DNA of 64,000 nt, from assembly GCF_006546625.1 (NCBI RefSeq), contig NZ_VIAR01000001.1:62001-126000 (forward strand), given 5' to 3'. Below, piece after piece: positions 1 to 64,000 of this stretch (positions within the stretch are counted from its first letter, which is position 1; the number at the start of each line of letters is the position of its first letter). The translations under genes and the position numbers were made by a program. Source of the stretch: Haloflavibacter putidus. Lineage in GTDB: Bacteria > Bacteroidota > Bacteroidia > Flavobacteriales > Flavobacteriaceae. The notes beneath the pieces were generated by a model. It worked only from the letters and a program-made list of their open reading frames with translations, was not told the DNA's origin and ran no database searches.

Positions 1-1556
1 CAATAGAGAAAACCAATGCGCTTACCAAAAAAATAGAAGACCGCATTCAAGATGTTATCGCGCAATACGAAGACGAAGACGGCTATAATTTTATGGTAGA
101 GTCTATGATATCGCAAGTGGGAGAAGGTGCCGGCAATCCGCAAACAGATGGTGGCCAACAAAACGAAATGCCCCATAAAGGAAAAGTTACGTTATCTATG
201 CGGGAGTTTCATAAAAGACGCGGCGTAGAAAGTAGCGATGTTTTATCGCAAGTTCGTAACGCGGTAAAAGGTTTTCCCGGCGTTTCTGTAATTGTAGAAA
301 AAGACAATGTTGGCCCACCTTCAGGTTATCCTATAAATCTAGAAATTAAAGGCGAAGATTACGAAAAAATGTTGGCTGAAGCCGAAGAAGTCCGTTCGTA
401 TATTAAAGATTTGCATATAGACGGAATTGAGGAGTTAAAACTAGATGTAAATAAATCTAAACCAGAATTAGACGTACGTGTAAACAGACAAAAAGCAGGA
501 AAATTAGGTGTTTCTACGGCTACTGTTGGACAAACTTTGCGCCGCGCTATTTACGGCGAGGAGGTCTCTACCTATAAAAAAGATGATGATGATTATGAGA
601 TAAATGTGCGTTTTCAGGAAGAATTCCGCTACGACGAAAACGCGATTTTTAACCAGCCTATTACGTTTAAAAACCAAAATACCGGCGCTTTAATTCAAGT
701 GCCTATTTCTGCGGTTGTAGATAAAAAACCTACGGCAAGTTTTAGTTCTATAAAAAGAAAAGACCTTAAAAGGGTAATAACCCTATATTCTAACGTGCTA
801 GAAGATTATAATGCCAACGAGATTGTAAACCAATTGCGTAGAGAGTTAGAAAATTATAAGCTTCCTAAAAACATCACGATGGAGTTTACCGGAGAGCAGG
901 AAGAGCAGGAAAAAAACATGAGCTTTTTGGTAAAAGCCTTGTTAATTGCGATGGGCGGAATTTTGCTCATTTTAGTAGCACAATTTAATAGTCTTTCTAA
1001 ACCGGTAATTATTTTAATGGCAATTATTCTGAGCTTGGTAGGCGTGTTCTTGGGCTTGATAATTTTTCAAATGGATTTTGTGATTATAATGACCATGATG
1101 GGTATAATTTCCTTAGCAGGAATTGTGGTAAACAATGCCATTGTATTAATAGATTATACACAAATTTTAATAGACCGTAAAAAGCAAGAATTAGACCTAG
1201 AACCTGAAGATTATCTTACCAAAAAACAATATTATGAAGTAATTGTTGCAGGAGGAAAATCTAGGCTGCGCCCGGTATTGTTAACGGCAATTACTACTGT
1301 GTTAGGTTTAATACCACTTGCGGTAGGATTAAATATAGATTTCTTTACATTGTTTACAGATTACGATCCGCAGATTTATATTGGTGGTGATAACGTAAAA
1401 TTCTGGGGACCTTTGGCCTGGACGGTTATTTTTGGACTTACCTTTGCCACTTTCTTAACGTTAATTGTGGTGCCGGTAATGTTTTATATAACCAATCGCG
1501 CCAAAATAAGAGTAAGAAAAAAACGCGGAAAACCACTGCAAAGCTCCCAAGCATAA
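1..1556 (+). CDS. RND-family efflux transporter permease, C-terminal part (5' end outside window)
   Basis: This is the C-terminal half of an inner-membrane RND (HAE1/AcrB-type) pump that would export substrates using the proton gradient, with a periplasmic adaptor and an outer-membrane channel. The frame is already open at base 3, so the gene begins upstream; about 518 residues are visible. The first 290 are periplasmic (porter/docking) sequence. Hydrophobic helices follow (for example LLIAMGGILLILVAQF, and IIFQMDFVIIMTMMGIISLAGIVV split over two helices), then the conserved family stretch KSRLRPVLLTAITTVLGLIP and two last helices. The protein ends in a basic tail. Substrate cannot be told from this part. 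A strong terminator follows the stop codon. Confidence 0.9.
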   Translation, partial: IEKTNALTKKIEDRIQDVIAQYEDEDGYNFMVESMISQVGEGAGNPQTDGGQQNEMPHKGKVTLSMREFHKRRGVESSDVLSQVRNAVKGFPGVSVIVEKDNVGPPSGYPINLEIKGEDYEKMLAEAEEVRSYIKDLHIDGIEELKLDVNKSKPELDVRVNRQKAGKLGVSTATVGQTLRRAIYGEEVSTYKKDDDDYEINVRFQEEFRYDENAIFNQPITFKNQNTGALIQVPISAVVDKKPTASFSSIKRKDLKRVITLYSNVLEDYNANEIVNQLRRELENYKLPKNITMEFTGEQEEQEKNMSFLVKALLIAMGGILLILVAQFNSLSKPVIILMAIILSLVGVFLGLIIFQMDFVIIMTMMGIISLAGIVVNNAIVLIDYTQILIDRKKQELDLEPEDYLTKKQYYEVIVAGGKSRLRPVLLTAITTVLGLIPLAVGLNIDFFTLFTDYDPQIYIGGDNVKFWGPLAWTVIFGLTFATFLTLIVVPVMFYITNRAKIRVRKKRGKPLQSSQA

Positions 1557-1560
1557 ACTA

Positions 1561-1602
1561 AAAAAGGTCTAAAGTCAGATGATTTTAGACCTTTTTTAAT
1601 TT
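1561..1602 (+). terminator. Rho-independent terminator after the RND pump gene
   Basis: A 13-bp stem (aaaaaggtctaaa pairing with tttagaccttttt) with a short loop and a T-rich tail starts 4 bases after the stop codon. Its right arm is the start of a duplicated spacer that recurs at 1832. Confidence 0.85.
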
Positions 1603-1739
1603 TTCATTATACGTCAAAAACTCAGCACAGTCGAAAGCAAGCAAATGATTTATTAGACGATAGTCTTTAGTCGTGAGTAGGTAGATTTTCTAATTTTTTG
1701 TCTTCTTTTTAACTCTTTCTCTTTTTAACTTTTTCACTC
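1581..1739. repeat. Spacer direct repeat, copy 1
   Basis: About 159 bp that recur with scattered substitutions at 1832-1990, offset 251 bp. Shared blocks include gattttagaccttttttа-type terminator remnant, agcaagcaaatgatt and gatagtctttagtcgtgag. It is followed by a low-complexity run of actcatca/actcatta units to about 1787. No credible gene lies here. Confidence 0.8.
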
Positions 1740-1831
1740 ATTGACTTTTTTACTCATTAACTCATTAACTCATCAACTCATCAACTATTTCTCTTCTTTG
1801 CCGGCACTCAAAACAGTCGAGCGCTAGCGGA

Positions 1832-1990
1832 GATTTTAGACCTTTTTTAGTTTTACATATCACGTCAAGCCTAGACACAATCAAAAGCAAGCAAATGATT
1901 AATTGGTCGATAGTCTTTAGTCGTGAGTAGGCAGATTTTCCAATTTTTTTTGTCTTCTTTTTTACTCTTTCTCTTTTTAACTTTTTCACT
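1832..1990. repeat. Spacer direct repeat, copy 2
   Basis: Second copy of the 1581-1739 spacer, including the right arm of the upstream terminator without its left partner. It is followed by another run of actcatca-like octamers to about 2067. A short open frame on the minus strand across this repeat is low-complexity and Lys-rich and is not a convincing gene. Confidence 0.8.
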
Positions 1991-2075
1991 TGACTCTTTT
2001 ACTTCTTTACTCCTTGACTCATCAACCCATCAACTCATCAACTCATCAACCAATCAACTCATCAACTATTTTTGA

Positions 2076-3002
2076 CTATTTATTAATATCGTACGTAAAA
2101 CCAACCCCCAAGACTTCTCTTACTTGAACGGCTTGCACTGCATTATCGTCATAAATAGCTTGGAACACAAAATTGGCAGAAATATAATCGTTTACTTTCA
2201 TATTGATGTTCAACGTATAATCTAAATCTACATTCTGAGGATCTTCCAAGTAATTGGAATACAAGCTCAGCATATTTTCCATCGTTACATTTTCTACCAA
2301 AGTATATTTTGCAAAAACGTTTACAGAAGCACCAAACTCAAATCTGCTACTTTCGCCTTTATCTACGCCGTAATAATCGCCATCTTCGTAGCCGGGCATA
2401 CTGGTAAATTTGTCGTCTACAAATATTAGTCGCGCAGTTGCCGGAGCAATATTAACCGTAAAATTATCGTTCTTCTTCCAAAGCATTCCGGGGCCAAATT
2501 GCAAATATCCGGGAGACATAAAATGCGTGGTTTCTGTCCTTATGTTTTCGGTGCCAACCACATCGCCATTATCATTTAACACATCTTGCTCGCTGTATTC
2601 ATAACCTTTAGAAAATTGCGATTTAAAATTTACAAAAAACGAATAAAACCAATTAGAATCATCTATTTGGTACCCACCAACCGAGTTTAACTCTAATCTG
2701 TCGTTGGTTTTTCTGGTAAATCTGTCGTCTTTGGTTTTGGTAAGACCATAATCTGCTAAGATTTTATTGTCCCAAGTAAACTTGTCTTTTCTATAATTAA
2801 TATTATAATTCAGGCTTAGATTTCCAGCATAATTAGAAGTTCCGCCGCCTTGCCATTCTGCGTTAAAAGCAGCTTGGTTAAAAAGTAAAGAAATTGCACC
2901 GGAATTGGACCAACCGTTTTTTGGTTCTTCTTCTTCGGTGGTTTCTTGTGCAAATACAGAAACACTAAACAATAGCAAACCGCATAGTAAAAACTTCTTC
3001 AT
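2076..3002 (-). CDS. DUF3078 family outer-membrane protein
   Basis: A 308-residue exported protein with a clear signal peptide (MKKFLLCGLLLFSVSVFAQ, cleavage after the Ala-Gln region) followed by an acidic linker and a body rich in alternating hydrophobic/aromatic residues, consistent with an outer-membrane beta-barrel. The N-terminal GWSNSGAISLLFNQAAFNAE block and the length match the Bacteroidota DUF3078 family, whose function is unknown. The protein ends with a beta strand carrying aromatic residues (FTYDINK). It has its own promoter at 3028-3055 and looks monocistronic. Confidence 0.85.
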   Translation of the reverse strand: MKKFLLCGLLLFSVSVFAQETTEEEEPKNGWSNSGAISLLFNQAAFNAEWQGGGTSNYAGNLSLNYNINYRKDKFTWDNKILADYGLTKTKDDRFTRKTNDRLELNSVGGYQIDDSNWFYSFFVNFKSQFSKGYEYSEQDVLNDNGDVVGTENIRTETTHFMSPGYLQFGPGMLWKKNDNFTVNIAPATARLIFVDDKFTSMPGYEDGDYYGVDKGESSRFEFGASVNVFAKYTLVENVTMENMLSLYSNYLEDPQNVDLDYTLNINMKVNDYISANFVFQAIYDDNAVQAVQVREVLGVGFTYDINK

Positions 3003-3027
3003 AAACAGATTTTTTAATTTTAGGATG

Positions 3028-3055
3028 CAAAGATATAATATTCTCGCAATTGCAA
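3028..3055 (-). promoter_or_regulatory. Bacteroidota-type promoter of the DUF3078 gene
   Basis: On the minus strand a TATCTTTG -7 element (3035-3028) lies 17 bases from a TTG -33 element (3055-3053), matching the Bacteroidota consensus in both sequence and spacing. It sits 26 bases upstream of the start codon. Confidence 0.75.
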
Positions 3056-3070
3056 TATTTCGACTTATAA

Positions 3071-3110
3071 CTTTACGGAAGTTTTAAGACAGATCTCTAC
3101 TTCCGTAAAG
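3071..3110. repeat. Inverted pair of the TTCCGTAAAG decamer
   Basis: CTTTACGGAAG at 3071-3081 and CTTCCGTAAAG at 3100-3110 are perfect 11-bp inverted repeats separated by 18 bases. This is the only place in the window where two exact copies of the decamer face each other. Confidence 0.9.
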
Positions 3111-3268
3111 ATTTAATTTTTACAGAAAAACTGATTTTTCATCGGGATGGTATCGAGAATAGGTTTTTGAACCAAATTAGAAATTCTTCGTACAAAATTT
3201 AAATAAAAAAAGAGCAAACCATACAGCTTGCCCAAATACATTTATAGCACAACAGTTTTTTAATTCTG

Positions 3269-3556
3269 TTATAGTTTTTCATTCAAATCTTGTCTACCGA
3301 CAATTGCCATTATTTCAACAATATTTTCATTTATTTTATAGTAAATGCTATCAACTCCGCATACACAAGGTCTATATCCTTTTTTAATATAATCAACTGA
3401 TTCGAATGAAAAAGGACGTTGTGTAATAATATCAAAATATTCAAAAAAAGATTCGAAATATTTATCGGCTTGAGTCTTTCCTAATTTTTTAATTCCGTAG
3501 TGGTGAACCCGAATCAAGTCATTTTTTGCTTCGTTACTTAATTTATATTTAGCCAT
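3269..3556 (-). CDS. ParE/RelE-superfamily toxin
   Basis: A 95-residue toxin of the ParE type: the N-terminal YKLSNEAKNDLIRVHHYGIKKLG helical region, the central YFDIITQRPFSFESVDYIKKGYRPC stretch and the C-terminal YYKINENIVEIMAIVGRQDL strands follow the family pattern. ParE toxins poison DNA gyrase, but members of this fold vary and the target is not proven here. Its start overlaps the end of the upstream antitoxin gene by 8 bases, the usual translationally coupled antitoxin-then-toxin order. Confidence 0.85.
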   Translation of the reverse strand: MAKYKLSNEAKNDLIRVHHYGIKKLGKTQADKYFESFFEYFDIITQRPFSFESVDYIKKGYRPCVCGVDSIYYKINENIVEIMAIVGRQDLNEKL

Positions 3557-3788
3557 TAAGCAACGACTTTGATTGGGCTAAAATACTCTCTTTACTGTCG
3601 TCCGTAAATCCGCTATTTTCAGCTTTTTCAAGTTTTGCTCTAATCCAGTCAATTTGCACTTGTTGTTTTCGAGCTTGTCTAATCAGGTCGTTAACTAATT
3701 CACTCTTGCTTGAATATTCTTTATTGTCCACTTGAGCTTTTAGCCACTCGTCATTCGGTTTTGTAAAGGATATACTTTGTCTAGGCAT
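3549..3788 (-). CDS. ParD-type antitoxin
   Basis: A 79-residue antitoxin. The N-terminus (RQSISFTKPNDEWLKAQVDNKEYSSKSELVNDLIRQARK) has the ribbon-helix-helix layout that would bind DNA. The C-terminal half (IDWIRAKLEKAENSGFTDDSKESILAQSK) is the part that normally wraps the toxin. It is the first gene of the pair and probably represses its own promoter through the palindrome at 3803-3818. The pair stands alone next to repeat-rich spacer, as mobile toxin-antitoxin cassettes often do. Confidence 0.85.
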   Translation of the reverse strand: MPRQSISFTKPNDEWLKAQVDNKEYSSKSELVNDLIRQARKQQVQIDWIRAKLEKAENSGFTDDSKESILAQSKSLLNG

Positions 3789-3802
3789 AATTTTATTTAT
3801 TT

Positions 3803-3818
3803 GATGTAAATTTACACC
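3803..3818 (-). promoter_or_regulatory. Palindromic operator candidate of the toxin-antitoxin pair
   Basis: TGTAAATTTACA (3805-3816) is a perfect 12-bp palindrome whose next-but-one flanking bases also pair (G3803 with C3818). It lies 17 bases upstream of the antitoxin start codon, where a ribbon-helix-helix repressor would be expected to bind. Binding is inferred. Confidence 0.55.
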
Positions 3819-4266
3819 AAAAATGAATCATTTTCAAATTGTTGACAACTACCTGGTAATAAGTATTTTAAATATACTAAAAATGTCAGTTTGAGCGCAA
3901 TCGAAAACTCTTTACCATTAGCAAACGGACTTCGGCTGCGCTATCATTGACGTAATCAAATAATTGCTTTTTCAGACTTTTAAAAAATTCACTCCCTTCC
4001 TTCTGGGAAGGGTTGGGGATGGGATGAAGGCTAAGATTGCTTCTCTCATCCTATCCCGATTCTTTGGAAATTCTCCGAAGGAAAGACTTTAAAACACTTT
4101 ATATGTCAATACGACCATTTGACATCTCAGGGCACAAGTTTAAATTTTTTGTACGGGGTCTCAATCTGACATACGGAACAAATATTCACTTAAAGTTAAG
4201 CAACTACTAACCTCTATACATTTTAAATGCTTTATAGAAAAATACTTCCGTAAACTTCTCTAAATT
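3819..4266. other. Gene-free spacer with interspersed repeat fragments
   Basis: No credible gene. It holds a remnant of the kind tcagtttgagcgcaatcgaaaa near 3887-3908 (given in part), a 7-bp hairpin (cccttcc 3994-4000, ggaaggg 4006-4012) followed by ttggggatgggatg, and one near-copy of the TTCCGTAAA motif near 4245. Such GC-richer fragments are common intergenic clutter in flavobacteria. Confidence 0.5.
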
Positions 4267-4773
4267 CTATTTTTTCTTTTTGTAAAGCGGTACAGAAGAG
4301 CAAGCCTCGCCAAACATCAAGCTTTTTACCACCGGTTGTAATTTTTGCACCGCTTGAACATAAGCATCTTCCGGAATTGGTTTATTGGCGCAACCTTTTA
4401 TAATCACCGGCAAATTTTTGTAAGCTTCTACATCTAGGTTTTCCAGCACATTTTGATAAATGCTTTTTTCTAAATCTTCTAGATTACCAAGAACAATTTT
4501 TTTGGCGTATGGTTGTAAATTCACGCTAATAAGCATATATGCCCATGCGGGAACAATAGCATCTGAGCTACAAGTTAAGGCTACAAACTGGTTTTTATAT
4601 TGTGCCCAATCGTGCTCTTTTACTGCTTTACGGAATTCTTTTTCGCGCAAAACAAAACCTTCGTAAAGCCAATCTTTTACATCAAACAAAAGTCTTTTCT
4701 CTGCTGGGTAATATTCTTCTAAATTAAAAGTGACCAATTTACTTTTGGCCACTCTATTTACAATTTCTTCCAT
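4267..4773 (-). CDS. DUF2480 family protein
   Basis: A 168-residue cytoplasmic protein of the DUF2480 family, which is found in Bacteroidota next to suf genes; its function is unknown. I chose the start at 4773 (MEEIVNRVAKSKLVTFNLEEYYP): a longer frame reaches 4803 but would overlap the upstream gene, whereas 4773 begins 10 bases after its stop codon. Cysteines occur in LTCSSDA, KGCANKP and GEACSSVP, which would suit a metal- or cluster-related role, but that is inference. It is the last gene of the suf operon. Confidence 0.8.
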   Translation of the reverse strand: MEEIVNRVAKSKLVTFNLEEYYPAEKRLLFDVKDWLYEGFVLREKEFRKAVKEHDWAQYKNQFVALTCSSDAIVPAWAYMLISVNLQPYAKKIVLGNLEDLEKSIYQNVLENLDVEAYKNLPVIIKGCANKPIPEDAYVQAVQKLQPVVKSLMFGEACSSVPLYKKKK

Positions 4774-4783
4774 AAAGTTATTT

Positions 4784-5107
4784 TTACAGCATTCCCAATT
4801 CAAATCGGGCTTCTTCGCTCATCAACTCTTGCGACCAAGGCGGGTCAAAGGTTAATTCTAATTCGCAATCTTTTACCTCATCTATAGATTTTACGCGCTC
4901 TTCTACTTCTTGCGGCATGCTTTCTGCCACCGGACAGTTTGGCGTAGTTAAGGTCATTAAAATTTTCACTTCTCTGTCTTCGTTTACAAATACATCGTAA
5001 ATTAATCCTAATTCGTAAATATCTACCGGAATTTCGGGGTCATAAATAGTTTTTAAAACCCGTACAATTTTTTCTCCCAGTTGGTTTGTATCTATAGTTT
5101 CTGCCAT
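4784..5107 (-). CDS. SufT-like MIP18/DUF59 family Fe-S assembly protein
   Basis: A 107-residue single-domain MIP18 (DUF59) protein. The family signature IYDPEIPVDIYELGLIYDVFV lies near the N-terminus and TTPNCPVAESMP carries the conserved cysteine that may hold a cluster intermediate; the tail has the typical FDPPWSQELMSEEAR segment. Relatives (SufT, CIA2/MIP18, PaaD) help mature or deliver Fe-S clusters. Position between sufE and DUF2480 fits a carrier or targeting role. The symbol sufT is commonly used for such genes but the exact role here is inferred. Confidence 0.85.
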   Translation of the reverse strand: MAETIDTNQLGEKIVRVLKTIYDPEIPVDIYELGLIYDVFVNEDREVKILMTLTTPNCPVAESMPQEVEERVKSIDEVKDCELELTFDPPWSQELMSEEARFELGML

Positions 5108-5119
5108 GACTTCTGTTGT

Positions 5120-5545
5120 TTAATTTGCTTTGGTTTCGTATGCTAGGGCATACATTTTTAATTGTTTTATCATACTTACCAAACCATTGGCCCTAGTTGG
5201 TGACAAGTGTTCTTTAAGACCAATCTCATCTATAAACTCTGTATCTGCATCTAAAATTGCTTGCGGCGGCTGGTTAGAAAAAACGCGAATTAAAATGGCT
5301 ATTATACCTTTGGTAATAATTGCATCGCTATCTGCGGTAAAGACTACTTTGTCGTCTTGCATCTCTGCGTTTACCCAAACTTTGCTTTGGCAACCTTTTA
5401 TAAGTTTATCTTCTGTTTTGTATTGATCTTCTATAAGAGGTAACGATTTTCCCAGTTCTATCATATATTCATAACGTTGCATCCAATCGTCAAACATAGA
5501 AAACTCGTCTACTATTTCCTCTTGTATTTGTTTTATGTTACTCAA
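5120..5545 (-). CDS. sufE: Cysteine desulfuration protein SufE
   Basis: A 141-residue sulfur acceptor that takes persulfide sulfur from SufS and passes it to the SufBCD scaffold. The active cysteine is Cys52 in LIKGCQSKVW, the diagnostic SufE motif. The flanking YMIELGKSLPLIEDQYKTEDKLIKGC and HLSPTRANGLVSMIKQLK segments also fit. It sits in the suf operon downstream of sufS, separated by a META-domain lipoprotein gene, with 12 bases to the next gene. Confidence 0.93.
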   Translation of the reverse strand: MSNIKQIQEEIVDEFSMFDDWMQRYEYMIELGKSLPLIEDQYKTEDKLIKGCQSKVWVNAEMQDDKVVFTADSDAIITKGIIAILIRVFSNQPPQAILDADTEFIDEIGLKEHLSPTRANGLVSMIKQLKMYALAYETKAN

Positions 5546-5552
5546 AATTTAT

Positions 5553-5954
5553 TTATTTTAAAATAGCGGTAATTACAGTCGTACTGCGATTAGTGTTAAG
5601 TTTTAAAGTTTCGCCGTCAAACTTATAGCGTTTTATTTTTTCGAGATTGGTTAAGAGGTCTTTTTCTATTTTCATCTCTTCCTCTCCACACATCTTTTTT
5701 GTACTGTAAATAGCTTCTATTTCCATTTTTCTCTTCTTAGCATCAAAGTTTGCGCCATAAGTATTGCAGGTAGATTTTCCTGTTATTTTATTCTCGTCTG
5801 TATCGAGTTTCATAGAGATTTGGTAGTCTCCAACATACTCGTTGTTAATGCTTATTACCTCCATATTCATCGTATCTGAAATGGGTTGGTGTTCTGCAGT
5901 TTTACAAGACCAAACTAAAGTGCTTACAAATAATAAGTAAAGTAATTTTTTCAT
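5553..5954 (-). CDS. META-domain lipoprotein
   Basis: A 133-residue lipoprotein: a short signal peptide ends in the lipobox LVWSC (Cys17). The rest resembles the META/HslJ fold, with the hallmark GKSTCNTYGANFDAKKRKMEIEAIYSTKKMCG in which the two cysteines are conserved and may form a disulfide. Function is unknown. It overlaps the stop codon of sufS by 4 bases (ATGA), so it is co-translated with the suf operon, although a periplasmic or outer-membrane lipoprotein has no obvious part in cluster assembly. Confidence 0.75.
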   Translation of the reverse strand: MKKLLYLLFVSTLVWSCKTAEHQPISDTMNMEVISINNEYVGDYQISMKLDTDENKITGKSTCNTYGANFDAKKRKMEIEAIYSTKKMCGEEEMKIEKDLLTNLEKIKRYKFDGETLKLNTNRSTTVITAILK

Positions 5955-7165
5955 GATAACATAATTTTAGCGCGTTTTACCGCATTTAAAAAAGTATCTA
6001 TTTCTTTCTTAGTATTATAAAAGGAAAACGAAGCCCTGATGGTACCCGGAATTTTGTAGAAGTCCATTATAGGCTGTGCACAATGATGTCCGGTTCTAAC
6101 GGCAATGCCCAATTTATCTACAATAGTACCAATATCGTACGGATGCAAATCTTCTATATTGAAGGAAATAACGGCAGTTTTCTTTTTGGAAGTTCCATAG
6201 ATTTTAAGACCATCTATTTCCAACAACTCTTTAGTTGCATACTGCAATAATTTGTCTTCGTATTCTGCAATTTTATCCATACCAAGGTCCAAAAGATAAT
6301 TAATTGCACATCCAAATGCAATCCCCCCGCAAATATTTGGTGTGCCGGCTTCAAATTTATGGGGAAGTCCGGCATAGCTTGTTTTTTCAAAGGTTACCTC
6401 TTCTATCATTTCGCCGCCGCCTTGGTAAGGTGGCAATTTATTTAACCATTTTTCTTTTCCGTAAAGCATACCTACTCCTGTAGGTCCATACATTTTATGA
6501 GCAGAAACTACATAAAAATCTACATCTAAAGCTTGCACATCTGCCTGAATATGCGGTGCAGCTTGTGCACCATCTACCAAAACAGCAGCGCCTACTTTAT
6601 GGGCTTGTTCTATTATTTCTTTTATTGGATTTATAGTTCCCAAAGCGTTAGAAACATGGTTTACAAAAACCAGTTTGGTTTTGTTAGATAATAAGGTATG
6701 AAAGCCATTCATATCTAACTCCCCCTCTTCAGTCATAGGAATTACCCGCAACTTAGCACCGGTTTTTTCGCAAAGCATTTGCCAAGGCACAATATTAGAA
6801 TGATGCTCTAAAGCAGAGACCATAATCTCGTCTCCTTCATTTATATGCGAAGCAAAACCACTGGCCACCAGATTTATGCCGTGCGTGGTGCCGGCGGTAA
6901 ATATGATTTCTTCTTTTTTGCCGGCATTAAAGAATTTTTGCAAAGCAATGCGCGCATCTTCATAAGCCTCTGTAGCTTCTTGCGATAAACTGTGTACGCC
7001 ACGATGAATGTTTGCATTGTAGTTTTGGTAATAATCTACAATGCAATCTATTACTTGTTTTGGCGTTTGCGAGGTTGCCGCATTATCAAAATATACTAAC
7101 GGATGACCGTTTACCTTACGTGAAAGTATTGGAAAATCTGCTCTTATTCTTTCTATATCCAACAT
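5951..7165 (-). CDS. sufS: Cysteine desulfurase SufS (group II)
   Basis: A 404-residue PLP enzyme that converts cysteine to alanine and leaves a persulfide for SufE. The PLP lysine is Lys224 in SAHKMYGPTGVG, the active cysteine is Cys362 in RTGHHCAQP, and FDNAATSQTP near residue 27 and NIHRGVHSLSQEAT near 52 are typical of group II enzymes. Length is normal for SufS. It lies between sufD and sufE in the operon. Confidence 0.96.
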   Translation of the reverse strand: MLDIERIRADFPILSRKVNGHPLVYFDNAATSQTPKQVIDCIVDYYQNYNANIHRGVHSLSQEATEAYEDARIALQKFFNAGKKEEIIFTAGTTHGINLVASGFASHINEGDEIMVSALEHHSNIVPWQMLCEKTGAKLRVIPMTEEGELDMNGFHTLLSNKTKLVFVNHVSNALGTINPIKEIIEQAHKVGAAVLVDGAQAAPHIQADVQALDVDFYVVSAHKMYGPTGVGMLYGKEKWLNKLPPYQGGGEMIEEVTFEKTSYAGLPHKFEAGTPNICGGIAFGCAINYLLDLGMDKIAEYEDKLLQYATKELLEIDGLKIYGTSKKKTAVISFNIEDLHPYDIGTIVDKLGIAVRTGHHCAQPIMDFYKIPGTIRASFSFYNTKKEIDTFLNAVKRAKIMLS

Positions 7166-7196
7166 GTAATCTGTTTAGAAAAACTTGAATTTTGAC

Positions 7197-8510
7197 TTAT
7201 AAGTCAAAACCCAATTTTACATTTAATTTATTGGCAATCAATTTGTTAATGCGCTTTTGTACTTCCGGAATCTTAACGCTGGAAAGCACGTTATTGGCAA
7301 AGGCGTACATTAACAAAGCTTGCGCTTCTTTTTGTGGTATACCACGTGATTTTAAATAAAACATCGCTTCTTCATCTAGCTGTCCAATTGTGCAACCGTG
7401 AGAACAAACCACATCGTCTGCAAAAATTTCTAATTGCGGTTTAGAGTTTATGGTAGCGTTATCGCTCACCAAAATATTGTTGTTACTCTGAAACGCATTT
7501 ATCTTTTGTGCAATTTTATCTACGTACACTTTTCCGTTAAAAACGCCAACCGATTTGTCGTCGTAAATACCTTTGTAGTCTTGATGACTTTCACAATTTG
7601 GTTGCGTGTGGTGCACCATCGTATTATGGTCTACGTGCTGTTTGTCTTCTATTATGGTTACGCCTTTTAGAATAGAATTGATGCGTTCTGCTTTTTGGAA
7701 AAAACTTAAATTGTTACGCGTTAATTTGCCGCCAAAAGAAAAAGTATGTACAGAACATACGCTTTGCTCTTTTTGCTCAAAAAACGTATTGTCTATCAAC
7801 GAGGCAGAAGCCGTATCGTTTTGTATTTTATAATAATCTACAATAGCATTTTTATTGGCAAATACCTCTGTAACAGAATTGGTTAACACCTCGTTATCTG
7901 TTAAACTTTGGTGACGCTCAATTATTTGCACTTGGGCGTTTTCTCCTACCACTACCAAATTTCTGGGCTGCAACATCAAGTTTGCTTCGTTACCGGTAGA
8001 AAAATTGATGATTTGTATAGGTTTATCTGAAACCGTGTTATCCGGAATATTTATAAAAGCACCTTCTTTAGAAAAAGCGGTGTTTAAAGAATTCAATCCG
8101 TCTTTTGGTGCAACTTTATCAAAATAAGCATCTATAATAGGCTTGAATTTTGGTCGGCTTAAAGCGGCAGACATCAAACAAGCATCTACTTTATCGTGTG
8201 TAGTTTCTGATAAATGGGACGAATAAATACCGTCTATAAAAACAATAGTATAGGTATCTATATCGTGAATAAAATATTTCTTTACGGAATTGTAATCTAT
8301 ATCGCTTTCTTTTTTAGGAAAAAGACTGTAATCTTTTTTCAGTAAAGACTTGAGCGAAGTATATTTCCAGGCTTCCTCTTTTTTGGAAGGAAAACCTTTT
8401 TCTTCAAAATTCTTAATAGCTTGGTTTCGTACTTTATGTACATCTGCATTTACATCTACACTTTCTTCAAAAGCGAAAAAAGAAGAAACCAATTTATCTT
8501 TTAAACTCAT
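7197..8510 (-). CDS. sufD: Fe-S cluster assembly protein SufD
   Basis: A 437-residue scaffold subunit of the SufBC2D complex. The N-terminal region (KNFEEKGFPSKKEEAWKYTSLKSLLKKDYSLF) and the C-terminal beta-helix with HHTQPNCESHQDYKGIYDDKSVGVFNGKVYV and CSHGCTIGQLDEEAMFYLKSRG (quoted in part) are typical of SufD. The late histidine in the SHGCT segment is a residue class implicated in cluster formation in SufD of other bacteria. A copy of the recurrent decamer CTTTACGGAA lies inside at 8280. Confidence 0.95.
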   Translation of the reverse strand: MSLKDKLVSSFFAFEESVDVNADVHKVRNQAIKNFEEKGFPSKKEEAWKYTSLKSLLKKDYSLFPKKESDIDYNSVKKYFIHDIDTYTIVFIDGIYSSHLSETTHDKVDACLMSAALSRPKFKPIIDAYFDKVAPKDGLNSLNTAFSKEGAFINIPDNTVSDKPIQIINFSTGNEANLMLQPRNLVVVGENAQVQIIERHQSLTDNEVLTNSVTEVFANKNAIVDYYKIQNDTASASLIDNTFFEQKEQSVCSVHTFSFGGKLTRNNLSFFQKAERINSILKGVTIIEDKQHVDHNTMVHHTQPNCESHQDYKGIYDDKSVGVFNGKVYVDKIAQKINAFQSNNNILVSDNATINSKPQLEIFADDVVCSHGCTIGQLDEEAMFYLKSRGIPQKEAQALLMYAFANNVLSSVKIPEVQKRINKLIANKLNVKLGFDL

Positions 8511-8544
8511 AGAATTATCTTTTAAAAATGAATAATACCCAGCT

Positions 8545-9300
8545 TTAAACCGGTTTGGTTTCGGCTTTTAGCCAGTCGTACCCGTGTTCTTCCAATTTAT
8601 GTGCTAATTCTTTTCCCCCGGATTTTACAATCTTACCGTCTAGCAACACGTGTACATAATCTGGTACGATATAGTTTAACAAACGCTGGTAGTGGGTAAT
8701 TACCATAACGGCGTTGTCTTTGGTGCGTAATTTATTTACCCCGTCAGACACAATCCGTAAAGCGTCAATATCTAAACCGGAGTCGGTTTCATCTAAGATG
8801 GCCAATTTTGGGTCCATCATAGCTAATTGAAAGATCTCATTTCGTTTTTTCTCCCCGCCAGAAAAACCTTCGTTTAACGAGCGTGATAAGAAACCACGGT
8901 CCATTGCCAGCATTTCAGATTTTTCTCTAATCTTTTTTAGCATATCTTTTGCTGGCATATCTTCTAAACCTTGTGCTTTACGGGTTTCGTTAATGGCCGT
9001 TTTTACAAAGTTGGTTACCGATACTCCCGGAATTTCTACCGGATATTGCATAGATAAGAAAATACCTTTGTGTGCGCGCTCGTCTACTTCTAAGTCAGAT
9101 ATTTCTTCGTTATCCATAAAGATTTCGCCTTCGGTAACTTCAAACTCCTCTTTTCCGGCAATTACAGAAGCCAACGTACTTTTTCCTGAACCGTTTGGTC
9201 CCATTATAGCGTGTACTTCGCCACTTTTAATTTCTAAATCTATTCCTTTTAATATCTCTGTTCCTTCTACACTTGCGTGCAGGTTTTTTATTTTTAACAT
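8545..9300 (-). CDS. sufC: Fe-S cluster assembly ATPase SufC
   Basis: A 251-residue ABC-type ATPase that drives rearrangement of the SufBCD scaffold. Visible are Walker A GPNGSGKST (about residues 35-43), the SufC-type signature FSGGEKKRNEI, Walker B LAILDETDSGLD and the switch histidine in MVITHYQRLL. There are no membrane segments, in keeping with a soluble scaffold ATPase and not a transporter. Confidence 0.96.
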   Translation of the reverse strand: MLKIKNLHASVEGTEILKGIDLEIKSGEVHAIMGPNGSGKSTLASVIAGKEEFEVTEGEIFMDNEEISDLEVDERAHKGIFLSMQYPVEIPGVSVTNFVKTAINETRKAQGLEDMPAKDMLKKIREKSEMLAMDRGFLSRSLNEGFSGGEKKRNEIFQLAMMDPKLAILDETDSGLDIDALRIVSDGVNKLRTKDNAVMVITHYQRLLNYIVPDYVHVLLDGKIVKSGGKELAHKLEEHGYDWLKAETKPV

Positions 9301-9307
9301 AGTCTAT

Positions 9308-9715
9308 TTATTTATCCCCTTTAATTTTAATACTTGATTCCCCGGTGGGTTTGGAAACCTTTATTATTTCTTTTATTTCTATTACCTCGTCCCAGCCTTC
9401 TTTCATTGGGTTGGGTTTTATTTTTGCTTTTACGGTAACCGGCACCATATCAAAATCGTCTCTTTTTAAAGCATCTACTTTTTTAGACAATTGCATGGTC
9501 ATAGAGTCCAGCACAACTCCGTAAATTTGGTTCTCTTGTTTTAAAACTGCCGCATCTGCCAGATAAAGAAATTCGCCGCTAAGGCTAACCAAATCGTCTT
9601 TGGGAGATTGGGTTTCTTCTTTTGGTGCTTCTTCTTTAGCGCTTTCTGCTTGCTTGTTTTTACCACAGCTTAGCAACAAAGCAAAAGCAGCAATAATTAA
9701 AATGTTTTTTCTCAT
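9308..9715 (-). CDS. Lipoprotein of unknown function inside the suf operon
   Basis: A 135-residue lipoprotein with signal peptide and lipobox ALLLSC (Cys17), a charged low-complexity linker (KEEAPKEETQSPKDD) and a C-terminal domain of about 90 residues (SLSGEFLYLADAAVLKQENQIYGVVLDS and following) that looks beta-rich. I do not recognise a family with a known function. It sits between sufB and sufC with 13- and 7-base gaps, so it is almost certainly transcribed with them. The link with Fe-S assembly is positional only. Confidence 0.7.
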   Translation of the reverse strand: MRKNILIIAAFALLLSCGKNKQAESAKEEAPKEETQSPKDDLVSLSGEFLYLADAAVLKQENQIYGVVLDSMTMQLSKKVDALKRDDFDMVPVTVKAKIKPNPMKEGWDEVIEIKEIIKVSKPTGESSIKIKGDK

Positions 9716-9728
9716 TTGATGTGGTTTA

Positions 9729-11174
9729 TTATCCTACAGAGCCTTCCAAAGAAATTTCTAAGAGTTTTTGTGCTTCTACTGCAAACTCCATTGGCAGCTT
9801 GTTAAGCACTTCTTTGCTAAAACCATTTACAATTAACGCAATGGCTTTTTCTGTATCTATACCTCTTTGGTTACAATAAAATATTTGGTCTTCGCCAATT
9901 TTACTGGTGGTTGCCTCGTGCTCTACTTGCGCACTTTTGTTTTTGGTTTCTATATACGGAAAAGTATGCGCGCCGCAATTGTTACCCATTAATAACGAAT
10001 CACATTCAGAGAAATTACGGGCGTTTTTGGCACGTTTGCTTATCTGCACCAAACCTCTATACGAGTTTTGCGAATGTCCCGCAGAAATACCTTTGGAAAT
10101 AATGGTACTCTTGGTGTTTTTACCCAAGTGAATCATTTTTGTACCTGTATCTGCTTGCTGGTAATTATTGGTTACTGCAACCGAATAAAATTCTCCCACA
10201 GAGTTATCTCCTTTTAAAATACAGCTTGGATATTTCCAGGTTACCGCACTACCGGTTTCTACTTGCGTCCAGCTTATCTTGGCGTTTTTTTCGCATAAAC
10301 CTCGTTTGGTCACAAAGTTAAATACACCACCTTTTCCTTCGGCATTACCGGGATACCAATTTTGTACGGTACTGTATTTAATTTCCGCATCATCTAAAGC
10401 AATAAGCTCTACCACGGCTGCGTGCAACTGATTTTCGTCTCGTGACGGCGCAGTACAACCTTCTAAATAACTTACATAGCTTTCTTTATCTGCTACTACC
10501 AATGTACGTTCAAACTGCCCGGTTCCTGCTTGGTTAATTCTAAAATAAGTAGAAAGCTCCATCGGGCATCGCACGCCTTTTGGAATATAACAAAACGAAC
10601 CATCGCTAAACACAGCCGAATTTAAGGCCGCATAAAAGTTGTCTTTTTTAGGCACTACGGTTCCTAAATATTTTTTAACCAATTCCGGGTGTTCCTGAAT
10701 TGCCTCGGACATAGAGCAAAAAATAATTCCTTTTTCTGCCAAGGTCTTTTTAAAAGTAGTGGTTACCGATACAGAGTCCATCACCACATCTACGGCTACT
10801 CCGGCCAACTTTTTTTGTTCGTCTATAGAAATTCCCAGTTTTTCGAAAGTTTCTAACAACTCGGGGTCTACCTCATCTAAACTTTCGTATTTAGGTTTTT
10901 TGTTGGGAGCCGAGTAGTAAGAAATATTCTGGAAGTTTGGCTTTTCGTAATGCACGTTAGCCCAATTGGGTTCTTCCATTTCTTCCCAAATCCTATAAGC
11001 TTCCAAACGCCATTCGGTCATCCATTCCGGTTCGTTTTTCTTTTTAGAAATTGCCCGAACCACATCTTCATTTAACCCAACCGGAAACGTATCCGATTCG
11101 ATATCGGTATAAAACCCGTATTCATATTCTTGGGTTTCCAATTCTTTTTTTAAATCATCTTCTGTATATGCCAT
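9729..11174 (-). CDS. sufB: Fe-S cluster assembly protein SufB
   Basis: A 481-residue scaffold subunit of SufBC2D on which clusters are built. Diagnostic segments are the N-terminal [19 protein letters not shown] (about residue 45), [61 protein letters not shown] and [28 protein letters not shown] (given in part). The cysteine in EGCTAP and the glutamate and histidine late in the beta-helix match residues used for cluster assembly. Length and order are normal for the family. Confidence 0.96.
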
Positions 11175-11207
11175 AATTTTAAATTATTAAGGGAAAAAGC
11201 TAAAGAG

Positions 11208-11591
11208 TTAAACTCTAGCATTTCCGCTTCTCTTTTTAATGAATTTGATGTAATTGGAAAGCTGCTTCGATATTCCTACAACACTATCTCTCCTTTGTTC
11301 AAACTCTAATTCATCAATTAATTTTAATCTTTTCAAAATGAATAATAAATTCCTAACCTTTCCGGCAGAACCTTTAGAATAATATAAAAACCGAATATAT
11401 TATTTATCGGTTTGGCGTTCAAAGCCTTCTGCTATGTTATTGGAAATTGACAAACTTGCTCTTTTTAATTGATCTGCAATTCCAAACTCATACTTGAATT
11501 GGTTTTTATCCAATAATTTATACATAGCAACAGTAAAATCAACAGCATCTTGATACACTTTCAAATCTTCAAACTGCGTTGCTTTTGCCAT
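11208..11591 (-). pseudogene. Four-helix-bundle (23S rRNA intervening-sequence family) gene broken by one stop codon
   Basis: The first 63 codons (MAKATQFEDLKVYQDAVDF to NNIAEGFERQTDK) are a typical four-helix-bundle IVS protein start. Codon 64 is TAA. Past it the same frame stays open for another 63 codons and carries the expected second half (YIRFLYYSKGSAGKVRNLL, then LKRLKLIDELEFEQRRDSVV), ending at TAA 11210-11208. Family members normally read through here, often with a glutamate before YIRFL, so one GAA-to-TAA change explains the break. It lies between sufA and sufB. A shortened 63-residue product is possible but would lack half the bundle. Confidence 0.8.
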
Positions 11592-11649
11592 TTTCTACTA
11601 GGTATTAACCTCTTTAATTTTTATCTTTTTGACTCTTTGACTTAAAACA

Positions 11650-11979
11650 CTATAAAGAAAAACTTTCTCCACAACCGCAAGTTCGCTGCGCGTTAGGATT
11701 GTTAAAAACAAAACCTTTGCCGTTTAAACCTCCCGAAAATTCTAAGGTAGTACCAATAAGGTATAAAAAGCTTTTTTTGTCTACAATTAGCTTTATGCCA
11801 TTATCTTCAAAAACTTTATCCTCGTCTATTTTTTCTTTATCAAACCTTAAATCGTAAGAAAGGCCGGAACACCCGCCGCTTTTTACGCCAACACGAACAA
11901 AATCTTCCTGGGCACTAAAGCCATCATCTGCCATCAAGCTGGCTAACTTTTGTTTTGCTTGCTCGCTAACTTTTATCAT
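11650..11979 (-). CDS. sufA: Fe-S cluster carrier, HesB/IscA/SufA family
   Basis: A 109-residue A-type carrier that accepts clusters from SufBCD and hands them to target proteins. The three conserved cysteines are present: Cys37 in SGGCSGLSYDL and Cys101/Cys103 in RTCGCGESF at the C-terminus. It is the first gene of the suf operon, 58 bases upstream of the broken four-helix-bundle gene, with a -7 promoter element just upstream. Confidence 0.93.
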   Translation of the reverse strand: MIKVSEQAKQKLASLMADDGFSAQEDFVRVGVKSGGCSGLSYDLRFDKEKIDEDKVFEDNGIKLIVDKKSFLYLIGTTLEFSGGLNGKGFVFNNPNAQRTCGCGESFSL

Positions 11980-12009
11980 ACATTGTTTATATTAATTCTA
12001 AATTAAGTA

Positions 12010-12017
12010 CAAATATA
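12010..12017 (-). promoter_or_regulatory. -7 element of the suf operon promoter
   Basis: The minus strand reads TATATTTG here, matching TAnnTTTG, 30 bases upstream of the sufA start. No good -33 TTG stands at the usual spacing, and I see no obvious IscR- or Fur-like site beside it. Confidence 0.5.
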
Positions 12018-12324
12018 CAATTTAGCCAACTGAAAACCATATTTGTAAACATATATCTACGCTATAATTTAATAAGTTTTTGTTATGGACGCGCAACAGG
12101 GAGAAATGCTTGTTTTAAAAGTCCGAAAAAGCTTTTTAAAATCCTTATTTTGGCAGTAATTTTTAATTTTCCTTTGCAGGGGAAATATGGGGAGTTAGGA
12201 AAAAACCATTCTTATAAAACATACTATAAATTAATACAAAGTCACTAAATAATAATCATAATCATCCATAACGAAACGGAAACAAAATAATTTAGCTTCT
12301 TATAGTTAAGTCTTTAGAAAACCG
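12018..12324. other. Spacer between sufA and thiL, no gene seen
   Basis: Apart from promoter elements at both ends I see only AT-rich sequence and a weak inverted repeat around 12115-12146 (ttttaaaa…ttttaaaa with an aagctt core). No open frame here has recognisable content. Confidence 0.4.
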
Positions 12325-12332
12325 TAATTTTG
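12325..12332 (+). promoter_or_regulatory. -7 element of thiL
   Basis: TAATTTTG matches TAnnTTTG and lies 17 bases before the thiL start codon, giving a very short leader. The -33 region is poor. Confidence 0.45.
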
Positions 12333-12349
12333 CAGCTTAAACCTAGGCT

Positions 12350-13402
12350 ATGTTTGACAATAAAGACAGTAAAACCAACTTATCAGAATTAGGCGAATTT
12401 GGCCTGATAGACCATCTTACCCGTTTTGTAGAAATAAACCAACCCAGCACCAAAACCGGGATTGGAGACGATGCCGCCGTCTTACATTTTGAAGATGAAG
12501 AAGTAGTGCTTACTACAGATATGTTGGTAGAAGGCGTGCATTTTGACTTGGCGTATATGCCGCTAAAACATTTAGGCTATAAAGCGGTAATGGTAAACCT
12601 TTCTGATGTGTATGCTATGAATGCCGAAGCCACGCAAATTACGGTATCTATTGCGGCTTCTAACCGTTTTCCGGTAGAAGCTTTGGAAGAATTGTATAGC
12701 GGAATTTTACTGGCTGCAAAAAATTATAAAGTAGATTTGGTTGGAGGCGACACCACTTCTTCTACCGCCGGTCTAATTATTAGCATAAGCGCGGTTGGGA
12801 AAGCCAAAAAAGAAACTATTGTAAAACGTAGCGGCGCAAAAGCAAACGATTTACTGGTTGTAACCGGCGATGTGGGCGCAGCTTATATGGGCTTGCAGGT
12901 TTTAGAACGCGAAAAGCAGGTTTTTAAAGTAAACCCAAATGCGCAACCAGATTTAGAACCTTACTCGTATATTGTAGAACGCCAACTAAAACCCGAAGCA
13001 AGAAAAGACATTCCGGATTTGTTAAAAGCCTTGGAAGTGCAACCAACCAGTATGATAGATATAAGCGACGGACTTTCGTCGGAAATTATTCATCTGTGCA
13101 AAAGCTCTAAAACCGGCGCCAATTTGTTTGAAGAGAAAATACCTTTAGACCCGGCAGTTATTTCGGTATGTGAAGAGTTTAATATAGACAGCACAATGGT
13201 TGCCTTAAGTGGCGGCGAAGATTATGAACTTTTGTTTACCCTAGACCAAAAAGACTTCGATAAAATAAAAGGTAATCCTAACCTAACGGTAATTGGCCAT
13301 ATGACCGAAGAAAACGAAGGTATGCATCTTATTACCCGCGCCAATCAAAAAATACCAATTAAAGCAAGAGGTTGGAATAGCTTTGAAGATGAAGCGGAGT
13401 AG
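12350..13402 (+). CDS. thiL: Thiamine-monophosphate kinase ThiL
   Basis: A 350-residue ATP-dependent kinase that makes thiamine diphosphate, the active cofactor. Family motifs: GIGDDAAVLHF near residue 39, TTDMLVEGVHFDL near 60, GYKAVMVNLSDVYAMNA near 78, DLVGGDTTSS, MIDISDGLSSEI and LSGGEDYELLFTL. These form the AIR-synthase-like ATP and metal site, with the repeated aspartates as magnesium ligands. It stands alone on the plus strand and converges on the iron-transporter operon with a 10-base gap. Confidence 0.95.
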   Translation: MFDNKDSKTNLSELGEFGLIDHLTRFVEINQPSTKTGIGDDAAVLHFEDEEVVLTTDMLVEGVHFDLAYMPLKHLGYKAVMVNLSDVYAMNAEATQITVSIAASNRFPVEALEELYSGILLAAKNYKVDLVGGDTTSSTAGLIISISAVGKAKKETIVKRSGAKANDLLVVTGDVGAAYMGLQVLEREKQVFKVNPNAQPDLEPYSYIVERQLKPEARKDIPDLLKALEVQPTSMIDISDGLSSEIIHLCKSSKTGANLFEEKIPLDPAVISVCEEFNIDSTMVALSGGEDYELLFTLDQKDFDKIKGNPNLTVIGHMTEENEGMHLITRANQKIPIKARGWNSFEDEAE

Positions 13403-13412
13403 GTTTTAGAAA

Positions 13413-14435
13413 CTATTCCTCATTAAACTCTAAAATATCTTTAGAGTTAAAGCCTATATAAATAAAATCGGCAATATTAGAATCTTGCGTTATCACGCTA
13501 AGTTGCTCGCCCGATTCTAATTTTAACAAAAGCTGAATCGAGTCTCCAAGCACCACTTTTTTAATCACTTCTGCTTTGGTAATATAGTCGCATTCATCAA
13601 TACTTTTAGGGTCTGCGCCTTCTTGGGTTGGAAAAACTTTAAATTTTTCGTTGCGAATGGCGTGACAACAATTTTCGTTTAACGGACATTTAAAAGCCGA
13701 TTGTAGATTTTTATTGATTTGTACGGTATTTCCAAATAAGGAAGCCACGTATAAAGTGTTGGGTTTAACATACAAATTTGCTGCCGCATCTTTTTGGATG
13801 ACTTTTCCGTTTTGAAGAATCATAATTTCATCTGCAACCGAAAGTGCATCTTGCGTATCATGCGTGACAAATAAAACGGTAACGCCGGTTTTTTTGATTA
13901 TGTCAAAAACCTCATTTCGCAATTGCATACGTAACATAGCGTCAAGGTTACTGAAAGGTTCATCAAGAATTAACAACGAAGGTTTGGGCGCTAAAGCTCT
14001 CGCCAAGGCAACGCGTTGTTGTTGCCCGCCAGAAAGTTGATGCGGATAGCGTTTACCTAAATCGCTTAAACCAACCAAATCGAGCATTTCTTGCGCTCTT
14101 TTTTTCTTGTTTTTCAGCTTTGAAATTCCGTAAAGAATATTTTCTGAAATAGTAAGATGCGGAAAAAGAGCGTATTCTTGAAACACCAATCCGATTTTTC
14201 TTTTCTCCGGTTGCACAAATTTTTTAACCGAAGCAATTACTTTTCCGTTAAGGCTAATACTACCTTCATCCGGTCTTTCTAAACCGGCAATTAAACGCAC
14301 CAAAGTTGTTTTTCCACTACCGCTTTCGCCAACAATAGCACAAACGTCGCCTGCTTTTAGATGGATTGTAACATTGTCTAAAGCATTATTTTTGCCTTTG
14401 TCGTAACTCTTTGAAAGTGCCTCTATTGTTAGCAT
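13413..14435 (-). CDS. Iron(III) ABC transporter ATP-binding protein (FbpC-like)
   Basis: A 340-residue ABC ATPase: Walker A GESGSGKTT (about residues 37-45), Q-loop LVFQEYALFPHLTI, signature LSGGQQQRVALARAL, Walker B LLILDEPFSNLD, switch histidine in LFVTHD. After about residue 235 comes a C-terminal domain with LNENCCHAIR, resembling the regulatory tail of FbpC/FutC importers. It is the third gene of an iron ABC operon, 1 base from the permease gene. Substrate is inferred from the whole operon. Confidence 0.85.
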   Translation of the reverse strand: MLTIEALSKSYDKGKNNALDNVTIHLKAGDVCAIVGESGSGKTTLVRLIAGLERPDEGSISLNGKVIASVKKFVQPEKRKIGLVFQEYALFPHLTISENILYGISKLKNKKKRAQEMLDLVGLSDLGKRYPHQLSGGQQQRVALARALAPKPSLLILDEPFSNLDAMLRMQLRNEVFDIIKKTGVTVLFVTHDTQDALSVADEIMILQNGKVIQKDAAANLYVKPNTLYVASLFGNTVQINKNLQSAFKCPLNENCCHAIRNEKFKVFPTQEGADPKSIDECDYITKAEVIKKVVLGDSIQLLLKLESGEQLSVITQDSNIADFIYIGFNSKDILEFNEE

Positions 14436-14436
14436 T

Positions 14437-16101
14437 CTATTTATTAATCAGTAATTTGTTAAGAAAAATGACCGGAATCATTGCCGTAAATATAATGAAA
14501 AGTGATGGTATTGAAGCCTCCATTACCATTTCATCACTTGCGTACTCAAAAGCTTTAACCGCCAAAGTGTCTACGTGATAAGGTTTGAGAATTAAGGTAA
14601 GCGGTAATTCTTTTAAAACATCTATAAAAACCAAAATCACAGCACTAAATACGCCGGTCTTAATTAACGGAAATTCAATTTTTCTAAATGTTTTGAGATG
14701 GCCAACGCCTAAAACCTTTGAAGAATCCGGAATGGTTTCGCTCACTTTTAAAGCAGTTGAATCTATAGGATTGTAAGCTACAGCCAAAAATCGTACAGCA
14801 TACGCATAAAAAAGTGCGATTAAAGTTCCGTTGATTAGTAAGCCGGAATCTATGCCAAATTCGGCAAGCGTTTTGATGAGCCATTTATCAAATGCAAGGG
14901 TTGGCAACATAATACCAATGGCAATAACAGCGCCGGGAATTGCGTAACCCAAAACGCCAACCCTGGCGGTATTTTTAATAAAATGCAGAGCACTCCATTT
15001 GGAAAAATAAATCAGTAAAAGGGCAAATAAAACGGTAATTACTGCCGCCGAAATTGCAATACCAAAACTTTGAAGGGATAACAAGATAAAATCGAGGTCA
15101 AAAACCGTTGAGGCTGTAAGTGTTGCCCAGTATAAAAGTTGCGCAACAGGTAAAACAAATCCGAGAAAAACAGGTAGCAAAACCAACAAAAATATAAGCC
15201 ATTTCTTACCGCCGAAAGTTTGCCTGCGCTCTAATTGCGTGTTGTTTGTTTTTGCCGAATTAAACTTCATTTTACGGACTTGCCATTTTTCAAATAAAAT
15301 TAAAGCGAAAATTAGGACAACCAATATTGCAGATAGGTAAACTGCCGTTTGCGGTTCTTCTAATGAAAACCACGACCTGAAAATACCGGTTGTAAACGTA
15401 TTTACACCATAATATTTGGCAGCGCCATAATCGTTAAGAACTTCCATCAACACCAAAACCAAACCGGCAACAATGGCAGGTCTTGACAACGGAAGCATGA
15501 GTTTAAAAAAGCTTTTGGTTTCGCCAACGCCAAGCATTTTAGAAGCTTCCAAAAGGTTATTGGCTTGATTAAGGAAAAAAGCCCTTGCACTTACATAAAC
15601 GTAAGGAAATAAGGATATGCTTAACACAAAAGCAAGTCCGGCTTTGTTCATCACATCAATACGGATAAAATCAAGGTTTAATTCTCTTAATAGTAAAGCT
15701 AAACTGCCGCCATAGTCAAAAATGCCGGCATAAGCATAGCCCACAATATAAGATGGTATTGCTAATGGTAAGATGAGAAGCCACTCCATTTGTTTCCGTA
15801 AAGGAAAATTAAACCTTGAAACAAACCAAGCGGTTGAAACTCCAAAAATTAAAACAAGTATGCTACAAAAGAGAATAAGGTAGAGGGAATTTGCGATATA
15901 TTCTGGAAGTAAATATGTAAGAATATGATCCCAAGATTCGCCGGGACCTGCAAATAGCTCCACGCCAATAAAGAAAATAGGCAATGCTAAGAAAAGAACA
16001 ATGGCCAGTGTAAAGACCGACCATTTGTTTGTATCTCTTATAAACCTATTCAGCCTTGTAGATAAGGAGAACTTTTTTTTATTTCCAGCCTGCTTCATCA
16101 A
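14437..16101 (-). CDS. Iron(III) ABC transporter permease (FbpB-like, two fused permease domains)
   Basis: A 554-residue inner-membrane protein with about 12 hydrophobic helices and two binding-protein-dependent permease domains. The first carries LEASKMLGVGETKSFFKLMLPLSRP and the second LKVSETIPDSSKVLGVGHLKTF (given in part), both being the cytoplasmic EAA-type loops that dock on the ATPase. The tandem-domain layout is typical of FbpB/FutB iron importers. Its start overlaps the end of the binding-protein gene by 23 bases. Confidence 0.85.
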   Translation of the reverse strand: MMKQAGNKKKFSLSTRLNRFIRDTNKWSVFTLAIVLFLALPIFFIGVELFAGPGESWDHILTYLLPEYIANSLYLILFCSILVLIFGVSTAWFVSRFNFPLRKQMEWLLILPLAIPSYIVGYAYAGIFDYGGSLALLLRELNLDFIRIDVMNKAGLAFVLSISLFPYVYVSARAFFLNQANNLLEASKMLGVGETKSFFKLMLPLSRPAIVAGLVLVLMEVLNDYGAAKYYGVNTFTTGIFRSWFSLEEPQTAVYLSAILVVLIFALILFEKWQVRKMKFNSAKTNNTQLERRQTFGGKKWLIFLLVLLPVFLGFVLPVAQLLYWATLTASTVFDLDFILLSLQSFGIAISAAVITVLFALLLIYFSKWSALHFIKNTARVGVLGYAIPGAVIAIGIMLPTLAFDKWLIKTLAEFGIDSGLLINGTLIALFYAYAVRFLAVAYNPIDSTALKVSETIPDSSKVLGVGHLKTFRKIEFPLIKTGVFSAVILVFIDVLKELPLTLILKPYHVDTLAVKAFEYASDEMVMEASIPSLFIIFTAMIPVIFLNKLLINK

Positions 16102-17134
16102 AAAGTAAAACGGCTTTTTTATTGTTTTCTCCCAGTTTTGTCAAGGCTAACGTATCTTCTTTAAAATCTCCCCAAGCCTTGATGTCTTGAACAGGTTCAA
16201 CTGTTTCTACAACCGGATATTCATAATTAGCATTTGTAAATTCTTTTTGCGCTTCATCACTCACTAAAAACTCAATAAACCGAATTGCGTTTTCTTTGTT
16301 TGGCGCATATTTAGTAACTCCGGCACCGCTTACATTAACGTGCGTTCCCCTTCCATCTTGATTAGGAAAAAACAAATCGATTTTTTTTGCGGTTTCTACT
16401 TCTTCGCTGTCGGGAGAGTTTAGCATTTTACCGATATAATAAGAATTTACAATCGCCAAATCGCCTTCGCCGGCAACAACGGCTTTCACCTGATCTCTAT
16501 CGGAGCCTTTTGGCGCTCTTGCCATATTGTTTACAATACCTTTTACCCATTCTTTTGCTTCTTCTTCACCGTTATTGGCAATTATGGAAGCCATAAGCGA
16601 TTGGTTGTAAATATTGGAAGAAGATCGTACTAAAATCTTATTGTTCCACTTTTCGGAAGTCAAATCTTCGTAAGTAGATAAATCTTCTGGAGAAACCCTG
16701 TCTTTGGCATAAGCGATAATTCTTGCTCTTTTAGTGATGCCAAACCATTGGTTATCGGTATCCTGTAAATGAGAAGGAATTCTGCTTTCAAGCTTATCAG
16801 ATTCAATACTTTGCAATAAACCTTGCTCTTTTGCACGGTGTAAACGGCCGGCATCTACTGTGATAAGAACATCTGCAGGAGATTGCTTTCCTTCCATTTT
16901 CATTTTCTGGATTAACTCATCTGCACTCGCGTTGGTCACCTTTACCTTTATACCGGTTTCCTTTTCAAACATCTCTATAATGTTTTGATCGGGTTTGTAA
17001 TGACGGTGCGTGTAAAGGTTAACAACCTGTTCTTTCTGTGCTTTATCTTCCGTAGAAGTTTCTTTGTTTTTCTCATCGTTTTTACAAGCAGTAAAGAGTG
17101 CAAAAGCAACTACAATTAAAAATACTTTTTTCAT
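16079..17134 (-). CDS. Iron(III) ABC transporter substrate-binding lipoprotein (FbpA-like)
   Basis: A 351-residue periplasmic binding protein anchored as a lipoprotein (lipobox LFTAC, Cys17). VVNLYTHRHYKPDQNIIEMFEKETGIKV (in part) opens the mature domain, and AIVNSYYIGKML holds the tyrosine pair that binds ferric iron in FbpA/FutA. VNVSGAGVTKYAPN and FIEFLVSDEAQKEFT are also typical. It is the first gene of the operon; a Fur-like palindrome lies 30 bases upstream of its start. Confidence 0.88.
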   Translation of the reverse strand: MKKVFLIVVAFALFTACKNDEKNKETSTEDKAQKEQVVNLYTHRHYKPDQNIIEMFEKETGIKVKVTNASADELIQKMKMEGKQSPADVLITVDAGRLHRAKEQGLLQSIESDKLESRIPSHLQDTDNQWFGITKRARIIAYAKDRVSPEDLSTYEDLTSEKWNNKILVRSSSNIYNQSLMASIIANNGEEEAKEWVKGIVNNMARAPKGSDRDQVKAVVAGEGDLAIVNSYYIGKMLNSPDSEEVETAKKIDLFFPNQDGRGTHVNVSGAGVTKYAPNKENAIRFIEFLVSDEAQKEFTNANYEYPVVETVEPVQDIKAWGDFKEDTLALTKLGENNKKAVLLFDEAGWK

Positions 17135-17163
17135 GGTGATTTTTTAGAACAGCAAATGTATTA

Positions 17164-17182
17164 ATTTAGAATCGATTTAAAT
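17164..17182 (-). promoter_or_regulatory. Fur-like palindrome upstream of the iron transporter
   Basis: ATTTAGAATCGATTTAAAT is an imperfect 19-bp palindrome (six of nine arm positions pair) 30-48 bases upstream of the binding-protein start. AT-rich, 19 bp and in promoter position, it is a plausible iron-responsive operator. The assignment to Fur is inference. Confidence 0.4.
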
Positions 17183-17695
17183 AAAAATAAGCTATTTGTA
17201 AGCTAATTTTAACATTTATTAAGAAATAGCTTTACGGAAATTAATTGAAAAAGAAGGATATAAAAAGATCGCTTCACACCATCGAAATACTTTTGGCGAT
17301 ACTTTTTCAATTCTATGATTAAAGGATACTCCATAGTTACCCCATAGATAAGCCATAGATAGTTCATTAAACCCTCATAAAAACTAAAAAGAACTTTTGG
17401 CGTTATTTTATAATTTGAATTTGATATTGTTAAACACTATTGTCCGGTTAAAGATGCAAGACCTATTCGCTATATAAAATTGTAATATCTGTTTTTTATA
17501 AAAACAAACGCTAACTATGGCTATAATCTCAATATTTTCTGCATCTGTCGTTATAGCACTACTATAACCTTTACATAACCTTTGCATAAGCTTTGCATAA
17601 GCTTTTGATACAGATTAAACCCATTTTGTTTAAACACAACAATGGCTCTTGATCCCCGCTTACCGCATAAAGCTTACAGCATATTGCTTATGATT
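17183..17695. other. Gene-free spacer upstream of the iron operon
   Basis: AT-rich sequence without a recognisable gene. It holds one exact CTTTACGGAA decamer at 17230 and short direct repeats (ttgcataagctttgcataagc region, 17581-17601). Confidence 0.4.
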
Positions 17696-17741
17696 AACAA
17701 AAAAAGCCTCTCCTTCTTACGGGAAAAGCTCTTCATTGGTT
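17696..17741. repeat. Island repeat block A, copy 1
   Basis: A 46-bp block (core gcctctccttcttac, aaaagctcttcattggtt) repeated with one mismatch at 18338-18383. In this copy about 164 unrelated bases separate it from block B; in the other copy the two blocks are almost adjacent. Confidence 0.85.
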
Positions 17742-17905
17742 ACATACCAATTTAACAATATAATGTCATCTTCAAACTTGTTCATTTTCCGTTCTATTTC
17801 CTTATTCTTAATTTCCATAGCTAAGGCTATGCAAATCATTCATAGCGTCATAGAACAAAAAAGCAACTACGTTTTCTGTATAACATTATAAAATTAAATT
17901 GGCAT

Positions 17906-18001
17906 ACTACTTAAACCTTAAATATCAAAGCTTTACGCTTGATATTCACAACACAACTTCGTCAAAAAAAGCCTCAATTAAAAATTGAAGCTTTTTATTT
18001 T
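17906..18001. repeat. Island repeat block B, copy 1, with terminator hairpin
   Basis: About 95 bp repeated at 18386-18481 at an offset of exactly 480 bp with few differences. It ends in a terminator-like hairpin (17964-17997) read on the minus strand. In the intact copy that hairpin directly follows tRNA-Asp; here it follows a decayed tRNA fragment. Confidence 0.85.
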
Positions 18002-18002
18002 G

Positions 18003-18072
18003 TCCCCAAGTCTACTGGGGAAGACTCGAACTCGTCCCCAAGTGCACTTGGGGATGACAGGCAGATATTCTA
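18003..18072 (-). pseudogene. Decayed 3' part of a tRNA-Asp gene carrying two palindromes
   Basis: Colinear with the intact tRNA-Asp at 18482-18555. GACTCGAACTCG (18023-18034) matches its T arm exactly and 18055-18072 matches its anticodon-arm side in 17 of 18 bases. In place of the acceptor end stands a near-palindrome (18003-18021), and between the two matches stands TCCCCAAGTGCACTTGGGGA (18035-18054), a perfect 20-bp palindrome. The match continues into block B on one side, so this is a duplicated tRNA end and not chance similarity. Confidence 0.65.
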
Positions 18073-18332
18073 TTTTAATTCGTTTTTTGGAGACTCTATC
18101 AATTGAATAATTTGAGATTTACTGTATTTTTTAATCTTTTTTCCCGAATCAAAGCTTCTCGTTTAGTTACATAAGATTGTACAAAAACTAACACCCAAGG
18201 CCTTTTATTTTTAGTATAGCGACTTTCTCCCTCGTTATGTTGTTTTAAACGTTTTTCAGGTTGTGTAGAATAACCTCGATAATAACTATCGCAGGAACTA
18301 GAATAAATTATATAAACAAAATACTTCTCCAT
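18070..18332 (-). pseudogene. GIY-YIG nuclease gene with a C-terminal frameshift
   Basis: A small GIY-YIG endonuclease of the UvrC-like, URI/YhbQ type: VYIIYSSSCDSYYRGYS gives the GIY/YIG strands, followed by RLKQHNEGESRYTKNKRPW and EALIREKRLK. The frame as it stands ends at 18099 after KNTVNLKLFN (77 residues). Adding one T to the run at 18127-18132 restores the usual family ending KYSKSQIIQLIESPKNELK with a stop at 18072-18070. The gene therefore has a one-base deletion in a homopolymer, or the run was misread. It lies between the two copies of the island repeats. Confidence 0.75.
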
Positions 18333-18337
18333 AAAAA

Positions 18338-18383
18338 AACAAAAAAAGCCTCTCCTTCTTACAGGAAAAGCTCTTCATTGGTT
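18338..18383. repeat. Island repeat block A, copy 2
   Basis: Second copy of the 46-bp block at 17696-17741. It begins 5 bases upstream of the GIY-YIG start codon, so it may supply that gene's leader. Confidence 0.85.
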
Positions 18384-18385
18384 TA

Positions 18386-18481
18386 ACTACTTAAACCTTA
18401 AATATCAAAGCTTTAAGCTCGATATTCACAACACAACTTCGTCAAAAAAAGCCTCAATAGAAATTGAAGCTTTTTATTTTG
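18386..18481. repeat. Island repeat block B, copy 2
   Basis: Second copy of the block at 17906-18001, directly downstream of the intact tRNA-Asp on the minus strand. Confidence 0.85.
18444..18476 (-). terminator. Terminator of tRNA-Asp
   Basis: Read on the minus strand, an AT-rich stem (aaaaagcttcaat pairing with attgaggcttttt, one mismatch) with a 4-base loop and T tract begins a few bases after the tRNA 3' end. Confidence 0.7.
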
Positions 18482-18555
18482 CGGTCTGGACGAGACTCGA
18501 ACTCGCGACCCCCTGCGTGACAGGCAGGTATTCTAACCAACTGAACTACCAGACC
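18482..18555 (-). tRNA. tRNA-Asp (anticodon GTC)
   Basis: A 74-nt cloverleaf without encoded CCA: acceptor GGTCTGG/CCAGACC, D stem GTTC/GAAT, anticodon stem CCTGC/GCAGG with loop CTGTCAC (anticodon GTC), T stem GCGAG/CTCGT with loop TTCGAGT, discriminator G. All stems pair fully, so this copy should be functional. Confidence 0.95.
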
Positions 18556-18687
18556 GTTGCTGTATTTTAAAGACTTAAAGCTTGTCTATTTACAACCAAC
18601 GCGTTGCGTAATTGCGAGGGCAAATATACATGCATTTATAGTTTCTGCAAAAATAAATATAAATTTTTTTTAAGTTATTTTTTACTT

Positions 18688-19617
18688 CTATACAAATTTT
18701 TGACGTTCAATAAGATAGGTGGTCAAGATTTTATTGAATTTTTCTTCTACGGCAACCGGCACGTACTTAATTTTATACTGAATGCAGCGTAAACGTAGCT
18801 TTTCGAAATAACTTTTTATCGCCTTTTGATAATTTTCTTGAATATTTTCTGCATATAAGTTTATGCTTTCGCCGCTTTCTACGTCTAAAAACTTTTTGGG
18901 AGCATTGTCAAAATCAAAATCCAACTCGGTTTTTTTGTGGTAGGTATGAAATAAAACTACTTCGTGCTTGTTGTATTTTAAATGGCTTAGGGCATCAAAC
19001 AGCTTGTCTTCTTCCACATCAGACTGCAGCATATCTGTGAATAAAAATACCAATGAGCGGCGCTTGAGTTTTTGTGTTATTTGATGCAAATACGTATAGG
19101 TTTTTGTTTCTTTATTATTGGGGGTAGATAAAATACTTTTTTCAAGTGTATCTAACAGTAAATGATGGTGTCTGTCTCCTGCTTTTTCAGGGGCGTAAAA
19201 CTCATAATCTTCGCTATACATACTTAAACCAACCGCATCGCGTTGTTTTTTTAATAATTGCATTAGCGCAGCACAGGCTAAAGCCGAAAAACCTATTTTG
19301 TTGAGTTTGTCTATGTTTTGTTGCTTTAATTTTGGATAGTGCATAGAAGAAGAATTATCTACAATAAGATGGCAACGTAAATTGGTTTCTTCTTCGTAGC
19401 GTTTAGTGTAGAGCTTGTCTGTTTTTGCATATAATTTCCAATCTATATGTTTGGTGCTCTCGCCGGGATTATAAATTTTATGTTCGGCAAATTCTGCTGA
19501 AAACCCGTGAAACGGACTTTTATGCATGCCGGAAATAAAGCCTTCTACTACTTGTTTTGCCAACAAGTCTATATGTGCAAAGCCACCGGTTTTAGAAAGT
19601 TGGTCTTTTAATTGCAT
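18688..19617 (-). CDS. DUF58 domain-containing protein
   Basis: A 309-residue soluble protein. The hallmark DUF58 segment (GFSAEFAEHKIYNPGESTKHIDWKLYAKTDKLYTKRYEEE, given in part) lies at residues 38-80, followed by a von Willebrand A-like domain with LIVDNSSSMHYP, which keeps the DxSxS metal-binding pattern, and FLFTDMLQ. Such proteins are usually encoded beside MoxR ATPases and act in envelope or stress processes, but no MoxR gene is in this window. Function is unknown. Confidence 0.85.
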   Translation of the reverse strand: MQLKDQLSKTGGFAHIDLLAKQVVEGFISGMHKSPFHGFSAEFAEHKIYNPGESTKHIDWKLYAKTDKLYTKRYEEETNLRCHLIVDNSSSMHYPKLKQQNIDKLNKIGFSALACAALMQLLKKQRDAVGLSMYSEDYEFYAPEKAGDRHHHLLLDTLEKSILSTPNNKETKTYTYLHQITQKLKRRSLVFLFTDMLQSDVEEDKLFDALSHLKYNKHEVVLFHTYHKKTELDFDFDNAPKKFLDVESGESINLYAENIQENYQKAIKSYFEKLRLRCIQYKIKYVPVAVEEKFNKILTTYLIERQKFV

Positions 19618-19630
19618 GGTTTTTGTTTTT

Positions 19631-19730
19631 CTGCCAGGGATTGAGTGGCCTGTTGGAGCTCTTATTTTGCCTTTGTTGGCAAAATAAAGCGACTAACGAA
19701 AGCCCGGCCACGCTTTTTTGCGTGGGGCAG
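19631..19730 (+). ncRNA. Structured RNA element, possibly Flavo-1-like (copy 1)
   Basis: A 100-nt element with outer stem CTGCC (19631-19635)/GGCAG (19726-19730), conserved AGGGATTG after the first arm, a 10-bp middle hairpin (19662-19687), the conserved AGCCCG and a 6-bp last hairpin CCACGC/GCGTGG. A second element at 61815-61909 has the same plan with different stem bases. I recall the Flavo-1 RNA motif as having this general form, but the name is from memory. The assigned strand is the one in which both copies read AGGGAT first. Confidence 0.5.
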
Positions 19731-19747
19731 CATAAAGGTAAAAATAA

Positions 19748-19780
19748 AAAAGGTTTGACGCTATGCCAAACCTTTTAAAA
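19748..19780 (-). terminator. Terminator of trxA
   Basis: A perfect 10-bp stem (aaaaggtttg/caaacctttt) with a 9-base loop, 22 bases downstream of the trxA stop codon. The A-rich left flank gives a T tract on the minus strand. Confidence 0.8.
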
Positions 19781-19797
19781 TATATGTTTTTCTTAGT

Positions 19798-20115
19798 TTA
19801 CAAAAGCTCGTCTATTGCTTTTGTATACGTATCTTTTGGCGAAACGCCTACTTGACGACCTACCAACTCGCCATTGTTAAATACCAATACGGTTGGGATG
19901 TTTCTTACGCCATATTTTGCAGCAAATTCTTGGTTAGCATCTACATCTACCTTACCTACTACGGCTTTACCTTCGTACTCGTTGCTAATTTCGTCTATAA
20001 CCGGTCCTACCATTTTACAAGGTCCGCACCAAGCTGCCCAGAAATCTACCATTACCGGCTTATCACTTTTTAAAACTTTTTCTTCAAACGTTGCGTCTGT
20101 TATCTCTAATGCCAT
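19798..20115 (-). CDS. trxA: Thioredoxin
   Basis: A 105-residue cytoplasmic thioredoxin with the active site WCGPCK in VDFWAAWCGPCKMVGPVIDE, followed by GKVDVDANQEFAAKYGVRNIPT with the conserved cis-proline. It reduces disulfides in cytoplasmic proteins. No signal peptide. It is transcribed alone, with a -7 element upstream and a strong terminator downstream. Confidence 0.95.
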   Translation of the reverse strand: MALEITDATFEEKVLKSDKPVMVDFWAAWCGPCKMVGPVIDEISNEYEGKAVVGKVDVDANQEFAAKYGVRNIPTVLVFNNGELVGRQVGVSPKDTYTKAIDELL

Positions 20116-20138
20116 AATTTTTATTTTTTTTTGTTACA

Positions 20139-20146
20139 CAAATATA
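20139..20146 (-). promoter_or_regulatory. -7 element of trxA
   Basis: The minus strand reads TATATTTG, 23 bases upstream of the trxA start. No clear -33 TTG at the usual distance. Confidence 0.45.
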
Positions 20147-20204
20147 CAATTTTTAAACCATTATTTTGTGCTTTTAGATTAGATTAGGTTATGCGCTTAT
20201 TGGT

Positions 20205-23200
20205 TTAATTTATTTTATAATGCAGGTTTTGCTCTTCTAAACCTTGTAACAATTCTTGCGATATTTTTACCTTTTGCCGTTTGCTGGGCATATGTAATTT
20301 TATACGGTCTTGTACTTTATATACCACAAAATTTAAAAGATGATCGCCGGGATGCGACCTAAATAAATCTTTTAAATCTGCTATTTGATTTTTTTGCAAA
20401 TTGTCTATATCTAATTGTATAGTAAGTTTACCGGCATAGGTATTCATAACATCTTGCAATTGTTTAAACGAGCGAAACTGAATTCTTGGGTCGCCACTTT
20501 TGCCGGTCTCTCTATTGCGCCAACCTTCTTTTACAAATGCTTTGATGTGTACAAAATTATTGGCCATTAAAAAATGACGGTATTTAAGGTATTCTTCGCC
20601 AAAAATCCTAAACTCATAAGACTCGTTATAATCTTCTACCGTAAAACGCGCCCAGCCTTTTCCTGCTTTACTTACCAAATGCTGTACGTCGTTTACCACG
20701 CCGGCAAAAGAAATCTCGCGGTTTACGTTTTTTTCTAAGGCTCTAAAATCTTCTAGTGTTCCGTTACAAAAATATTTTATCTCACTCTTAAAATCGTCTA
20801 ACGGGTGTCCGGAAATATAGATACCTACTACTTCGCGTTCTTTTCGCAACTTTTCCATAGTTGGCCATTCTTCGCAAGGTGGTACTATTGGTTCGGGTAT
20901 TTGTACTTCGCTGGCTTCGCCAAAGAGACTTACTTGCGACGAGTTTTGGTTTTCTTGGTATTTGGCGGCATATTTTATTACTTTTTCCAAAAAGGTAACC
21001 TCATCGCCTTCTGTATGAAAGTATTGTGCTCTATGTGTTGGGGTGAAACCATCAAAACCACCGGCCAAAGCCAAGTTTTCAAAAGCTTTTTTGTTGGCAG
21101 CACGCAAGTCTATACGTTTGGCCATATCAAAAATAGAACGGTAAGAGCCCTCTTTACGGTTTTCTACAACGGTTTTTACCGCGCCGCTTCCTACGCCTTT
21201 TACCGCGCCCATTCCAAAACGAATTGCGTTATTTTTGTTTACCGAAAATTTAAAGTAAGACTCGTTTACATCTGGCCCTAAAACTTCTAACTTCATGCGT
21301 TTGCACTCTTCCATAAAGAAAGTTACATCTTTGATGTTATTCATATTATTAGAAAGAACCGCTGCCATATATTCTGCCGGATAATGTGCTTTAAGATAAG
21401 CCGTTTGGTAGGCAATCCACGCATAACAAGTAGAGTGCGATTTGTTAAATGCATAACTGGCAAAAGCCTCCCAATCTTTCCAGATTTTTTCTAAAGTTTC
21501 TCGCGGATGCCCCTTTTCTTCGCCACCGTTTAAAAATTTTGGTTTTAGGGTTTCCAGCAAAGCAAAAATCTTTTTCCCCATTGCTTTACGGAGTAAATCT
21601 GCTTCACCTTTAGAAAAACCGGCCAGTTTTTGCGAAAGTAACATTACCTGCTCTTGGTATACGGTAATACCATAGGTTTCTTGCAGGTATTCTTCCATAT
21701 CTTCCAGATCGTAGGCAATTTCTTCTTCGCCATGTTTTCTGGCAATAAAACTCGGGATGTATTCCATTGGTCCCGGTCTGTATAAAGCATTCATAGCAAT
21801 AAGATCTTCAAAAACCGTAGGTTTCAGATTTTTCATATGCTTTTGCATGCCGGGAGATTCGTATTGAAATATACCAACCGTTTCGCCACGTTGAAAGAGC
21901 TCGTAAGTTTTTTCATCGTCAAGCGGAAAACTCTCCGGATCTAAATCTATACCGTGCCTTCCTTTTACAATTTTTACGGTATCTTTTATTAAAGTAAGGG
22001 TTTTTAAGCCCAAAAAGTCCATTTTAAGCAAGCCGGCATCTTCTACAACCGAGTTGTCAAATTGCGTAACATACAAATCGGAATCTTTGGCTACCGAAAC
22101 CGGCACGTAATCTGTAATATCTCCTGGCGTTATAATTACGCCGCAAGCGTGAATACCGGTATTTCTTACCGAGCCTTCTAATACGCGCGCTTGGTTAACA
22201 GTTTCTGCTTCTAAATCTGTGCCTTCTGAAAGGTTTAAAAGCTCGTTTACTTTTTCTGCATCTTCTGCTTTGAATTTAGACCGGATTCCCTTTTCGTCTA
22301 AAGCAAATATCTTGTAGAGTTTAGACATATCTGGTACCAGCTTTGCAATTCTATCTGCATCGCTAAGCGGTAAATCTAAAACCCTGGCGGTATCGCGAAT
22401 ACTCGATTTTGCCGCCATGGTTCCGTAAGTAATAATTTGCGCAACTTGATTGGCGCCGTATTTTTTTATTACATAATCCATTACCCTACTTCTGCCTTCG
22501 TCGTCAAAATCTATATCAATATCAGGCATGCTTACCCTATCCGGATTTAGAAAACGCTCAAAAAGCAAATCGTATTTAATTGGATCTATATTGGTAATCT
22601 TTAAACAAAATGCTACCGCACTTCCTGCCGCAGAACCTCTTCCCGGTCCAACAGAAACATCCATATTTCTGGCTTCCCGAATAAAATCTTCTACAATAAG
22701 AAAATAGCCGGGATAACCCGTATTTTCTATTACCGAAAGCTCAAAATCTAAGCGCTTTTCTATTTCCGGGGTTATTTCGCCATAGCGTTCTTTGGCGCCT
22801 TCGAAAGTGAGATAACGCAAATAGGCATTTTCTCCGCGTTTACCATTATCTTCTTTATCACGTTCGTCTAAAAAGCGCTCGGGAATTGTAAATGCGGGTA
22901 ATAAAACATCGCGCGATAATTTATAAACTTCTATTTTATTTACTACTTCTTGCGTATTGGTAATCGCTTCGGGCAAATCTTTAAAAATCTCCTTCATTTC
23001 TTCAGAAGATTTAAAATAATACTCTTGGTTTGGCAACCCATAACGATACCCGCGACCTCGACCAATTGGGGTGGCTTGTTTTTCGCCATCTTTAATACAC
23101 AATAAGATATCGTGGGCGTTGGCTTCTTCTTTTTCGGTATAATAACAGTTGTTGGAAGCGATGAGTTTTACGCCGTGCTTTTTGGCCATAGGAATAAGCA

Positions 23201-24587
23201 TCTGGTTTACCCTATCTTCGTCTTCTTGACCGTGGCGCATTACTTCTACATAAAAATCGTCTTGAAACGTTTCTTTCCACCACAGTAAAGCTTCTTCGGC
23301 TTGTTTTTCGCCTACATTTAATATTTTACTAGGCACTTCGCCATATAAATTACCGCTTAATACAATAACGTCTTCTTTGTATTTTTCTATAATTTCTTTG
23401 TCTATTCTTGGCACATAGTAAAAACCATCTGTGTAAGCAATAGAAGACATTTTGGCCAAATTATGGTAGCCATTTTTATTTTTGGCCAAAAGCACGATTT
23501 GATAACCATTGTCTTTTCTGCTTTTATCTAAATGATTTTCGCACACAAAAAACTCGCAACCTACAATGGGTTTTAATTCTTTTTTACTGAAATTTTCCTT
23601 GTTTTCTTCTGCCGTTGCTTTTTCTTCTGCCAGTTTTTCGTTGTACTTTTCTACAGCTGTCACAAAATGAAAAGCGCCCATCATATTGGCGTGATCTGTA
23701 ATTGCCACAGCCGGCATATTAAAGTCTCCGGCAGTTTTTACCAAGCCTTTTACATCTATGGTAGATTGTAAAATAGAAAATTGCGTGTGCGTATGTAAGT
23801 GCGAAAAATTCTCATCTTCTAAAAGCGCTATATTTTCTTCTACTTCTTCTTCAGAAATAAAATCTTCTTTTTTCTCTGCCAATTGCTCCCGAATAACGGC
23901 AGAAGCTTTTTGCAGATTAATATGTTTTAGACCAATAAGCGCAATAGGCTGCGGATTTTCTTCTGAAAAACGCTCAAAATAATCCGGTTGCACATCTAAC
24001 TCTTCGGCGGTAAAAACGCGTTTTCTTATAAGTTCTAGAAAACAACGTGTAGTAGCTTCTACATCTGCCGTAGCGTTGTGCGCTTCTGCAAAAGGTTGGT
24101 TAAATAAATATTCGTGCAGCTCTGTTAAGGTTGGTAATTTAAACTTGCCTCCTCTACCACCAGGAATTTGACATAGCTGTGCGGTTTTTTCTGTACACGT
24201 ATCTAAAACCGGTAGTTGCGCCAAATTGTTATCTACAGCTTCGCGGTAAAACTCGGCTGCCATAATATTAACATCAAAACCTACATTTTGACCAACCACA
24301 AAAGTAGTTTTGTTTAAAGCTTTTTTAAACCGCTGCAAACCTTCTTTAAGCGGTATGCCGTTTTCTTGTGCCAACTCTGTAGAAATACCGTGAATTCTTT
24401 CTGCATCGTACGGAATGTTAAAACCTTCTGGCTTAATCAAGAAATCTTCGCGCTCTATAAGTTGCCCCATATCATCGTGCAACTGCCAAGCTATTTGTAT
24501 AGCTCTTGGCCAGTTGTCTGAATCTGTTATAGGAGCATCCCACCTTTTGGGTAAGCCGGTAGTTTCTGTATCAAAAATTAGGTACAT
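20205..24587 (-). CDS. dnaE: DNA polymerase III alpha subunit with N-terminal proofreading exonuclease
   Basis: A 1460-residue replicative polymerase. Residues 1-190 are a DEDDh 3'-5' exonuclease (DTETTG at 6-11, NVGFD at 101-105, HNATAD at 170-175), normally a separate epsilon subunit. A linker leads to the PHP domain (HLHTHTQFS at 263, VAITDHANMMG at 294), then the polymerase palm with GPGRGSAAGS at 648 and catalytic PDIDIDFDDEGR at 688. The C-terminal part holds helix-hairpin-helix (GGFDGFT) and OB-fold (EISFAGVV) regions. The fusion is a known arrangement in this phylum. It is monocistronic. Confidence 0.95.
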   Translation of the reverse strand: MYLIFDTETTGLPKRWDAPITDSDNWPRAIQIAWQLHDDMGQLIEREDFLIKPEGFNIPYDAERIHGISTELAQENGIPLKEGLQRFKKALNKTTFVVGQNVGFDVNIMAAEFYREAVDNNLAQLPVLDTCTEKTAQLCQIPGGRGGKFKLPTLTELHEYLFNQPFAEAHNATADVEATTRCFLELIRKRVFTAEELDVQPDYFERFSEENPQPIALIGLKHINLQKASAVIREQLAEKKEDFISEEEVEENIALLEDENFSHLHTHTQFSILQSTIDVKGLVKTAGDFNMPAVAITDHANMMGAFHFVTAVEKYNEKLAEEKATAEENKENFSKKELKPIVGCEFFVCENHLDKSRKDNGYQIVLLAKNKNGYHNLAKMSSIAYTDGFYYVPRIDKEIIEKYKEDVIVLSGNLYGEVPSKILNVGEKQAEEALLWWKETFQDDFYVEVMRHGQEDEDRVNQMLIPMAKKHGVKLIASNNCYYTEKEEANAHDILLCIKDGEKQATPIGRGRGYRYGLPNQEYYFKSSEEMKEIFKDLPEAITNTQEVVNKIEVYKLSRDVLLPAFTIPERFLDERDKEDNGKRGENAYLRYLTFEGAKERYGEITPEIEKRLDFELSVIENTGYPGYFLIVEDFIREARNMDVSVGPGRGSAAGSAVAFCLKITNIDPIKYDLLFERFLNPDRVSMPDIDIDFDDEGRSRVMDYVIKKYGANQVAQIITYGTMAAKSSIRDTARVLDLPLSDADRIAKLVPDMSKLYKIFALDEKGIRSKFKAEDAEKVNELLNLSEGTDLEAETVNQARVLEGSVRNTGIHACGVIITPGDITDYVPVSVAKDSDLYVTQFDNSVVEDAGLLKMDFLGLKTLTLIKDTVKIVKGRHGIDLDPESFPLDDEKTYELFQRGETVGIFQYESPGMQKHMKNLKPTVFEDLIAMNALYRPGPMEYIPSFIARKHGEEEIAYDLEDMEEYLQETYGITVYQEQVMLLSQKLAGFSKGEADLLRKAMGKKIFALLETLKPKFLNGGEEKGHPRETLEKIWKDWEAFASYAFNKSHSTCYAWIAYQTAYLKAHYPAEYMAAVLSNNMNNIKDVTFFMEECKRMKLEVLGPDVNESYFKFSVNKNNAIRFGMGAVKGVGSGAVKTVVENRKEGSYRSIFDMAKRIDLRAANKKAFENLALAGGFDGFTPTHRAQYFHTEGDEVTFLEKVIKYAAKYQENQNSSQVSLFGEASEVQIPEPIVPPCEEWPTMEKLRKEREVVGIYISGHPLDDFKSEIKYFCNGTLEDFRALEKNVNREISFAGVVNDVQHLVSKAGKGWARFTVEDYNESYEFRIFGEEYLKYRHFLMANNFVHIKAFVKEGWRNRETGKSGDPRIQFRSFKQLQDVMNTYAGKLTIQLDIDNLQKNQIADLKDLFRSHPGDHLLNFVVYKVQDRIKLHMPSKRQKVKISQELLQGLEEQNLHYKIN

Positions 24588-24805
24588 AATTTATTTTTCT
24601 GAAGGTTTTGGGCAATAAATGTAACCAATCTCTTGGCTTCAAAAAAGTTAATTTATCCATAATGAGAGAAAAGCAAATTCCAAAAAAAATGCGGTTTTTT
24701 GGGTCTGTCACTATAATTTTCACTTACCGTGATTGGTAATCTTAATAATTTGTCAACTTCCGTAAAGCTATTTTAGAAGTTCTATTTACATTGCTATTTT
24801 TGGCG

Positions 24806-24813
24806 CAAAGATA
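24806..24813 (-). promoter_or_regulatory. Possible -7 element upstream of dnaE
   Basis: The minus strand reads TATCTTTG, a strong match to TAnnTTTG, but it is about 220 bases upstream of dnaE and lacks a clear -33 element. If used, dnaE has a long leader. Confidence 0.3.
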
Positions 24814-24881
24814 AATTTTAAATATTTTTATGCGCTAAAGATTTTTAAATACAGACATATCTTAACCTAGAAGCTTTTAAA

Positions 24882-25289
24882 ATGAGTAAGTTAAACAAAG
24901 AGGCCGTATTATTATTAATCTTATCTGTTCTTTACTTATTAATAGTAAAAGAGGAACTTTCTATAATTACCTTCACCATTATTGCAATAATAATCGCCGT
25001 ATATTTTGTTTATTTGATTACTAGCAATATAGAATCACAATCTCACAAAGCTACTCCAATTTATAGCTTGCAACAAATTGTGGCGTTAATCGTAATACTT
25101 TTGGCTACATCAATTAGCTATTTCGAAATCTATGATTCACTAATTAAAACAACAATTGGAGTTTTTGGTATTTTAAATTTTGGAGTTATGATTTACGCTT
25201 ATTTGTCCGTAAGCAAGAGTAGACAAGCCGTAATTGGCTTAGGTTTTGCGTTGTTAATTTTTTGCAGTATAACAACTATAATAACATAA
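24882..25289 (+). CDS. Small integral membrane protein of unknown function
   Basis: A 135-residue protein, mostly hydrophobic, with about five predicted helices (AVLLLILSVLYLLIV, IITFTIIAIIIAVYFVYLI, IVALIVILLATSISYF, TIGVFGILNFGVMIYAYLSV, VIGLGFALLIFCSIT). I recognise no family or motif. It stands alone between dnaE and the acyl-CoA dehydrogenase gene, facing the latter across a shared terminator. Confidence 0.6.
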   Translation: MSKLNKEAVLLLILSVLYLLIVKEELSIITFTIIAIIIAVYFVYLITSNIESQSHKATPIYSLQQIVALIVILLATSISYFEIYDSLIKTTIGVFGILNFGVMIYAYLSVSKSRQAVIGLGFALLIFCSITTIIT

Positions 25290-25335
25290 ACGCAATAAAT
25301 GCAGTGCTTAATCAAGCGTTTTGGGAGAATAAATA

Positions 25336-25372
25336 AAAAGGGTGGTTACCGTGAAATAACTACCCTTTTTTA
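25336..25372. terminator. Bidirectional terminator
   Basis: A 13-bp stem (aaaagggtggtta with taactaccctttt, one G-T pair) flanked by A and T runs, so it can end both the rightward membrane-protein gene and the leftward acyl-CoA dehydrogenase gene. Confidence 0.8.
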
Positions 25373-25386
25373 TTAATTCAATTTTA

Positions 25387-26565
25387 TTATTTAAACGCCG
25401 GGATACCGGTAATATCTGCTCCGGTAATTAGCAAATGAATATCGTGCGTACCTTCGTAGGTAATTACACTTTCTAAATTCATCATATGACGCATAATGCT
25501 GTATTCGCCGGTAATTCCCATTCCGCCGAGAATTTGTCTGGCTTCACGGGCTATATTTATCGCCATATCTACGTTGTTGCGTTTTGCCATAGATATTTGT
25601 GCGGTTGTAGCTTTTCCTTCGTTTTTAAGCTGTCCTAAACGCAAGGCCATTAATTGGGCTTTGGTAATTTCGGTAATCATCTCTGCCAACTTTTTTTGTT
25701 GTAATTGGTAAGCCGCAATAGGTTTATCAAACTGGATGCGTTCTTTTGCATAACGCAGGGCGGTATCATAACAATCCATCGCTGCACCAATTGCTCCCCA
25801 GGAAATTCCGTAACGCGCAGAATCTAAGCAACCCAGTGGGGCGCCCAAGCCGTTTTTATTTGGTAATAAATTTTCTTTTGGCACTTTTACATCTTGAAAA
25901 ATAAGTTCGCCGGTGGCAGAAGCTCGCAACGACCATTTATTATGGGTTTCGGGAGCAGAAAAACCTTCCATACCTTTTTCTACAATAAGACCGTGTATTC
26001 TTCCTTCTTCATTTTTTGCCCAAACTACGGCAATATCTGCAAAAGGAGAATTGGAAATCCACATCTTGGCGCCATTCAATAAATAATGATCGCCTTTATC
26101 TTTAAAATTGGTGGTCATTCCGCTTGGGTTAGAACCGTGGTCGGGTTCGGTCAAACCAAAACAACCCATATATTCTCCGGTAGCCAATTTTGGTAAGTAT
26201 TTTTTACGCTGCTCTTCGTTCCCGTATTTCCAGATAGGAAACATTACCAAAGAAGATTGCACAGAAGCGGTAGAGCGCACTCCGCTGTCGCCACGTTCTA
26301 TTTCTTGCATAATCAATCCATAAGAAATCTGGTCTAAACCTGCGCCGCCATATTCTTGTGGAATATAGGGACCAAAAGCGCCAATTTCTGCCAAACCTTT
26401 GATTATAGATTTAGGAAATTCTGCATTTTGCGCAGCTTCTTCTATAATTGGAGAAATATCTTTTTTAACCCAATCACGCGCTGCAGTGCGTACCATTTTA
26501 TGCTCGTCTGATAGTAAATCGTCTATATTATAATAATCCGGAGCTTGAAATAAGTCGGTTTTCAT
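25387..26565 (-). CDS. Acyl-CoA dehydrogenase, probably glutaryl-CoA dehydrogenase
   Basis: A 392-residue FAD enzyme. GCFGLTEPDHGSNPSGM and KMWISNSPFADIAVVWA form the flavin and substrate sites; RQILGGMGITGEYSIMRHMMNLESVITYEGTHDIH (in part) holds the catalytic glutamate in TYEGTHDIH as in glutaryl-CoA dehydrogenases, which desaturate and decarboxylate glutaryl-CoA in lysine and tryptophan breakdown. Length and N-terminal DYYNIDDLLSDE also match that subgroup. It is monocistronic; no other pathway genes are nearby. Confidence 0.85.
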   Translation of the reverse strand: MKTDLFQAPDYYNIDDLLSDEHKMVRTAARDWVKKDISPIIEEAAQNAEFPKSIIKGLAEIGAFGPYIPQEYGGAGLDQISYGLIMQEIERGDSGVRSTASVQSSLVMFPIWKYGNEEQRKKYLPKLATGEYMGCFGLTEPDHGSNPSGMTTNFKDKGDHYLLNGAKMWISNSPFADIAVVWAKNEEGRIHGLIVEKGMEGFSAPETHNKWSLRASATGELIFQDVKVPKENLLPNKNGLGAPLGCLDSARYGISWGAIGAAMDCYDTALRYAKERIQFDKPIAAYQLQQKKLAEMITEITKAQLMALRLGQLKNEGKATTAQISMAKRNNVDMAINIAREARQILGGMGITGEYSIMRHMMNLESVITYEGTHDIHLLITGADITGIPAFK

Positions 26566-26638
26566 TTATATAATTTGCTTTTAAGTTAAATCCTAGCCGT
26601 AAAGTTAGCGAAAGCAATTAAGATTACCAGTTAATCTC

Positions 26639-27352
26639 TTACATTTTTAGATAAAAGGCTTTTACCAAATCTTTATATTCCTGCGTGTATTGGTGGCGCT
26701 CTTTTTCTATAACCAATTGGGTTTTTTCAAGAGCAACTTCCGTAAAGCTAAACTGCAACAAATTGCGTTTTACAGGAGTGTCTGCATTGCCTTGCACCAA
26801 GGTTATTTTTTGAAGGTATAAACCTGCCTCTTTGGCTAATTGCAAAACTTCTTCTTGATTTTTATGCGGAATAATCAAAGAGAAATTTCCCTTTTCGGAA
26901 AGTAATTTAGCAACGTTTTTTATAAGCTCACTAAAGGGTAAAGCTTCCGTAAAACGGGCAGTGTTTCTTGTAGCTTCCACGGAAGTAAAATCTTCGTCAT
27001 AAAACGGCGGATTGCTAACAATCAAATCGTAGCTCTCGTCTATTTCTTCTGTAAACTCTTCTAAACTGGCGTGGTAACAAAACAACCTATCGTTCCACGG
27101 GCTGTTTTCAAAATTTTCTACGCATTGTTCGTAAGCGTTTTCTTCTATTTCTATGGCATCTATAAGTTCTGCTTGACTGCGTTGTGCCATTTGCAAAGCA
27201 ATTACGCCCGTGCCGGCGCCAATATCTAGAATAGAAAATGTGTTTTTAGGAATTGTAGTCCAAGCTCCCAACAAAACACCATCGGTGCCAATTTGCATTG
27301 CACATTTGTCTTGCTCTACGCTAAATTCTTTAAATCTAAAAGGTTTGGACAT
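26639..27352 (-). CDS. tRNA1(Val) A37 N6-methyltransferase (TrmN6/YfiC family)
   Basis: A 237-residue SAM-dependent methyltransferase. MQIGTDGVLLGAW near residue 20, motif I ILDIGAGTGVIALQMA near 42 and the catalytic NPPF in DLIVSNPPFYDEDF near 130 are those of the TrmN6 family, which methylates A37 of tRNA1(Val). The protein is monocistronic. The decamer TTCCGTAAAG lies inside it at 26738, and a near-copy (TTCCGTAAAA) at about 26945. Confidence 0.85.
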   Translation of the reverse strand: MSKPFRFKEFSVEQDKCAMQIGTDGVLLGAWTTIPKNTFSILDIGAGTGVIALQMAQRSQAELIDAIEIEENAYEQCVENFENSPWNDRLFCYHASLEEFTEEIDESYDLIVSNPPFYDEDFTSVEATRNTARFTEALPFSELIKNVAKLLSEKGNFSLIIPHKNQEEVLQLAKEAGLYLQKITLVQGNADTPVKRNLLQFSFTEVALEKTQLVIEKERHQYTQEYKDLVKAFYLKM

Positions 27353-27451
27353 GGCAGTTGATAAATTGGATGACTAGAGAATGGTTATTGGATAATGAAT
27401 TTACTACATTAAAATAATTCCACTCACCACTAAAAAACTCACCTCTAATTA

Positions 27452-27976
27452 CTAAAGATACATTTCTATAAGACCTTCTGGGGTGTTTACATAGATTTTA
27501 CGATTTGGTTTATCTACCTTTTCAATAAAATCGTCGTTAACGGGAATCAAGATTTCTTTACCGTCTTTTTCTATTTCAAACAGGGCTTGTGGAGTAGAAT
27601 CGTTTACGCTTTTTATCGTTCCAACATTTCCAAAGTTTTTGTCAGTGACTTCAAAACCGGTTATTTCGTGAAAATAAAACTGGTCTTCTTTTAATTTTGG
27701 AAGTTGGGAGAGGGGTAAATATACATCGCACCTCAAAATATCTTCGGCATCTGCTTCATCTTCTACATCTTCAAATTTTACCCGAAGTAACTCGCTGCGT
27801 TGTAGCGAACTTTTTTCAATAAAAAATGGAACCAGATTTTTGTTATAGTCAACAAAAACCGATTCCATTTCTAAGTAAGATTCAGGGTCGTCTGTGTCTA
27901 ATTTAACCAGTACTTCCCCTTTAAAACTAAATTTACTAACTATTTTGCCAAGATAGAAACAATCTTTCTTTTGCAT
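27452..27976 (-). CDS. rimM: Ribosome maturation factor RimM
   Basis: A 174-residue 30S assembly factor that binds S19 and helps process 16S rRNA. The N-terminal FYLGKIVSKFSFKGEVLVKLDTDDP and the C-terminal PRC-barrel (QFYFHEITGFEVTDKNFGNVG, ILIPVNDDFIEKVD) are typical. It follows rpsP by 11 bases, a standard rpsP-rimM operon. Confidence 0.93.
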   Translation of the reverse strand: MQKKDCFYLGKIVSKFSFKGEVLVKLDTDDPESYLEMESVFVDYNKNLVPFFIEKSSLQRSELLRVKFEDVEDEADAEDILRCDVYLPLSQLPKLKEDQFYFHEITGFEVTDKNFGNVGTIKSVNDSTPQALFEIEKDGKEILIPVNDDFIEKVDKPNRKIYVNTPEGLIEMYL

Positions 27977-27987
27977 TGATTAGCAAA

Positions 27988-28563
27988 TTATTTTTCTTCT
28001 TTCTTCTTTTCTTCCGCTTTGGCTTCTTCTGCTGTTTCTGCCTCTACTTCTTTTTCTACATCTGCTTCCGGCTCACCTTCTTCGGTTTTTGCGGCAGCTT
28101 CTGCTTCTTCGCGAGCAGCTTTATATTCTGCTTCGCGTTTTTCGTTAACTTCTTTTTCGGCAGCTAAAGCTTTTGCTTTTGCATCTTCGTCTGCTTTAGA
28201 AACCGACTCTTTTTTGTTGCTTATTTTGCTTTCTTTTTCCTCTAACCAAGCTTTAAATTTCTCTTCTGCTTGCTCTTCTGTTAAAGCTCCTTTTCTTACG
28301 CCACCGGCTAGGTGATGTTTTAACAAAGCTCCTTTATAAGAAAGAATGTTACGTGCCGTATCTGTTGGTTGGGCACCGTGTTGCAACCATTGTACCGCCT
28401 TGTCTACATTCAATTCTATTGTTGCAGGGTTGGTGGTAGGATTGTAAATACCTAGTTTTTCTAAGTGCTTACCATCTCTTTTAGCACGCGAATCTGCAGC
28501 AACAATCCAGTAAAATGGACTTCCTTTTTTCCCGTGTCTTTGTAATCTTATTTTTACAGACAT
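27988..28563 (-). CDS. rpsP: 30S ribosomal protein S16 with long acidic/basic C-terminal tail
   Basis: Residues 1-80 are a normal S16 ([40 protein letters not shown], given in part). The remaining 110 residues, from about [11 protein letters not shown] onward, are a low-complexity Lys/Glu/Ala tail probably forming a long helix. Such extensions are usual for Bacteroidota S16 and their role is unknown. First gene of the rpsP-rimM operon, with a good promoter at 28612-28639. Confidence 0.95.
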
Positions 28564-28611
28564 AATTAAATTAAATTTTAGGGTGCTCGACCCCGATTAT
28601 TAATAAGGCTG

Positions 28612-28639
28612 CAAATGTACTATATATTTTTTTATTCAA
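28612..28639 (-). promoter_or_regulatory. Promoter of rpsP-rimM
   Basis: On the minus strand TACATTTG (28619-28612) is 17 bases from TTG (28639-28637), a full match in elements and spacing to the Bacteroidota promoter consensus, 49 bases upstream of rpsP. Confidence 0.75.
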
Positions 28640-28660
28640 TATAAAAACTTGTTGTTTTTT

Positions 28661-28680
28661 TCTGTTACATTTGTAACAGA
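28661..28680 (+). promoter_or_regulatory. Palindromic operator overlapping a -7 element
   Basis: TCTGTTACA-TT-TGTAACAGA has two perfect 9-bp arms around a 2-base centre. The sequence TACATTTG (28666-28673), a -7 match, lies in its middle, so a bound protein would block polymerase. It is 29 bases upstream of the lipoprotein start at 28709. The regulator is unknown. Confidence 0.55.
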
Positions 28681-28708
28681 ATCAATTGTTTAAAATATCC
28701 CAATAATT

Positions 28709-29728
28709 ATGCAGAAATATTTAATTTTATTGCTAATTGCTTGCTTAAGCTTTAGCTGTAGTGACGAAATAGAATCTAACTCTCCGGCAATACAAGGCGA
28801 GGTAGATGGTGTCTTTTTTAGAGCAAACAGCTCTTTTGTGGTAAAAAATGAAGACAACACCTATACTATAAAAGGAGAAACCGGTTTTGAAGAAATAGCT
28901 CTAACAGTAGATACAATAAAATTGGGTAGTTATACTTTGGGACAAAACAATTTAAATAAAGCTACTTTTACCAATAGCGACCAAGAAGTTTTTACTACCG
29001 GTACTAATGGGTATGGGGAAATAGAAATAACAAAATTAGAAGGCAATACAGTCTCCGGGCAATTTTATTTTGACGCTTATAGCGCTACCGGAGACACCTT
29101 AAATTTTAACAAAGGTTATTTCTTTTTTGTACCACGACAAAACCCTACTCCCGGCGGGGAAGAAACTACTTGCCCAGAAGCTACAGAAACACGCGAGGCC
29201 GCAGCTTTGATTTATCAGGAAGCTAATCCTGAAAACGCTGAAGAATTTATCTTAGCTTGTAATGCTTATAAAGATGCTTTGTTACAAGAAATAGAAATTT
29301 GTGGCGATGAAAATGGCGAACTGCAAGCAATGATAGACACTTTGGGTGATTGTGAAGATGAAGGTGGTAACAACGATATTGGAAATATTAGTCTTACAGC
29401 AGGCAGTCAGGAAATTACTTTTGATATGGTAGATGTAAACCTTGTAGAAGGCCTTTTACAAGTAAGTGGCGAAACCTCTGCAGAAAACAACTATACTATT
29501 TATTTTGAAGTTCCCGAAGCAACAGAAGGCCAAGATATAATACAGAATTTTGAGCTTATGCTTACTTCTACATTTTATCCTGCAGATATGCCAGAGACAA
29601 ATCCTTTTACCAGTACGATAAGCCTTAATACTACCGGAAATCTAAACGGTACTTTTTCTGGTTTACTAGAAAATAATGATAACGGTCAAATAGAAATAAC
29701 CAATGGTACTTTTGAGTTAGCATACTAA
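28709..29728 (+). CDS. Lipoprotein, DUF6252-like, two-part
   Basis: A 339-residue lipoprotein (lipobox CLSFSC, Cys17). Residues 25-145 (VDGVFFRANSSFVVKNEDNTYTIKGETG … GQFYFDAYSATGDTLNFNKGYF) resemble the DUF6252 family of Bacteroidota lipoproteins, assigned from memory. A cysteine-containing helical middle (CPEATETREAAALIYQE … NAYKDALLQEIEICG) and a C-terminal beta-rich part follow. Function unknown. It is monocistronic, with a palindromic operator before it and a strong terminator after it, suggesting individual control. Confidence 0.65.
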   Translation: MQKYLILLLIACLSFSCSDEIESNSPAIQGEVDGVFFRANSSFVVKNEDNTYTIKGETGFEEIALTVDTIKLGSYTLGQNNLNKATFTNSDQEVFTTGTNGYGEIEITKLEGNTVSGQFYFDAYSATGDTLNFNKGYFFFVPRQNPTPGGEETTCPEATETREAAALIYQEANPENAEEFILACNAYKDALLQEIEICGDENGELQAMIDTLGDCEDEGGNNDIGNISLTAGSQEITFDMVDVNLVEGLLQVSGETSAENNYTIYFEVPEATEGQDIIQNFELMLTSTFYPADMPETNPFTSTISLNTTGNLNGTFSGLLENNDNGQIEITNGTFELAY

Positions 29729-29756
29729 TAGCTAATCTTTTTGCTTTAAAAATTTA

Positions 29757-29809
29757 GCAGCTGTTTTCAAATAATTAGAATAATCTTTATTTGAAAACAG
29801 CTGCTTTTA
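29757..29809 (+). terminator. Strong terminator after the DUF6252-like lipoprotein
   Basis: A perfect 18-bp stem (gcagctgttttcaaataa with ttatttgaaaacagctgc) with a 12-base loop, followed by a short T-rich run and directly by a TTCCGTAAAG decamer at 29811. Confidence 0.85.
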
Positions 29810-29860
29810 TTTCCGTAAAGAAAACATTCTACTTTTAAGACTAAAATGAATTAAGCAATT

Positions 29861-29878
29861 ATATGACACTTGTCATAT
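29861..29878 (+). promoter_or_regulatory. 18-bp palindrome upstream of the 601-residue protein gene
   Basis: ATATGACA-CT-TGTCATAT has two perfect 8-bp arms. TGACA/TGTCA half-sites in this geometry resemble sites of Crp/Fnr-family regulators, and the position, 56 bases before the start codon, would suit an activator. The regulator is not identified. Confidence 0.5.
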
Positions 29879-29933
29879 TTTACAGAGAAGTTGTTTTTTA
29901 AGTTTACCGCTTTTAAATTTAAAAACCAACTTT

Positions 29934-31739
29934 ATGCAAACCCCTAGTCCGCATAGTTTTCACATCCCGGTAATGGGCATTGCTTACACCATAGACTCTC
30001 CTGTTAAAGTAGCGCATTTCGGAATTAATTCTGCAGTTTCTGTTATAGAAGATAACTTAGTAGAGTTAATGCGGAAATATTATTATCAAAAAGAAGGGCA
30101 AACTTATACGCCAATTGGGCCAAAAGAAAAAGAATTTCGTTCGCGCCGGGTTACAGATTACTTAAACTTAATGCAAGATTTGGTACAGTCTAATTTAGAG
30201 AAACTCAAGCGCTCTACTTTTGAGACCGGCTCAGATTTACGCAAATATTTTGAGATGCTTCCCGAAGAATCTAAGCTTTATCAAAAATTTAAAGATTGGC
30301 GGGCAGAAGCAGGTGTTGCTTTAGAAAATAGCTTTACGGAAGAATTACGCGATGCGGTTGTGCCAGGCGCTATCGAGGTAAATATAATGACCAAAGTAGA
30401 TAAAGATAATTTTGATAAAAAAGGAGAAATTATAGAAAATGGTTCCGATGCTTTAACTGCTCTAAAGGGGTATGCAGAGAGCAATTTGCAAAATTCTTCT
30501 TTGGTGCTTTCTGCGGGGATGAACCCGCGTTTGTTTAATTATATGGAAGGCTTTTCTGCCTTTGATGCGCAAAGCTGGGGGAATTTTCGTAAACGTGTGG
30601 TTATAAAAGTAAGCGATTACCGTTCTGCACTTATACAAGGAAAATATCTGGCCAAAAAAGGAATTTGGGTAAGCGAGTTTCGTATAGAATCTGGTCTTAA
30701 TTGTGGCGGCCACGTTTTTGCTACGCAAGGCTTGCTAATGGGACCAATTTTAGAAGAATTTAAAGAGAATAAAGAAAACCTGAAAACAAGCTTATTCGAG
30801 CTTTACAATCCGGCCTTAATTGCCAAAGGAAAAACCGGTTTTTCTAAGCCGCACCCTATTAAAATTACTGTGCAAGGCGGTATTGGCACACACGAAGAAG
30901 ATAAATTATTACGAAAATATTACCAAGTAGATGGCACCGGCTGGGGAACGCCATTTTTATTGTGTCCGGAAGCTACCAATGTAGATAAAACGACCTTAAA
31001 CCAGTTGCAAGAAGCCAAAGAAAAGGATGTATTTTGCAGTAAAGCCTCTCCCTTAGGCGTAGGTTTTAATTATTTAAAAAACACGAGCGCAGAAAAAGAA
31101 CGTTTAGAGCGTATAGAAAACGGAAAACCCGGAAGTCCGTGTACCGAAAAATTATTGGTTTCTAACACAGAGTTTACAGACAAACCCATTTGCACGGCTT
31201 CGCACAAATACCAAAAATTAAAATTACAACAACTGGAAGAAGCCAACTTGCCGGAAAAAGAATTAAAACAACAAAAAGTAGATGTTTTGGCAAAAGAATG
31301 TCTTTGTGTCGGTTTAAGTAATTCGGCGGCGTTAAATTACCAAGTTCCCTTTCTCAAAAAGCAAAAGGCGGTAACCATTTGCCCGGGACCAAATATTGCC
31401 AATTTTTCAAAACTTAGCAGTTTACAAGAAATGACAGACCATATTTATGGTCGTAGAGCTTTGGCAGTAAAACCTGACCGACCATCTATGTTTATAACCG
31501 AACTGCGTTTGTATATAGATTTTCTTACCAAAGAAATTAAAACAGTGGCGCAACCTACGCGTAGAGAGTTTAAAAAGTGGGAAAAGTTTATAAATAATTT
31601 ATTGGAGGGGGTAAAACATTATGAAACCCTTAATTCTGGAAATAAAATTACAGAGAAGCTCCAATTTAAAGAAGATTTGTTAGCGTGTAAAACTTCGATA
31701 GTAAGTTTAAAAGCACATTTGCTTCCGCAAGCGAGTTAA
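29934..31739 (+). CDS. Uncharacterised 601-residue cysteine-rich protein, possible TIM-barrel enzyme
   Basis: A soluble protein with no signal peptide. It opens with HIPVMGIAYTIDSPVKVAHFG, recognisable as a conserved but unnamed bacterial family. In the middle, VQGGIGTHEEDKLLRKYYQVDG and GWGTPFLLCPEATNVD recall the phosphate-binding end of FMN-dependent TIM barrels of the nitronate monooxygenase type; this is inference. Cysteines recur in likely functional contexts: GLNCGGH, FLLCPEA, DVFCSKASPLGVGF, KPICTASHKYQ, ECLCVGLSN, TICPGPN. A helical tail follows. It is monocistronic behind a palindromic operator and before a strong terminator. Confidence 0.6.
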   Translation: MQTPSPHSFHIPVMGIAYTIDSPVKVAHFGINSAVSVIEDNLVELMRKYYYQKEGQTYTPIGPKEKEFRSRRVTDYLNLMQDLVQSNLEKLKRSTFETGSDLRKYFEMLPEESKLYQKFKDWRAEAGVALENSFTEELRDAVVPGAIEVNIMTKVDKDNFDKKGEIIENGSDALTALKGYAESNLQNSSLVLSAGMNPRLFNYMEGFSAFDAQSWGNFRKRVVIKVSDYRSALIQGKYLAKKGIWVSEFRIESGLNCGGHVFATQGLLMGPILEEFKENKENLKTSLFELYNPALIAKGKTGFSKPHPIKITVQGGIGTHEEDKLLRKYYQVDGTGWGTPFLLCPEATNVDKTTLNQLQEAKEKDVFCSKASPLGVGFNYLKNTSAEKERLERIENGKPGSPCTEKLLVSNTEFTDKPICTASHKYQKLKLQQLEEANLPEKELKQQKVDVLAKECLCVGLSNSAALNYQVPFLKKQKAVTICPGPNIANFSKLSSLQEMTDHIYGRRALAVKPDRPSMFITELRLYIDFLTKEIKTVAQPTRREFKKWEKFINNLLEGVKHYETLNSGNKITEKLQFKEDLLACKTSIVSLKAHLLPQAS

Positions 31740-31766
31740 GCTGGTGGCTTTAAAATAAAATTCAAT

Positions 31767-31820
31767 AGAGAGATTAACTTAAGAAATCTAAATAGCATTA
31801 AGTTAATCTCTCTTTTTTTT
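31767..31820 (+). terminator. Terminator after the 601-residue protein gene
   Basis: A 15-bp stem (agagagattaactta with taagttaatctctct) followed by eight T residues, ending just before an inverted pair of the TTTACGGAA motif. Confidence 0.85.
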
Positions 31821-31846
31821 ACGGAATTAAAAATCATTCCGTAAAG
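31818..31846. repeat. Second inverted pair of the TTCCGTAAA motif
   Basis: tttacggaat (31818-31827) and attccgtaaa (31836-31845) are perfect 10-bp inverted repeats with an 8-base spacer; the right arm is an exact TTCCGTAAAG. It directly follows the T tract of a terminator. Confidence 0.85.
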
Positions 31847-31848
31847 AA

Positions 31849-31965
31849 TTATTCCCTCGCTTCTTTTAAAATCCTTTCGCATTCTAATAGGACTTTTTCC
31901 TCGTTACAATCCAGTATAAATTGTATGATTTCCAATTTCTTTGCGCTCATTTCGGCTTCTGTCAT
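31849..31965 (-). CDS. Possible 38-residue protein
   Basis: A short frame starting MTEAEMSAKKLEIIQFILDC and continuing NEEKVLLECERILKEARE. It is amphipathic, helical and acidic, and resembles the N-terminal helices of small Bacteroidota antitoxin-like proteins (pattern KLEIIQFILDCxxExVL), but it has no partner gene beside it. The A-rich leader before the ATG is typical for flavobacterial genes. It could be a remnant of a longer gene. Confidence 0.4.
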   Translation of the reverse strand: MTEAEMSAKKLEIIQFILDCNEEKVLLECERILKEARE

Positions 31966-32274
31966 TGTTTGTTTTTTTAGAGGTAATTCCTAAATTTAAA
32001 AAAGAAATATAAAGATCAATATTTAATTATCTGTATACTAGCTTAATTACCAATTTAACAAGAAGTAATTCAAAGTCTTTAAAAAAATTTTGGTTTGAAC
32101 GCAGTCCAATATTCTTTATACTTATAAAGTGAACTAAAATTGGGCTTAGTCTGAAACACACAACAAATTTTTACTTAGATTAGCAACCTATTGATTTTTA
32201 TTAGGTTTTTGATTTGCCCTAGTGAAGACCATTTCAAACTCTCTATACAGCACTTGCAAAATTTTTAATTATAA
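31966..32274. other. Gene-free spacer before the PID-CTERM gene terminator
   Basis: AT-rich sequence without a recognisable gene, hairpin or repeat. Confidence 0.4.
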
Positions 32275-32310
32275 AAAAGCCCACTACCAGATAGTGGGCT
32301 TTTCTTTTAT
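32275..32310 (-). terminator. Terminator of the surface-protein operon
   Basis: A 12-bp perfect stem (aaaagcccacta with tagtgggctttt) with a 5-base loop, 15 bases downstream of the PID-CTERM protein stop codon; the A run on the left gives a T tract on the minus strand. Confidence 0.8.
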
Positions 32311-32324
32311 ACAGATTCATCAAT

Positions 32325-32540
32325 TTAAAAATTATTTTTCTTAAAATTCTTAATTCCCACATAAGCCCCAGCAATTAATGCTAATCCTATTAAACCGTCT
32401 ATTGGTGCTTCTGGCACATCTGGAACATTGGGATCTCCTCCCGGAAATGGAATTTGCGCTTGGACGGGCAGTGTAATTGTGATAAAAAACAGCACACTGA
32501 AGAATAGCCTAAAAAATGTAGTGGTTTCATGTCTCTTCAT
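32325..32540 (-). CDS. Small exported protein with PID-CTERM-like sorting tail
   Basis: A 71-residue protein: signal peptide (FFRLFFSVLFFITITLPVQAQ), a short proline-rich middle (IPFPGGDPNVPDVPE) and a tail with PID followed by one hydrophobic helix and basic residues (APIDGLIGLALIAGAYVG, IKNFKKNNF). This tripartite tail is what the PID-CTERM class of Bacteroidota protein-sorting signals looks like; I name it from memory. Almost nothing besides the sorting signal is present. It follows the giant surface-protein gene by 11 bases and is probably co-transcribed with it. Confidence 0.7.
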   Translation of the reverse strand: MKRHETTTFFRLFFSVLFFITITLPVQAQIPFPGGDPNVPDVPEAPIDGLIGLALIAGAYVGIKNFKKNNF

Positions 32541-32551
32541 GCTATTATTTT

Positions 32552-35500
32552 TTATTTGATTATAAATCGTTTTATAACACGCTTATCGTCTTGTATAAGT
32601 TCTACAAAATAAGTTCCGTTGCTCAACTTACCAGGGTTTACGTGTAGTTTGCCATTAGAAAAACTTTTTTGAGAGCTATAGATCAATCTTCCAAATAAAT
32701 CCCAAACATCAATTTTCACTTCTTGATCTTTCCATAAAGAAGAGGTCAGGTAAAAGCCTTTTTCAGAACTGGTAGGGTTTGGAAAGAGTTCCAAATTATT
32801 TGCTATAAAACTACCATCTGTAGATAAAGTTTCGTCTTCAAAACGTAAATAAAATCTATCTACGGCTATACTTGCATTATTATCAAGCTGTACGTCAAAA
32901 CCAATGGTGTTTTCTCCTGCGTTTAAAAGTGTTTCTTCTTCCGTAAAGGAATCTACGAGATAGGCTGTAGTATTCTCGCCCAAATTAGCTGTCGTAACCA
33001 CTAACATATAAGCTTGGTGCTCGTAATTATTGGTAAACAAAGCAATCTGCTCTCCATCTAACGGAGCTTCCCTGCGCTCTACACTATATACAGAGTCTGC
33101 ACTACCAATACCTATATTTTCTGAAAAATTAAATGGCTTTACCGCATCATGGTTATTCAAAGCATTATCGTATCCCGGCGCAAACAAGATGGCAAAACTA
33201 TCGTGCAACTTTCCGCCAGAATTATAATTTTCTGCTGTAAAAAGCTGTCCTGTAATGTGAGCATTGTTTTCTACCAGGTTTTCCGGTCTAAATGTACTGG
33301 TATGCTGTCCGGCGGTTTTATCTGTTTCGGAAAACAAAACAGACGTAGCTCCATTTGCAGCTGTTGCAACTTGTACCGCTTGTCCCGGTTGTATAAACTG
33401 ATTCGCATCTGAGCCGGAACTATTTCCACCGGTGCTTAAATCTACTGTTACATAAGAACCATAAGTACCTAAAGTTGGATCGTACACATACACATAATTT
33501 GCATTTAAGTTTTGCGAATTTGCAAGTACACTGGTAACATCTACAGCACTTTGATACGGGTTCGCCAACAAGTTAAACTCGCCAGCTACATTACTTAAGT
33601 TGAAAGTTTGTAGCTTATCTCCAATAAATAAATCTCCCGTAGTTCGTAAAACCGTGGTATCTGCAATTGCTGCATTATTGGTTAAATCTACCGCACGACT
33701 ACCGCGAACAAATAATAAATAGCCTTCTCCCGCGGTAATGTTTGTATTATCTGTATTAGGAACAGCTACAAATTGCTGATCTATCGCATCTAAAGTAAAC
33801 ATAGACGGATTTCCTGTTAACGTTGCATCAAACCCATTGGTTTGGTCTGTAGTGGTTCCGGTAATATGGGTTCCGTAATGCGGATTAGGATTATCTGTAT
33901 TACTGGTTGCCCCTTCTTGCCAATTGGCGTGAATAGGCTGTGAGCTGGTTACTGCACTACTTACAAAACGATAAGAACGGTTTGCGCTCATATATCTTTC
34001 TATTGTAAACTCTCCTGTAATAACTGATGTAGAAGGAACTGCAGCCAACTCTCCGTTTTTATTTTCGGAACTTTTAAATATAAAGTTTCCGTTGTTGGTA
34101 ATATTGCCGTTTATAGTTAATACCTGTTCTACGTTTAAAGTTGCACCACTGTTTACGATAATATCGTTTACTTCTATATTGGTGGTAAGGCTGGCGGTGC
34201 CTTCCATTATTGTAATATTATCGGCGGGTGTAAAGTTGAGATCTATGTTAGGATTGCCCGGCGTCCAACCATCGGTATCATTTAGGTAAACATAACCATC
34301 TTGTCCGCAGGCATCTAATACAGCCCCGGTAGGAATGGTTAAATTACAGCTGTTTTCTTCCGTAAAGGAAACCGTATAATTTACCGGTCCGGCTGTAAAA
34401 TCTATATCAAAACTTTGCGGACTTCCGGTGATTGGGTAATCTGTTCCGTTTACGGTAATTGAACCTTGTGTGGGTTCGTTTTCGTAAGCTACTACCAAAT
34501 TTGTAGAGTAAACTCCAGTATTGAGACCACATTCTGATCCAATTTCAAAACTTACTGCCGACAAACTACAAGATGGTGGCGTACAAGCGCTATCTTCTTC
34601 TATTATTCCTGTGGCAAAGGCTTGCTTTCCGGCGGCATCTACCACAGTTACACTATAAGTTCCGGCTGGCGCATCTAAGACTTCTCCCGTCGTGCCATTA
34701 CTCCAATTATACGTATAAGGTGCGGTTCCGTTACTTGCGCTGGCAGTTAAACTGCCCAAATATTGTTCTTCACAGGCAGGTGTTGCTGCCACAGAAACTG
34801 TAAAACTATTTAATTGAGCAGTGGCAAAATTATCATTATAATCAAATTCTAATTCAGACGTGTTAATAATTTCTGCTACTATAATTGTTGGACTTTGCTG
34901 AACATTCCACGGAAGTGAAACCGCTTGATTAGCACCACTGGCCAAACTAACCGGTTTAGTGGCAATTGCCAAGGTGTCTCCGGCAGTAGAAACATAGGAA
35001 AACAATACATCTGCATTTACATCAATCTCGCCATTGTTTTCAATAAGCGCTTCAATGTTAATGGTTTCGCCTACATTGGGAATTTCGTTAGAAACATAAA
35101 AATCATCGAAAAACAAGTTTGCTGCTTCCCCAACAATAAATGATCGGGTGGCCTCATTGTTACTTCTGTTAGCATCATTAACTTCCAGATTAGAATCTAT
35201 TATAGCACGAATAACATGCAGGCCTATTTCTTCTGAAGAATAGGAAACCGGCACCGCAATCGTATTGGTCGTATTTTTAATAAGACCCGAAACATTTTGC
35301 ACAACCGCATGCTCTTGGTTGTCTATTAATATAGTAAGATCCATCTCATCGTTAATATTGGAATAGCCGATGTTTTCGTAAGAAATATCTAAGAATATAG
35401 ATTCGCCGGGATCAGGATTAAGCAAAGTAGGATTGATATATTCTGACAAGATTCGCATGTCTGGCTTGTTGGCAACAGTCACTTCTTTGATTAATACATT

Positions 35501-38500
35501 ATTGCTTTCATTACATTCTGTATATTCGTTATCAGGATCTGATGTCATTCTAAACGTATAGACACCAGTTTGGTTGAAAACAAATTGCGTAGGAAGTGCA
35601 GCACTATACGGACAGCCGTGACAGTTTTTTATATTTTGAACTGCCGCGTCTCCCAATAATGCCCATCCTGAAATGCCGGGACCGCTTACTTCAAAACGTA
35701 CCTTTACCTCAGAAGCTTGGTATAAATGTTCCGCTTTTATTCCAAGGGCCAATTGCACCGATTCGTTTTCATGATAAGTTCCGTTCCAGAAATCATAACC
35801 ACAGCGTTCTACAGGGCTGAATTCCCAACATAGAGTTTCTGATTTGCTATTATTGGCGCGGCTTGCATCTTCTAAAAGCTCGTTGGGATCTACGCTGGCT
35901 GTAAGCTGCACGCCTCCGGAATTTAATGCAGGAACGGGATGTGTTATAAAAGTAACTGTTTCGCCCGGTAAAATATCTTGGTTATGAACAAGGTTATAAA
36001 TCTCTCCATTACTCAACGTAAACTGTAATTCTACGGGAGCGGTTGCCGTGGCATTCCCTTTGTTCCGCACATCTACAGAATAGGTAACGTTGCCCGGAAC
36101 TTGCAAATCTATTGGGTTTACAAGTAGATCGCAACTGGATGCGATATACAAGTCTGCTTGACATTCAATAATATCAATAGCATAACTTTTTTGATTATTG
36201 TTTTCCAAAATTTCGGTTACCACGCCATCCGGTAAAGGCACATCGCATTTTAGCACGAAGCTGTAGTTTCCTGTTTGTTGATATGCATACGGAATAGAAA
36301 CCGAAGTACTCTGACCAGGTTCTATGTTTTGAACTGTTCTTGTAAAGGTGTCTTCTAAAGAACCATTGTAATAGACTTCAATAGTATTATCAAATTCTCC
36401 CGTAGCAACATACCCAATATTTTTTATACCGAAACTTTGTGTAGTACTGGCATTACATAGATATGTTGTCCCTAACGAAGCACTTCCTACAGGAGTTATA
36501 TCTGGAATAGCAGGATTTACAATAATGGTGCTGTTTGCAAAATTGTTGTTTTCGGAAGATTCTTGTACTACAGAACCGGTATCTGTCATTGCCGTAATAT
36601 AATAGGTTCCTTCCGTATTGAATTGAGCGGTAAAAGGATAGGTGAAAGATTCTCCCGGATCGAGTGACGGAACGGTTACATCGTTTATAAGCGGTAAACC
36701 TCCGGTCTGATCTATCTCTAACAAGGTTTCTACCGCAACAGCCTGGCAACCATTATTAGATACTACCACTTCTCCAGAAATGGATTCTCCAACAAGAATG
36801 TGATTATCAAAAAGATTTATTTTTGCTCGTAAATCTTTTAGACAAGGCCCTTGAACAAGTTCCCAAGTAATGGGCGATTCTGCGGTTAGGGTAAAATCGG
36901 TCACCTCTACCGGAGCAGTATAAACGCCCGGCTGGGAACCTCTGTGGGTTTTAAAATAAAAATAACCATTTGAGTTGGTGTGCGTTTGTACTTGAATTCC
37001 TGTGATTGGATTTACAAATGTTACTGTAGCTCCCGCCACAGTAGAATCTTGTAATACTACTGCCGTATCTGTATAATAGGCGTGACCAGAAATAGTCACT
37101 TTATCATTGCCAGAAGGTAATTGTACAAGACTTGGGCTAACAGAAGCCTCTATATTGATTGCCCCCGGAAGATTATAGTCGCCATTTATAAATGGACGCA
37201 TTGCTCTGTTATTCAGCTCATTTGATTCTTCTATTACATCTGTATGGTCTATAAACACTTCCATAGGATTCCACGATGGATCTGCCGGGGTAGTTATATT
37301 CCAAACCACGTTTGTACTTTCTTGCGGACCAAGATAATCTACATTTATATCTGGATAAACCGCAGTGGGATTGTATTGATTTTCTAGATGTGCGACAAAA
37401 TTTTCTGCCGGCAAATCAGAATTATTATGAATGGTAGCGGTAATTTGCAAGGCCGACGAAACATCTGGATTGGGATTATCGAAAACAATATCGTTTGCAA
37501 AAATCTCCAAGTCTGGAGCGATTAAAACATTTGGCGCATCAAAAGGACCAATTTGTGTTTCGCAAGCATCTGCTTGCACTTGCACATAAGCTTGCCAATT
37601 GGTACCAGAAGGTAATTGACTGATAGAACCCACGTAAACTTTTCCATCTGCCGTATTATTATCTGTTGGGTCTGCAGGAGATAGAATAACCGATCTATCG
37701 TTTGTGTTGCTGAAACTGCCATTACCTTCATAATCTAACACTACTCGGGGAAAACCGTATGGTGGCATTATTCCGTCTTCATTAGTATAAACCACAGCAA
37801 ACTCATAGGTTGTTTCTGGCGTGCCTTGAGTAGGACTAACAATACCATTTTGGAATTCGCCAGTTCCTAAAAAGGAAAGATTTGGAGAGCCTAGGCAGTC
37901 TGTGGTAAATGCTAATGGCCCGACAAAATTACTTTCGTCTCCCCCACCACAATTAGCTTTTACATATAATTGATAATTGGTGTTTGCACTTAGACCATTT
38001 AACTGAAAGTCTGGTGAACCGTTTACAGTTTCTGAACTACCTTCCGTTACGGGATCGAAACCTGGAGTCTCGCTATACTTAACTATCCATTCCGTTTCCG
38101 AACCATTGTTTGTCCAAGAAATATCGGCCGTAGTGTCTGTTGTTGCGTCTAAAGATAAGTCGGAAGGCGCTATACAACCGGCGTCTGAGATTTCAATTCC
38201 GAACGTACCTGTTTGGGTATTTTTTCCATCTACTTGCACATAATAAATACTACCGGGATTAAGACCTGTAACTAGTGTTTCTGCTTTTGCGCCTGCATTG
38301 GTATCTTCACTACAGGCAAGTTCATTACCCAAAGAAGACAAGTCGTTGCAATCTCCTGCACTTTCATAAATAGCAATTTGTGTATCGTTTAACGTACCTC
38401 CTATAATATTGGTGTTTACGATTACATTACCGCTACCGGGAGCCTCAAAACTAAACCAAACGGTTTGCAAATCGAGTGTTCCTCCCCAGCACGTCCCGCC

Positions 38501-41500
38501 AGATTCAAGGTTTTGTGCAGATGCGGCTATGTTAGAATAAGCATCGCCATTGGAGGTCGCACCTATTGCTAATAAAGTAGCATTACAAAGATCATCATTA
38601 GTTGGTGCAGCTATATCTATTACGGTTACTAAGGCGGTAGCAGAGTTTTCATTACCGCTGCCATCTGTAACGGTTAAGGTTACAGTATTGTCGCCCAAAT
38701 CACTGCTATCAAATGCGGTGATATCTGTATCGAAACTTAATGAGTCACAAGCATCTGTGGAACCATCATCAACAGCATCTTCTGTAATGGTTGCGGTGCC
38801 ATTTGGTTGCAGTTGAACAGTAATATCTTTGGTATTTACCGTAGGTACAGTTTCATCTACTACGGTTACTATACTTACACAAGAGTTTGTATTTCCATCA
38901 GAATCTGTAATGGTAAACGTAACGTTATTTGGACCCAAATTAGAACAATCAAACGTATCTATATCAATTGCTGCTGTAACAGTACCGCAGTCTCCCGTTG
39001 GTATTGTCCCAACGTCTTCGGGTGTTATAGTGGCACTTCCATTTTCATCTAAAACCACTGGAATATCATTACAATTTGCACTAGGTGCTGTTATATCTCC
39101 TATAAAACCTTGTAAGGGGGTCATATTAAAAATAGGATCGGTTTTCGTGCCGTTATATTCGTAAATATTAACGTAGTAATTGGTTGAGGCTTGTAATAAA
39201 TTAGGCGGAACCAAATTTCCGGCACCATTATAAACAACAAAACCATTACCAATAGCATCTCCTAAGCCATACCCAAAATTTGCATCATAGTTGGTCGCAT
39301 TTGTTGGGGTAGTGTTTAGGGGAGATTCGCTTAAAATAACGATTCGTCCCTGTCCGTTTCCGGACGTCCAGTTTAAAATAAGATCGCTATCACAAGGTCT
39401 TGTATAGCTAAAATTACTGGGAATTACAGTTGGTGGAGCTGGTGTTGCTCGCGAAGCTGTTTCTCCCGGTATGAGATATAGTTCGTTATTTTGATTGATG
39501 GCATATTCAAAAAAAGCAAAATGATAGTTGCTGGTCTCTTCTAAGTTGGAAAGTATAAATTCTTCATCTGTACCGTTATAGACTACAAAGTTGTTAGCGC
39601 CTATTTCTTGTCCTGCACCAAAATTAGTATCTGCCAAATAGGTAGTATTATCGGATGGTTGTACATCCACGGGGGCTCCTTTTTTTGCAATTACTAGACG
39701 AGAGGAGCCATTTCCGCGGGTAAAATTAACCTGCATTGAAGTTGCGCCAATTTCCGCAAAATTGACATTGGAAACCTGCGTGGTTGGTGTTGCCCCAAAA
39801 GTTTCGGCTTCAAAAGTATAGCCTGGCCTTAAATAGACTTTTCCTGAACTTCCATTATATTCAAAAAGAGCAAAATGATAATTAGTGCCGGGCTGTAAAT
39901 TAGTTACATTATCTGAAGTTCCGCTTCCATCATAAAGTACATAATTTCCAATACCAATTTCATAATATCCATTACCAAAACCACCACTTGAACTGGAATA
40001 ACTTGTTAAGTCTTGTGGTTCGGCATTTACGGGTTCGTTTTCTCTAGCGACCAAAATACGTCTTGCCCCATTGCCGTTCGTCCAATTTATGTTGAAGGAA
40101 GTTGTGGTTTTACTATTCACAAAAACATTCCCGGTTTGTACGGTGGGATAAGTAGCAGTTGCTTGATTAGCTTCTAAAACGGGATTGCCATTGGTATCTG
40201 TTGTTGTTAAATAAATGGTCTCGGTTCCACTACTATTAAATTCAAATACTTTAAAATAATAAGTGGTATGCGGTTGTAAGTCATAAAGATAATGTGTGCC
40301 AGTAGAACTCCCGCTATACAACACAAACTCGTCGGGAGCTATCTCATCTCCATTTCCAAAATAATTATCGCCTGTATATTCAATTCCATCTGTGGGAACT
40401 GCCGTAACGGGACTTCCCGCTTTGGCTATAACCAATCTTTTTTCACCATTTCCAATGTCACCACTATACATCCTATAGCGCAGCCTATTACCATCAATAG
40501 AACTAAAGGTCATATTGTTAGCATTAACTGTGGGAGCAGTATAGGCGTCCGTAATTTGACTTGCCGTAGCGCCGGGAGTAGGATTGAAGGTTGAAGTTGA
40601 AGTTAAGTAAACTTTGCCACTATCACCATTATATTCAAATAAGGCAAAATGATAGGTGGTATTGGATTCTAGACTATTGATATCTGTTCCGCTTGCACTA
40701 CCCCTATAAATTATATAATTTCCTGAACCAATTTCATAACCGGAAACACCAAAATCATTATAATAAGGGTCATTGTAATTCACCAAATCTTGGGGCTCTA
40801 CATCTACAGGACTATTTGCACGTGCAATCAATATACGCCCAGCGCCATTACCATTAGTCCAATTAACATTCATACTAGTAACCATTATATCACTAAAAGT
40901 GATATTACTGGCTTGGGTGGTGGGATAAGTAATGGTTGCTTGATTGGCCTCGAAAACAGGATCACCATTGGTATCTGTTGTTGTTAAATAAATGGTCTCG
41001 GTTCCACTACTATTAAATTCAAATACTTTAAAATAATAAGTGGTATGTGGTTGTAAGCCTGAAAGATATTGTGTGCCAGTAGAGGTGCCGCTATACAACA
41101 CAAACTCGTCGGGAGCTATTTCGTCTCCGTCTCCAAAAGTATTATCACCTGTATATTCATTGCCATCTACAGGAACTGCGGTTACCGGACTTCCCGCTTT
41201 GGCAATAATTAGCCTACTTTCGCCATTTCCAACAGAACTATTATTTACCCTATAACGGAGTCTATCTCCATCAATAGAACTAAAGGTCATATTATTAGCA
41301 TTAACTGTGGGGGCAGTATAGGCGTCTGTACTTTGGTTTGCCGTAGCGCCGGGAGTAGGATTGAAGGTTGAAGTTGAAGTTAAGTAAACTTTGCCACTAT
41401 CACCATTATATTCAAATAAGGCAAAATGATAGGTGGTATTGGATTCTAGACTATTGATATCTGTTCCGCTTGCACTACCCCTATAAATTATATAATTTCC

Positions 41501-42913
41501 TGAACCAATTTCATAACCGGAAACACCAAAATCATTATAATAAGGGTCATTGTAATTCACCAAATCTTGGGGCTCTACATCTACAGGACTATTTGCACGT
41601 GCAATCAATATACGCCCAGCGCCATTACCATTAGTCCAATTAACATTCATACTGGTAACCATTATATCACTAAAAGTGATATTACTGGCTTGCGTGGAGG
41701 GATAAGTAATAGTTGCTTGATTAGCTTCTAAAACAGGATCACCATTGGTATCACTGGTTTTTAGATAGAAGGTATTGGCCACGCTACCATTATATTCATA
41801 TACTTTAAAATAATAGGTAGTATGGGGTTGTAGGCCAGAAAGATATTGTGTGCTAGTAGAGCTTCCGCTATAAACCACAAATTCACCCGGAGCTATTTCG
41901 TCTCCGTCTCCAAAAGTATTATCACCTGTATATTCATTGCCATCTACAGGAACTGCAGTTACCGGACTTCCCGCTTTGGCAATAATTAGCCTACTTTCGC
42001 CATTTCCAATAGAACTATTATCTACTCTATATCTAAATCTATCCCCGTCGATAGAACTAAATACCATATTACTACTATTAATTGTAGGGTAAGCAACTGT
42101 ATTTTGATTACCTATAGCACCCGGAGCGGGATTTAAAGCAGAAGTAGAAGTTAGATATACCTTGCCATAATCGCCATTATATTCAAATAATGCGAAATGA
42201 TAAGTAGTATTGGGATCAAGATCTATAACATCTGTGCTACTTCCACTTCCTTCATAAATAATATAATTTCCAGTTCCGATTTCGTAATTAGAATTACCAA
42301 AATTATTGTAATATGGACTGTTATAATCTACTAAATTCTGTGGCTCTACATCTACAGGACTGTCTGCCCGTGCTATCAATATACGTCCAGTGCCATCACC
42401 ATTAGTCCAATTAACAGTCATCTCACTTCCTACCACATTGCTAAATGTAATATTGCTCGCTTGGATTTCGGGATGGGTCAAAGTTGCTTGGCTGCCTTCC
42501 AAGAAACTGGACGTCAGGTATTCTGTAGAAAAACTACTGCCGTTAAATTCGTAAATTCTCAAATGATAGGTGGTAGAATGGTCCAAACCTACTATAGTAG
42601 GCTTGTTATAAGAGCCTTTATACACTACAAACTCACCCGGTGCAATTTCATTACCCTCTCCAAAATCATCTGCCAGATAATCAGTCCCATCTACCGGAAC
42701 AGCTGTAACAGGAGAATTCGCTTTTGCAATAATAATTCTCTCTGCCCCATCTCCTTCTGTAAAATTTAATCGGAAACGATTACCATCAATACTAGAAAAA
42801 GTCAGATTGCTTGATGGAGTGGTTGGCGCCTGTGCATTTATGTGCATAGGTAACATACCAAACAACAATATTACACAACTTGCAATGCCCGTTAGAAAGT
42901 TAAAATTTTTCAT
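32552..42913 (-). CDS. Giant multidomain cell-surface protein with type IX secretion sorting domain
   Basis: A 3453-residue protein. I start it at MKNFNFLTGIASC (42913), which has a proper signal peptide; a longer frame adds 28 unlikely residues. In order: ten fibronectin-like repeats of 95-130 residues to about residue 1280, alternating two types (NITFSDIM…VNWTNGNG and MTFSSIDG…RLIIAKAGSPV); two HYR-like repeats to about 1440; a DLCNATLLAIG domain; an Fn3 domain near 1580-1670; several CARDB-like domains to about 2700; a SprB-like repeat (SASNGTAPYTYNWSNGTTG); a beta-rich region; and a type A T9SS signal (LELFPNP … NGTYFVELIQDDKRVIKRF) in the last 80 residues. Probably an adhesin, by architecture only. 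Confidence 0.88.
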   Translation of the reverse strand: MKNFNFLTGIASCVILLFGMLPMHINAQAPTTPSSNLTFSSIDGNRFRLNFTEGDGAERIIIAKANSPVTAVPVDGTDYLADDFGEGNEIAPGEFVVYKGSYNKPTIVGLDHSTTYHLRIYEFNGSSFSTEYLTSSFLEGSQATLTHPEIQASNITFSNVVGSEMTVNWTNGDGTGRILIARADSPVDVEPQNLVDYNSPYYNNFGNSNYEIGTGNYIIYEGSGSSTDVIDLDPNTTYHFALFEYNGDYGKVYLTSTSALNPAPGAIGNQNTVAYPTINSSNMVFSSIDGDRFRYRVDNSSIGNGESRLIIAKAGSPVTAVPVDGNEYTGDNTFGDGDEIAPGEFVVYSGSSTSTQYLSGLQPHTTYYFKVYEYNGSVANTFYLKTSDTNGDPVLEANQATITYPSTQASNITFSDIMVTSMNVNWTNGNGAGRILIARANSPVDVEPQDLVNYNDPYYNDFGVSGYEIGSGNYIIYRGSASGTDINSLESNTTYHFALFEYNGDSGKVYLTSTSTFNPTPGATANQSTDAYTAPTVNANNMTFSSIDGDRLRYRVNNSSVGNGESRLIIAKAGSPVTAVPVDGNEYTGDNTFGDGDEIAPDEFVLYSGTSTGTQYLSGLQPHTTYYFKVFEFNSSGTETIYLTTTDTNGDPVFEANQATITYPTTQASNITFSDIMVTSMNVNWTNGNGAGRILIARANSPVDVEPQDLVNYNDPYYNDFGVSGYEIGSGNYIIYRGSASGTDINSLESNTTYHFALFEYNGDSGKVYLTSTSTFNPTPGATASQITDAYTAPTVNANNMTFSSIDGNRLRYRMYSGDIGNGEKRLVIAKAGSPVTAVPTDGIEYTGDNYFGNGDEIAPDEFVLYSGSSTGTHYLYDLQPHTTYYFKVFEFNSSGTETIYLTTTDTNGNPVLEANQATATYPTVQTGNVFVNSKTTTSFNINWTNGNGARRILVARENEPVNAEPQDLTSYSSSSGGFGNGYYEIGIGNYVLYDGSGTSDNVTNLQPGTNYHFALFEYNGSSGKVYLRPGYTFEAETFGATPTTQVSNVNFAEIGATSMQVNFTRGNGSSRLVIAKKGAPVDVQPSDNTTYLADTNFGAGQEIGANNFVVYNGTDEEFILSNLEETSNYHFAFFEYAINQNNELYLIPGETASRATPAPPTVIPSNFSYTRPCDSDLILNWTSGNGQGRIVILSESPLNTTPTNATNYDANFGYGLGDAIGNGFVVYNGAGNLVPPNLLQASTNYYVNIYEYNGTKTDPIFNMTPLQGFIGDITAPSANCNDIPVVLDENGSATITPEDVGTIPTGDCGTVTAAIDIDTFDCSNLGPNNVTFTITDSDGNTNSCVSIVTVVDETVPTVNTKDITVQLQPNGTATITEDAVDDGSTDACDSLSFDTDITAFDSSDLGDNTVTLTVTDGSGNENSATALVTVIDIAAPTNDDLCNATLLAIGATSNGDAYSNIAASAQNLESGGTCWGGTLDLQTVWFSFEAPGSGNVIVNTNIIGGTLNDTQIAIYESAGDCNDLSSLGNELACSEDTNAGAKAETLVTGLNPGSIYYVQVDGKNTQTGTFGIEISDAGCIAPSDLSLDATTDTTADISWTNNGSETEWIVKYSETPGFDPVTEGSSETVNGSPDFQLNGLSANTNYQLYVKANCGGGDESNFVGPLAFTTDCLGSPNLSFLGTGEFQNGIVSPTQGTPETTYEFAVVYTNEDGIMPPYGFPRVVLDYEGNGSFSNTNDRSVILSPADPTDNNTADGKVYVGSISQLPSGTNWQAYVQVQADACETQIGPFDAPNVLIAPDLEIFANDIVFDNPNPDVSSALQITATIHNNSDLPAENFVAHLENQYNPTAVYPDINVDYLGPQESTNVVWNITTPADPSWNPMEVFIDHTDVIEESNELNNRAMRPFINGDYNLPGAINIEASVSPSLVQLPSGNDKVTISGHAYYTDTAVVLQDSTVAGATVTFVNPITGIQVQTHTNSNGYFYFKTHRGSQPGVYTAPVEVTDFTLTAESPITWELVQGPCLKDLRAKINLFDNHILVGESISGEVVVSNNGCQAVAVETLLEIDQTGGLPLINDVTVPSLDPGESFTYPFTAQFNTEGTYYITAMTDTGSVVQESSENNNFANSTIIVNPAIPDITPVGSASLGTTYLCNASTTQSFGIKNIGYVATGEFDNTIEVYYNGSLEDTFTRTVQNIEPGQSTSVSIPYAYQQTGNYSFVLKCDVPLPDGVVTEILENNNQKSYAIDIIECQADLYIASSCDLLVNPIDLQVPGNVTYSVDVRNKGNATATAPVELQFTLSNGEIYNLVHNQDILPGETVTFITHPVPALNSGGVQLTASVDPNELLEDASRANNSKSETLCWEFSPVERCGYDFWNGTYHENESVQLALGIKAEHLYQASEVKVRFEVSGPGISGWALLGDAAVQNIKNCHGCPYSAALPTQFVFNQTGVYTFRMTSDPDNEYTECNESNNVLIKEVTVANKPDMRILSEYINPTLLNPDPGESIFLDISYENIGYSNINDEMDLTILIDNQEHAVVQNVSGLIKNTTNTIAVPVSYSSEEIGLHVIRAIIDSNLEVNDANRSNNEATRSFIVGEAANLFFDDFYVSNEIPNVGETINIEALIENNGEIDVNADVLFSYVSTAGDTLAIATKPVSLASGANQAVSLPWNVQQSPTIIVAEIINTSELEFDYNDNFATAQLNSFTVSVAATPACEEQYLGSLTASASNGTAPYTYNWSNGTTGEVLDAPAGTYSVTVVDAAGKQAFATGIIEEDSACTPPSCSLSAVSFEIGSECGLNTGVYSTNLVVAYENEPTQGSITVNGTDYPITGSPQSFDIDFTAGPVNYTVSFTEENSCNLTIPTGAVLDACGQDGYVYLNDTDGWTPGNPNIDLNFTPADNITIMEGTASLTTNIEVNDIIVNSGATLNVEQVLTINGNITNNGNFIFKSSENKNGELAAVPSTSVITGEFTIERYMSANRSYRFVSSAVTSSQPIHANWQEGATSNTDNPNPHYGTHITGTTTDQTNGFDATLTGNPSMFTLDAIDQQFVAVPNTDNTNITAGEGYLLFVRGSRAVDLTNNAAIADTTVLRTTGDLFIGDKLQTFNLSNVAGEFNLLANPYQSAVDVTSVLANSQNLNANYVYVYDPTLGTYGSYVTVDLSTGGNSSGSDANQFIQPGQAVQVATAANGATSVLFSETDKTAGQHTSTFRPENLVENNAHITGQLFTAENYNSGGKLHDSFAILFAPGYDNALNNHDAVKPFNFSENIGIGSADSVYSVERREAPLDGEQIALFTNNYEHQAYMLVVTTANLGENTTAYLVDSFTEEETLLNAGENTIGFDVQLDNNASIAVDRFYLRFEDETLSTDGSFIANNLELFPNPTSSEKGFYLTSSLWKDQEVKIDVWDLFGRLIYSSQKSFSNGKLHVNPGKLSNGTYFVELIQDDKRVIKRFIIK
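40563..40925 (-). repeat. Near-identical DNA repeat inside the giant gene, copy 1
   Basis: About 363 bp that recur at 41340-41702, exactly 777 bp (259 codons) away, with only a handful of base differences. Neighbouring repeats have diverged far more, so this pair was duplicated or converted recently. Confidence 0.85.
41340..41702 (-). repeat. Near-identical DNA repeat inside the giant gene, copy 2
   Basis: Partner of 40563-40925. Differences seen by eye include A/G near 40866/41643 and G/C near 40917/41694. Confidence 0.85.
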
Positions 42914-43254
42914 AATATAGCGTATTTGTGAACCAACAAAAAATAGTTTTTTGTGTATTTCTAAAAAACACGCTTCATCTCGATACGAGCAATGCACTTT
43001 AGTAACCTTAAAGAATTAGAAGAAATTAAAAAAGTATTTTAACCACACCTCTATTTATGAAACTTTTCAAAAAATACACTATTTGTTATTAATTTGATAA
43101 AACAAAATGGTTTTATACACAAATATCATAAAAATAGAGCCAAGTTTTAAGTATACTGTATACTCTGCATAAAATACTTTGTAAATGGTAAGTTTTTAAG
43201 GATAATCGGTAAATATCTTTACGGAAGGTTTAGTTGCATAATGAACCGAGGGAA

Positions 43255-43674
43255 TTAATTATTTGTAGATTTATGGTCTTGGTCTTCCTTTTTACTTTTG
43301 AGTAATAATTCGTCTTCTATTTCGCCGCTGGTAAGCTCGTGGGAGTGTTCTTTGTATTTTCCTTTAAGGTCATCTATTAACGATTTATACCATAAACGCG
43401 CTCCTAAGAAATAAGAAGCCCGGCCAATTAAATGCGCTCCAACTGGGGCGGTTAATACGATAAAGAGAAAGATAGCCAAAACCCGAGAAGTCACCGAAAG
43501 GTCTTGAAAATAGACCGCAGCACTAATTAAAATTAAACCAACACCCAAAGTAGCGGCTTTTGTAGTTACCGAAATACGCAAATAGGTATCGGGCATACGC
43601 ACAAAACCCACAGCAGCCAACAAAATAAAGATAGCGCCCGAAGTTGCCAGTATAACTATAAAAATATCTGTCAT
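43255..43674 (-). CDS. mrpG: Na+/H+ antiporter subunit MrpG
   Basis: A 139-residue membrane subunit with three hydrophobic helices (FIVILATSGAIFILLAAVGFV, AATLGVGLILISAAVYF, VLAIFLFIVLTAPVGAHLIG) and the family RMPDTYLRISVTTKAATLG loop; the C-terminus is charged. Last gene of the seven-gene mrp operon; its start overlaps the mrpF stop by 4 bases. Confidence 0.92.
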   Translation of the reverse strand: MTDIFIVILATSGAIFILLAAVGFVRMPDTYLRISVTTKAATLGVGLILISAAVYFQDLSVTSRVLAIFLFIVLTAPVGAHLIGRASYFLGARLWYKSLIDDLKGKYKEHSHELTSGEIEDELLLKSKKEDQDHKSTNN

Positions 43675-43985
43675 TTTTCTTTATTTTTTTGCTCGTCTAG
43701 CTTTTTTTCCCGTTTTGTTTTGGTTCTTCTCTCTAAATAATAAGAAAAAGCAACCGTACTCAAAAAAGCAATAAGACCAAGAATCATGGCAATATCCAAA
43801 AAGGTAGATTGCCCATACACAATACTATAAACGGCTATTAAAGTAATACCAATGGTTATTAATAAATCTAGAGCTACTACCCTATCTACAATGCTAGGAC
43901 CAATAATAAAGCGGTAAAAAACCAACAAAACGGAGACGGCTAGCACCGGCAAAATAATATAATATAAATATTCTTCTATTGTCAT
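43671..43985 (-). CDS. mrpF: Na+/H+ antiporter subunit MrpF
   Basis: A 104-residue membrane subunit with three helices and the typical IIGPSIVDRVVALDLLITIGITLIA segment near the middle, ending in a very basic tail. Sixth gene of the mrp operon, one base after mrpE. Confidence 0.92.
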   Translation of the reverse strand: MTIEEYLYYIILPVLAVSVLLVFYRFIIGPSIVDRVVALDLLITIGITLIAVYSIVYGQSTFLDIAMILGLIAFLSTVAFSYYLERRTKTKREKKLDEQKNKEK

Positions 43986-43986
43986 T

Positions 43987-44457
43987 TTATCTCAGAATTT
44001 CGAGTAATCGTCTTTCAAACCCGTTTTTAATGCCTTTTATAAATTCTTCGCGATCGTTGATGTACATTGCGTGCACGTACAAAACTTTCCTATCGTCAGA
44101 GACATCTAAACTTAAAGTTCCCGGTGTTAAAGTTATCAAATTTGCCAACAGCGTGATTTCTAAATTGGTTTCGGCATCTAAAGGTACTTTTACAATTCCC
44201 GGAGTCATATAGAACTTTGGAGTTATCACATCAAAAGCCACTTGCAAGTTTGCTTTTATTAATTCATAAAGGAAAAAAAATATAAAAAATATTAATTTAG
44301 GAATTACCTTAAAATATTTAGCATCTCCTCTGGTAATGATAAACAGTATGGCAAAGCTTAACAGAAAACCAAATACATAGTTGGAAAACTGAAAATCTCC
44401 CGTGATGGAAACCCAGATGAAGGTAAGTAATATGTTAGATAAAAACCTATTTTTCAT
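43987..44457 (-). CDS. mrpE: Na+/H+ antiporter subunit MrpE
   Basis: A 156-residue subunit: N-terminal hydrophobic helices (NILLTFIWVSITGDFQFSNYVFGFLLSFAILFII in part), then a soluble domain with TPGIVKVPLDAETNLEITLLANLITLTPGTLSLDVSDD, the diagnostic MrpE stretch (given in part). Overlaps mrpD by one base. Confidence 0.93.
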   Translation of the reverse strand: MKNRFLSNILLTFIWVSITGDFQFSNYVFGFLLSFAILFIITRGDAKYFKVIPKLIFFIFFFLYELIKANLQVAFDVITPKFYMTPGIVKVPLDAETNLEITLLANLITLTPGTLSLDVSDDRKVLYVHAMYINDREEFIKGIKNGFERRLLEILR

Positions 44458-45974
44458 TACTGATTTAAATTTGGCAATACTGCGTTAATATATTGCTCTT
44501 TGTTTAATAATTCATCTGCTACCCGTAAAGATAATTGCTGGATATGCTCTGCACCAAACCCAATGTATAAAGTAACTAATGTTAAAAAAACCACCGGTCC
44601 GATAAACTGAATTTTTCGCAGCTTTGTCATGTCTTTAAAATACAAAAAATGTTCTCTAATTGGAAGTTCTTCTCCTTTTTTCCAGAAAACTTCAGACCAT
44701 ATTTTTGAAATTATAAGTAAGGTAAGCAAACTGGCAAAAATTATTGCACCAATTGCTACGTAATCTAAATCTTGGTAAGCCCCAATAATTAAGGAAATCT
44801 TGGGCCAAAACCCAGAAAATGGCGGAATACCAATTACCGAAAAGAATGGAATAATTATTAATAAACTCAGCAACGGGTGACTTTCGTACAAACCACCGAG
44901 TTTTTTTATATTGATTGTTCCTTTAATTCTATAAATAACCCCGGCAATCATAAACAAATTAGTCTTTATTACAATATCATGAATTAAGTAAAAAACTGCT
45001 CCGGCTATAGCAACTTCAGTAAACATACCAAGACCCATTATCATAAACCCTATATGACAAATTATAAGATAGGAAAATACTTTACGAAGGTTGCGCTGTA
45101 CCAAAGCTCCCACGGCTCCGCTAAATAATGTAAGTACAGCAATTATACTCAGCATGTCTGCGATAAATGGATCGTCTAAGAAAAGTAGACCAAAAATTCG
45201 TATTATGGCATACACCCCAACTTTGGTTAATAAACCACCAAAAATAGCCGATACCGCAGAAGGTGGCGTATGATACGATGCCGGCAACCAAAAATAAAGT
45301 GGAAAAACCGAAGATTTAATACCAAATCCAACCAAAAACAACAAAGCGGCAACTCGTAGTAAACCCTGATTTTCTATTTTGGGTACTAACACTGCTAAAT
45401 CTGCCATATTAAGAGAACCTACCAAACCGTACATTACGGCAATAGCGGTTAAAAATATTATAGAGGCTAAAAAATTAAGTGTAAAATATTTTACGGCTCC
45501 TTCTATCTGCGCTTTTTCCCCTCCAAGGGTTATTAATACAAAAGAACTTATTATGATAATTTCGAACCAAACATACAGGTTAAAAATATCGCCGGTGAGA
45601 AAAGCACCTATCAATCCTAAAATTAAAAAATGAAAAATAGCAAAATAACCAAATCGTAATCGTGCCGGTATTACCGAAGCAGACGAAAAGCTGGAAACCG
45701 CAAAACCGGCAATAGAAGTTAACAACACTAAAGTAGAAGAAAGTACATCTGCGACAAAACTAATTCCAAATGGTGCAGACCAAGAACCGGCTTGCATAAG
45801 CTGCGTTCCTTCTGTCCAAACTTGATAAAGTAGCATACCGGAAAGTAAAACTCCAACGGCGCTACCAATTATACTTACTACTCGTTGCGCATTGATGTGT
45901 CGCCACATAAACATAAGAATAATGCTTAGGAGTAGCTGAAGCAGTAAAGGATATATAAGTAACTGTTGCATCAT
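44457..45974 (-). CDS. mrpD: Na+/H+ antiporter subunit MrpD
   Basis: A 505-residue proton-pathway subunit related to NuoN/NuoM of complex I, with about 14 helices. [20 protein letters not shown] carries the key membrane glutamate and [26 protein letters not shown] the key lysine; a further lysine lies in [16 protein letters not shown]. It works with MrpA to couple proton entry to Na+ extrusion. Start overlaps mrpC by 4 bases. Confidence 0.95.
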
Positions 45975-46324
45975 GATTCTTCGTCTGTTGCATTCATTTT
46001 ATCTAAATCGTCTGTTTTTACCACTTGATAGGCGCGTTTAACCAAAATTATTGCGAAAGATTGCAAACCAAAACTAATTACAATAGCCGTAAGAATTAAA
46101 GCTTGCGGTAAGGGATCTGCGTAAATTTCGGCAAAAACTTTGGCGTCTTCGGGTATAATTGGAGGTTGACCTTTGGTTATTCTTCCTAAAAGGAAAATTA
46201 ACAAGTTTGCTCCGTTTCCAATTATAATTAAGCCAATTATCAATTTTACCAAACTTCTGCGCAGCATCATATACAAGCCTGCACCATAAAGTACTCCCAC
46301 CATTAATGCTAACAATAACTCCAT
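45971..46324 (-). CDS. mrpC: Na+/H+ antiporter subunit MrpC
   Basis: A 117-residue NuoK-like subunit with three helices; [18 protein letters not shown] and [20 protein letters not shown] are the family signatures. The cytoplasmic C-terminus is charged. One base separates it from mrpB. Confidence 0.94.
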
Positions 46325-46325
46325 A

Positions 46326-46739
46326 TCAAGCAGATTCTGAGATTGTAAATATTATTGTTAAAGCTACGCCCAACACCACCAAATACACGCCAATATCAAA
46401 AAACAAAGCGGTACCAACAGCACCTATTACCGGGATGGGTTGCTCTAACCATAAACCGGTCATAAACGCTTGCGAGTTGATTAATAACGGCAACAATCCG
46501 CTAAGGAAAGAAACCGCTAAACCTAACGGCATTAAAAATCCCGGATGAAATTTTAAAAGACGTTTGGTGTTATTTAAACCGTTGGCAAAAGCGTGCAATA
46601 CAAATGCAATTGCAGCAATTAGTCCGCCTACAAAACCACCGCCCGGCTCGTAATGACCGCGCAGCAATATAAATACTGAAAACAACAGTAAAATAGGCAA
46701 CAAATAATTGGAGGCTGTATTTAATATAATTGTTCTCAT
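46326..46739 (-). CDS. mrpB: Na+/H+ antiporter subunit MrpB
   Basis: A 137-residue membrane subunit with four helices; [31 protein letters not shown] (in part) is the typical MrpB N-terminus. One base separates it from mrpA upstream. Confidence 0.94.
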
Positions 46740-46740
46740 C

Positions 46741-49053
46741 TTATTTTTGTTTACGTTCTGTAGATTTTAGACGCAGCTTAAGCAACCCAAAAACGCCAAT
46801 TGCTGCAATAGTTAGCACAGATATTTCTATCATTGTATCTGTACCTCTAAAATCTACTAAAATTACATTTACCACGTTTTTTCCGTGGGCTTCTAAATAG
46901 GCGTTTTTTGCATAATAATTTGCAATATCTTTATTGGCTGGTTGCGCCAAAACCTCTAAAGCTAAAATACTTATTAAACCGCCAAACATTATAGAAATTA
47001 TCCCATCTCTAACACGCATTTTATAGTCTGAAAGTCTCAGGTATTTTGGCAATCTATATAAAACCAGTACAAAAAGTATAACCGTTAAGGTATCTATGGC
47101 AAATTGTGTCATAGCCAAATCTGGTGCGCTATAAAACACAAAGAGCAAACAAATAGCATAACCAATTACACCAGAAGATGCAACTGCTGCTAACCTAGAT
47201 TTAGTAAATACGGTATAAAAAATTGCGCCTAACAAAATAGCTACGACAATTACTTCGTAAATAGTTAACCGGGAAAGTGCATTATAATCTATTTGATAGG
47301 TGGTGTTTCGCAATAGGCTGTAAGAAACAATTCCTACCAAAAACATGATAATTACGGCTATATAATTCCGTAAATAGCCATTTTGAAAAGTGTTTGTCCA
47401 TAAACTAGAGAATTTATCAAACCAATCTACCAAGTTTTCGGTAATACTTTTGGGAGAGATAAATTCAAATCTCTCAATAAAATCTTCTAGTTTTTCTGAA
47501 GGTTTTAAAATAAAGTATAAACTAAGTCCGGAAACTATGGTTATAGAACTTAAGGCCAAAATAGTAGTAAAGCCATGCCAAATTTTAAGATGTATATCTC
47601 CCGCATCATGGTTTAGAGCTGTTACAATTGGTTTTACCAAAGCTTGTTCTAGTAAAAACGGCATCAAACCAAAAAGCAGACCTAAAGCGGCAAGCAATAC
47701 AGGCGGAAACCAAATTAAAAATCCTGGACGTTTTACATCTTCAAAACGTTCTGGCAATTTCCCTATAAAAGGTTTCACCCCTGCAACGTAGCCTGCATAC
47801 GAGATAAATACATTTGTAAGTAATGCCAATGCTGTTAATAAAGCTGCGTTGTGTTTAAAATTTAACGTGCCTTCGTAAATCAAATCTTTTCCTATAAACC
47901 CAATAGAAGATGGAATACCGGCGTTAGAAATTGCGGCCAAAATTCCGGCAATGGCTACCGGCAGCATAATTTTCCGTAAACCGCTTAGTTGCGTTACATC
48001 GCGCGTTCCGGTATACAAATCTATTGCTCCCGTCATTAAAAACAATGTAGCTTTATAAAGTGCGTGCACAATAATAAAAACACCGGCGGCCAAAAGTGCT
48101 TCTTTGGTTCCTAAACCAATTAAGAAAACCAAAATACCTAACGCGGCAATAGTAGAATAGGCCAAAATACCTTTTAAATCTCTTCTAAAAATAGTGTGTA
48201 CAGCAGAGTATAACATTGTTATTGCACCAATAATTATCAAACTGGTATTCCATAAATTTTCCTCGCCCAAAACCGGAGTTAAACGCAACAGCAAATAAAT
48301 ACCGGCCTTTACCATAGTAGCCGAATGCAAGTAAGTAGAAACGGGAGTTGGTGCTTTCATAGCACCGGGCAACCAAAAATGAAAAGGAAATTGAGCTGAT
48401 TTGGTAAAAGCTGCTACAAAAATAAAAAGTACTGCAACGGGATATAAAGCGTGAGCGGTTATAAGATCTTTTTGCGCAAGCATTTCAGAAATTTCATAAG
48501 TGCCGGTCATATAACCCAATACAAGCGATCCCGGCAGCAAAAATAATCCGCCGAGCCCGGTAATACCCAAAGCGGTTAAGGCAGATTTTCTGGAGGCAGA
48601 GCTGGTATTGTTAAACCCAATGAGAAAAAAGGAGCTAATACTGGTCAACTCCCAAAAGACAAACAAAGAAATCATGTTGTCTGAAAGCACCAAACCAAGC
48701 ATAGCAGCCATAAATACGCTTAAATAGCCATAAAACCTATCTAAATATTTATGATTCCGGAGGTATGCAGAAGTATACATAAATACCAAAAAGCCAATTC
48801 CGGTTATCATTAAAGAGAACAGCAAAGAAAGACCGTCTAACCTAAATGTTAGATTAACTCCAAAAGAAGGGATCCATTGGTAGGTTCTTTCAATCACTTC
48901 TCCTTGCGATACTTGCCCTATAAAACGGGAAAAGTAAACAAAAAGGGAAAGCGGAATAAGACTGGAAACAAGCGAAAATTTACCTTTAATAAATTTCCCT
49001 CCAAAAATTAGAAAGATAGAAAAGATAAAACCTAAGACTATTGCTGTGAGCAT
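46741..49053 (-). CDS. mrpA: Na+/H+ antiporter subunit MrpA
   Basis: A 770-residue NuoL-like subunit, first gene of the complete operon mrpABCDEFG. About 20 helices; [21 protein letters not shown] carries the membrane glutamate, [20 protein letters not shown] the lysine and [14 protein letters not shown] a second lysine. The last 150 residues form the MbhD/MbhE-like extension usual in MrpA ([39 protein letters not shown]). Its presence points to Na+ and pH homeostasis in saline conditions. Confidence 0.95.
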
Positions 49054-49072
49054 ACTTGTAAAATCTGAACTG

Positions 49073-49080
49073 CAAATATA
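49073..49080 (-). promoter_or_regulatory. -7 element of the mrp operon
   Basis: The minus strand reads TATATTTG, 19 bases upstream of the mrpA start. No clear -33 element. Confidence 0.45.
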
Positions 49081-49184
49081 AAAGTAATATTTTAAGATAC
49101 CTTAAAGAAAGTGCATCCATAAACAGGTTTAACAGCTTACTAACACTCGATTACGTACTGTTATTTTTAATAATAGCGAAATTA

Positions 49185-49232
49185 TTATTGTTTATCAATA
49201 ATTTTAGTATATTTATTATCGATAAACAATAA
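49185..49232 (+). promoter_or_regulatory. Promoter flanked by a 12-bp inverted repeat (DUF2975/HTH operon)
   Basis: ttattgtttatc (49185-49196) and gataaacaataa (49221-49232) are perfect inverted repeats 24 bases apart. The left arm supplies a -33 TTG (49188-49190) and 17 bases on is TATATTTA (49208-49215), one base off the -7 consensus. The right arm ends 9 bases before the start codon. This is a likely autoregulatory operator for the HTH protein encoded by the second gene. Confidence 0.6.
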
Positions 49233-49241
49233 CAATCAATT

Positions 49242-49757
49242 ATGAAAGCACTTACAACTTTACGGAAATTAATCAACCTGATTTACATTTTAAGTTTTAT
49301 TCTTTTTATTGCATTTTTTATAGGCCTGCTAGCTGTACTGTTTTTTGATATAAGCAGTGCAGACATTATAAACAATGAAAAGCTATTAACTTTTAGTAAA
49401 ATAGAACTTGGCATTTGGGGTTTCATGATTTTACTTTTATACGGCGGCTATCTATTTACGCTGTATATTTTTAAAAATTTGGTGTATAACTTAAAGCCTA
49501 AAAATCTCTTTACGGAATTGCAAATTGCTTATCTATTGCGCATAGGAAGATTAATAATTGGTTTAACCTTGGCAGAAATTGCTTTCAAATTTCTTTTCGA
49601 ATTACTTTACGAACAGGAAATAAATATTAGTTTTCAAACCGAAAGTTTGTTTCAAAGCACTTTATTTACCCTTAGTATTGGATTTTTCTTTATCTTTTTA
49701 TCCGGCTTATTTAAAGTAGCAAGAAACCTAAAACAAGAAAATCAGTTAACTATTTAG
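49242..49757 (+). CDS. DUF2975 family membrane protein
   Basis: A 171-residue protein with four membrane helices (LIYILSFILFIAFFIGLLAVLFF in part, LGIWGFMILLLYGGYLFTLYIF in part, IIGLTLAEIAFKFLFELLY, STLFTLSIGFFFIFLSGLF) and the typical loop LKPKNLFTELQIAYLLRIG. DUF2975 proteins are commonly encoded with a small Cro/CI-type regulator, as here; the pair is thought to sense envelope or membrane state, but function is unknown. Two copies of the CTTTACGGAA decamer lie inside (49258, 49508). The next gene starts one base after its stop. Confidence 0.85.
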   Translation: MKALTTLRKLINLIYILSFILFIAFFIGLLAVLFFDISSADIINNEKLLTFSKIELGIWGFMILLLYGGYLFTLYIFKNLVYNLKPKNLFTELQIAYLLRIGRLIIGLTLAEIAFKFLFELLYEQEINISFQTESLFQSTLFTLSIGFFFIFLSGLFKVARNLKQENQLTI

Positions 49758-49758
49758 C

Positions 49759-49965
49759 ATGTCAATTTATATTAACTTAGAAGAATTGCTAAACGAGCGC
49801 CAAATTACCTCCAAAGATTTGGCAGAAGAGATTGGTATTACCACCGCCAATTTATCTATTTTAAAAACCGGAAAAGCAAAAGCAGTTCGTTTTTCTACTT
49901 TAGAGGCAATTTGTAAAGCTTTAGATTGCCAACCGGGCGATATTTTAAAATACAAAGAAGAATAA
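49759..49965 (+). CDS. Small Cro/CI-type HTH regulator (YozG-like)
   Basis: A 68-residue protein that is a single helix-turn-helix domain: ITSKDLAEEIGITTANLSILKTGKAKAVRFSTLEAICKALDCQPGDIL (given in part) holds the two HTH helices and the closing GDILKY motif of this subgroup. It is co-transcribed with the DUF2975 gene and probably binds the inverted repeat at 49185-49232. Confidence 0.88.
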   Translation: MSIYINLEELLNERQITSKDLAEEIGITTANLSILKTGKAKAVRFSTLEAICKALDCQPGDILKYKEE

Positions 49966-50077
49966 GCCTAACGCAAGATTTTAAAAAGACCTATAGACAT
50001 TTAATCAAAAGTTTGGTTAAAATTAAAAAGGTCATTTATATTTTGGTTACTTTTAAAAATAAAGATCAGTTTTAAAA

Positions 50078-50497
50078 ATGGACTTATCTCAATTTACTAT
50101 TCGTTTGGTTTGTGCCTTTGCTGCCGGTGCTTTTATAGGAATAGAACGGGAGTATAAAAACAAACACGCAGGTTTAAAAACCAATATTCTGGTGACCTTA
50201 GGCTCTGCGGTATTTGTTATGATTTCTTTAGAATATGCAGATCAGGCGTATACAGATATTACGCGTGTTTTAAGTCAGGTGGCTATTGGGGTTGGTTTTT
50301 TAGGTGCGGGAGCCATTATGAAACGCGATTCTAAAATTAGCGGTTTAACAACTGCCGCTACTATTTGGTGTAGTGCCGGCGCCGGCTGTTTAGCCGCCGC
50401 AGGAATGCTTTGGGAGCTGCTTATTTTAACTGCTTTTGTTATTATAATCAACTACGTTTTCGGAAAAATAGACGATAAAATAAAAAGAAACGATTAA
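50078..50497 (+). CDS. MgtC/SapB family membrane protein
   Basis: A 139-residue inner-membrane protein with four helices. The family core is intact: RLVCAFAAGAFIGIEREYKNKHAGLKTNILVTLGSAVF (in part), GVGFLGAGAIMK and GLTTAATIWCSAGAGC. It lacks the C-terminal soluble domain of Salmonella MgtC, like most short SapB-type members. Role (often magnesium or envelope homeostasis) is unproven. Confidence 0.88.
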   Translation: MDLSQFTIRLVCAFAAGAFIGIEREYKNKHAGLKTNILVTLGSAVFVMISLEYADQAYTDITRVLSQVAIGVGFLGAGAIMKRDSKISGLTTAATIWCSAGAGCLAAAGMLWELLILTAFVIIINYVFGKIDDKIKRND

Positions 50498-50570
50498 GAA
50501 TTTTCCGTAAAGAAAATTTAGGGAAACAACTTTAAATTCCGCGTAAGCGAAAACAAAAAAGTTATGCATA

Positions 50571-50614
50571 AAAAAAGCTTTCTAAATAATTAAACTTAGA
50601 AAGCTTTTCTTTTT
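50571..50614. terminator. Bidirectional terminator between mgtC-like gene and atpC
   Basis: A perfect 13-bp stem (aaaagctttctaa/ttagaaagctttt) with A-rich left and T-rich right flanks, serving converging genes. Confidence 0.85.
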
Positions 50615-50632
50615 ATTTAAAATTGGCAAAAT

Positions 50633-50911
50633 TTAATCTGCCAAGATAATTGCTTTATTGTTTTTTAGCTCTAACACGCCACCTTTTATTGATAATTGAT
50701 AGGTGTTATTTTTGGTAGTTTCAAAAGCTTCTTTTACTTCGTCTTCTAACGTAAAATCCCCCTCAATTTTTACCAAGCCTTTTTCTAATATAGAAACGAT
50801 GGCCGCGTGATTATCGAGCATTTGAAATTCGCCGTTAACACCGGGAACCGTAACTGAGGTTACTTCTGTGCTCAACAAAACTTTTTCTGGGGTAACTATT
50901 TCTAAAAACAT
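50633..50911 (-). CDS. atpC: F1F0 ATP synthase epsilon subunit
   Basis: A 92-residue epsilon subunit that is just the N-terminal beta-sandwich (MFLEIVTPEKVLLSTEVTSVTVPGVNGEFQMLDNHAAIVS in part). The C-terminal helical hairpin, which inhibits the enzyme in Escherichia coli, is absent; short epsilons of this kind are usual in Bacteroidota. It follows atpD by 26 bases. The other ATP synthase genes are not in the window, so atpDC form a separate unit. Confidence 0.92.
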   Translation of the reverse strand: MFLEIVTPEKVLLSTEVTSVTVPGVNGEFQMLDNHAAIVSILEKGLVKIEGDFTLEDEVKEAFETTKNNTYQLSIKGGVLELKNNKAIILAD

Positions 50912-50937
50912 ATTGGTTTATTTAAAAGCGAGCCTTA

Positions 50938-52458
<1,521 letters not shown>

Positions 52459-52515
52459 CTACTAGTTTAATTTATAGTTTCTTAATGCAATTCTACCTGC
52501 ATTGTTTTTCGGCTG

Positions 52516-52523
52516 CAAAGATA
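52516..52523 (-). promoter_or_regulatory. -7 element of atpDC
   Basis: The minus strand reads TATCTTTG, a full TAnnTTTG match, 60 bases upstream of atpD. The -33 region is not clear. Confidence 0.5.
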
Positions 52524-52581
52524 AATTATTTGTATGAATTATCACAGCTCAATTTTTGAAATTATTATAACATTTTTTTCT

Positions 52582-54429
52582 TTATTCTACCGTAACAGAT
52601 TTTGCCAAATTTCTTGGCTGATCTACATTTTTTCCCAACATTACAGCCACGTGATAGGACAATAATTGTAATGGGATGGTAGTTAACAAAGGTGTTAGCG
52701 CTTCTATGGTATCTGGCACTTCTATAACATAATCTGCCATTTCGCGCACGTGGGTATCGCCTTTGGTTACGATAGCGATAATTTTACCATTTCTAGATTT
52801 TATTTCTTGTATATTGCTTACTACTTTTTCGTAATGCCCGTTTTTAGTGGCAATTACCACTACCGGCATCATTTCATCTATTAGTGCAATTGGACCGTGT
52901 TTCATTTCTGCAGCCGGATAGCCTTCTGCGTGTATATAAGAAATCTCCTTTAATTTTAAAGCGCCTTCTAAAGCCACGGGAAAATTAAAGCCTCTTCCTA
53001 AATACAAGAAATTCGCGGCATCTTTATATTTTTCTGCAACTTTTTCTATATGGTCGTTAGACTTTAAAGCTTCTTCTATCTTTTGCGGAATTAAATCTAA
53101 TTCTTGCAAATGGTAATGAAAATCTGCATTAGAGATAGAACCTTTTGCCTTGGCCAATTTTAAAGCAATTAAGCTTAAAACCGTAATTTGCGTAGTAAAT
53201 GCTTTGGTAGAAGCAACGCCAATTTCGGGACCGGCGTGCGTGTAAGCTCCGGCGTGGGTTTCTCTAGAAATAGAAGAACCAACAACATTACAAACGCCAA
53301 AAACAAAAGCACCTTTTTCTTTTGCTAGCTTTATCGCTGCCATTGTATCTGCAGTTTCGCCGGATTGTGAAATTGCAATTACTACATCGTCACTATTAAT
53401 AATAGGATTACGATATCTAAATTCTGAGGCATATTCTACTTCTACCGGAATACGCGCCAAATCCTCAAAGATATATTCTGCTACCAAACCTGCATGCCAA
53501 GAAGTACCACATGCAACCACGATAATACGTTTTGCATTTAGCAGTCTATCTAAATTATCATCTATTCCGGCCATTCTAATCAAACCTTGATCTACCAGCA
53601 TTCTACCACGGTAGGTATCTGTAATAGCATCTGGTTGCTCATATATTTCTTTAAGCATAAAATGCTCGTAGCCACCTTTCTCTATTTGTTCTAGATTGAG
53701 TTGTAGTTTTTGAATATAAGGCGCCACCAACTCGTCGTCCTTAATTTTTCTTATCTTAACGCCTTTACTTTTTCTTACCACTGCCATTTCGCCATCTTCC
53801 AGATAAATGGCGTCTTTGGTATATTCTATAAATGGCGATGCATCGGAAGCGATAAAGTATTCATCTTCGCCCATTCCTATAGCTAAAGGACTTCCCAATC
53901 TAGCTACTACAATCTCATCTGGTTTATTTCTGTCAAAAACCGCAATAGCATAAGCGCCCACCGTTTGGTTTAGCGCAATTTGTACGGCTTTCCCTAGTTT
54001 TACGTTTTCTTGTTTTTTTACTTCTTCAATAAGGTTTACTAAAACTTCCGTATCGGTATCTGATTCAAAGGTGTAACCGCGTTTTATCAACTCTTTTTTC
54101 AGGGTGTCGTAATTTTCTATAATCCCGTTATGAATTATAATAATATCACCAGAATTAGATTGGTGCGGATGCGAGTTTACATCATTTGGCACTCCGTGAG
54201 TAGCCCATCGTGTATGGCCAATACCAATATTACCCTCGGTAGAAATCTCTTTCTCCAACTTTTCTTTTAAATCTTTTACTTTCCCTTGGGTTTTACAGAC
54301 GTTAAGCTCTTTGCCGTCGTAAAGCATTATTCCTGCACTATCATAACCCCTATATTCTAACCGTTGTAGTCCTTTTAAAACTACGGGATAGGCATCGCGA
54401 TGCCCAATGTATCCTACTATTCCACACAT
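52582..54429 (-). CDS. glmS: Glutamine-fructose-6-phosphate aminotransferase (isomerizing)
   Basis: A 615-residue enzyme making glucosamine-6-phosphate for peptidoglycan and lipopolysaccharide. The N-terminal glutaminase begins MCGIVGYIGHRDAYPVVLKG with catalytic Cys2; GHTRWATHG and the later tandem SIS domains (CGTSWHAGLVAEYIFEDLA, SQSGETADTMAAIKLAK, LGRGFNFPVALEGALKLKE) are intact, as is the C-terminal DQPRNLAKSVTVE. Downstream of the DUF4270 gene by 2 bases, so co-transcribed. I see no glmS ribozyme before it. Confidence 0.97.
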   Translation of the reverse strand: MCGIVGYIGHRDAYPVVLKGLQRLEYRGYDSAGIMLYDGKELNVCKTQGKVKDLKEKLEKEISTEGNIGIGHTRWATHGVPNDVNSHPHQSNSGDIIIIHNGIIENYDTLKKELIKRGYTFESDTDTEVLVNLIEEVKKQENVKLGKAVQIALNQTVGAYAIAVFDRNKPDEIVVARLGSPLAIGMGEDEYFIASDASPFIEYTKDAIYLEDGEMAVVRKSKGVKIRKIKDDELVAPYIQKLQLNLEQIEKGGYEHFMLKEIYEQPDAITDTYRGRMLVDQGLIRMAGIDDNLDRLLNAKRIIVVACGTSWHAGLVAEYIFEDLARIPVEVEYASEFRYRNPIINSDDVVIAISQSGETADTMAAIKLAKEKGAFVFGVCNVVGSSISRETHAGAYTHAGPEIGVASTKAFTTQITVLSLIALKLAKAKGSISNADFHYHLQELDLIPQKIEEALKSNDHIEKVAEKYKDAANFLYLGRGFNFPVALEGALKLKEISYIHAEGYPAAEMKHGPIALIDEMMPVVVIATKNGHYEKVVSNIQEIKSRNGKIIAIVTKGDTHVREMADYVIEVPDTIEALTPLLTTIPLQLLSYHVAVMLGKNVDQPRNLAKSVTVE

Positions 54430-54431
54430 AA

Positions 54432-55988
54432 TTACTTAGCTTCTGTATAAAAGATATTCAACTTTAATTTCTTTGGTTCAAGCGCAGCATCCGGACCATA
54501 TAATACCGTGCCTTCCGGAGAGATAGCGTGCGTAGAAGGTATTTTTTCTACGTCTATATCTTGGTCTTCAAAATCTGCTTTTGCCAATGAAGAAATATTT
54601 ACGTTTTGTGAAACACTTACTCCTATACGCGTATTGGTTGAATCTTTATTAATAATATTATTTACAAGATTGGTTATACGAATTTTATAAAACCTATTAC
54701 CATCTTCGTCTTTAGAGAGACTGCCCAAATGAACCGTTCTAGACGTTAACGGATTATTTTCGTTTGCACTTGCATCAAAAATATAGTCTCCTAAAACCTT
54801 TTCGTTTTTAATGTCATAAACAAAAATACGTTCAGGCTGTTTTTGGTTATCTGGCACTTGCGTTTCGTCTACATAAAAAACCAAATTAGCTTCATTGATC
54901 AACCAGTTTTTTTCCCGCAAGGAATCTAATTGATTTTGATCTTTAAATAAGTCTATTTCTCCTATAGAGCCTTCGCCCCCTTTTAAGTATAATTTTTCAT
55001 CTTGCGGAGCAGTTTGATATTCGTTTTCGAAAAGATTTACTTTAGAGGGGCCAAAATTTAAACGGTATTCTCTACTTACCGCCGAATCTTGTTCTGTATA
55101 ATCTTCTTCTAAATATGTTTTAAAATAGAGGGTAATATTGGCTGCCGCCTTACCGTCTAATGCTGCATTAAAATTAAAGTAGGTTAAATTACCTTCAGCA
55201 TCAGCACTTTCTGCTTTAAAATAAAGACCTCTAAGATAATTTCTAAAGTTGGCGTTACTCAATAACACCTCACTATCTTGCTGGTTTAATATTTTCTCCT
55301 GAAAAAATGCAGTTGGTAAATTTACTCTTAATGCGGGAGCGGTATAAACTGTATCTATTTCCTGCTCTTCTCCTTCTTCAAAATAAACAACTCGATTGTT
55401 GGTTGGCTTAAAATCTGGTATTTCAAGCAGTGGAGTTGGAGCTAAGTGCTGTTCAAACAAATCGGTTTGATTAGAATAATATACCTGTGGCTCATAATTG
55501 TTTTCAGGATCTATATCGCGCAGAAAATAAGTAGATTCATAAATAGAAAGTTTTATGGGATTGTCACCATATACAGAATCTAATTTGTATAAATATTGCT
55601 CGTCTTCTACTCCTACCACCGTACTAAAATATGGCAAATTTAGCACCACACTATCTAAAACAGGATCTGTAAAAAATTCTGGATTAGGGTTACTTAAACT
55701 TAGCTGGGTTACAAAATTGGCTGTTTTCTTTCCGTAAACATCATCGTTATATACGCCAAAGGAATAACCACTAAGGTTATTGGTTTGCACCCGTTTTAAC
55801 TTAAGGGTTTTAGCTTCTATCTCTGCTGAGTCAAACAAAAGAGCCTCAAAATTAGGATTATCTACAATATTGCTTCCTACTTCACTAAAATCATCATCAC
55901 AGGAGGTAAAACAAAAAGTTCCTACAATTACTAAAAGTGTAATTTTTGAAATAGAGGACAGTCTTACTTTAGGATTCGGTTTCTTCAT
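54432..55988 (-). CDS. DUF4270 family lipoprotein
   Basis: A 518-residue lipoprotein: signal segment with lipobox FCFTSC and following acidic DDDFSEVGSNIV, then a beta-rich body (VVLNLPYFSTV, RRVHLGSLSKDEDG-like strands, YKIRITNLVNNII). It matches DUF4270, a Bacteroidota family of unknown function often next to a glycogen-synthase-like gene and panC. Its start overlaps the upstream gene by 20 bases. Confidence 0.85.
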   Translation of the reverse strand: MKKPNPKVRLSSISKITLLVIVGTFCFTSCDDDFSEVGSNIVDNPNFEALLFDSAEIEAKTLKLKRVQTNNLSGYSFGVYNDDVYGKKTANFVTQLSLSNPNPEFFTDPVLDSVVLNLPYFSTVVGVEDEQYLYKLDSVYGDNPIKLSIYESTYFLRDIDPENNYEPQVYYSNQTDLFEQHLAPTPLLEIPDFKPTNNRVVYFEEGEEQEIDTVYTAPALRVNLPTAFFQEKILNQQDSEVLLSNANFRNYLRGLYFKAESADAEGNLTYFNFNAALDGKAAANITLYFKTYLEEDYTEQDSAVSREYRLNFGPSKVNLFENEYQTAPQDEKLYLKGGEGSIGEIDLFKDQNQLDSLREKNWLINEANLVFYVDETQVPDNQKQPERIFVYDIKNEKVLGDYIFDASANENNPLTSRTVHLGSLSKDEDGNRFYKIRITNLVNNIINKDSTNTRIGVSVSQNVNISSLAKADFEDQDIDVEKIPSTHAISPEGTVLYGPDAALEPKKLKLNIFYTEAK

Positions 55989-56793
55989 TTAATACTTTTT
56001 CTAGGTAAAATTCTTGGTAAGCAGACGAAAACTCTTCTAAAGATTTAAAATCTAATACAGGTTTGTCTAAATTTTCTATATACTTGTTAAGGCTTTCAGG
56101 AATTTCCGAACTACCTTTTATTACAGCATCGGAATTATCGATGGCAGTTTTCATTAAATTATCATAATTTGGTGTACTTAAATGAGCAACTTTCTCATCT
56201 TCTAGACCATCAAACAATATTTTTTTATCCATATCTTCTGCCAAAGTACCTTCAAAGCCTTGTTTGTATACAGAAGTAACTATTTTAGATTCTGAAAACA
56301 ATGGTTCGTTACCGTAATAATTCCGCAAATATAATGGCAATAATGAAGCCAACCAGCCATTTACGTGAATTATATCTGGCGACCAGTTTAATTTTTTAAC
56401 CGTTTCAATAACTCCTTTTGCAAAAAAGATAGCGCGCTCGTCATTATCATCAAACAAGTTACCGTCTTCATCTGTAAAAGTTGCTTTCCGCTTAAAATAA
56501 TCTTCGTTATCAATAAAATAAACCTGCATCCTTTCTTTAGGAATAGATGCTACTTTTATAATTAGTGGCATATCCAGGTCGTTTATAACCAAATTCATCC
56601 CCGAAAGTCGTATAACCTCGTGTAATTGGTGACGCCTTTCGTTAATATTACCAAAACGTGGCATAAAAATACGTATCTGCCCTCCTTGGCTGTTTACCAT
56701 TCTGGGCGCCTCAAAAGACATAGATGATATTTCTGTTTCCGGGAGGTATGGTATAACCTCAGAAGACACGTACAAAATTCGCTTATCCTTCAT
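55969..56793 (-). CDS. Short glycogen/starch synthase-like protein (N-terminal domain only)
   Basis: A 274-residue protein matching the N-terminal Rossmann domain of GT5 glycogen synthases: ILYVSSEVIPYLPETEISSM, GGQIRIFMPRFGNINERRHQLHEV, DIIHVNGWLASLLPLYLR. The second Rossmann domain with the nucleotide-sugar site is missing, and the usual KTGGLADV-like segment after the first strand is not recognisable. This short form next to panC recurs in flavobacteria, so it is a family and not a fresh truncation. It may not be a synthase. Confidence 0.75.
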   Translation of the reverse strand: MKDKRILYVSSEVIPYLPETEISSMSFEAPRMVNSQGGQIRIFMPRFGNINERRHQLHEVIRLSGMNLVINDLDMPLIIKVASIPKERMQVYFIDNEDYFKRKATFTDEDGNLFDDNDERAIFFAKGVIETVKKLNWSPDIIHVNGWLASLLPLYLRNYYGNEPLFSESKIVTSVYKQGFEGTLAEDMDKKILFDGLEDEKVAHLSTPNYDNLMKTAIDNSDAVIKGSSEIPESLNKYIENLDKPVLDFKSLEEFSSAYQEFYLEKVLNEETES

Positions 56794-56875
56794 AAATAAT
56801 CTGCAATTGGTTTTAGTATTAACGTCAAAAAACAGGCAAAATTACAAAATTTTATGCAGTCTGCCAGTAATATAT

Positions 56876-56883
56876 TAATTTTG
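56876..56883 (+). promoter_or_regulatory. -7 element of panC
   Basis: TAATTTTG matches TAnnTTTG and lies 18 bases before the panC start chosen at 56902. An upstream ATG at 56854 would precede this element, which argues against using it. Confidence 0.5.
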
Positions 56884-56901
56884 CACGACTTAAAACAAAA
56901 T

Positions 56902-57759
56902 ATGGTACAAGTATTTCATACCAAAGAAGCGTTAAATAGGCAACTTTTACCGCATAGAAATAAGCACGAAAATATTGGTTTAGTCCCTACAATGGGAGCT
57001 TTACACACAGGGCACATATCACTGATTAACGCAGCTTTACAAGTTTGTGACGTGGTAGTGGTTAGCATTTTTGTAAACCCTACACAGTTTAATAACAGCT
57101 CAGATTTAGATGCCTATCCGCGTAGTTTGGAAACCGATATAAAATTGTTGGAAAAAGATTGTTCTTCCTGTATTGTTTTTGCACCCGAAACCTCAGAAAT
57201 TTATCCAAACGGTCTAAAAACAAAACATTTTGAATTTGGCGAACTCGCCGCTCAAATGGAAGGAAAATACAGAAATGGCCATTTTGATGGTGTGGGCACT
57301 GTTTTAGAAAATTTGTTTACCATTGTACAACCCGATAAAGCTTTTTTTGGCGAAAAAGATTACCAGCAATTATTAATTGTTAAAAAGCTCGTGCAACTTA
57401 CCAAGCAATCTGTAGAAATTATAGGTTGTCCAATAAACCGTGAAAAGAACGGCCTTGCCAAAAGTTCGCGTAACAAACGTTTAACCGCGAAAGAGCAGGA
57501 AGAAGCCAGTTTTATTTATACCAGCTTGCAACAGGTAAAACATGATTTTGGCATAAAAAATGCAGAAGATATTGGCAAATGGGTAGAACAAGCTTTTAAA
57601 AAGCACCCGTTTTTAGACTTAGAATATTTTGAAATTGCCAACGCAGAAAGCTTATTGCCTATTGGCAAAAACGGTAAAAACTCAGACAAAAAATACCGTG
57701 CATTTATTGCTGCTTACGCAAACCAAGTAAGGTTAATAGATAATATAGCACTAAACTAA
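56902..57759 (+). CDS. panC: Pantoate-beta-alanine ligase
   Basis: A 285-residue ATP-dependent ligase joining pantoate and beta-alanine to pantothenate. [17 protein letters not shown] contains the HIGH-type nucleotide motif, [11 protein letters not shown] the pantoate site, FGEKDYQQL and the KSSRNKRL signature follow. Start at [11 protein letters not shown] gives the usual length; the frame extends 16 codons upstream but those would lie across the promoter. 22 bases to panD. Confidence 0.95.
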
Positions 57760-57781
57760 TATAAACTTGAATAAAATTCTT

Positions 57782-58129
57782 ATGCAAATTCACGTAGTAA
57801 AATCTAAAATACATCGGGTAAAAGTAACCGGAGCAGATTTAAATTATATTGGCAGTATTACGATAGATGAAGATTTGATGGATGCTGCAAATATTATAGA
57901 AGGCGAAAAAGTGCAAATTGTAAACAACAATAATGGCGAGCGCTTAGAAACTTATGCTATTCCCGGTCCGCGTAATAGTGGCGAAATTACACTTAATGGT
58001 GCTGCTGCTAGAAAAGTAGCCAAAGACGATATTCTTATTTTAATTACCTACGCAATGATGTCTGCAAACGAGGCAAAAGAATTTAAACCTGCCTTGGTTT
58101 TTCCTAACGAAAATAACCTATTAAAATAA
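57782..58129 (+). CDS. panD: Aspartate 1-decarboxylase
   Basis: A 115-residue pyruvoyl enzyme making beta-alanine for PanC. Self-cleavage occurs between Gly24 and Ser25 in [10 protein letters not shown]. Tyr58-region [21 protein letters not shown] is also conserved. ATG at 57782 gives the standard N-terminus [20 protein letters not shown]; a TTG five codons upstream is less likely. Co-transcribed with panC. Confidence 0.95.
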
Positions 58130-58136
58130 AACCGAC

Positions 58137-59105
58137 TTGACGCGTAAAAAAATAATTAAAATATTAAAAATTACACTCCCACTCGTTTTGGGAGTTTTTT
58201 TAATTATTTACTCTATTGGCAGCGCAACCGAACAAGAACGCCAAATTTTATGGCAAAACATTCGTAATGCCAATTTATTTTGGTTGATTTTATCTGCTAT
58301 TTGCGGTTTACTTTCGCACGCTTCTCGCGCTTACCGGTGGAAATACCTTATACAACCTTTAGGTTACAAAGTGGGTTTTGCCAATAGCTTTATGGCCGTA
58401 ATGGCAGCTTATCTTGCCAATTTAGGTATTCCTAGATCTGGCGAGGTTTTACGCGGTGCCAGCCTTGCAACCTATGAAAAAATACCCTTTCAAAAAGTTT
58501 TTGGAACCATAATTTCAGAGCGAGTAGCAGATTTGCTTATGCTGTTACTTATTGTAGCCGGTACGCTTCTTTTTCATACCACTACCTTAGTAACTTTTTT
58601 TAACGAAAAAAACATCAATCCGTTTTTTAGCTTATTGGTTTTATTTGCATTGGTTATGTTTGGTTTGCTTTTTCTTCGGTTAATTAAAAAATCGAAAAAT
58701 AAATTTCTAAAACGTTTAAAAAACTTTGCAATTGGCATCTTAGACGGAATGAAAAGTATTTTAAAAATGCGCAAAACTTTTGCATTTCTATGCCATACCG
58801 TATTTATTTGGGCAATGTATATCTGCATGTTTTTCCTTATTAAATACGCCATCCCAGAAACGCAAAATCTTGGCTTTGGCGCCATTATGGTAGCTTTTGT
58901 AGTAGGTTCTTTTGCAATTTCTATAACCAATGGTGGTATTGGAGTTTACCCTATTGCTGTAGGCGCTGTTTTGTTGCTTTTTGGCATAAGTAAAGAAGCA
59001 GGCGAAGCTTTTGGGTGGATAGTCTGGGGAACGCAAACTTTATTAAATTTAGTTATTGGCGGACTCTCCATGCTTTTTTTGCCTATTTTTAACAGGAGTA
59101 ATTAA
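58137..59105 (+). CDS. Flippase-like membrane protein (UPF0104 / lysylphosphatidylglycerol synthase TM family)
   Basis: A 322-residue inner-membrane protein with about eight helices. FANSFMAVMAAYLANLGIPRSGEVLRGASLATYE (in part) carries the family signature around NLGIPRSGEVLR, with charged residues inside the membrane. Relatives include the membrane half of MprF and AglD; substrate unknown. It probably starts at TTG 58137, 7 bases after panD, because the next ATG would remove the first two helices. Operon with panC and panD. Confidence 0.85.
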   Translation: MTRKKIIKILKITLPLVLGVFLIIYSIGSATEQERQILWQNIRNANLFWLILSAICGLLSHASRAYRWKYLIQPLGYKVGFANSFMAVMAAYLANLGIPRSGEVLRGASLATYEKIPFQKVFGTIISERVADLLMLLLIVAGTLLFHTTTLVTFFNEKNINPFFSLLVLFALVMFGLLFLRLIKKSKNKFLKRLKNFAIGILDGMKSILKMRKTFAFLCHTVFIWAMYICMFFLIKYAIPETQNLGFGAIMVAFVVGSFAISITNGGIGVYPIAVGAVLLLFGISKEAGEAFGWIVWGTQTLLNLVIGGLSMLFLPIFNRSN

Positions 59106-59141
59106 ATATTTTAATTACTTTTCGCTTCAAACCAATTTATA

Positions 59142-60284
59142 ATGAAAAATATTATAATACTGGTTTTCTTGTTCTCTTTTTTAACAGGAAAATCACAAGT
59201 GGAGTATAAGATGATTAGCTCTACCATTCTGGAAGCAGAAAGGGAAGTTAAAATTCAACTGCCACGTAATTATAAAAAAAATACCCATAAATCTTATCCT
59301 GTTTTTGTGGTTTTAGATGGCGATTATCTTTTTGAGCCGGTCGCAGGAAATGTTGATTATTACAGTTATTGGGGAGAAATGCCCGAAGCAATTGTAGTTG
59401 GTGTAAACCAAATATCTACCCGAAAAGCAGATACAAAATTAGATAAAGAGAATTTTTTTCCATCTAAATCTGGTGCAGATTTTTTTGAGTTTTTGGGTAT
59501 GGAATTATTACCGCTAATAGACCAAACATACAGAACCGTTCCTTTTTCTATTATTGTAGGGCATAACATTACCGCCAATCTAATGAATTACTATTTACTC
59601 AAACCAAAACCCTTATTTAAAGCCTATATAAATCTTAGTCCAGACTATGCCCCCGGTATGCAAGACCAAGTTTACAACGCTCTAGCAGATACCGAACAGA
59701 AAACTTGGTATTATTTGGCAACGGCAGCGGGAGATATTGAAACCTTACGCGAACAAAACCAAGCTATGAATGCTAAATTAGAGAAAATTAGCAACCCGTT
59801 ATTACATTATTATTTTAATGATTTTGAAGAAGGCACGCATTATTCTCTAGTAGGCGAAGCTATTCCGTTGGCACTTAAAAACTTTTTCTCCATCTACAAA
59901 CCCATAGGCGAAAAAGAGTACAAAAAACTTATTGATAAGGAAGAAGATTATATAGATTTCCTTACGGAAAAATACGAAAGTATTGAAGAGCTTTACGAGC
60001 TAGATATTAATATTAGAACAGAAGATTTTATGACCATTGCCAAGGCTATAGAAGAAAAGGAAAAGTTTGAGCAATACAACGATTTGGCAAAATTGGCAGA
60101 AGAACATCACCCAAAAACCATGTTAGCCAACTATTTTTATGGCAGATTCTACGAAGAAATAGGAAGACTAAGACGCGCTATAAAAGAGTATGAAAAAGCC
60201 TATGCAAAAGAAAGTGTTTCGTATATTACAGTCGATTTGGTTTTAGACAAATCAGAAGAATTAAAAATAAAAAGAGACCAATAA
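59142..60284 (+). CDS. Esterase-like alpha/beta-hydrolase-fold protein lacking the nucleophile serine
   Basis: A 380-residue exported protein (signal peptide ending around FLTGKSQ). Residues 20-270 resemble the esterase D/enterochelin-esterase fold: SYPVFVVLDGDYLF, PEAIVVGVNQISTR, ELLPLIDQTYRT. The nucleophile elbow expected as GHSxGG reads VGHNITANLMNYYL, with Asn at the serine position, so hydrolase activity is doubtful. A TPR-like helical tail (YFYGRFYEEIGRLRRAIKEY) follows. It is co-directional with the pan genes and ends 1 base before radA. Confidence 0.75.
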   Translation: MKNIIILVFLFSFLTGKSQVEYKMISSTILEAEREVKIQLPRNYKKNTHKSYPVFVVLDGDYLFEPVAGNVDYYSYWGEMPEAIVVGVNQISTRKADTKLDKENFFPSKSGADFFEFLGMELLPLIDQTYRTVPFSIIVGHNITANLMNYYLLKPKPLFKAYINLSPDYAPGMQDQVYNALADTEQKTWYYLATAAGDIETLREQNQAMNAKLEKISNPLLHYYFNDFEEGTHYSLVGEAIPLALKNFFSIYKPIGEKEYKKLIDKEEDYIDFLTEKYESIEELYELDINIRTEDFMTIAKAIEEKEKFEQYNDLAKLAEEHHPKTMLANYFYGRFYEEIGRLRRAIKEYEKAYAKESVSYITVDLVLDKSEELKIKRDQ

Positions 60285-60285
60285 T

Positions 60286-61647
60286 ATGGCCAAAACCAAA
60301 ACCACATTTTTTTGTCAAAATTGTGGCGCACAACACGCAAAATGGCAAGGCCAATGTACTTCTTGCCGCCAATGGAACACCTTAGTAGAAGAAGTTGTTC
60401 AAAAAAAAGAGAATAAAGACTGGAAAACAAATCAAGCATCTCCCAAACGCATAGCAAAACCAACCTTGGTAAACGCAATTACCTATGAGCGTGAAGAAAG
60501 ATTAAACACCAATAACCAAGAATTAAACCGCGTTTTAGGTGGCGGTTTGGTTCCCGGCTCGCTAACTTTGTTAGGCGGTGAACCCGGAATAGGAAAAAGT
60601 ACTTTGCTTTTACAAATTTCCTTAAATTTAAATTACAAAACCTTATATGTTTCTGGAGAAGAAAGTCAGCAGCAAATAAAAATGCGTGCCGAGCGTGTAA
60701 ATGCCAATCCGGCCAATTGCTACATTCTAACCGAAACCAAAACCCAAAATATTTTTAAACAAATAGAAGCTTTAGAGCCGGAAGTTTTAATTGTAGACTC
60801 TATTCAAACTTTGCACAGCGATTTTATAGAAAGCTCTCCCGGTAGCATTTCGCAAATACGCGAATGTACCTCAGAACTTATAAAATTTGCAAAAGAAACC
60901 CATACGCCGGTTTTACTCATTGGCCATATTAATAAAGAAGGCAGTATTGCCGGACCAAAAGTTTTAGAACATATGGTAGACACGGTTTTGCAATTTGAAG
61001 GAGACCGTAACCACGTCTATAGAATTTTACGTGCCCACAAAAACCGTTTTGGCTCTACGCACGAGTTGGGTATTTATGAAATGCAAGGCGAAGGCTTGCG
61101 CGAAGTTAGCAATCCGTCTGAAATTTTAATCTCTAAAAACGGAACAAGCTTAAGCGGAACTGCCATTGCTTCTACTTTAGAGGGAATGCGGCCGTTAATG
61201 ATAGAAATTCAAGCCTTGGTTAGCTCTGCCGTTTACGGAACCCCACAACGCTCTACCACAGGTTATAATGTAAAACGCCTCAATATGTTATTAGCCGTTT
61301 TAGAAAAAAGAGCCGGGTTTAGATTAGGAGCAAAAGATGTTTTTCTAAATATTACCGGCGGCATTCAAGTAGACGACCCGGCGATAGATTTGGCAGTAAT
61401 AGCCGCTATTTTATCTTCTAATGAAGATATTGCCATAGAACACGATATATGTTTTGCTGCCGAAATTGGATTGGCAGGAGAAATACGACCCGTACCAAAA
61501 ATAGAACAACGCATAAGCGAAGCAGAAAAATTAGGCTTTGCGAGAATTATGGTTTCCAAACAAAGCAAATTGCCCTCTACACAATTTAGCATACAGATTG
61601 TTAAAGTGAGCAAAGTAGAAGAAGTAGTAGAACACTTATTCGGGTAA
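60286..61647 (+). CDS. radA: DNA repair protein RadA
   Basis: A 453-residue RecA-like ATPase that helps process recombination intermediates. A C4 zinc finger opens it (Cys10, Cys13, Cys24, Cys27), Walker A GGEPGIGKST lies near residue 96, the RadA-specific KNRFG motif is in AHKNRFGSTHELG, and a Lon-like C-terminal domain follows (GYNVKRLNMLLAVLEKRAGF, DVFLNITGGIQVDDPAIDLA). Length is normal. Confidence 0.96.
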   Translation: MAKTKTTFFCQNCGAQHAKWQGQCTSCRQWNTLVEEVVQKKENKDWKTNQASPKRIAKPTLVNAITYEREERLNTNNQELNRVLGGGLVPGSLTLLGGEPGIGKSTLLLQISLNLNYKTLYVSGEESQQQIKMRAERVNANPANCYILTETKTQNIFKQIEALEPEVLIVDSIQTLHSDFIESSPGSISQIRECTSELIKFAKETHTPVLLIGHINKEGSIAGPKVLEHMVDTVLQFEGDRNHVYRILRAHKNRFGSTHELGIYEMQGEGLREVSNPSEILISKNGTSLSGTAIASTLEGMRPLMIEIQALVSSAVYGTPQRSTTGYNVKRLNMLLAVLEKRAGFRLGAKDVFLNITGGIQVDDPAIDLAVIAAILSSNEDIAIEHDICFAAEIGLAGEIRPVPKIEQRISEAEKLGFARIMVSKQSKLPSTQFSIQIVKVSKVEEVVEHLFG

Positions 61648-61814
61648 AACTTTACGGAAAAAATAGATGCCCGAAACTTGAAAGCTAAATTATTTTTTAG
61701 TGAATCTATTATCTAAATTCGTAACATTGACGCGCTGGCGATCGTCTCCGACGAGTGCTCAACCTACAAATTTTTTATCATCTTTCACTAACTTTCGCTC
61801 TTGTAATAATTTTT

Positions 61815-61909
61815 GCGCTAGGGATCGCAGCGGCATCCTTTTTTTGATTTTACTCAAAAAAAGATATAGCGGAGAGCCCGCCTCCCGATTTTTTTATCGG
61901 GAGGAGCGC
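61815..61909 (+). ncRNA. Structured RNA element, possibly Flavo-1-like (copy 2)
   Basis: Same plan as 19631-19730 with different stem bases: outer stem GCGCT (61815-61819)/AGCGC (61905-61909), conserved AGGGATCG, a middle hairpin (about 61838-61863), conserved AGCCCG and a 9-bp final hairpin CCTCCCGAT/ATCGGGAGG (61881-61904). It lies in the spacer between radA and the convergent OmpA-family gene. Its name is from memory; the shared fold is read from the sequence. Confidence 0.5.
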
Positions 61910-61922
61910 CCAAATTAAACTT

Positions 61923-62882
61923 TTAAATACCTTTTAAAAGCTGGGAAACTTCTTCTAATTTTGGCGTAAGAATGACTTCTATACGCCTGTTTTTTGCCTT
62001 GCCTTGCGCGGATTTATTGCTCGCAATTGGCGCATATTCTCCGCGACCGGCAGCCGTAAGACGCTGCGGATTTATATTGGCGTTGGCTTGCAACAAATGC
62101 ACGATGGCCGTGGCACGTTTGGTAGACAAATCCCAATTATCTTTTAAAACCCCGCTTCCGCCATAGGGAACATTATCTGTATGGCCTTCTATAAGTACAT
62201 TTATATCGGGGTTTTCTGCCAAAACGCTGCCCAACTGGTTTACCACGCGCCGGCCTTCTGTACCAACCGCCCAACTACCAGAACTAAATAAAAGTTTATT
62301 TTCCATAGAAACATACACTTTTCCGTTGCGTTGCTCTACCGTCAAACCTTTGCCTTCAAAATCTGTTAAGGCGCGCGAAATGCTGGTTTTTAATTTGCGC
62401 ATTTTAGCATCTTTGGCGGCAATTAATTTTTCTAATTCTGCCACGCGTTGCGAACGGGCTTGCAAGTCTTTTTCCAGTCTATTTAAACGGGTTTCTTTGC
62501 TGCTGAGTGCATTTTGTTTTTCTTCTAAATCTGCCAATAATTCTCTATTGCGTTTAGAATTTTCGGTTAGGGCAGAAGAGCTGTTTTTCTCTAAAGCGTT
62601 GTAAGCATTTTGGAGGTTTTCAAAGTTATCGCTCAAACGATTTAATTCTTCTTGCAGACTTTCCTTTTTTTCTTGGGTTTTGGCAAATTCTTCTTTTAAA
62701 ATAGCATAAGCGCTATTGGTTTTGTTTTGCTCTTCTTGGCAATCTGCCAAATTTTGTTCCAATTCGTTGCTTTTCTGGCGCAAGTTTTCGTGTTCTTGCT
62801 CTAACTCGTTAAACTGTTTTGCCGGCACACAAGCAACTGCTAAAGCGGCAAAAATTAGGGGATAAAATATTTTCTTTTTCAT
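61923..62882 (-). CDS. OmpA-family lipoprotein with coiled coil
   Basis: A 319-residue outer-membrane lipoprotein (lipobox LAVAC, Cys18). Residues 24-165 are a long heptad-like coiled coil rich in Glu, Asn and Leu. The C-terminal OmpA/MotB peptidoglycan-binding domain carries LIEGHTDNVPYGG, NWDLSTKRATAIVHLL, RLTAAGRGEYAPIASN and AKNRRIEVILTPK. It probably tethers the outer membrane to peptidoglycan. 3 bases separate it from xth upstream, so the two are co-transcribed. Confidence 0.9.
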   Translation of the reverse strand: MKKKIFYPLIFAALAVACVPAKQFNELEQEHENLRQKSNELEQNLADCQEEQNKTNSAYAILKEEFAKTQEKKESLQEELNRLSDNFENLQNAYNALEKNSSSALTENSKRNRELLADLEEKQNALSSKETRLNRLEKDLQARSQRVAELEKLIAAKDAKMRKLKTSISRALTDFEGKGLTVEQRNGKVYVSMENKLLFSSGSWAVGTEGRRVVNQLGSVLAENPDINVLIEGHTDNVPYGGSGVLKDNWDLSTKRATAIVHLLQANANINPQRLTAAGRGEYAPIASNKSAQGKAKNRRIEVILTPKLEEVSQLLKGI

Positions 62883-62885
62883 AAT

Positions 62886-63647
62886 TTATGCTATTTCCAA
62901 TAATATAGGACAATGGTCGCTATGGTAAGCTTCTGATAGGATAACCGCCCTATCTATTTTTTCTTGTAATTCTTCTGAAACTAAATGATAATCTAATCGC
63001 CAGCCTTTATTTCTAGCACGCGCATTTGCACGATAACTCCACCAGGAATATTGTTCCACATCTTCGTTTAAATGCCTGAACGAGTCTGTAAAACCACTTT
63101 CTAAAAATTGCGTTAACCACTCCCGCTCTACCGGCAAAAAGCCCGAAACATTTTTTAAACGAACGGGATCGTGAATGTCTATAGGTTCGTGGCAAATATT
63201 ATAATCTCCGGAAATAACCAAATTGGGTTTTTCTAGCGTAAGCTGATTAATATATTTTTGAAAATCTGCCATATATCCCAATTTAAATTCCAAACGCTTT
63301 ATATTGGTGCCGGAGGGCAAATAAAGACTCATTACAGAAATATCGCCAAAATCTGCGCGTAGGTTGCGGCCTTCTGCATCCATATAATCTATACCAGTTC
63401 CGTAAACCACATTATCCGGTTTTTGTTTACTCAATATTGCTACGCCACTATAACCTTTTTTCTGCGCCGGATACCAGTAGCAATGTTCGTAACCCAATTC
63501 GTGAAAAACTTTTTCGTCAAATTGCTCGGGGTTGGCTTTTATCTCTTGCAGACAGAGAACATCGGGGTTGGCTTGTTTTAACCAGACTAAAAAATCTTTT
63601 CGCAAAGCGGCACGAATTCCGTTTACGTTATAAGAAATGATTCGCAT
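62886..63647 (-). CDS. xth: Exodeoxyribonuclease III
   Basis: A 253-residue AP endonuclease/3' exonuclease of the EEP fold. ISYNVNGIRAALRKDFLVWL, DVLCLQEIKAN (metal glutamate), YSGVAILSK, GDYNICHEPIDI, WRLDYHLVSEEL and SDHCPILLEI (catalytic His) form the active site. It repairs abasic sites in base-excision repair. First gene of a two-gene operon with the OmpA-family lipoprotein. Confidence 0.95.
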   Translation of the reverse strand: MRIISYNVNGIRAALRKDFLVWLKQANPDVLCLQEIKANPEQFDEKVFHELGYEHCYWYPAQKKGYSGVAILSKQKPDNVVYGTGIDYMDAEGRNLRADFGDISVMSLYLPSGTNIKRLEFKLGYMADFQKYINQLTLEKPNLVISGDYNICHEPIDIHDPVRLKNVSGFLPVEREWLTQFLESGFTDSFRHLNEDVEQYSWWSYRANARARNKGWRLDYHLVSEELQEKIDRAVILSEAYHSDHCPILLEIA

Positions 63648-63662
63648 ATTGTAGTTTTGCTA

Positions 63663-63670
63663 CAAAAATA
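63663..63670 (-). promoter_or_regulatory. -7 element of xth
   Basis: The minus strand reads TATTTTTG, matching TAnnTTTG, 16 bases upstream of the xth start. No clear -33 element. Confidence 0.4.
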
Positions 63671-63769
63671 GAATTTTTAGCGCAAGAAACCAGTCATTCG
63701 GTAATTTGCCTAAGCAAAGAAAATGTATTTTAGTTAAAATATTTTGCCGCTTCTATAGTTTTAATTTTA

Positions 63770-64000
63770 ATGCAAGCACGTAGTCTTTTTCTTATATTTT
63801 TATGTTTTCCTTTTGCGCTACTCGCGCAAGAAAAAACTTCTGGCATAATTTCTAAAACTTTGCCCGTACAAGACACGCTAAGTATAGATACGTTAAGTAT
63901 ACAAACTGCAGATTTTAAAGTGTTTTCTAACAACAAAGAAATTACTGCTAAAAACTATACAATAGATTTTGCCGGCGGAAAACTTTTTTTAAATGCGCCT
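63770..64000 (+). CDS. Exported protein, N-terminal part (3' end outside window)
   Basis: The frame is open from ATG 63770 to the window end (77 codons). It begins MQARSLFLIFLCFPFALLAQ, a signal peptide cleaved after the Ala-Gln region, and continues EKTSGIISKTLPVQDTLSID with beta-type sequence afterwards (FKVFSNNKEITAKNYTIDF). It is divergent from xth. The style suggests a large envelope protein, but the family cannot be told from this part. Confidence 0.7.
   Translation, partial: MQARSLFLIFLCFPFALLAQEKTSGIISKTLPVQDTLSIDTLSIQTADFKVFSNNKEITAKNYTIDFAGGKLFLNAP

Follow-up and report, generated by a model that had tools for sequence, protein, structure and literature searches.

To our knowledge, sequence-tagged uptake of self DNA is so far known in two families only, both Proteobacteria. 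The known DUS and USS systems use type IV pili. The DUS of Neisseriaceae are strand-neutral, lie in genes as well as in intergenic DNA and are read by the minor pilin ComP, while the USS of Pasteurellaceae have A/T-rich flanks. Close inverted pairs of uptake words, which are possible terminators, are common in Neisseria and Haemophilus. The transformation machinery of Riemerella anatipestifer includes ComEC, DprA, ComF, RecA, the RS04915 barrel, the RS04920 lipoprotein, an HhH protein and DUF1343. DUS are described as words of 10–12 bases with many copies and dialects (PMC3630211), and USS as an enriched 9-mer core found at 31–913 per Mb in two dialects, Hin- and Apl- (PMC12616744). R. columbina prefers its own DNA, and the Riemerella k-mers listed by the authors of that study are A/T-only or nearly A/T-only (PMC7965970).

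We followed up a decamer, TTCCGTAAAG, that an original prediction had picked out in a 64-kb stretch (the window) of the Haloflavibacter putidus genome (G000). The window holds 20 exact copies, 11 forward and 9 reverse, compared to a mean of 0.20 and a maximum of 1 in 100 dinucleotide shuffles, in agreement with the expectation of well under one copy per 64 kb by chance. The 19 copies originally listed, ten on one strand and nine on the other, all have correct coordinates, and one copy at 6457 had been overlooked. Both strands are likewise used across the whole 2.92-Mb genome, where TTCCGTAAAG occurs 746 times (370 forward, 376 reverse), which is ~90 times the count of the reversed word used as a control (8; four on each strand). 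A genome-wide count near expectation, which according to the original prediction would argue against a selected motif, was therefore not observed. The density is 255 per Mb, or one copy per 3.9 kb. Over-representation was seen with Markov models of the window and of a 464-kb sample of G000; with an order-4 model, TTCCGTAAAG is the top 10-mer both in those 464 kb (106 copies vs 4.8 expected) and in 120 kb of the sister genome G005, which is 89% identical (36 vs 1.2). The impression that many of the near-copies have a different final base was borne out in part: last-base variants in the 464 kb are modestly enriched (15, 13 and 7 vs 6.7, 2.6 and 3.9 expected), but single variants at positions 1, 4, 5, 6 and 7 (11, 12, 12, 16 and 11 vs 1.0–2.7) are at least as enriched.

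The reverse copy at 3071..3080 is the left arm of an inverted pair and is identical in G005; the right arm, a forward copy at 3101..3110, is the sole site of 60 without a full alignment to that genome. Forward copies identical in G005 lie at 6457..6466, 14126..14135, 15794..15803, 24758..24767 (upstream of the DNA polymerase III alpha gene), 29811..29820, 31837..31846, 32939..32948 and 34358..34367 (both within a 3481-aa ORF), and 50503..50512. This last copy stands 24 bases ahead of a sister word, TTCCGCGTAAGC (pattern TTCCGCGNAAGC; 50537..50548, forward), also identical in G005. Reverse copies identical in G005 lie at 4626..4635, 8280..8289 (within a SufBD-family gene, 7197-8510), 30332..30341, 43217..43226, 49258..49267, 49508..49517 and 61650..61659. 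The copy at 61650 sits just beyond the 3' end of a gene that we take, from its domains, to be RadA-like; its identity is read from the longer of two alignments, the shorter of which ended at that point and listed one mismatch. The reverse copy at 17230..17239 shows two base differences in G005, and the forward copy at 26738..26747 has no counterpart where G001, G002, G008 and G014 align.

A rough gene caller placed 10 of the 20 window copies between genes, close to the nine of 19 originally called non-coding. Among the 106 sites in the larger sample, 38 are intergenic compared to 14% of bases, a 2.5-fold enrichment. Genic copies occupy all five stop-free frames and number 68, compared to 1.7 in a synonymous-codon shuffle. 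This shuffle, together with the fourfold-degenerate sites described below, rules out codon or protein conservation as the cause of TTCCGTAAAG, as originally argued. No base is strongly shared within 30 positions on either side of the word (106 copies), and flanking trends are weak, mainly an A-rich stretch at +2 to +5 and a scarcity of G just before the word. Neighbouring pairs less than 150 bp apart number 7 in a 546-kb sample of G000, where random spacing predicts ~5, and 5 in 320 kb of G005, where it predicts ~4.5. Four of the seven pairs in G000 are arranged as CTTTACGGAA..TTCCGTAAAG, and in three of these four the arms are separated by 18-29 bp. Since these counts are near random, we rejected a terminator role, which could be at most a minor use. 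We also rejected the idea that word deserts are mobile islands: among six proteins examined in the longest desert of the sampled stretches (35 kb, contig C4) are EF-G, ribosomal protein L2, SecY, RpoA, carbamoyl-phosphate synthase and citrate synthase. In a desert on contig C2, three of four examined proteins have ordinary enzyme domains and one has none. DNA of G000 that does not align to G005 carries one copy in 19,134 bases, compared to 59 in 166,866 aligned bases.

The positions of TTCCGTAAAG are largely maintained between G000 and G005. Of 59 aligned copies, 54 are identical in G005, compared to 35-38% of other 10-mers, and the reverse comparison gave 54 of 60. Conservation between these genomes is confined to exactly the ten bases of the word, inside which 71 of 74 fourfold-degenerate sites (vs 67.4%) and 177 of 179 intergenic bases (vs 88.4%) are kept. 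In a second word-bearing pair, G003 and G015, only one of three aligned TTCCGTAAAG copies is identical; G003 carries a related word, variants of TTCCGNNAAG, for which 7 of 12 aligned copies are identical in G015, compared to 14.6% of 10-mers.

Within the genus, TTCCGTAAAG is abundant in four of 16 genomes, weakly raised in five and at background in seven. Nine of the 16 show enrichment of the sister word TTCCGCGNAAGC, which apparently extends, at lower density, to a minority of the other genera of the family. The comparison with related genomes that the original prediction had proposed thus shows copies kept in G005 and related words in other relatives, and these words may be dialects of one reader. 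Samples of 56–120 kb from word-poor G002, G004, G008, G013 and G014 held no word of comparable density. Small word families with counts of 5-10 occur in G002, including CGCCGTAAAG (5 vs 0.12), which has CCGTAAAG in common, and the samples of G009 and G012 contain further enriched words, apparently local repeats. Outside the genus, genome G137, with 103 copies of TTCCGCGNAAGC genome-wide, had none in 80 kb (about two expected) and no dominant word there, and 20 kb of G221 likewise held no TTCCGCGNAAGC copy and no dominant word. By DnaE identity, the nearest named rows are Salegentibacter (79%) and Christiangramia (78%); a 35-row tree places Psychroflexus salarius with the genus, though its branch is long.

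The original prediction had suggested looking for comEC and dprA, and each is single and open in G000. A ComEA-like HhH protein is also present, as is a barrel-lipoprotein pair (L302) with CarboxypepD_reg and a sub-threshold Plug in the barrel and DUF5689, DUF5017 and choice-of-anchor J in the lipoprotein. The same domains are found in RA0C_RS04915/RS04920, which are essential for R. anatipestifer transformation (PMC8459023). ComEC, DprA, HhH proteins and the barrel-lipoprotein pair occur in all 16 genus genomes; because these include six without the word, none of the genes explains its presence. The pair is of type A in all four word-rich genomes and also in three word-poor ones (G004, G002 and G009), and the number of independent contrasts is too small for a significant result, so receptor type was rejected as a correlate of the word. 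With a net charge of -46 in G000, and of -46 to -73 across the 16 genomes, the lipoprotein is highly acidic, and its predicted charge makes it look unlike a typical DNA binder. A 577-aa DUF5689-like match near comEC was not accepted as the Riemerella-type pair; it has a T9SS sorting domain, and hmmscan gave no DUF5689 confirmation.

We consider it probable that TTCCGTAAAG serves natural transformation as a self tag, in the manner of an uptake sequence. The cell would preferentially take up, or recombine in, DNA carrying the word, and damaged copies would be swapped for intact ones. Such biased uptake would restore damaged copies, so that copies accumulate and stay letter-perfect both in genes and between them. 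On this reading the cells would be competent, TTCCGTAAAG would bias uptake, and reading of the word would take place at the outer membrane, with no type IV pilus involved. The resemblance to uptake sequences noted originally is thus upheld in part, as the best reading, helped by the dialects in relatives and the presence of flavobacterial transformation genes; it does not extend to the type IV pilus ATPase of DUS/USS systems, which was not found.

We judge it less likely that the word acts as a Chi-like or other binding site. The word could be bound by a chromosome-organising or other abundant DNA-binding protein unlinked to transformation, and its genome-wide scatter, conservation and intergenic enrichment are consistent with this. 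We nevertheless regard such a site as unlikely: the word is non-palindromic, its orientations are equal, it lies in genes in all allowed frames, it is at background in much of the genus, and a change of word between close relatives fits uptake dialects better.

A somewhat more doubtful proposal is a Chi-like site, which an AddAB-type enzyme would recognise while repairing breaks and which would stimulate recombination. DNA-level selection of this kind would yield the conservation seen, and one copy per 3.9 kb is similar to the spacing of Chi in Escherichia coli. Proteins with PDDEXK_1 nuclease domains are present in all 16 genus genomes, and two of them in G000 (1,059 and 938 aa) are encoded ~5 kb apart, as expected for addA and addB, which, to judge from size and neighbourhood, they may be. 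Yet ten bases exceeds the length of known Chi sites (5-8 bases), and although the nuclease family is genus-wide, the word is at background or weakly raised in most genomes; assuming that the PDDEXK_1 proteins are AddAB, a shared enzyme does not go with a shared Chi site across species. Strong strand bias, which according to the original prediction would favour a Chi- or KOPS-type role, was not seen with GC skew as a proxy for origin and terminus: bias is mild and its direction differs among three genomes (G-rich : C-rich strand, 40:66 in G000, 21:15 in G005 and 8:26 in G003; intergenic copies only, 16:22, 11:4 and 1:3), unlike the strong skew of KOPS/FtsK-type sites, and the synonymous-codon null by itself already predicts an antisense bias.

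It is very unlikely that TTCCGTAAAG is a site recognised by a DNA modification or restriction/defence system; a reader of that sort could conceivably use a fixed non-palindromic 10-mer, but restriction/modification sites are usually avoided or neutral, whereas this word is enriched ~90-fold and held letter-perfect. That the copies are a decayed family of a short mobile repeat is scarcely credible, as high copy number alone favours it, the long shared flanks by which the original prediction would have recognised one repeat family are absent, and conservation stops at the tenth base.

Returning to the self tag, we propose tentatively, at somewhat less than even chances, that Flavobacteriaceae have an uptake-word system of their own, with TTCCGTAAAG and TTCCGCGNAAGC as dialects and with reading at the outer membrane that needs no type IV pilus. 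The candidate reader would be the barrel-lipoprotein pair, which has been exchanged between lineages in conflict with the DnaE tree. If true, sequence-tagged uptake of self DNA would be known from a third bacterial family, the first that is not proteobacterial, and apparently without the pilus motor, which would show that such uptake can arise without the pilus. The largely uncharacterised flavobacterial transformation machinery would gain a specific substrate and an assay, and geneticists working on environmental flavobacteria would gain a tag.

Compared to known systems, Chi of RecBCD/AddAB resembles TTCCGTAAAG in being short, frequent, non-palindromic and scattered, but TTCCGTAAAG is longer, has no consistent strand bias and varies within one genus. 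Unlike the DUS of Neisseriaceae, TTCCGTAAAG occurs in a member of the Bacteroidota. A search for the T2SSE/PilB-family ATPase, the only pilus component sought, gave no hit above the family cut-off in either G000 or G005, so there is no sign of pilus machinery reading the word, and we do not class TTCCGTAAAG as a classical DUS/USS. It differs from the USS of Pasteurellaceae in family and machinery and in its short, weak A-rich flank, while its density falls within the USS range (PMC12616744). For Riemerella no uptake word is established; the R. anatipestifer machinery is matched in G000 by ComEC, DprA, an HhH protein and a barrel-lipoprotein pair with the same domains. As with the DUS, TTCCGTAAAG is a word in the 10-12-base class with many copies per genome and dialects among relatives. 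It has in common with DUS and USS a genome-wide excess, both orientations in genes and intergenic DNA, independence from any repeat family and from protein sequence, copies kept in place between relatives (G000 and G005), related words in related lineages, and a host with comEC and dprA.

The window contains 20 copies of the decamer TTCCGTAAAG, 11 on the forward strand and 9 on the reverse, where 100 shuffles of the window gave 0.20 on average and never more than 1. The original prediction had located 19 copies, all of them correctly, and had overlooked one at position 6457. The excess it pointed to extends across the genome: the whole assembly (2,923,547 bases in 53 contigs) holds 746 copies, 370 forward and 376 reverse, compared to 8 for a control consisting of the same word read backwards. 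Using an order-4 Markov model, TTCCGTAAAG was the top 10-mer in 464 kb of the source genome, G000 (106 copies, 4.8 expected), and again in 120 kb of its sister genome, G005 (36 copies, 1.2 expected).

We aligned 186 kb of G000 contig C11 with 200 kb of G005 (166,866 bases aligned, 89.2% identical). Fifty-nine of the 60 C11 copies aligned fully and 54 were identical at all ten bases, making TTCCGTAAAG the most significantly conserved 10-mer in the alignment (54/59, p 1.6e-17); perfect matches were seen for 38% of aligned 10-mers and 35% of anagrams of the word (3,246 cases). Viewed from the G005 piece, 60 of 65 copies aligned and 54 were identical, and among the window copies 18 of the 19 aligned ones were identical. 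Per-base identity was 0.95–1.00 over the ten positions and about 0.86 in the flanks. Fourfold-degenerate positions were identical in 71/74 cases inside the word (67.4% outside) and intergenic bases in 177/179 (88.4% outside), showing that constraint acts on the DNA word itself. TTCCGTAAAG is therefore maintained by selection or drive. Across the 31 kb that aligned (80% identity) between a second pair of genomes bearing the word, G003 and G015, just 3 copies aligned and 1 of them was identical, while sites of the related family TTCCGNNAAG were identical in 7/12 cases, compared to 14.6% of all 10-mers.

Because the word is long, fixed, non-palindromic, strand-neutral, genome-wide and letter-perfect, with related words in relatives, we lean towards an uptake or transformation tag. 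This is the pattern that biased uptake generates in the Neisseriaceae and Pasteurellaceae, which are stated to be the sole families known to show it (PMC12616744, PMC3630211). We consider it unlikely that the maintained word is the site of another binding protein. We give still less weight to a Chi-like recombination site, even though G000 encodes a pair of PDDEXK_1 nucleases, roughly 5 kb from each other, that look like AddAB.

A repeat origin was rejected, as the 30 bases to each side of 106 copies include no strongly shared position; weak trends were mainly A-richness at +2 to +5 and a G immediately preceding the word in only 3/106, and G was also slightly over-represented ten bases upstream. 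By a rough gene caller, 68 of these 106 copies are genic and 38 lie in the intergenic 14% of bases. The original prediction held that protein conservation does not explain the copies, and this is borne out: genic copies use each of the five reading frames in which the word is free of stop codons, and a synonymous-codon shuffle predicts 1.7 where 68 were observed, so a protein signal was also rejected. Genic copies show an antisense excess (47 to 21), and the codon-shuffle null leans in the same direction. A 35 kb stretch of contig C4 (39.6–75.3 kb; L046–L048), containing ribosomal protein, secY and rpoA genes, lacks TTCCGTAAAG; strongly constrained genes there may shut it out. Elsewhere in the window are a Flavo-1 RNA (61810–61887, + strand; RF01705, 57 bits), an sRNA family with no known function, an S16-Flavobacteria ribosomal protein leader (28570–28604, - strand; RF03138), and one uninterrupted reading frame spanning 3,481 aa (32552–42997, - strand). 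Window 12-mers such as CAACTCATCAAC form a small over-represented family around CTCATCAAC, with counts of 4–7.

TTCCGTAAAG is abundant in 4 of 16 genus genomes (G000 746, G005 804, G015 263, G003 255), with a weak rise in G001, G006 and G012 (69–70 each), G007 (27) and G008 (18); the remaining seven have control-like counts of 4–17. In a DnaE tree, G000/G005 and G003/G015 form separate pairs, and the six genomes G002, G004, G010, G011, G013 and G014, which lack the word, cluster in a single clade. Counts were near background in 83 genomes of other genera or families of the order (largest 46, control 20) and in 80 named Flavobacteriaceae or Bacteroidota loci totalling 1.75 Mb (4 copies, control 7). 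Among the matches examined in a search of open-access literature, none describes TTCCGTAAAG as an uptake sequence.

Related words were also enriched. In 280 kb of G003, the TTCCGNNAAG variants number TA 34, TT 21, AT 16, TC 9, AA 8 and CC 7 (0.3–1.3 expected for each). The sister word TTCCGCGNAAGC, with palindromic copies scored on both strands, occurs 153 times in G000, 163 in G005, 266 in G003, 245 in G015, 121 in G007, 63–67 in G001, G006 and G012, 20 in G008 and 0–7 in the other seven (reversed control, 0–2 per genome). It is coding-independent in G000 (15 genic copies, 0.17 in the null), follows a G in 1/91 copies drawn from five genomes, and is flanked 3' by A/T-rich sequence; in the G005 alignment 6/8 aligned copies are identical and 7/8 still match the pattern. 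One window copy, at 50537, lies 24 bases after a TTCCGTAAAG copy. Outside the genus the occurrence of TTCCGCGNAAGC is patchy: among 247 genomes sampled from the family, 24 carry at least 20 copies by hand count (20–103, for example G137, G221, G243 and G262), with the control never above 6 (0–6); 80 kb of the richest, G137 (103 copies), contained none. The TTCCG...AAG frame and flank preferences common to these words suggest that they may be dialects of one reader. In 120 kb of G002 samples (L215, L216, L243–L246), CGCCGTAAAG occurs 5 times (0.12 expected); sharing CCGTAAAG with the main word, it could represent a further dialect or else a repeat. A 100 kb G009 sample (L081–L085) has several other enriched 10–12-mers, such as AAGTCAAGAC and GAACTAAAAAAA, perhaps a local repeat.

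ComEC and DprA, both named in the original prediction, are each present in G000 as one open copy, together with a single open, ComEA-like protein of 296 aa with two HhH motifs. At L302:1780–5945, G000 encodes a barrel–lipoprotein pair. The first protein (929 aa) carries CarboxypepD_reg and a Plug domain that scores below threshold; the lipoprotein (448 aa) combines DUF5689, DUF5017 and choice-of-anchor J domains and matches NCBIfam M949_1556 along its length, at 331 of 475 bits and so below the model cut-off. The strongly acidic character of this lipoprotein argues against simple DNA binding. The pair is found in 16/16 genus genomes (orthologues at L271–L286), and both proteins yield the same deep two-type split. 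DnaE rejects this grouping as a clade (AU p 3.9e-5, for a grouping named post hoc, after the trees were seen), and because of this contradiction the cassette has probably been swapped between lineages. All four word-rich genomes have type A, but so do three word-poor ones, making the association a lead rather than proof.

Among known systems, TTCCGTAAAG would, if the favoured tag reading holds, act in the manner of the DUS of Neisseriaceae and the USS of Pasteurellaceae. It is not classed with them because their type IV pilus feature, judged by its ATPase, was not found: neither G000 nor G005 has a type II/IV secretion ATPase scoring above the family cut-off. Such an ATPase is present in 4/16 genus genomes. 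Self-DNA preference has been measured in R. columbina without a known word, and its k-mer table holds A/T-rich words (PMC7965970). In R. anatipestifer, tonB mutations lower transformation (PMC8383284), and a transposon screen (PMC8459023) identified eight essential genes: comEC, dprA, comF, recA, one gene each for proteins with HhH and DUF1343 domains, and two neighbouring genes, of which one encodes an outer-membrane protein bearing a carboxypeptidase-regulatory domain and the other a DUF5689/DUF5017 protein. By their domains, the neighbouring barrel and lipoprotein of G000 resemble this last Riemerella pair.
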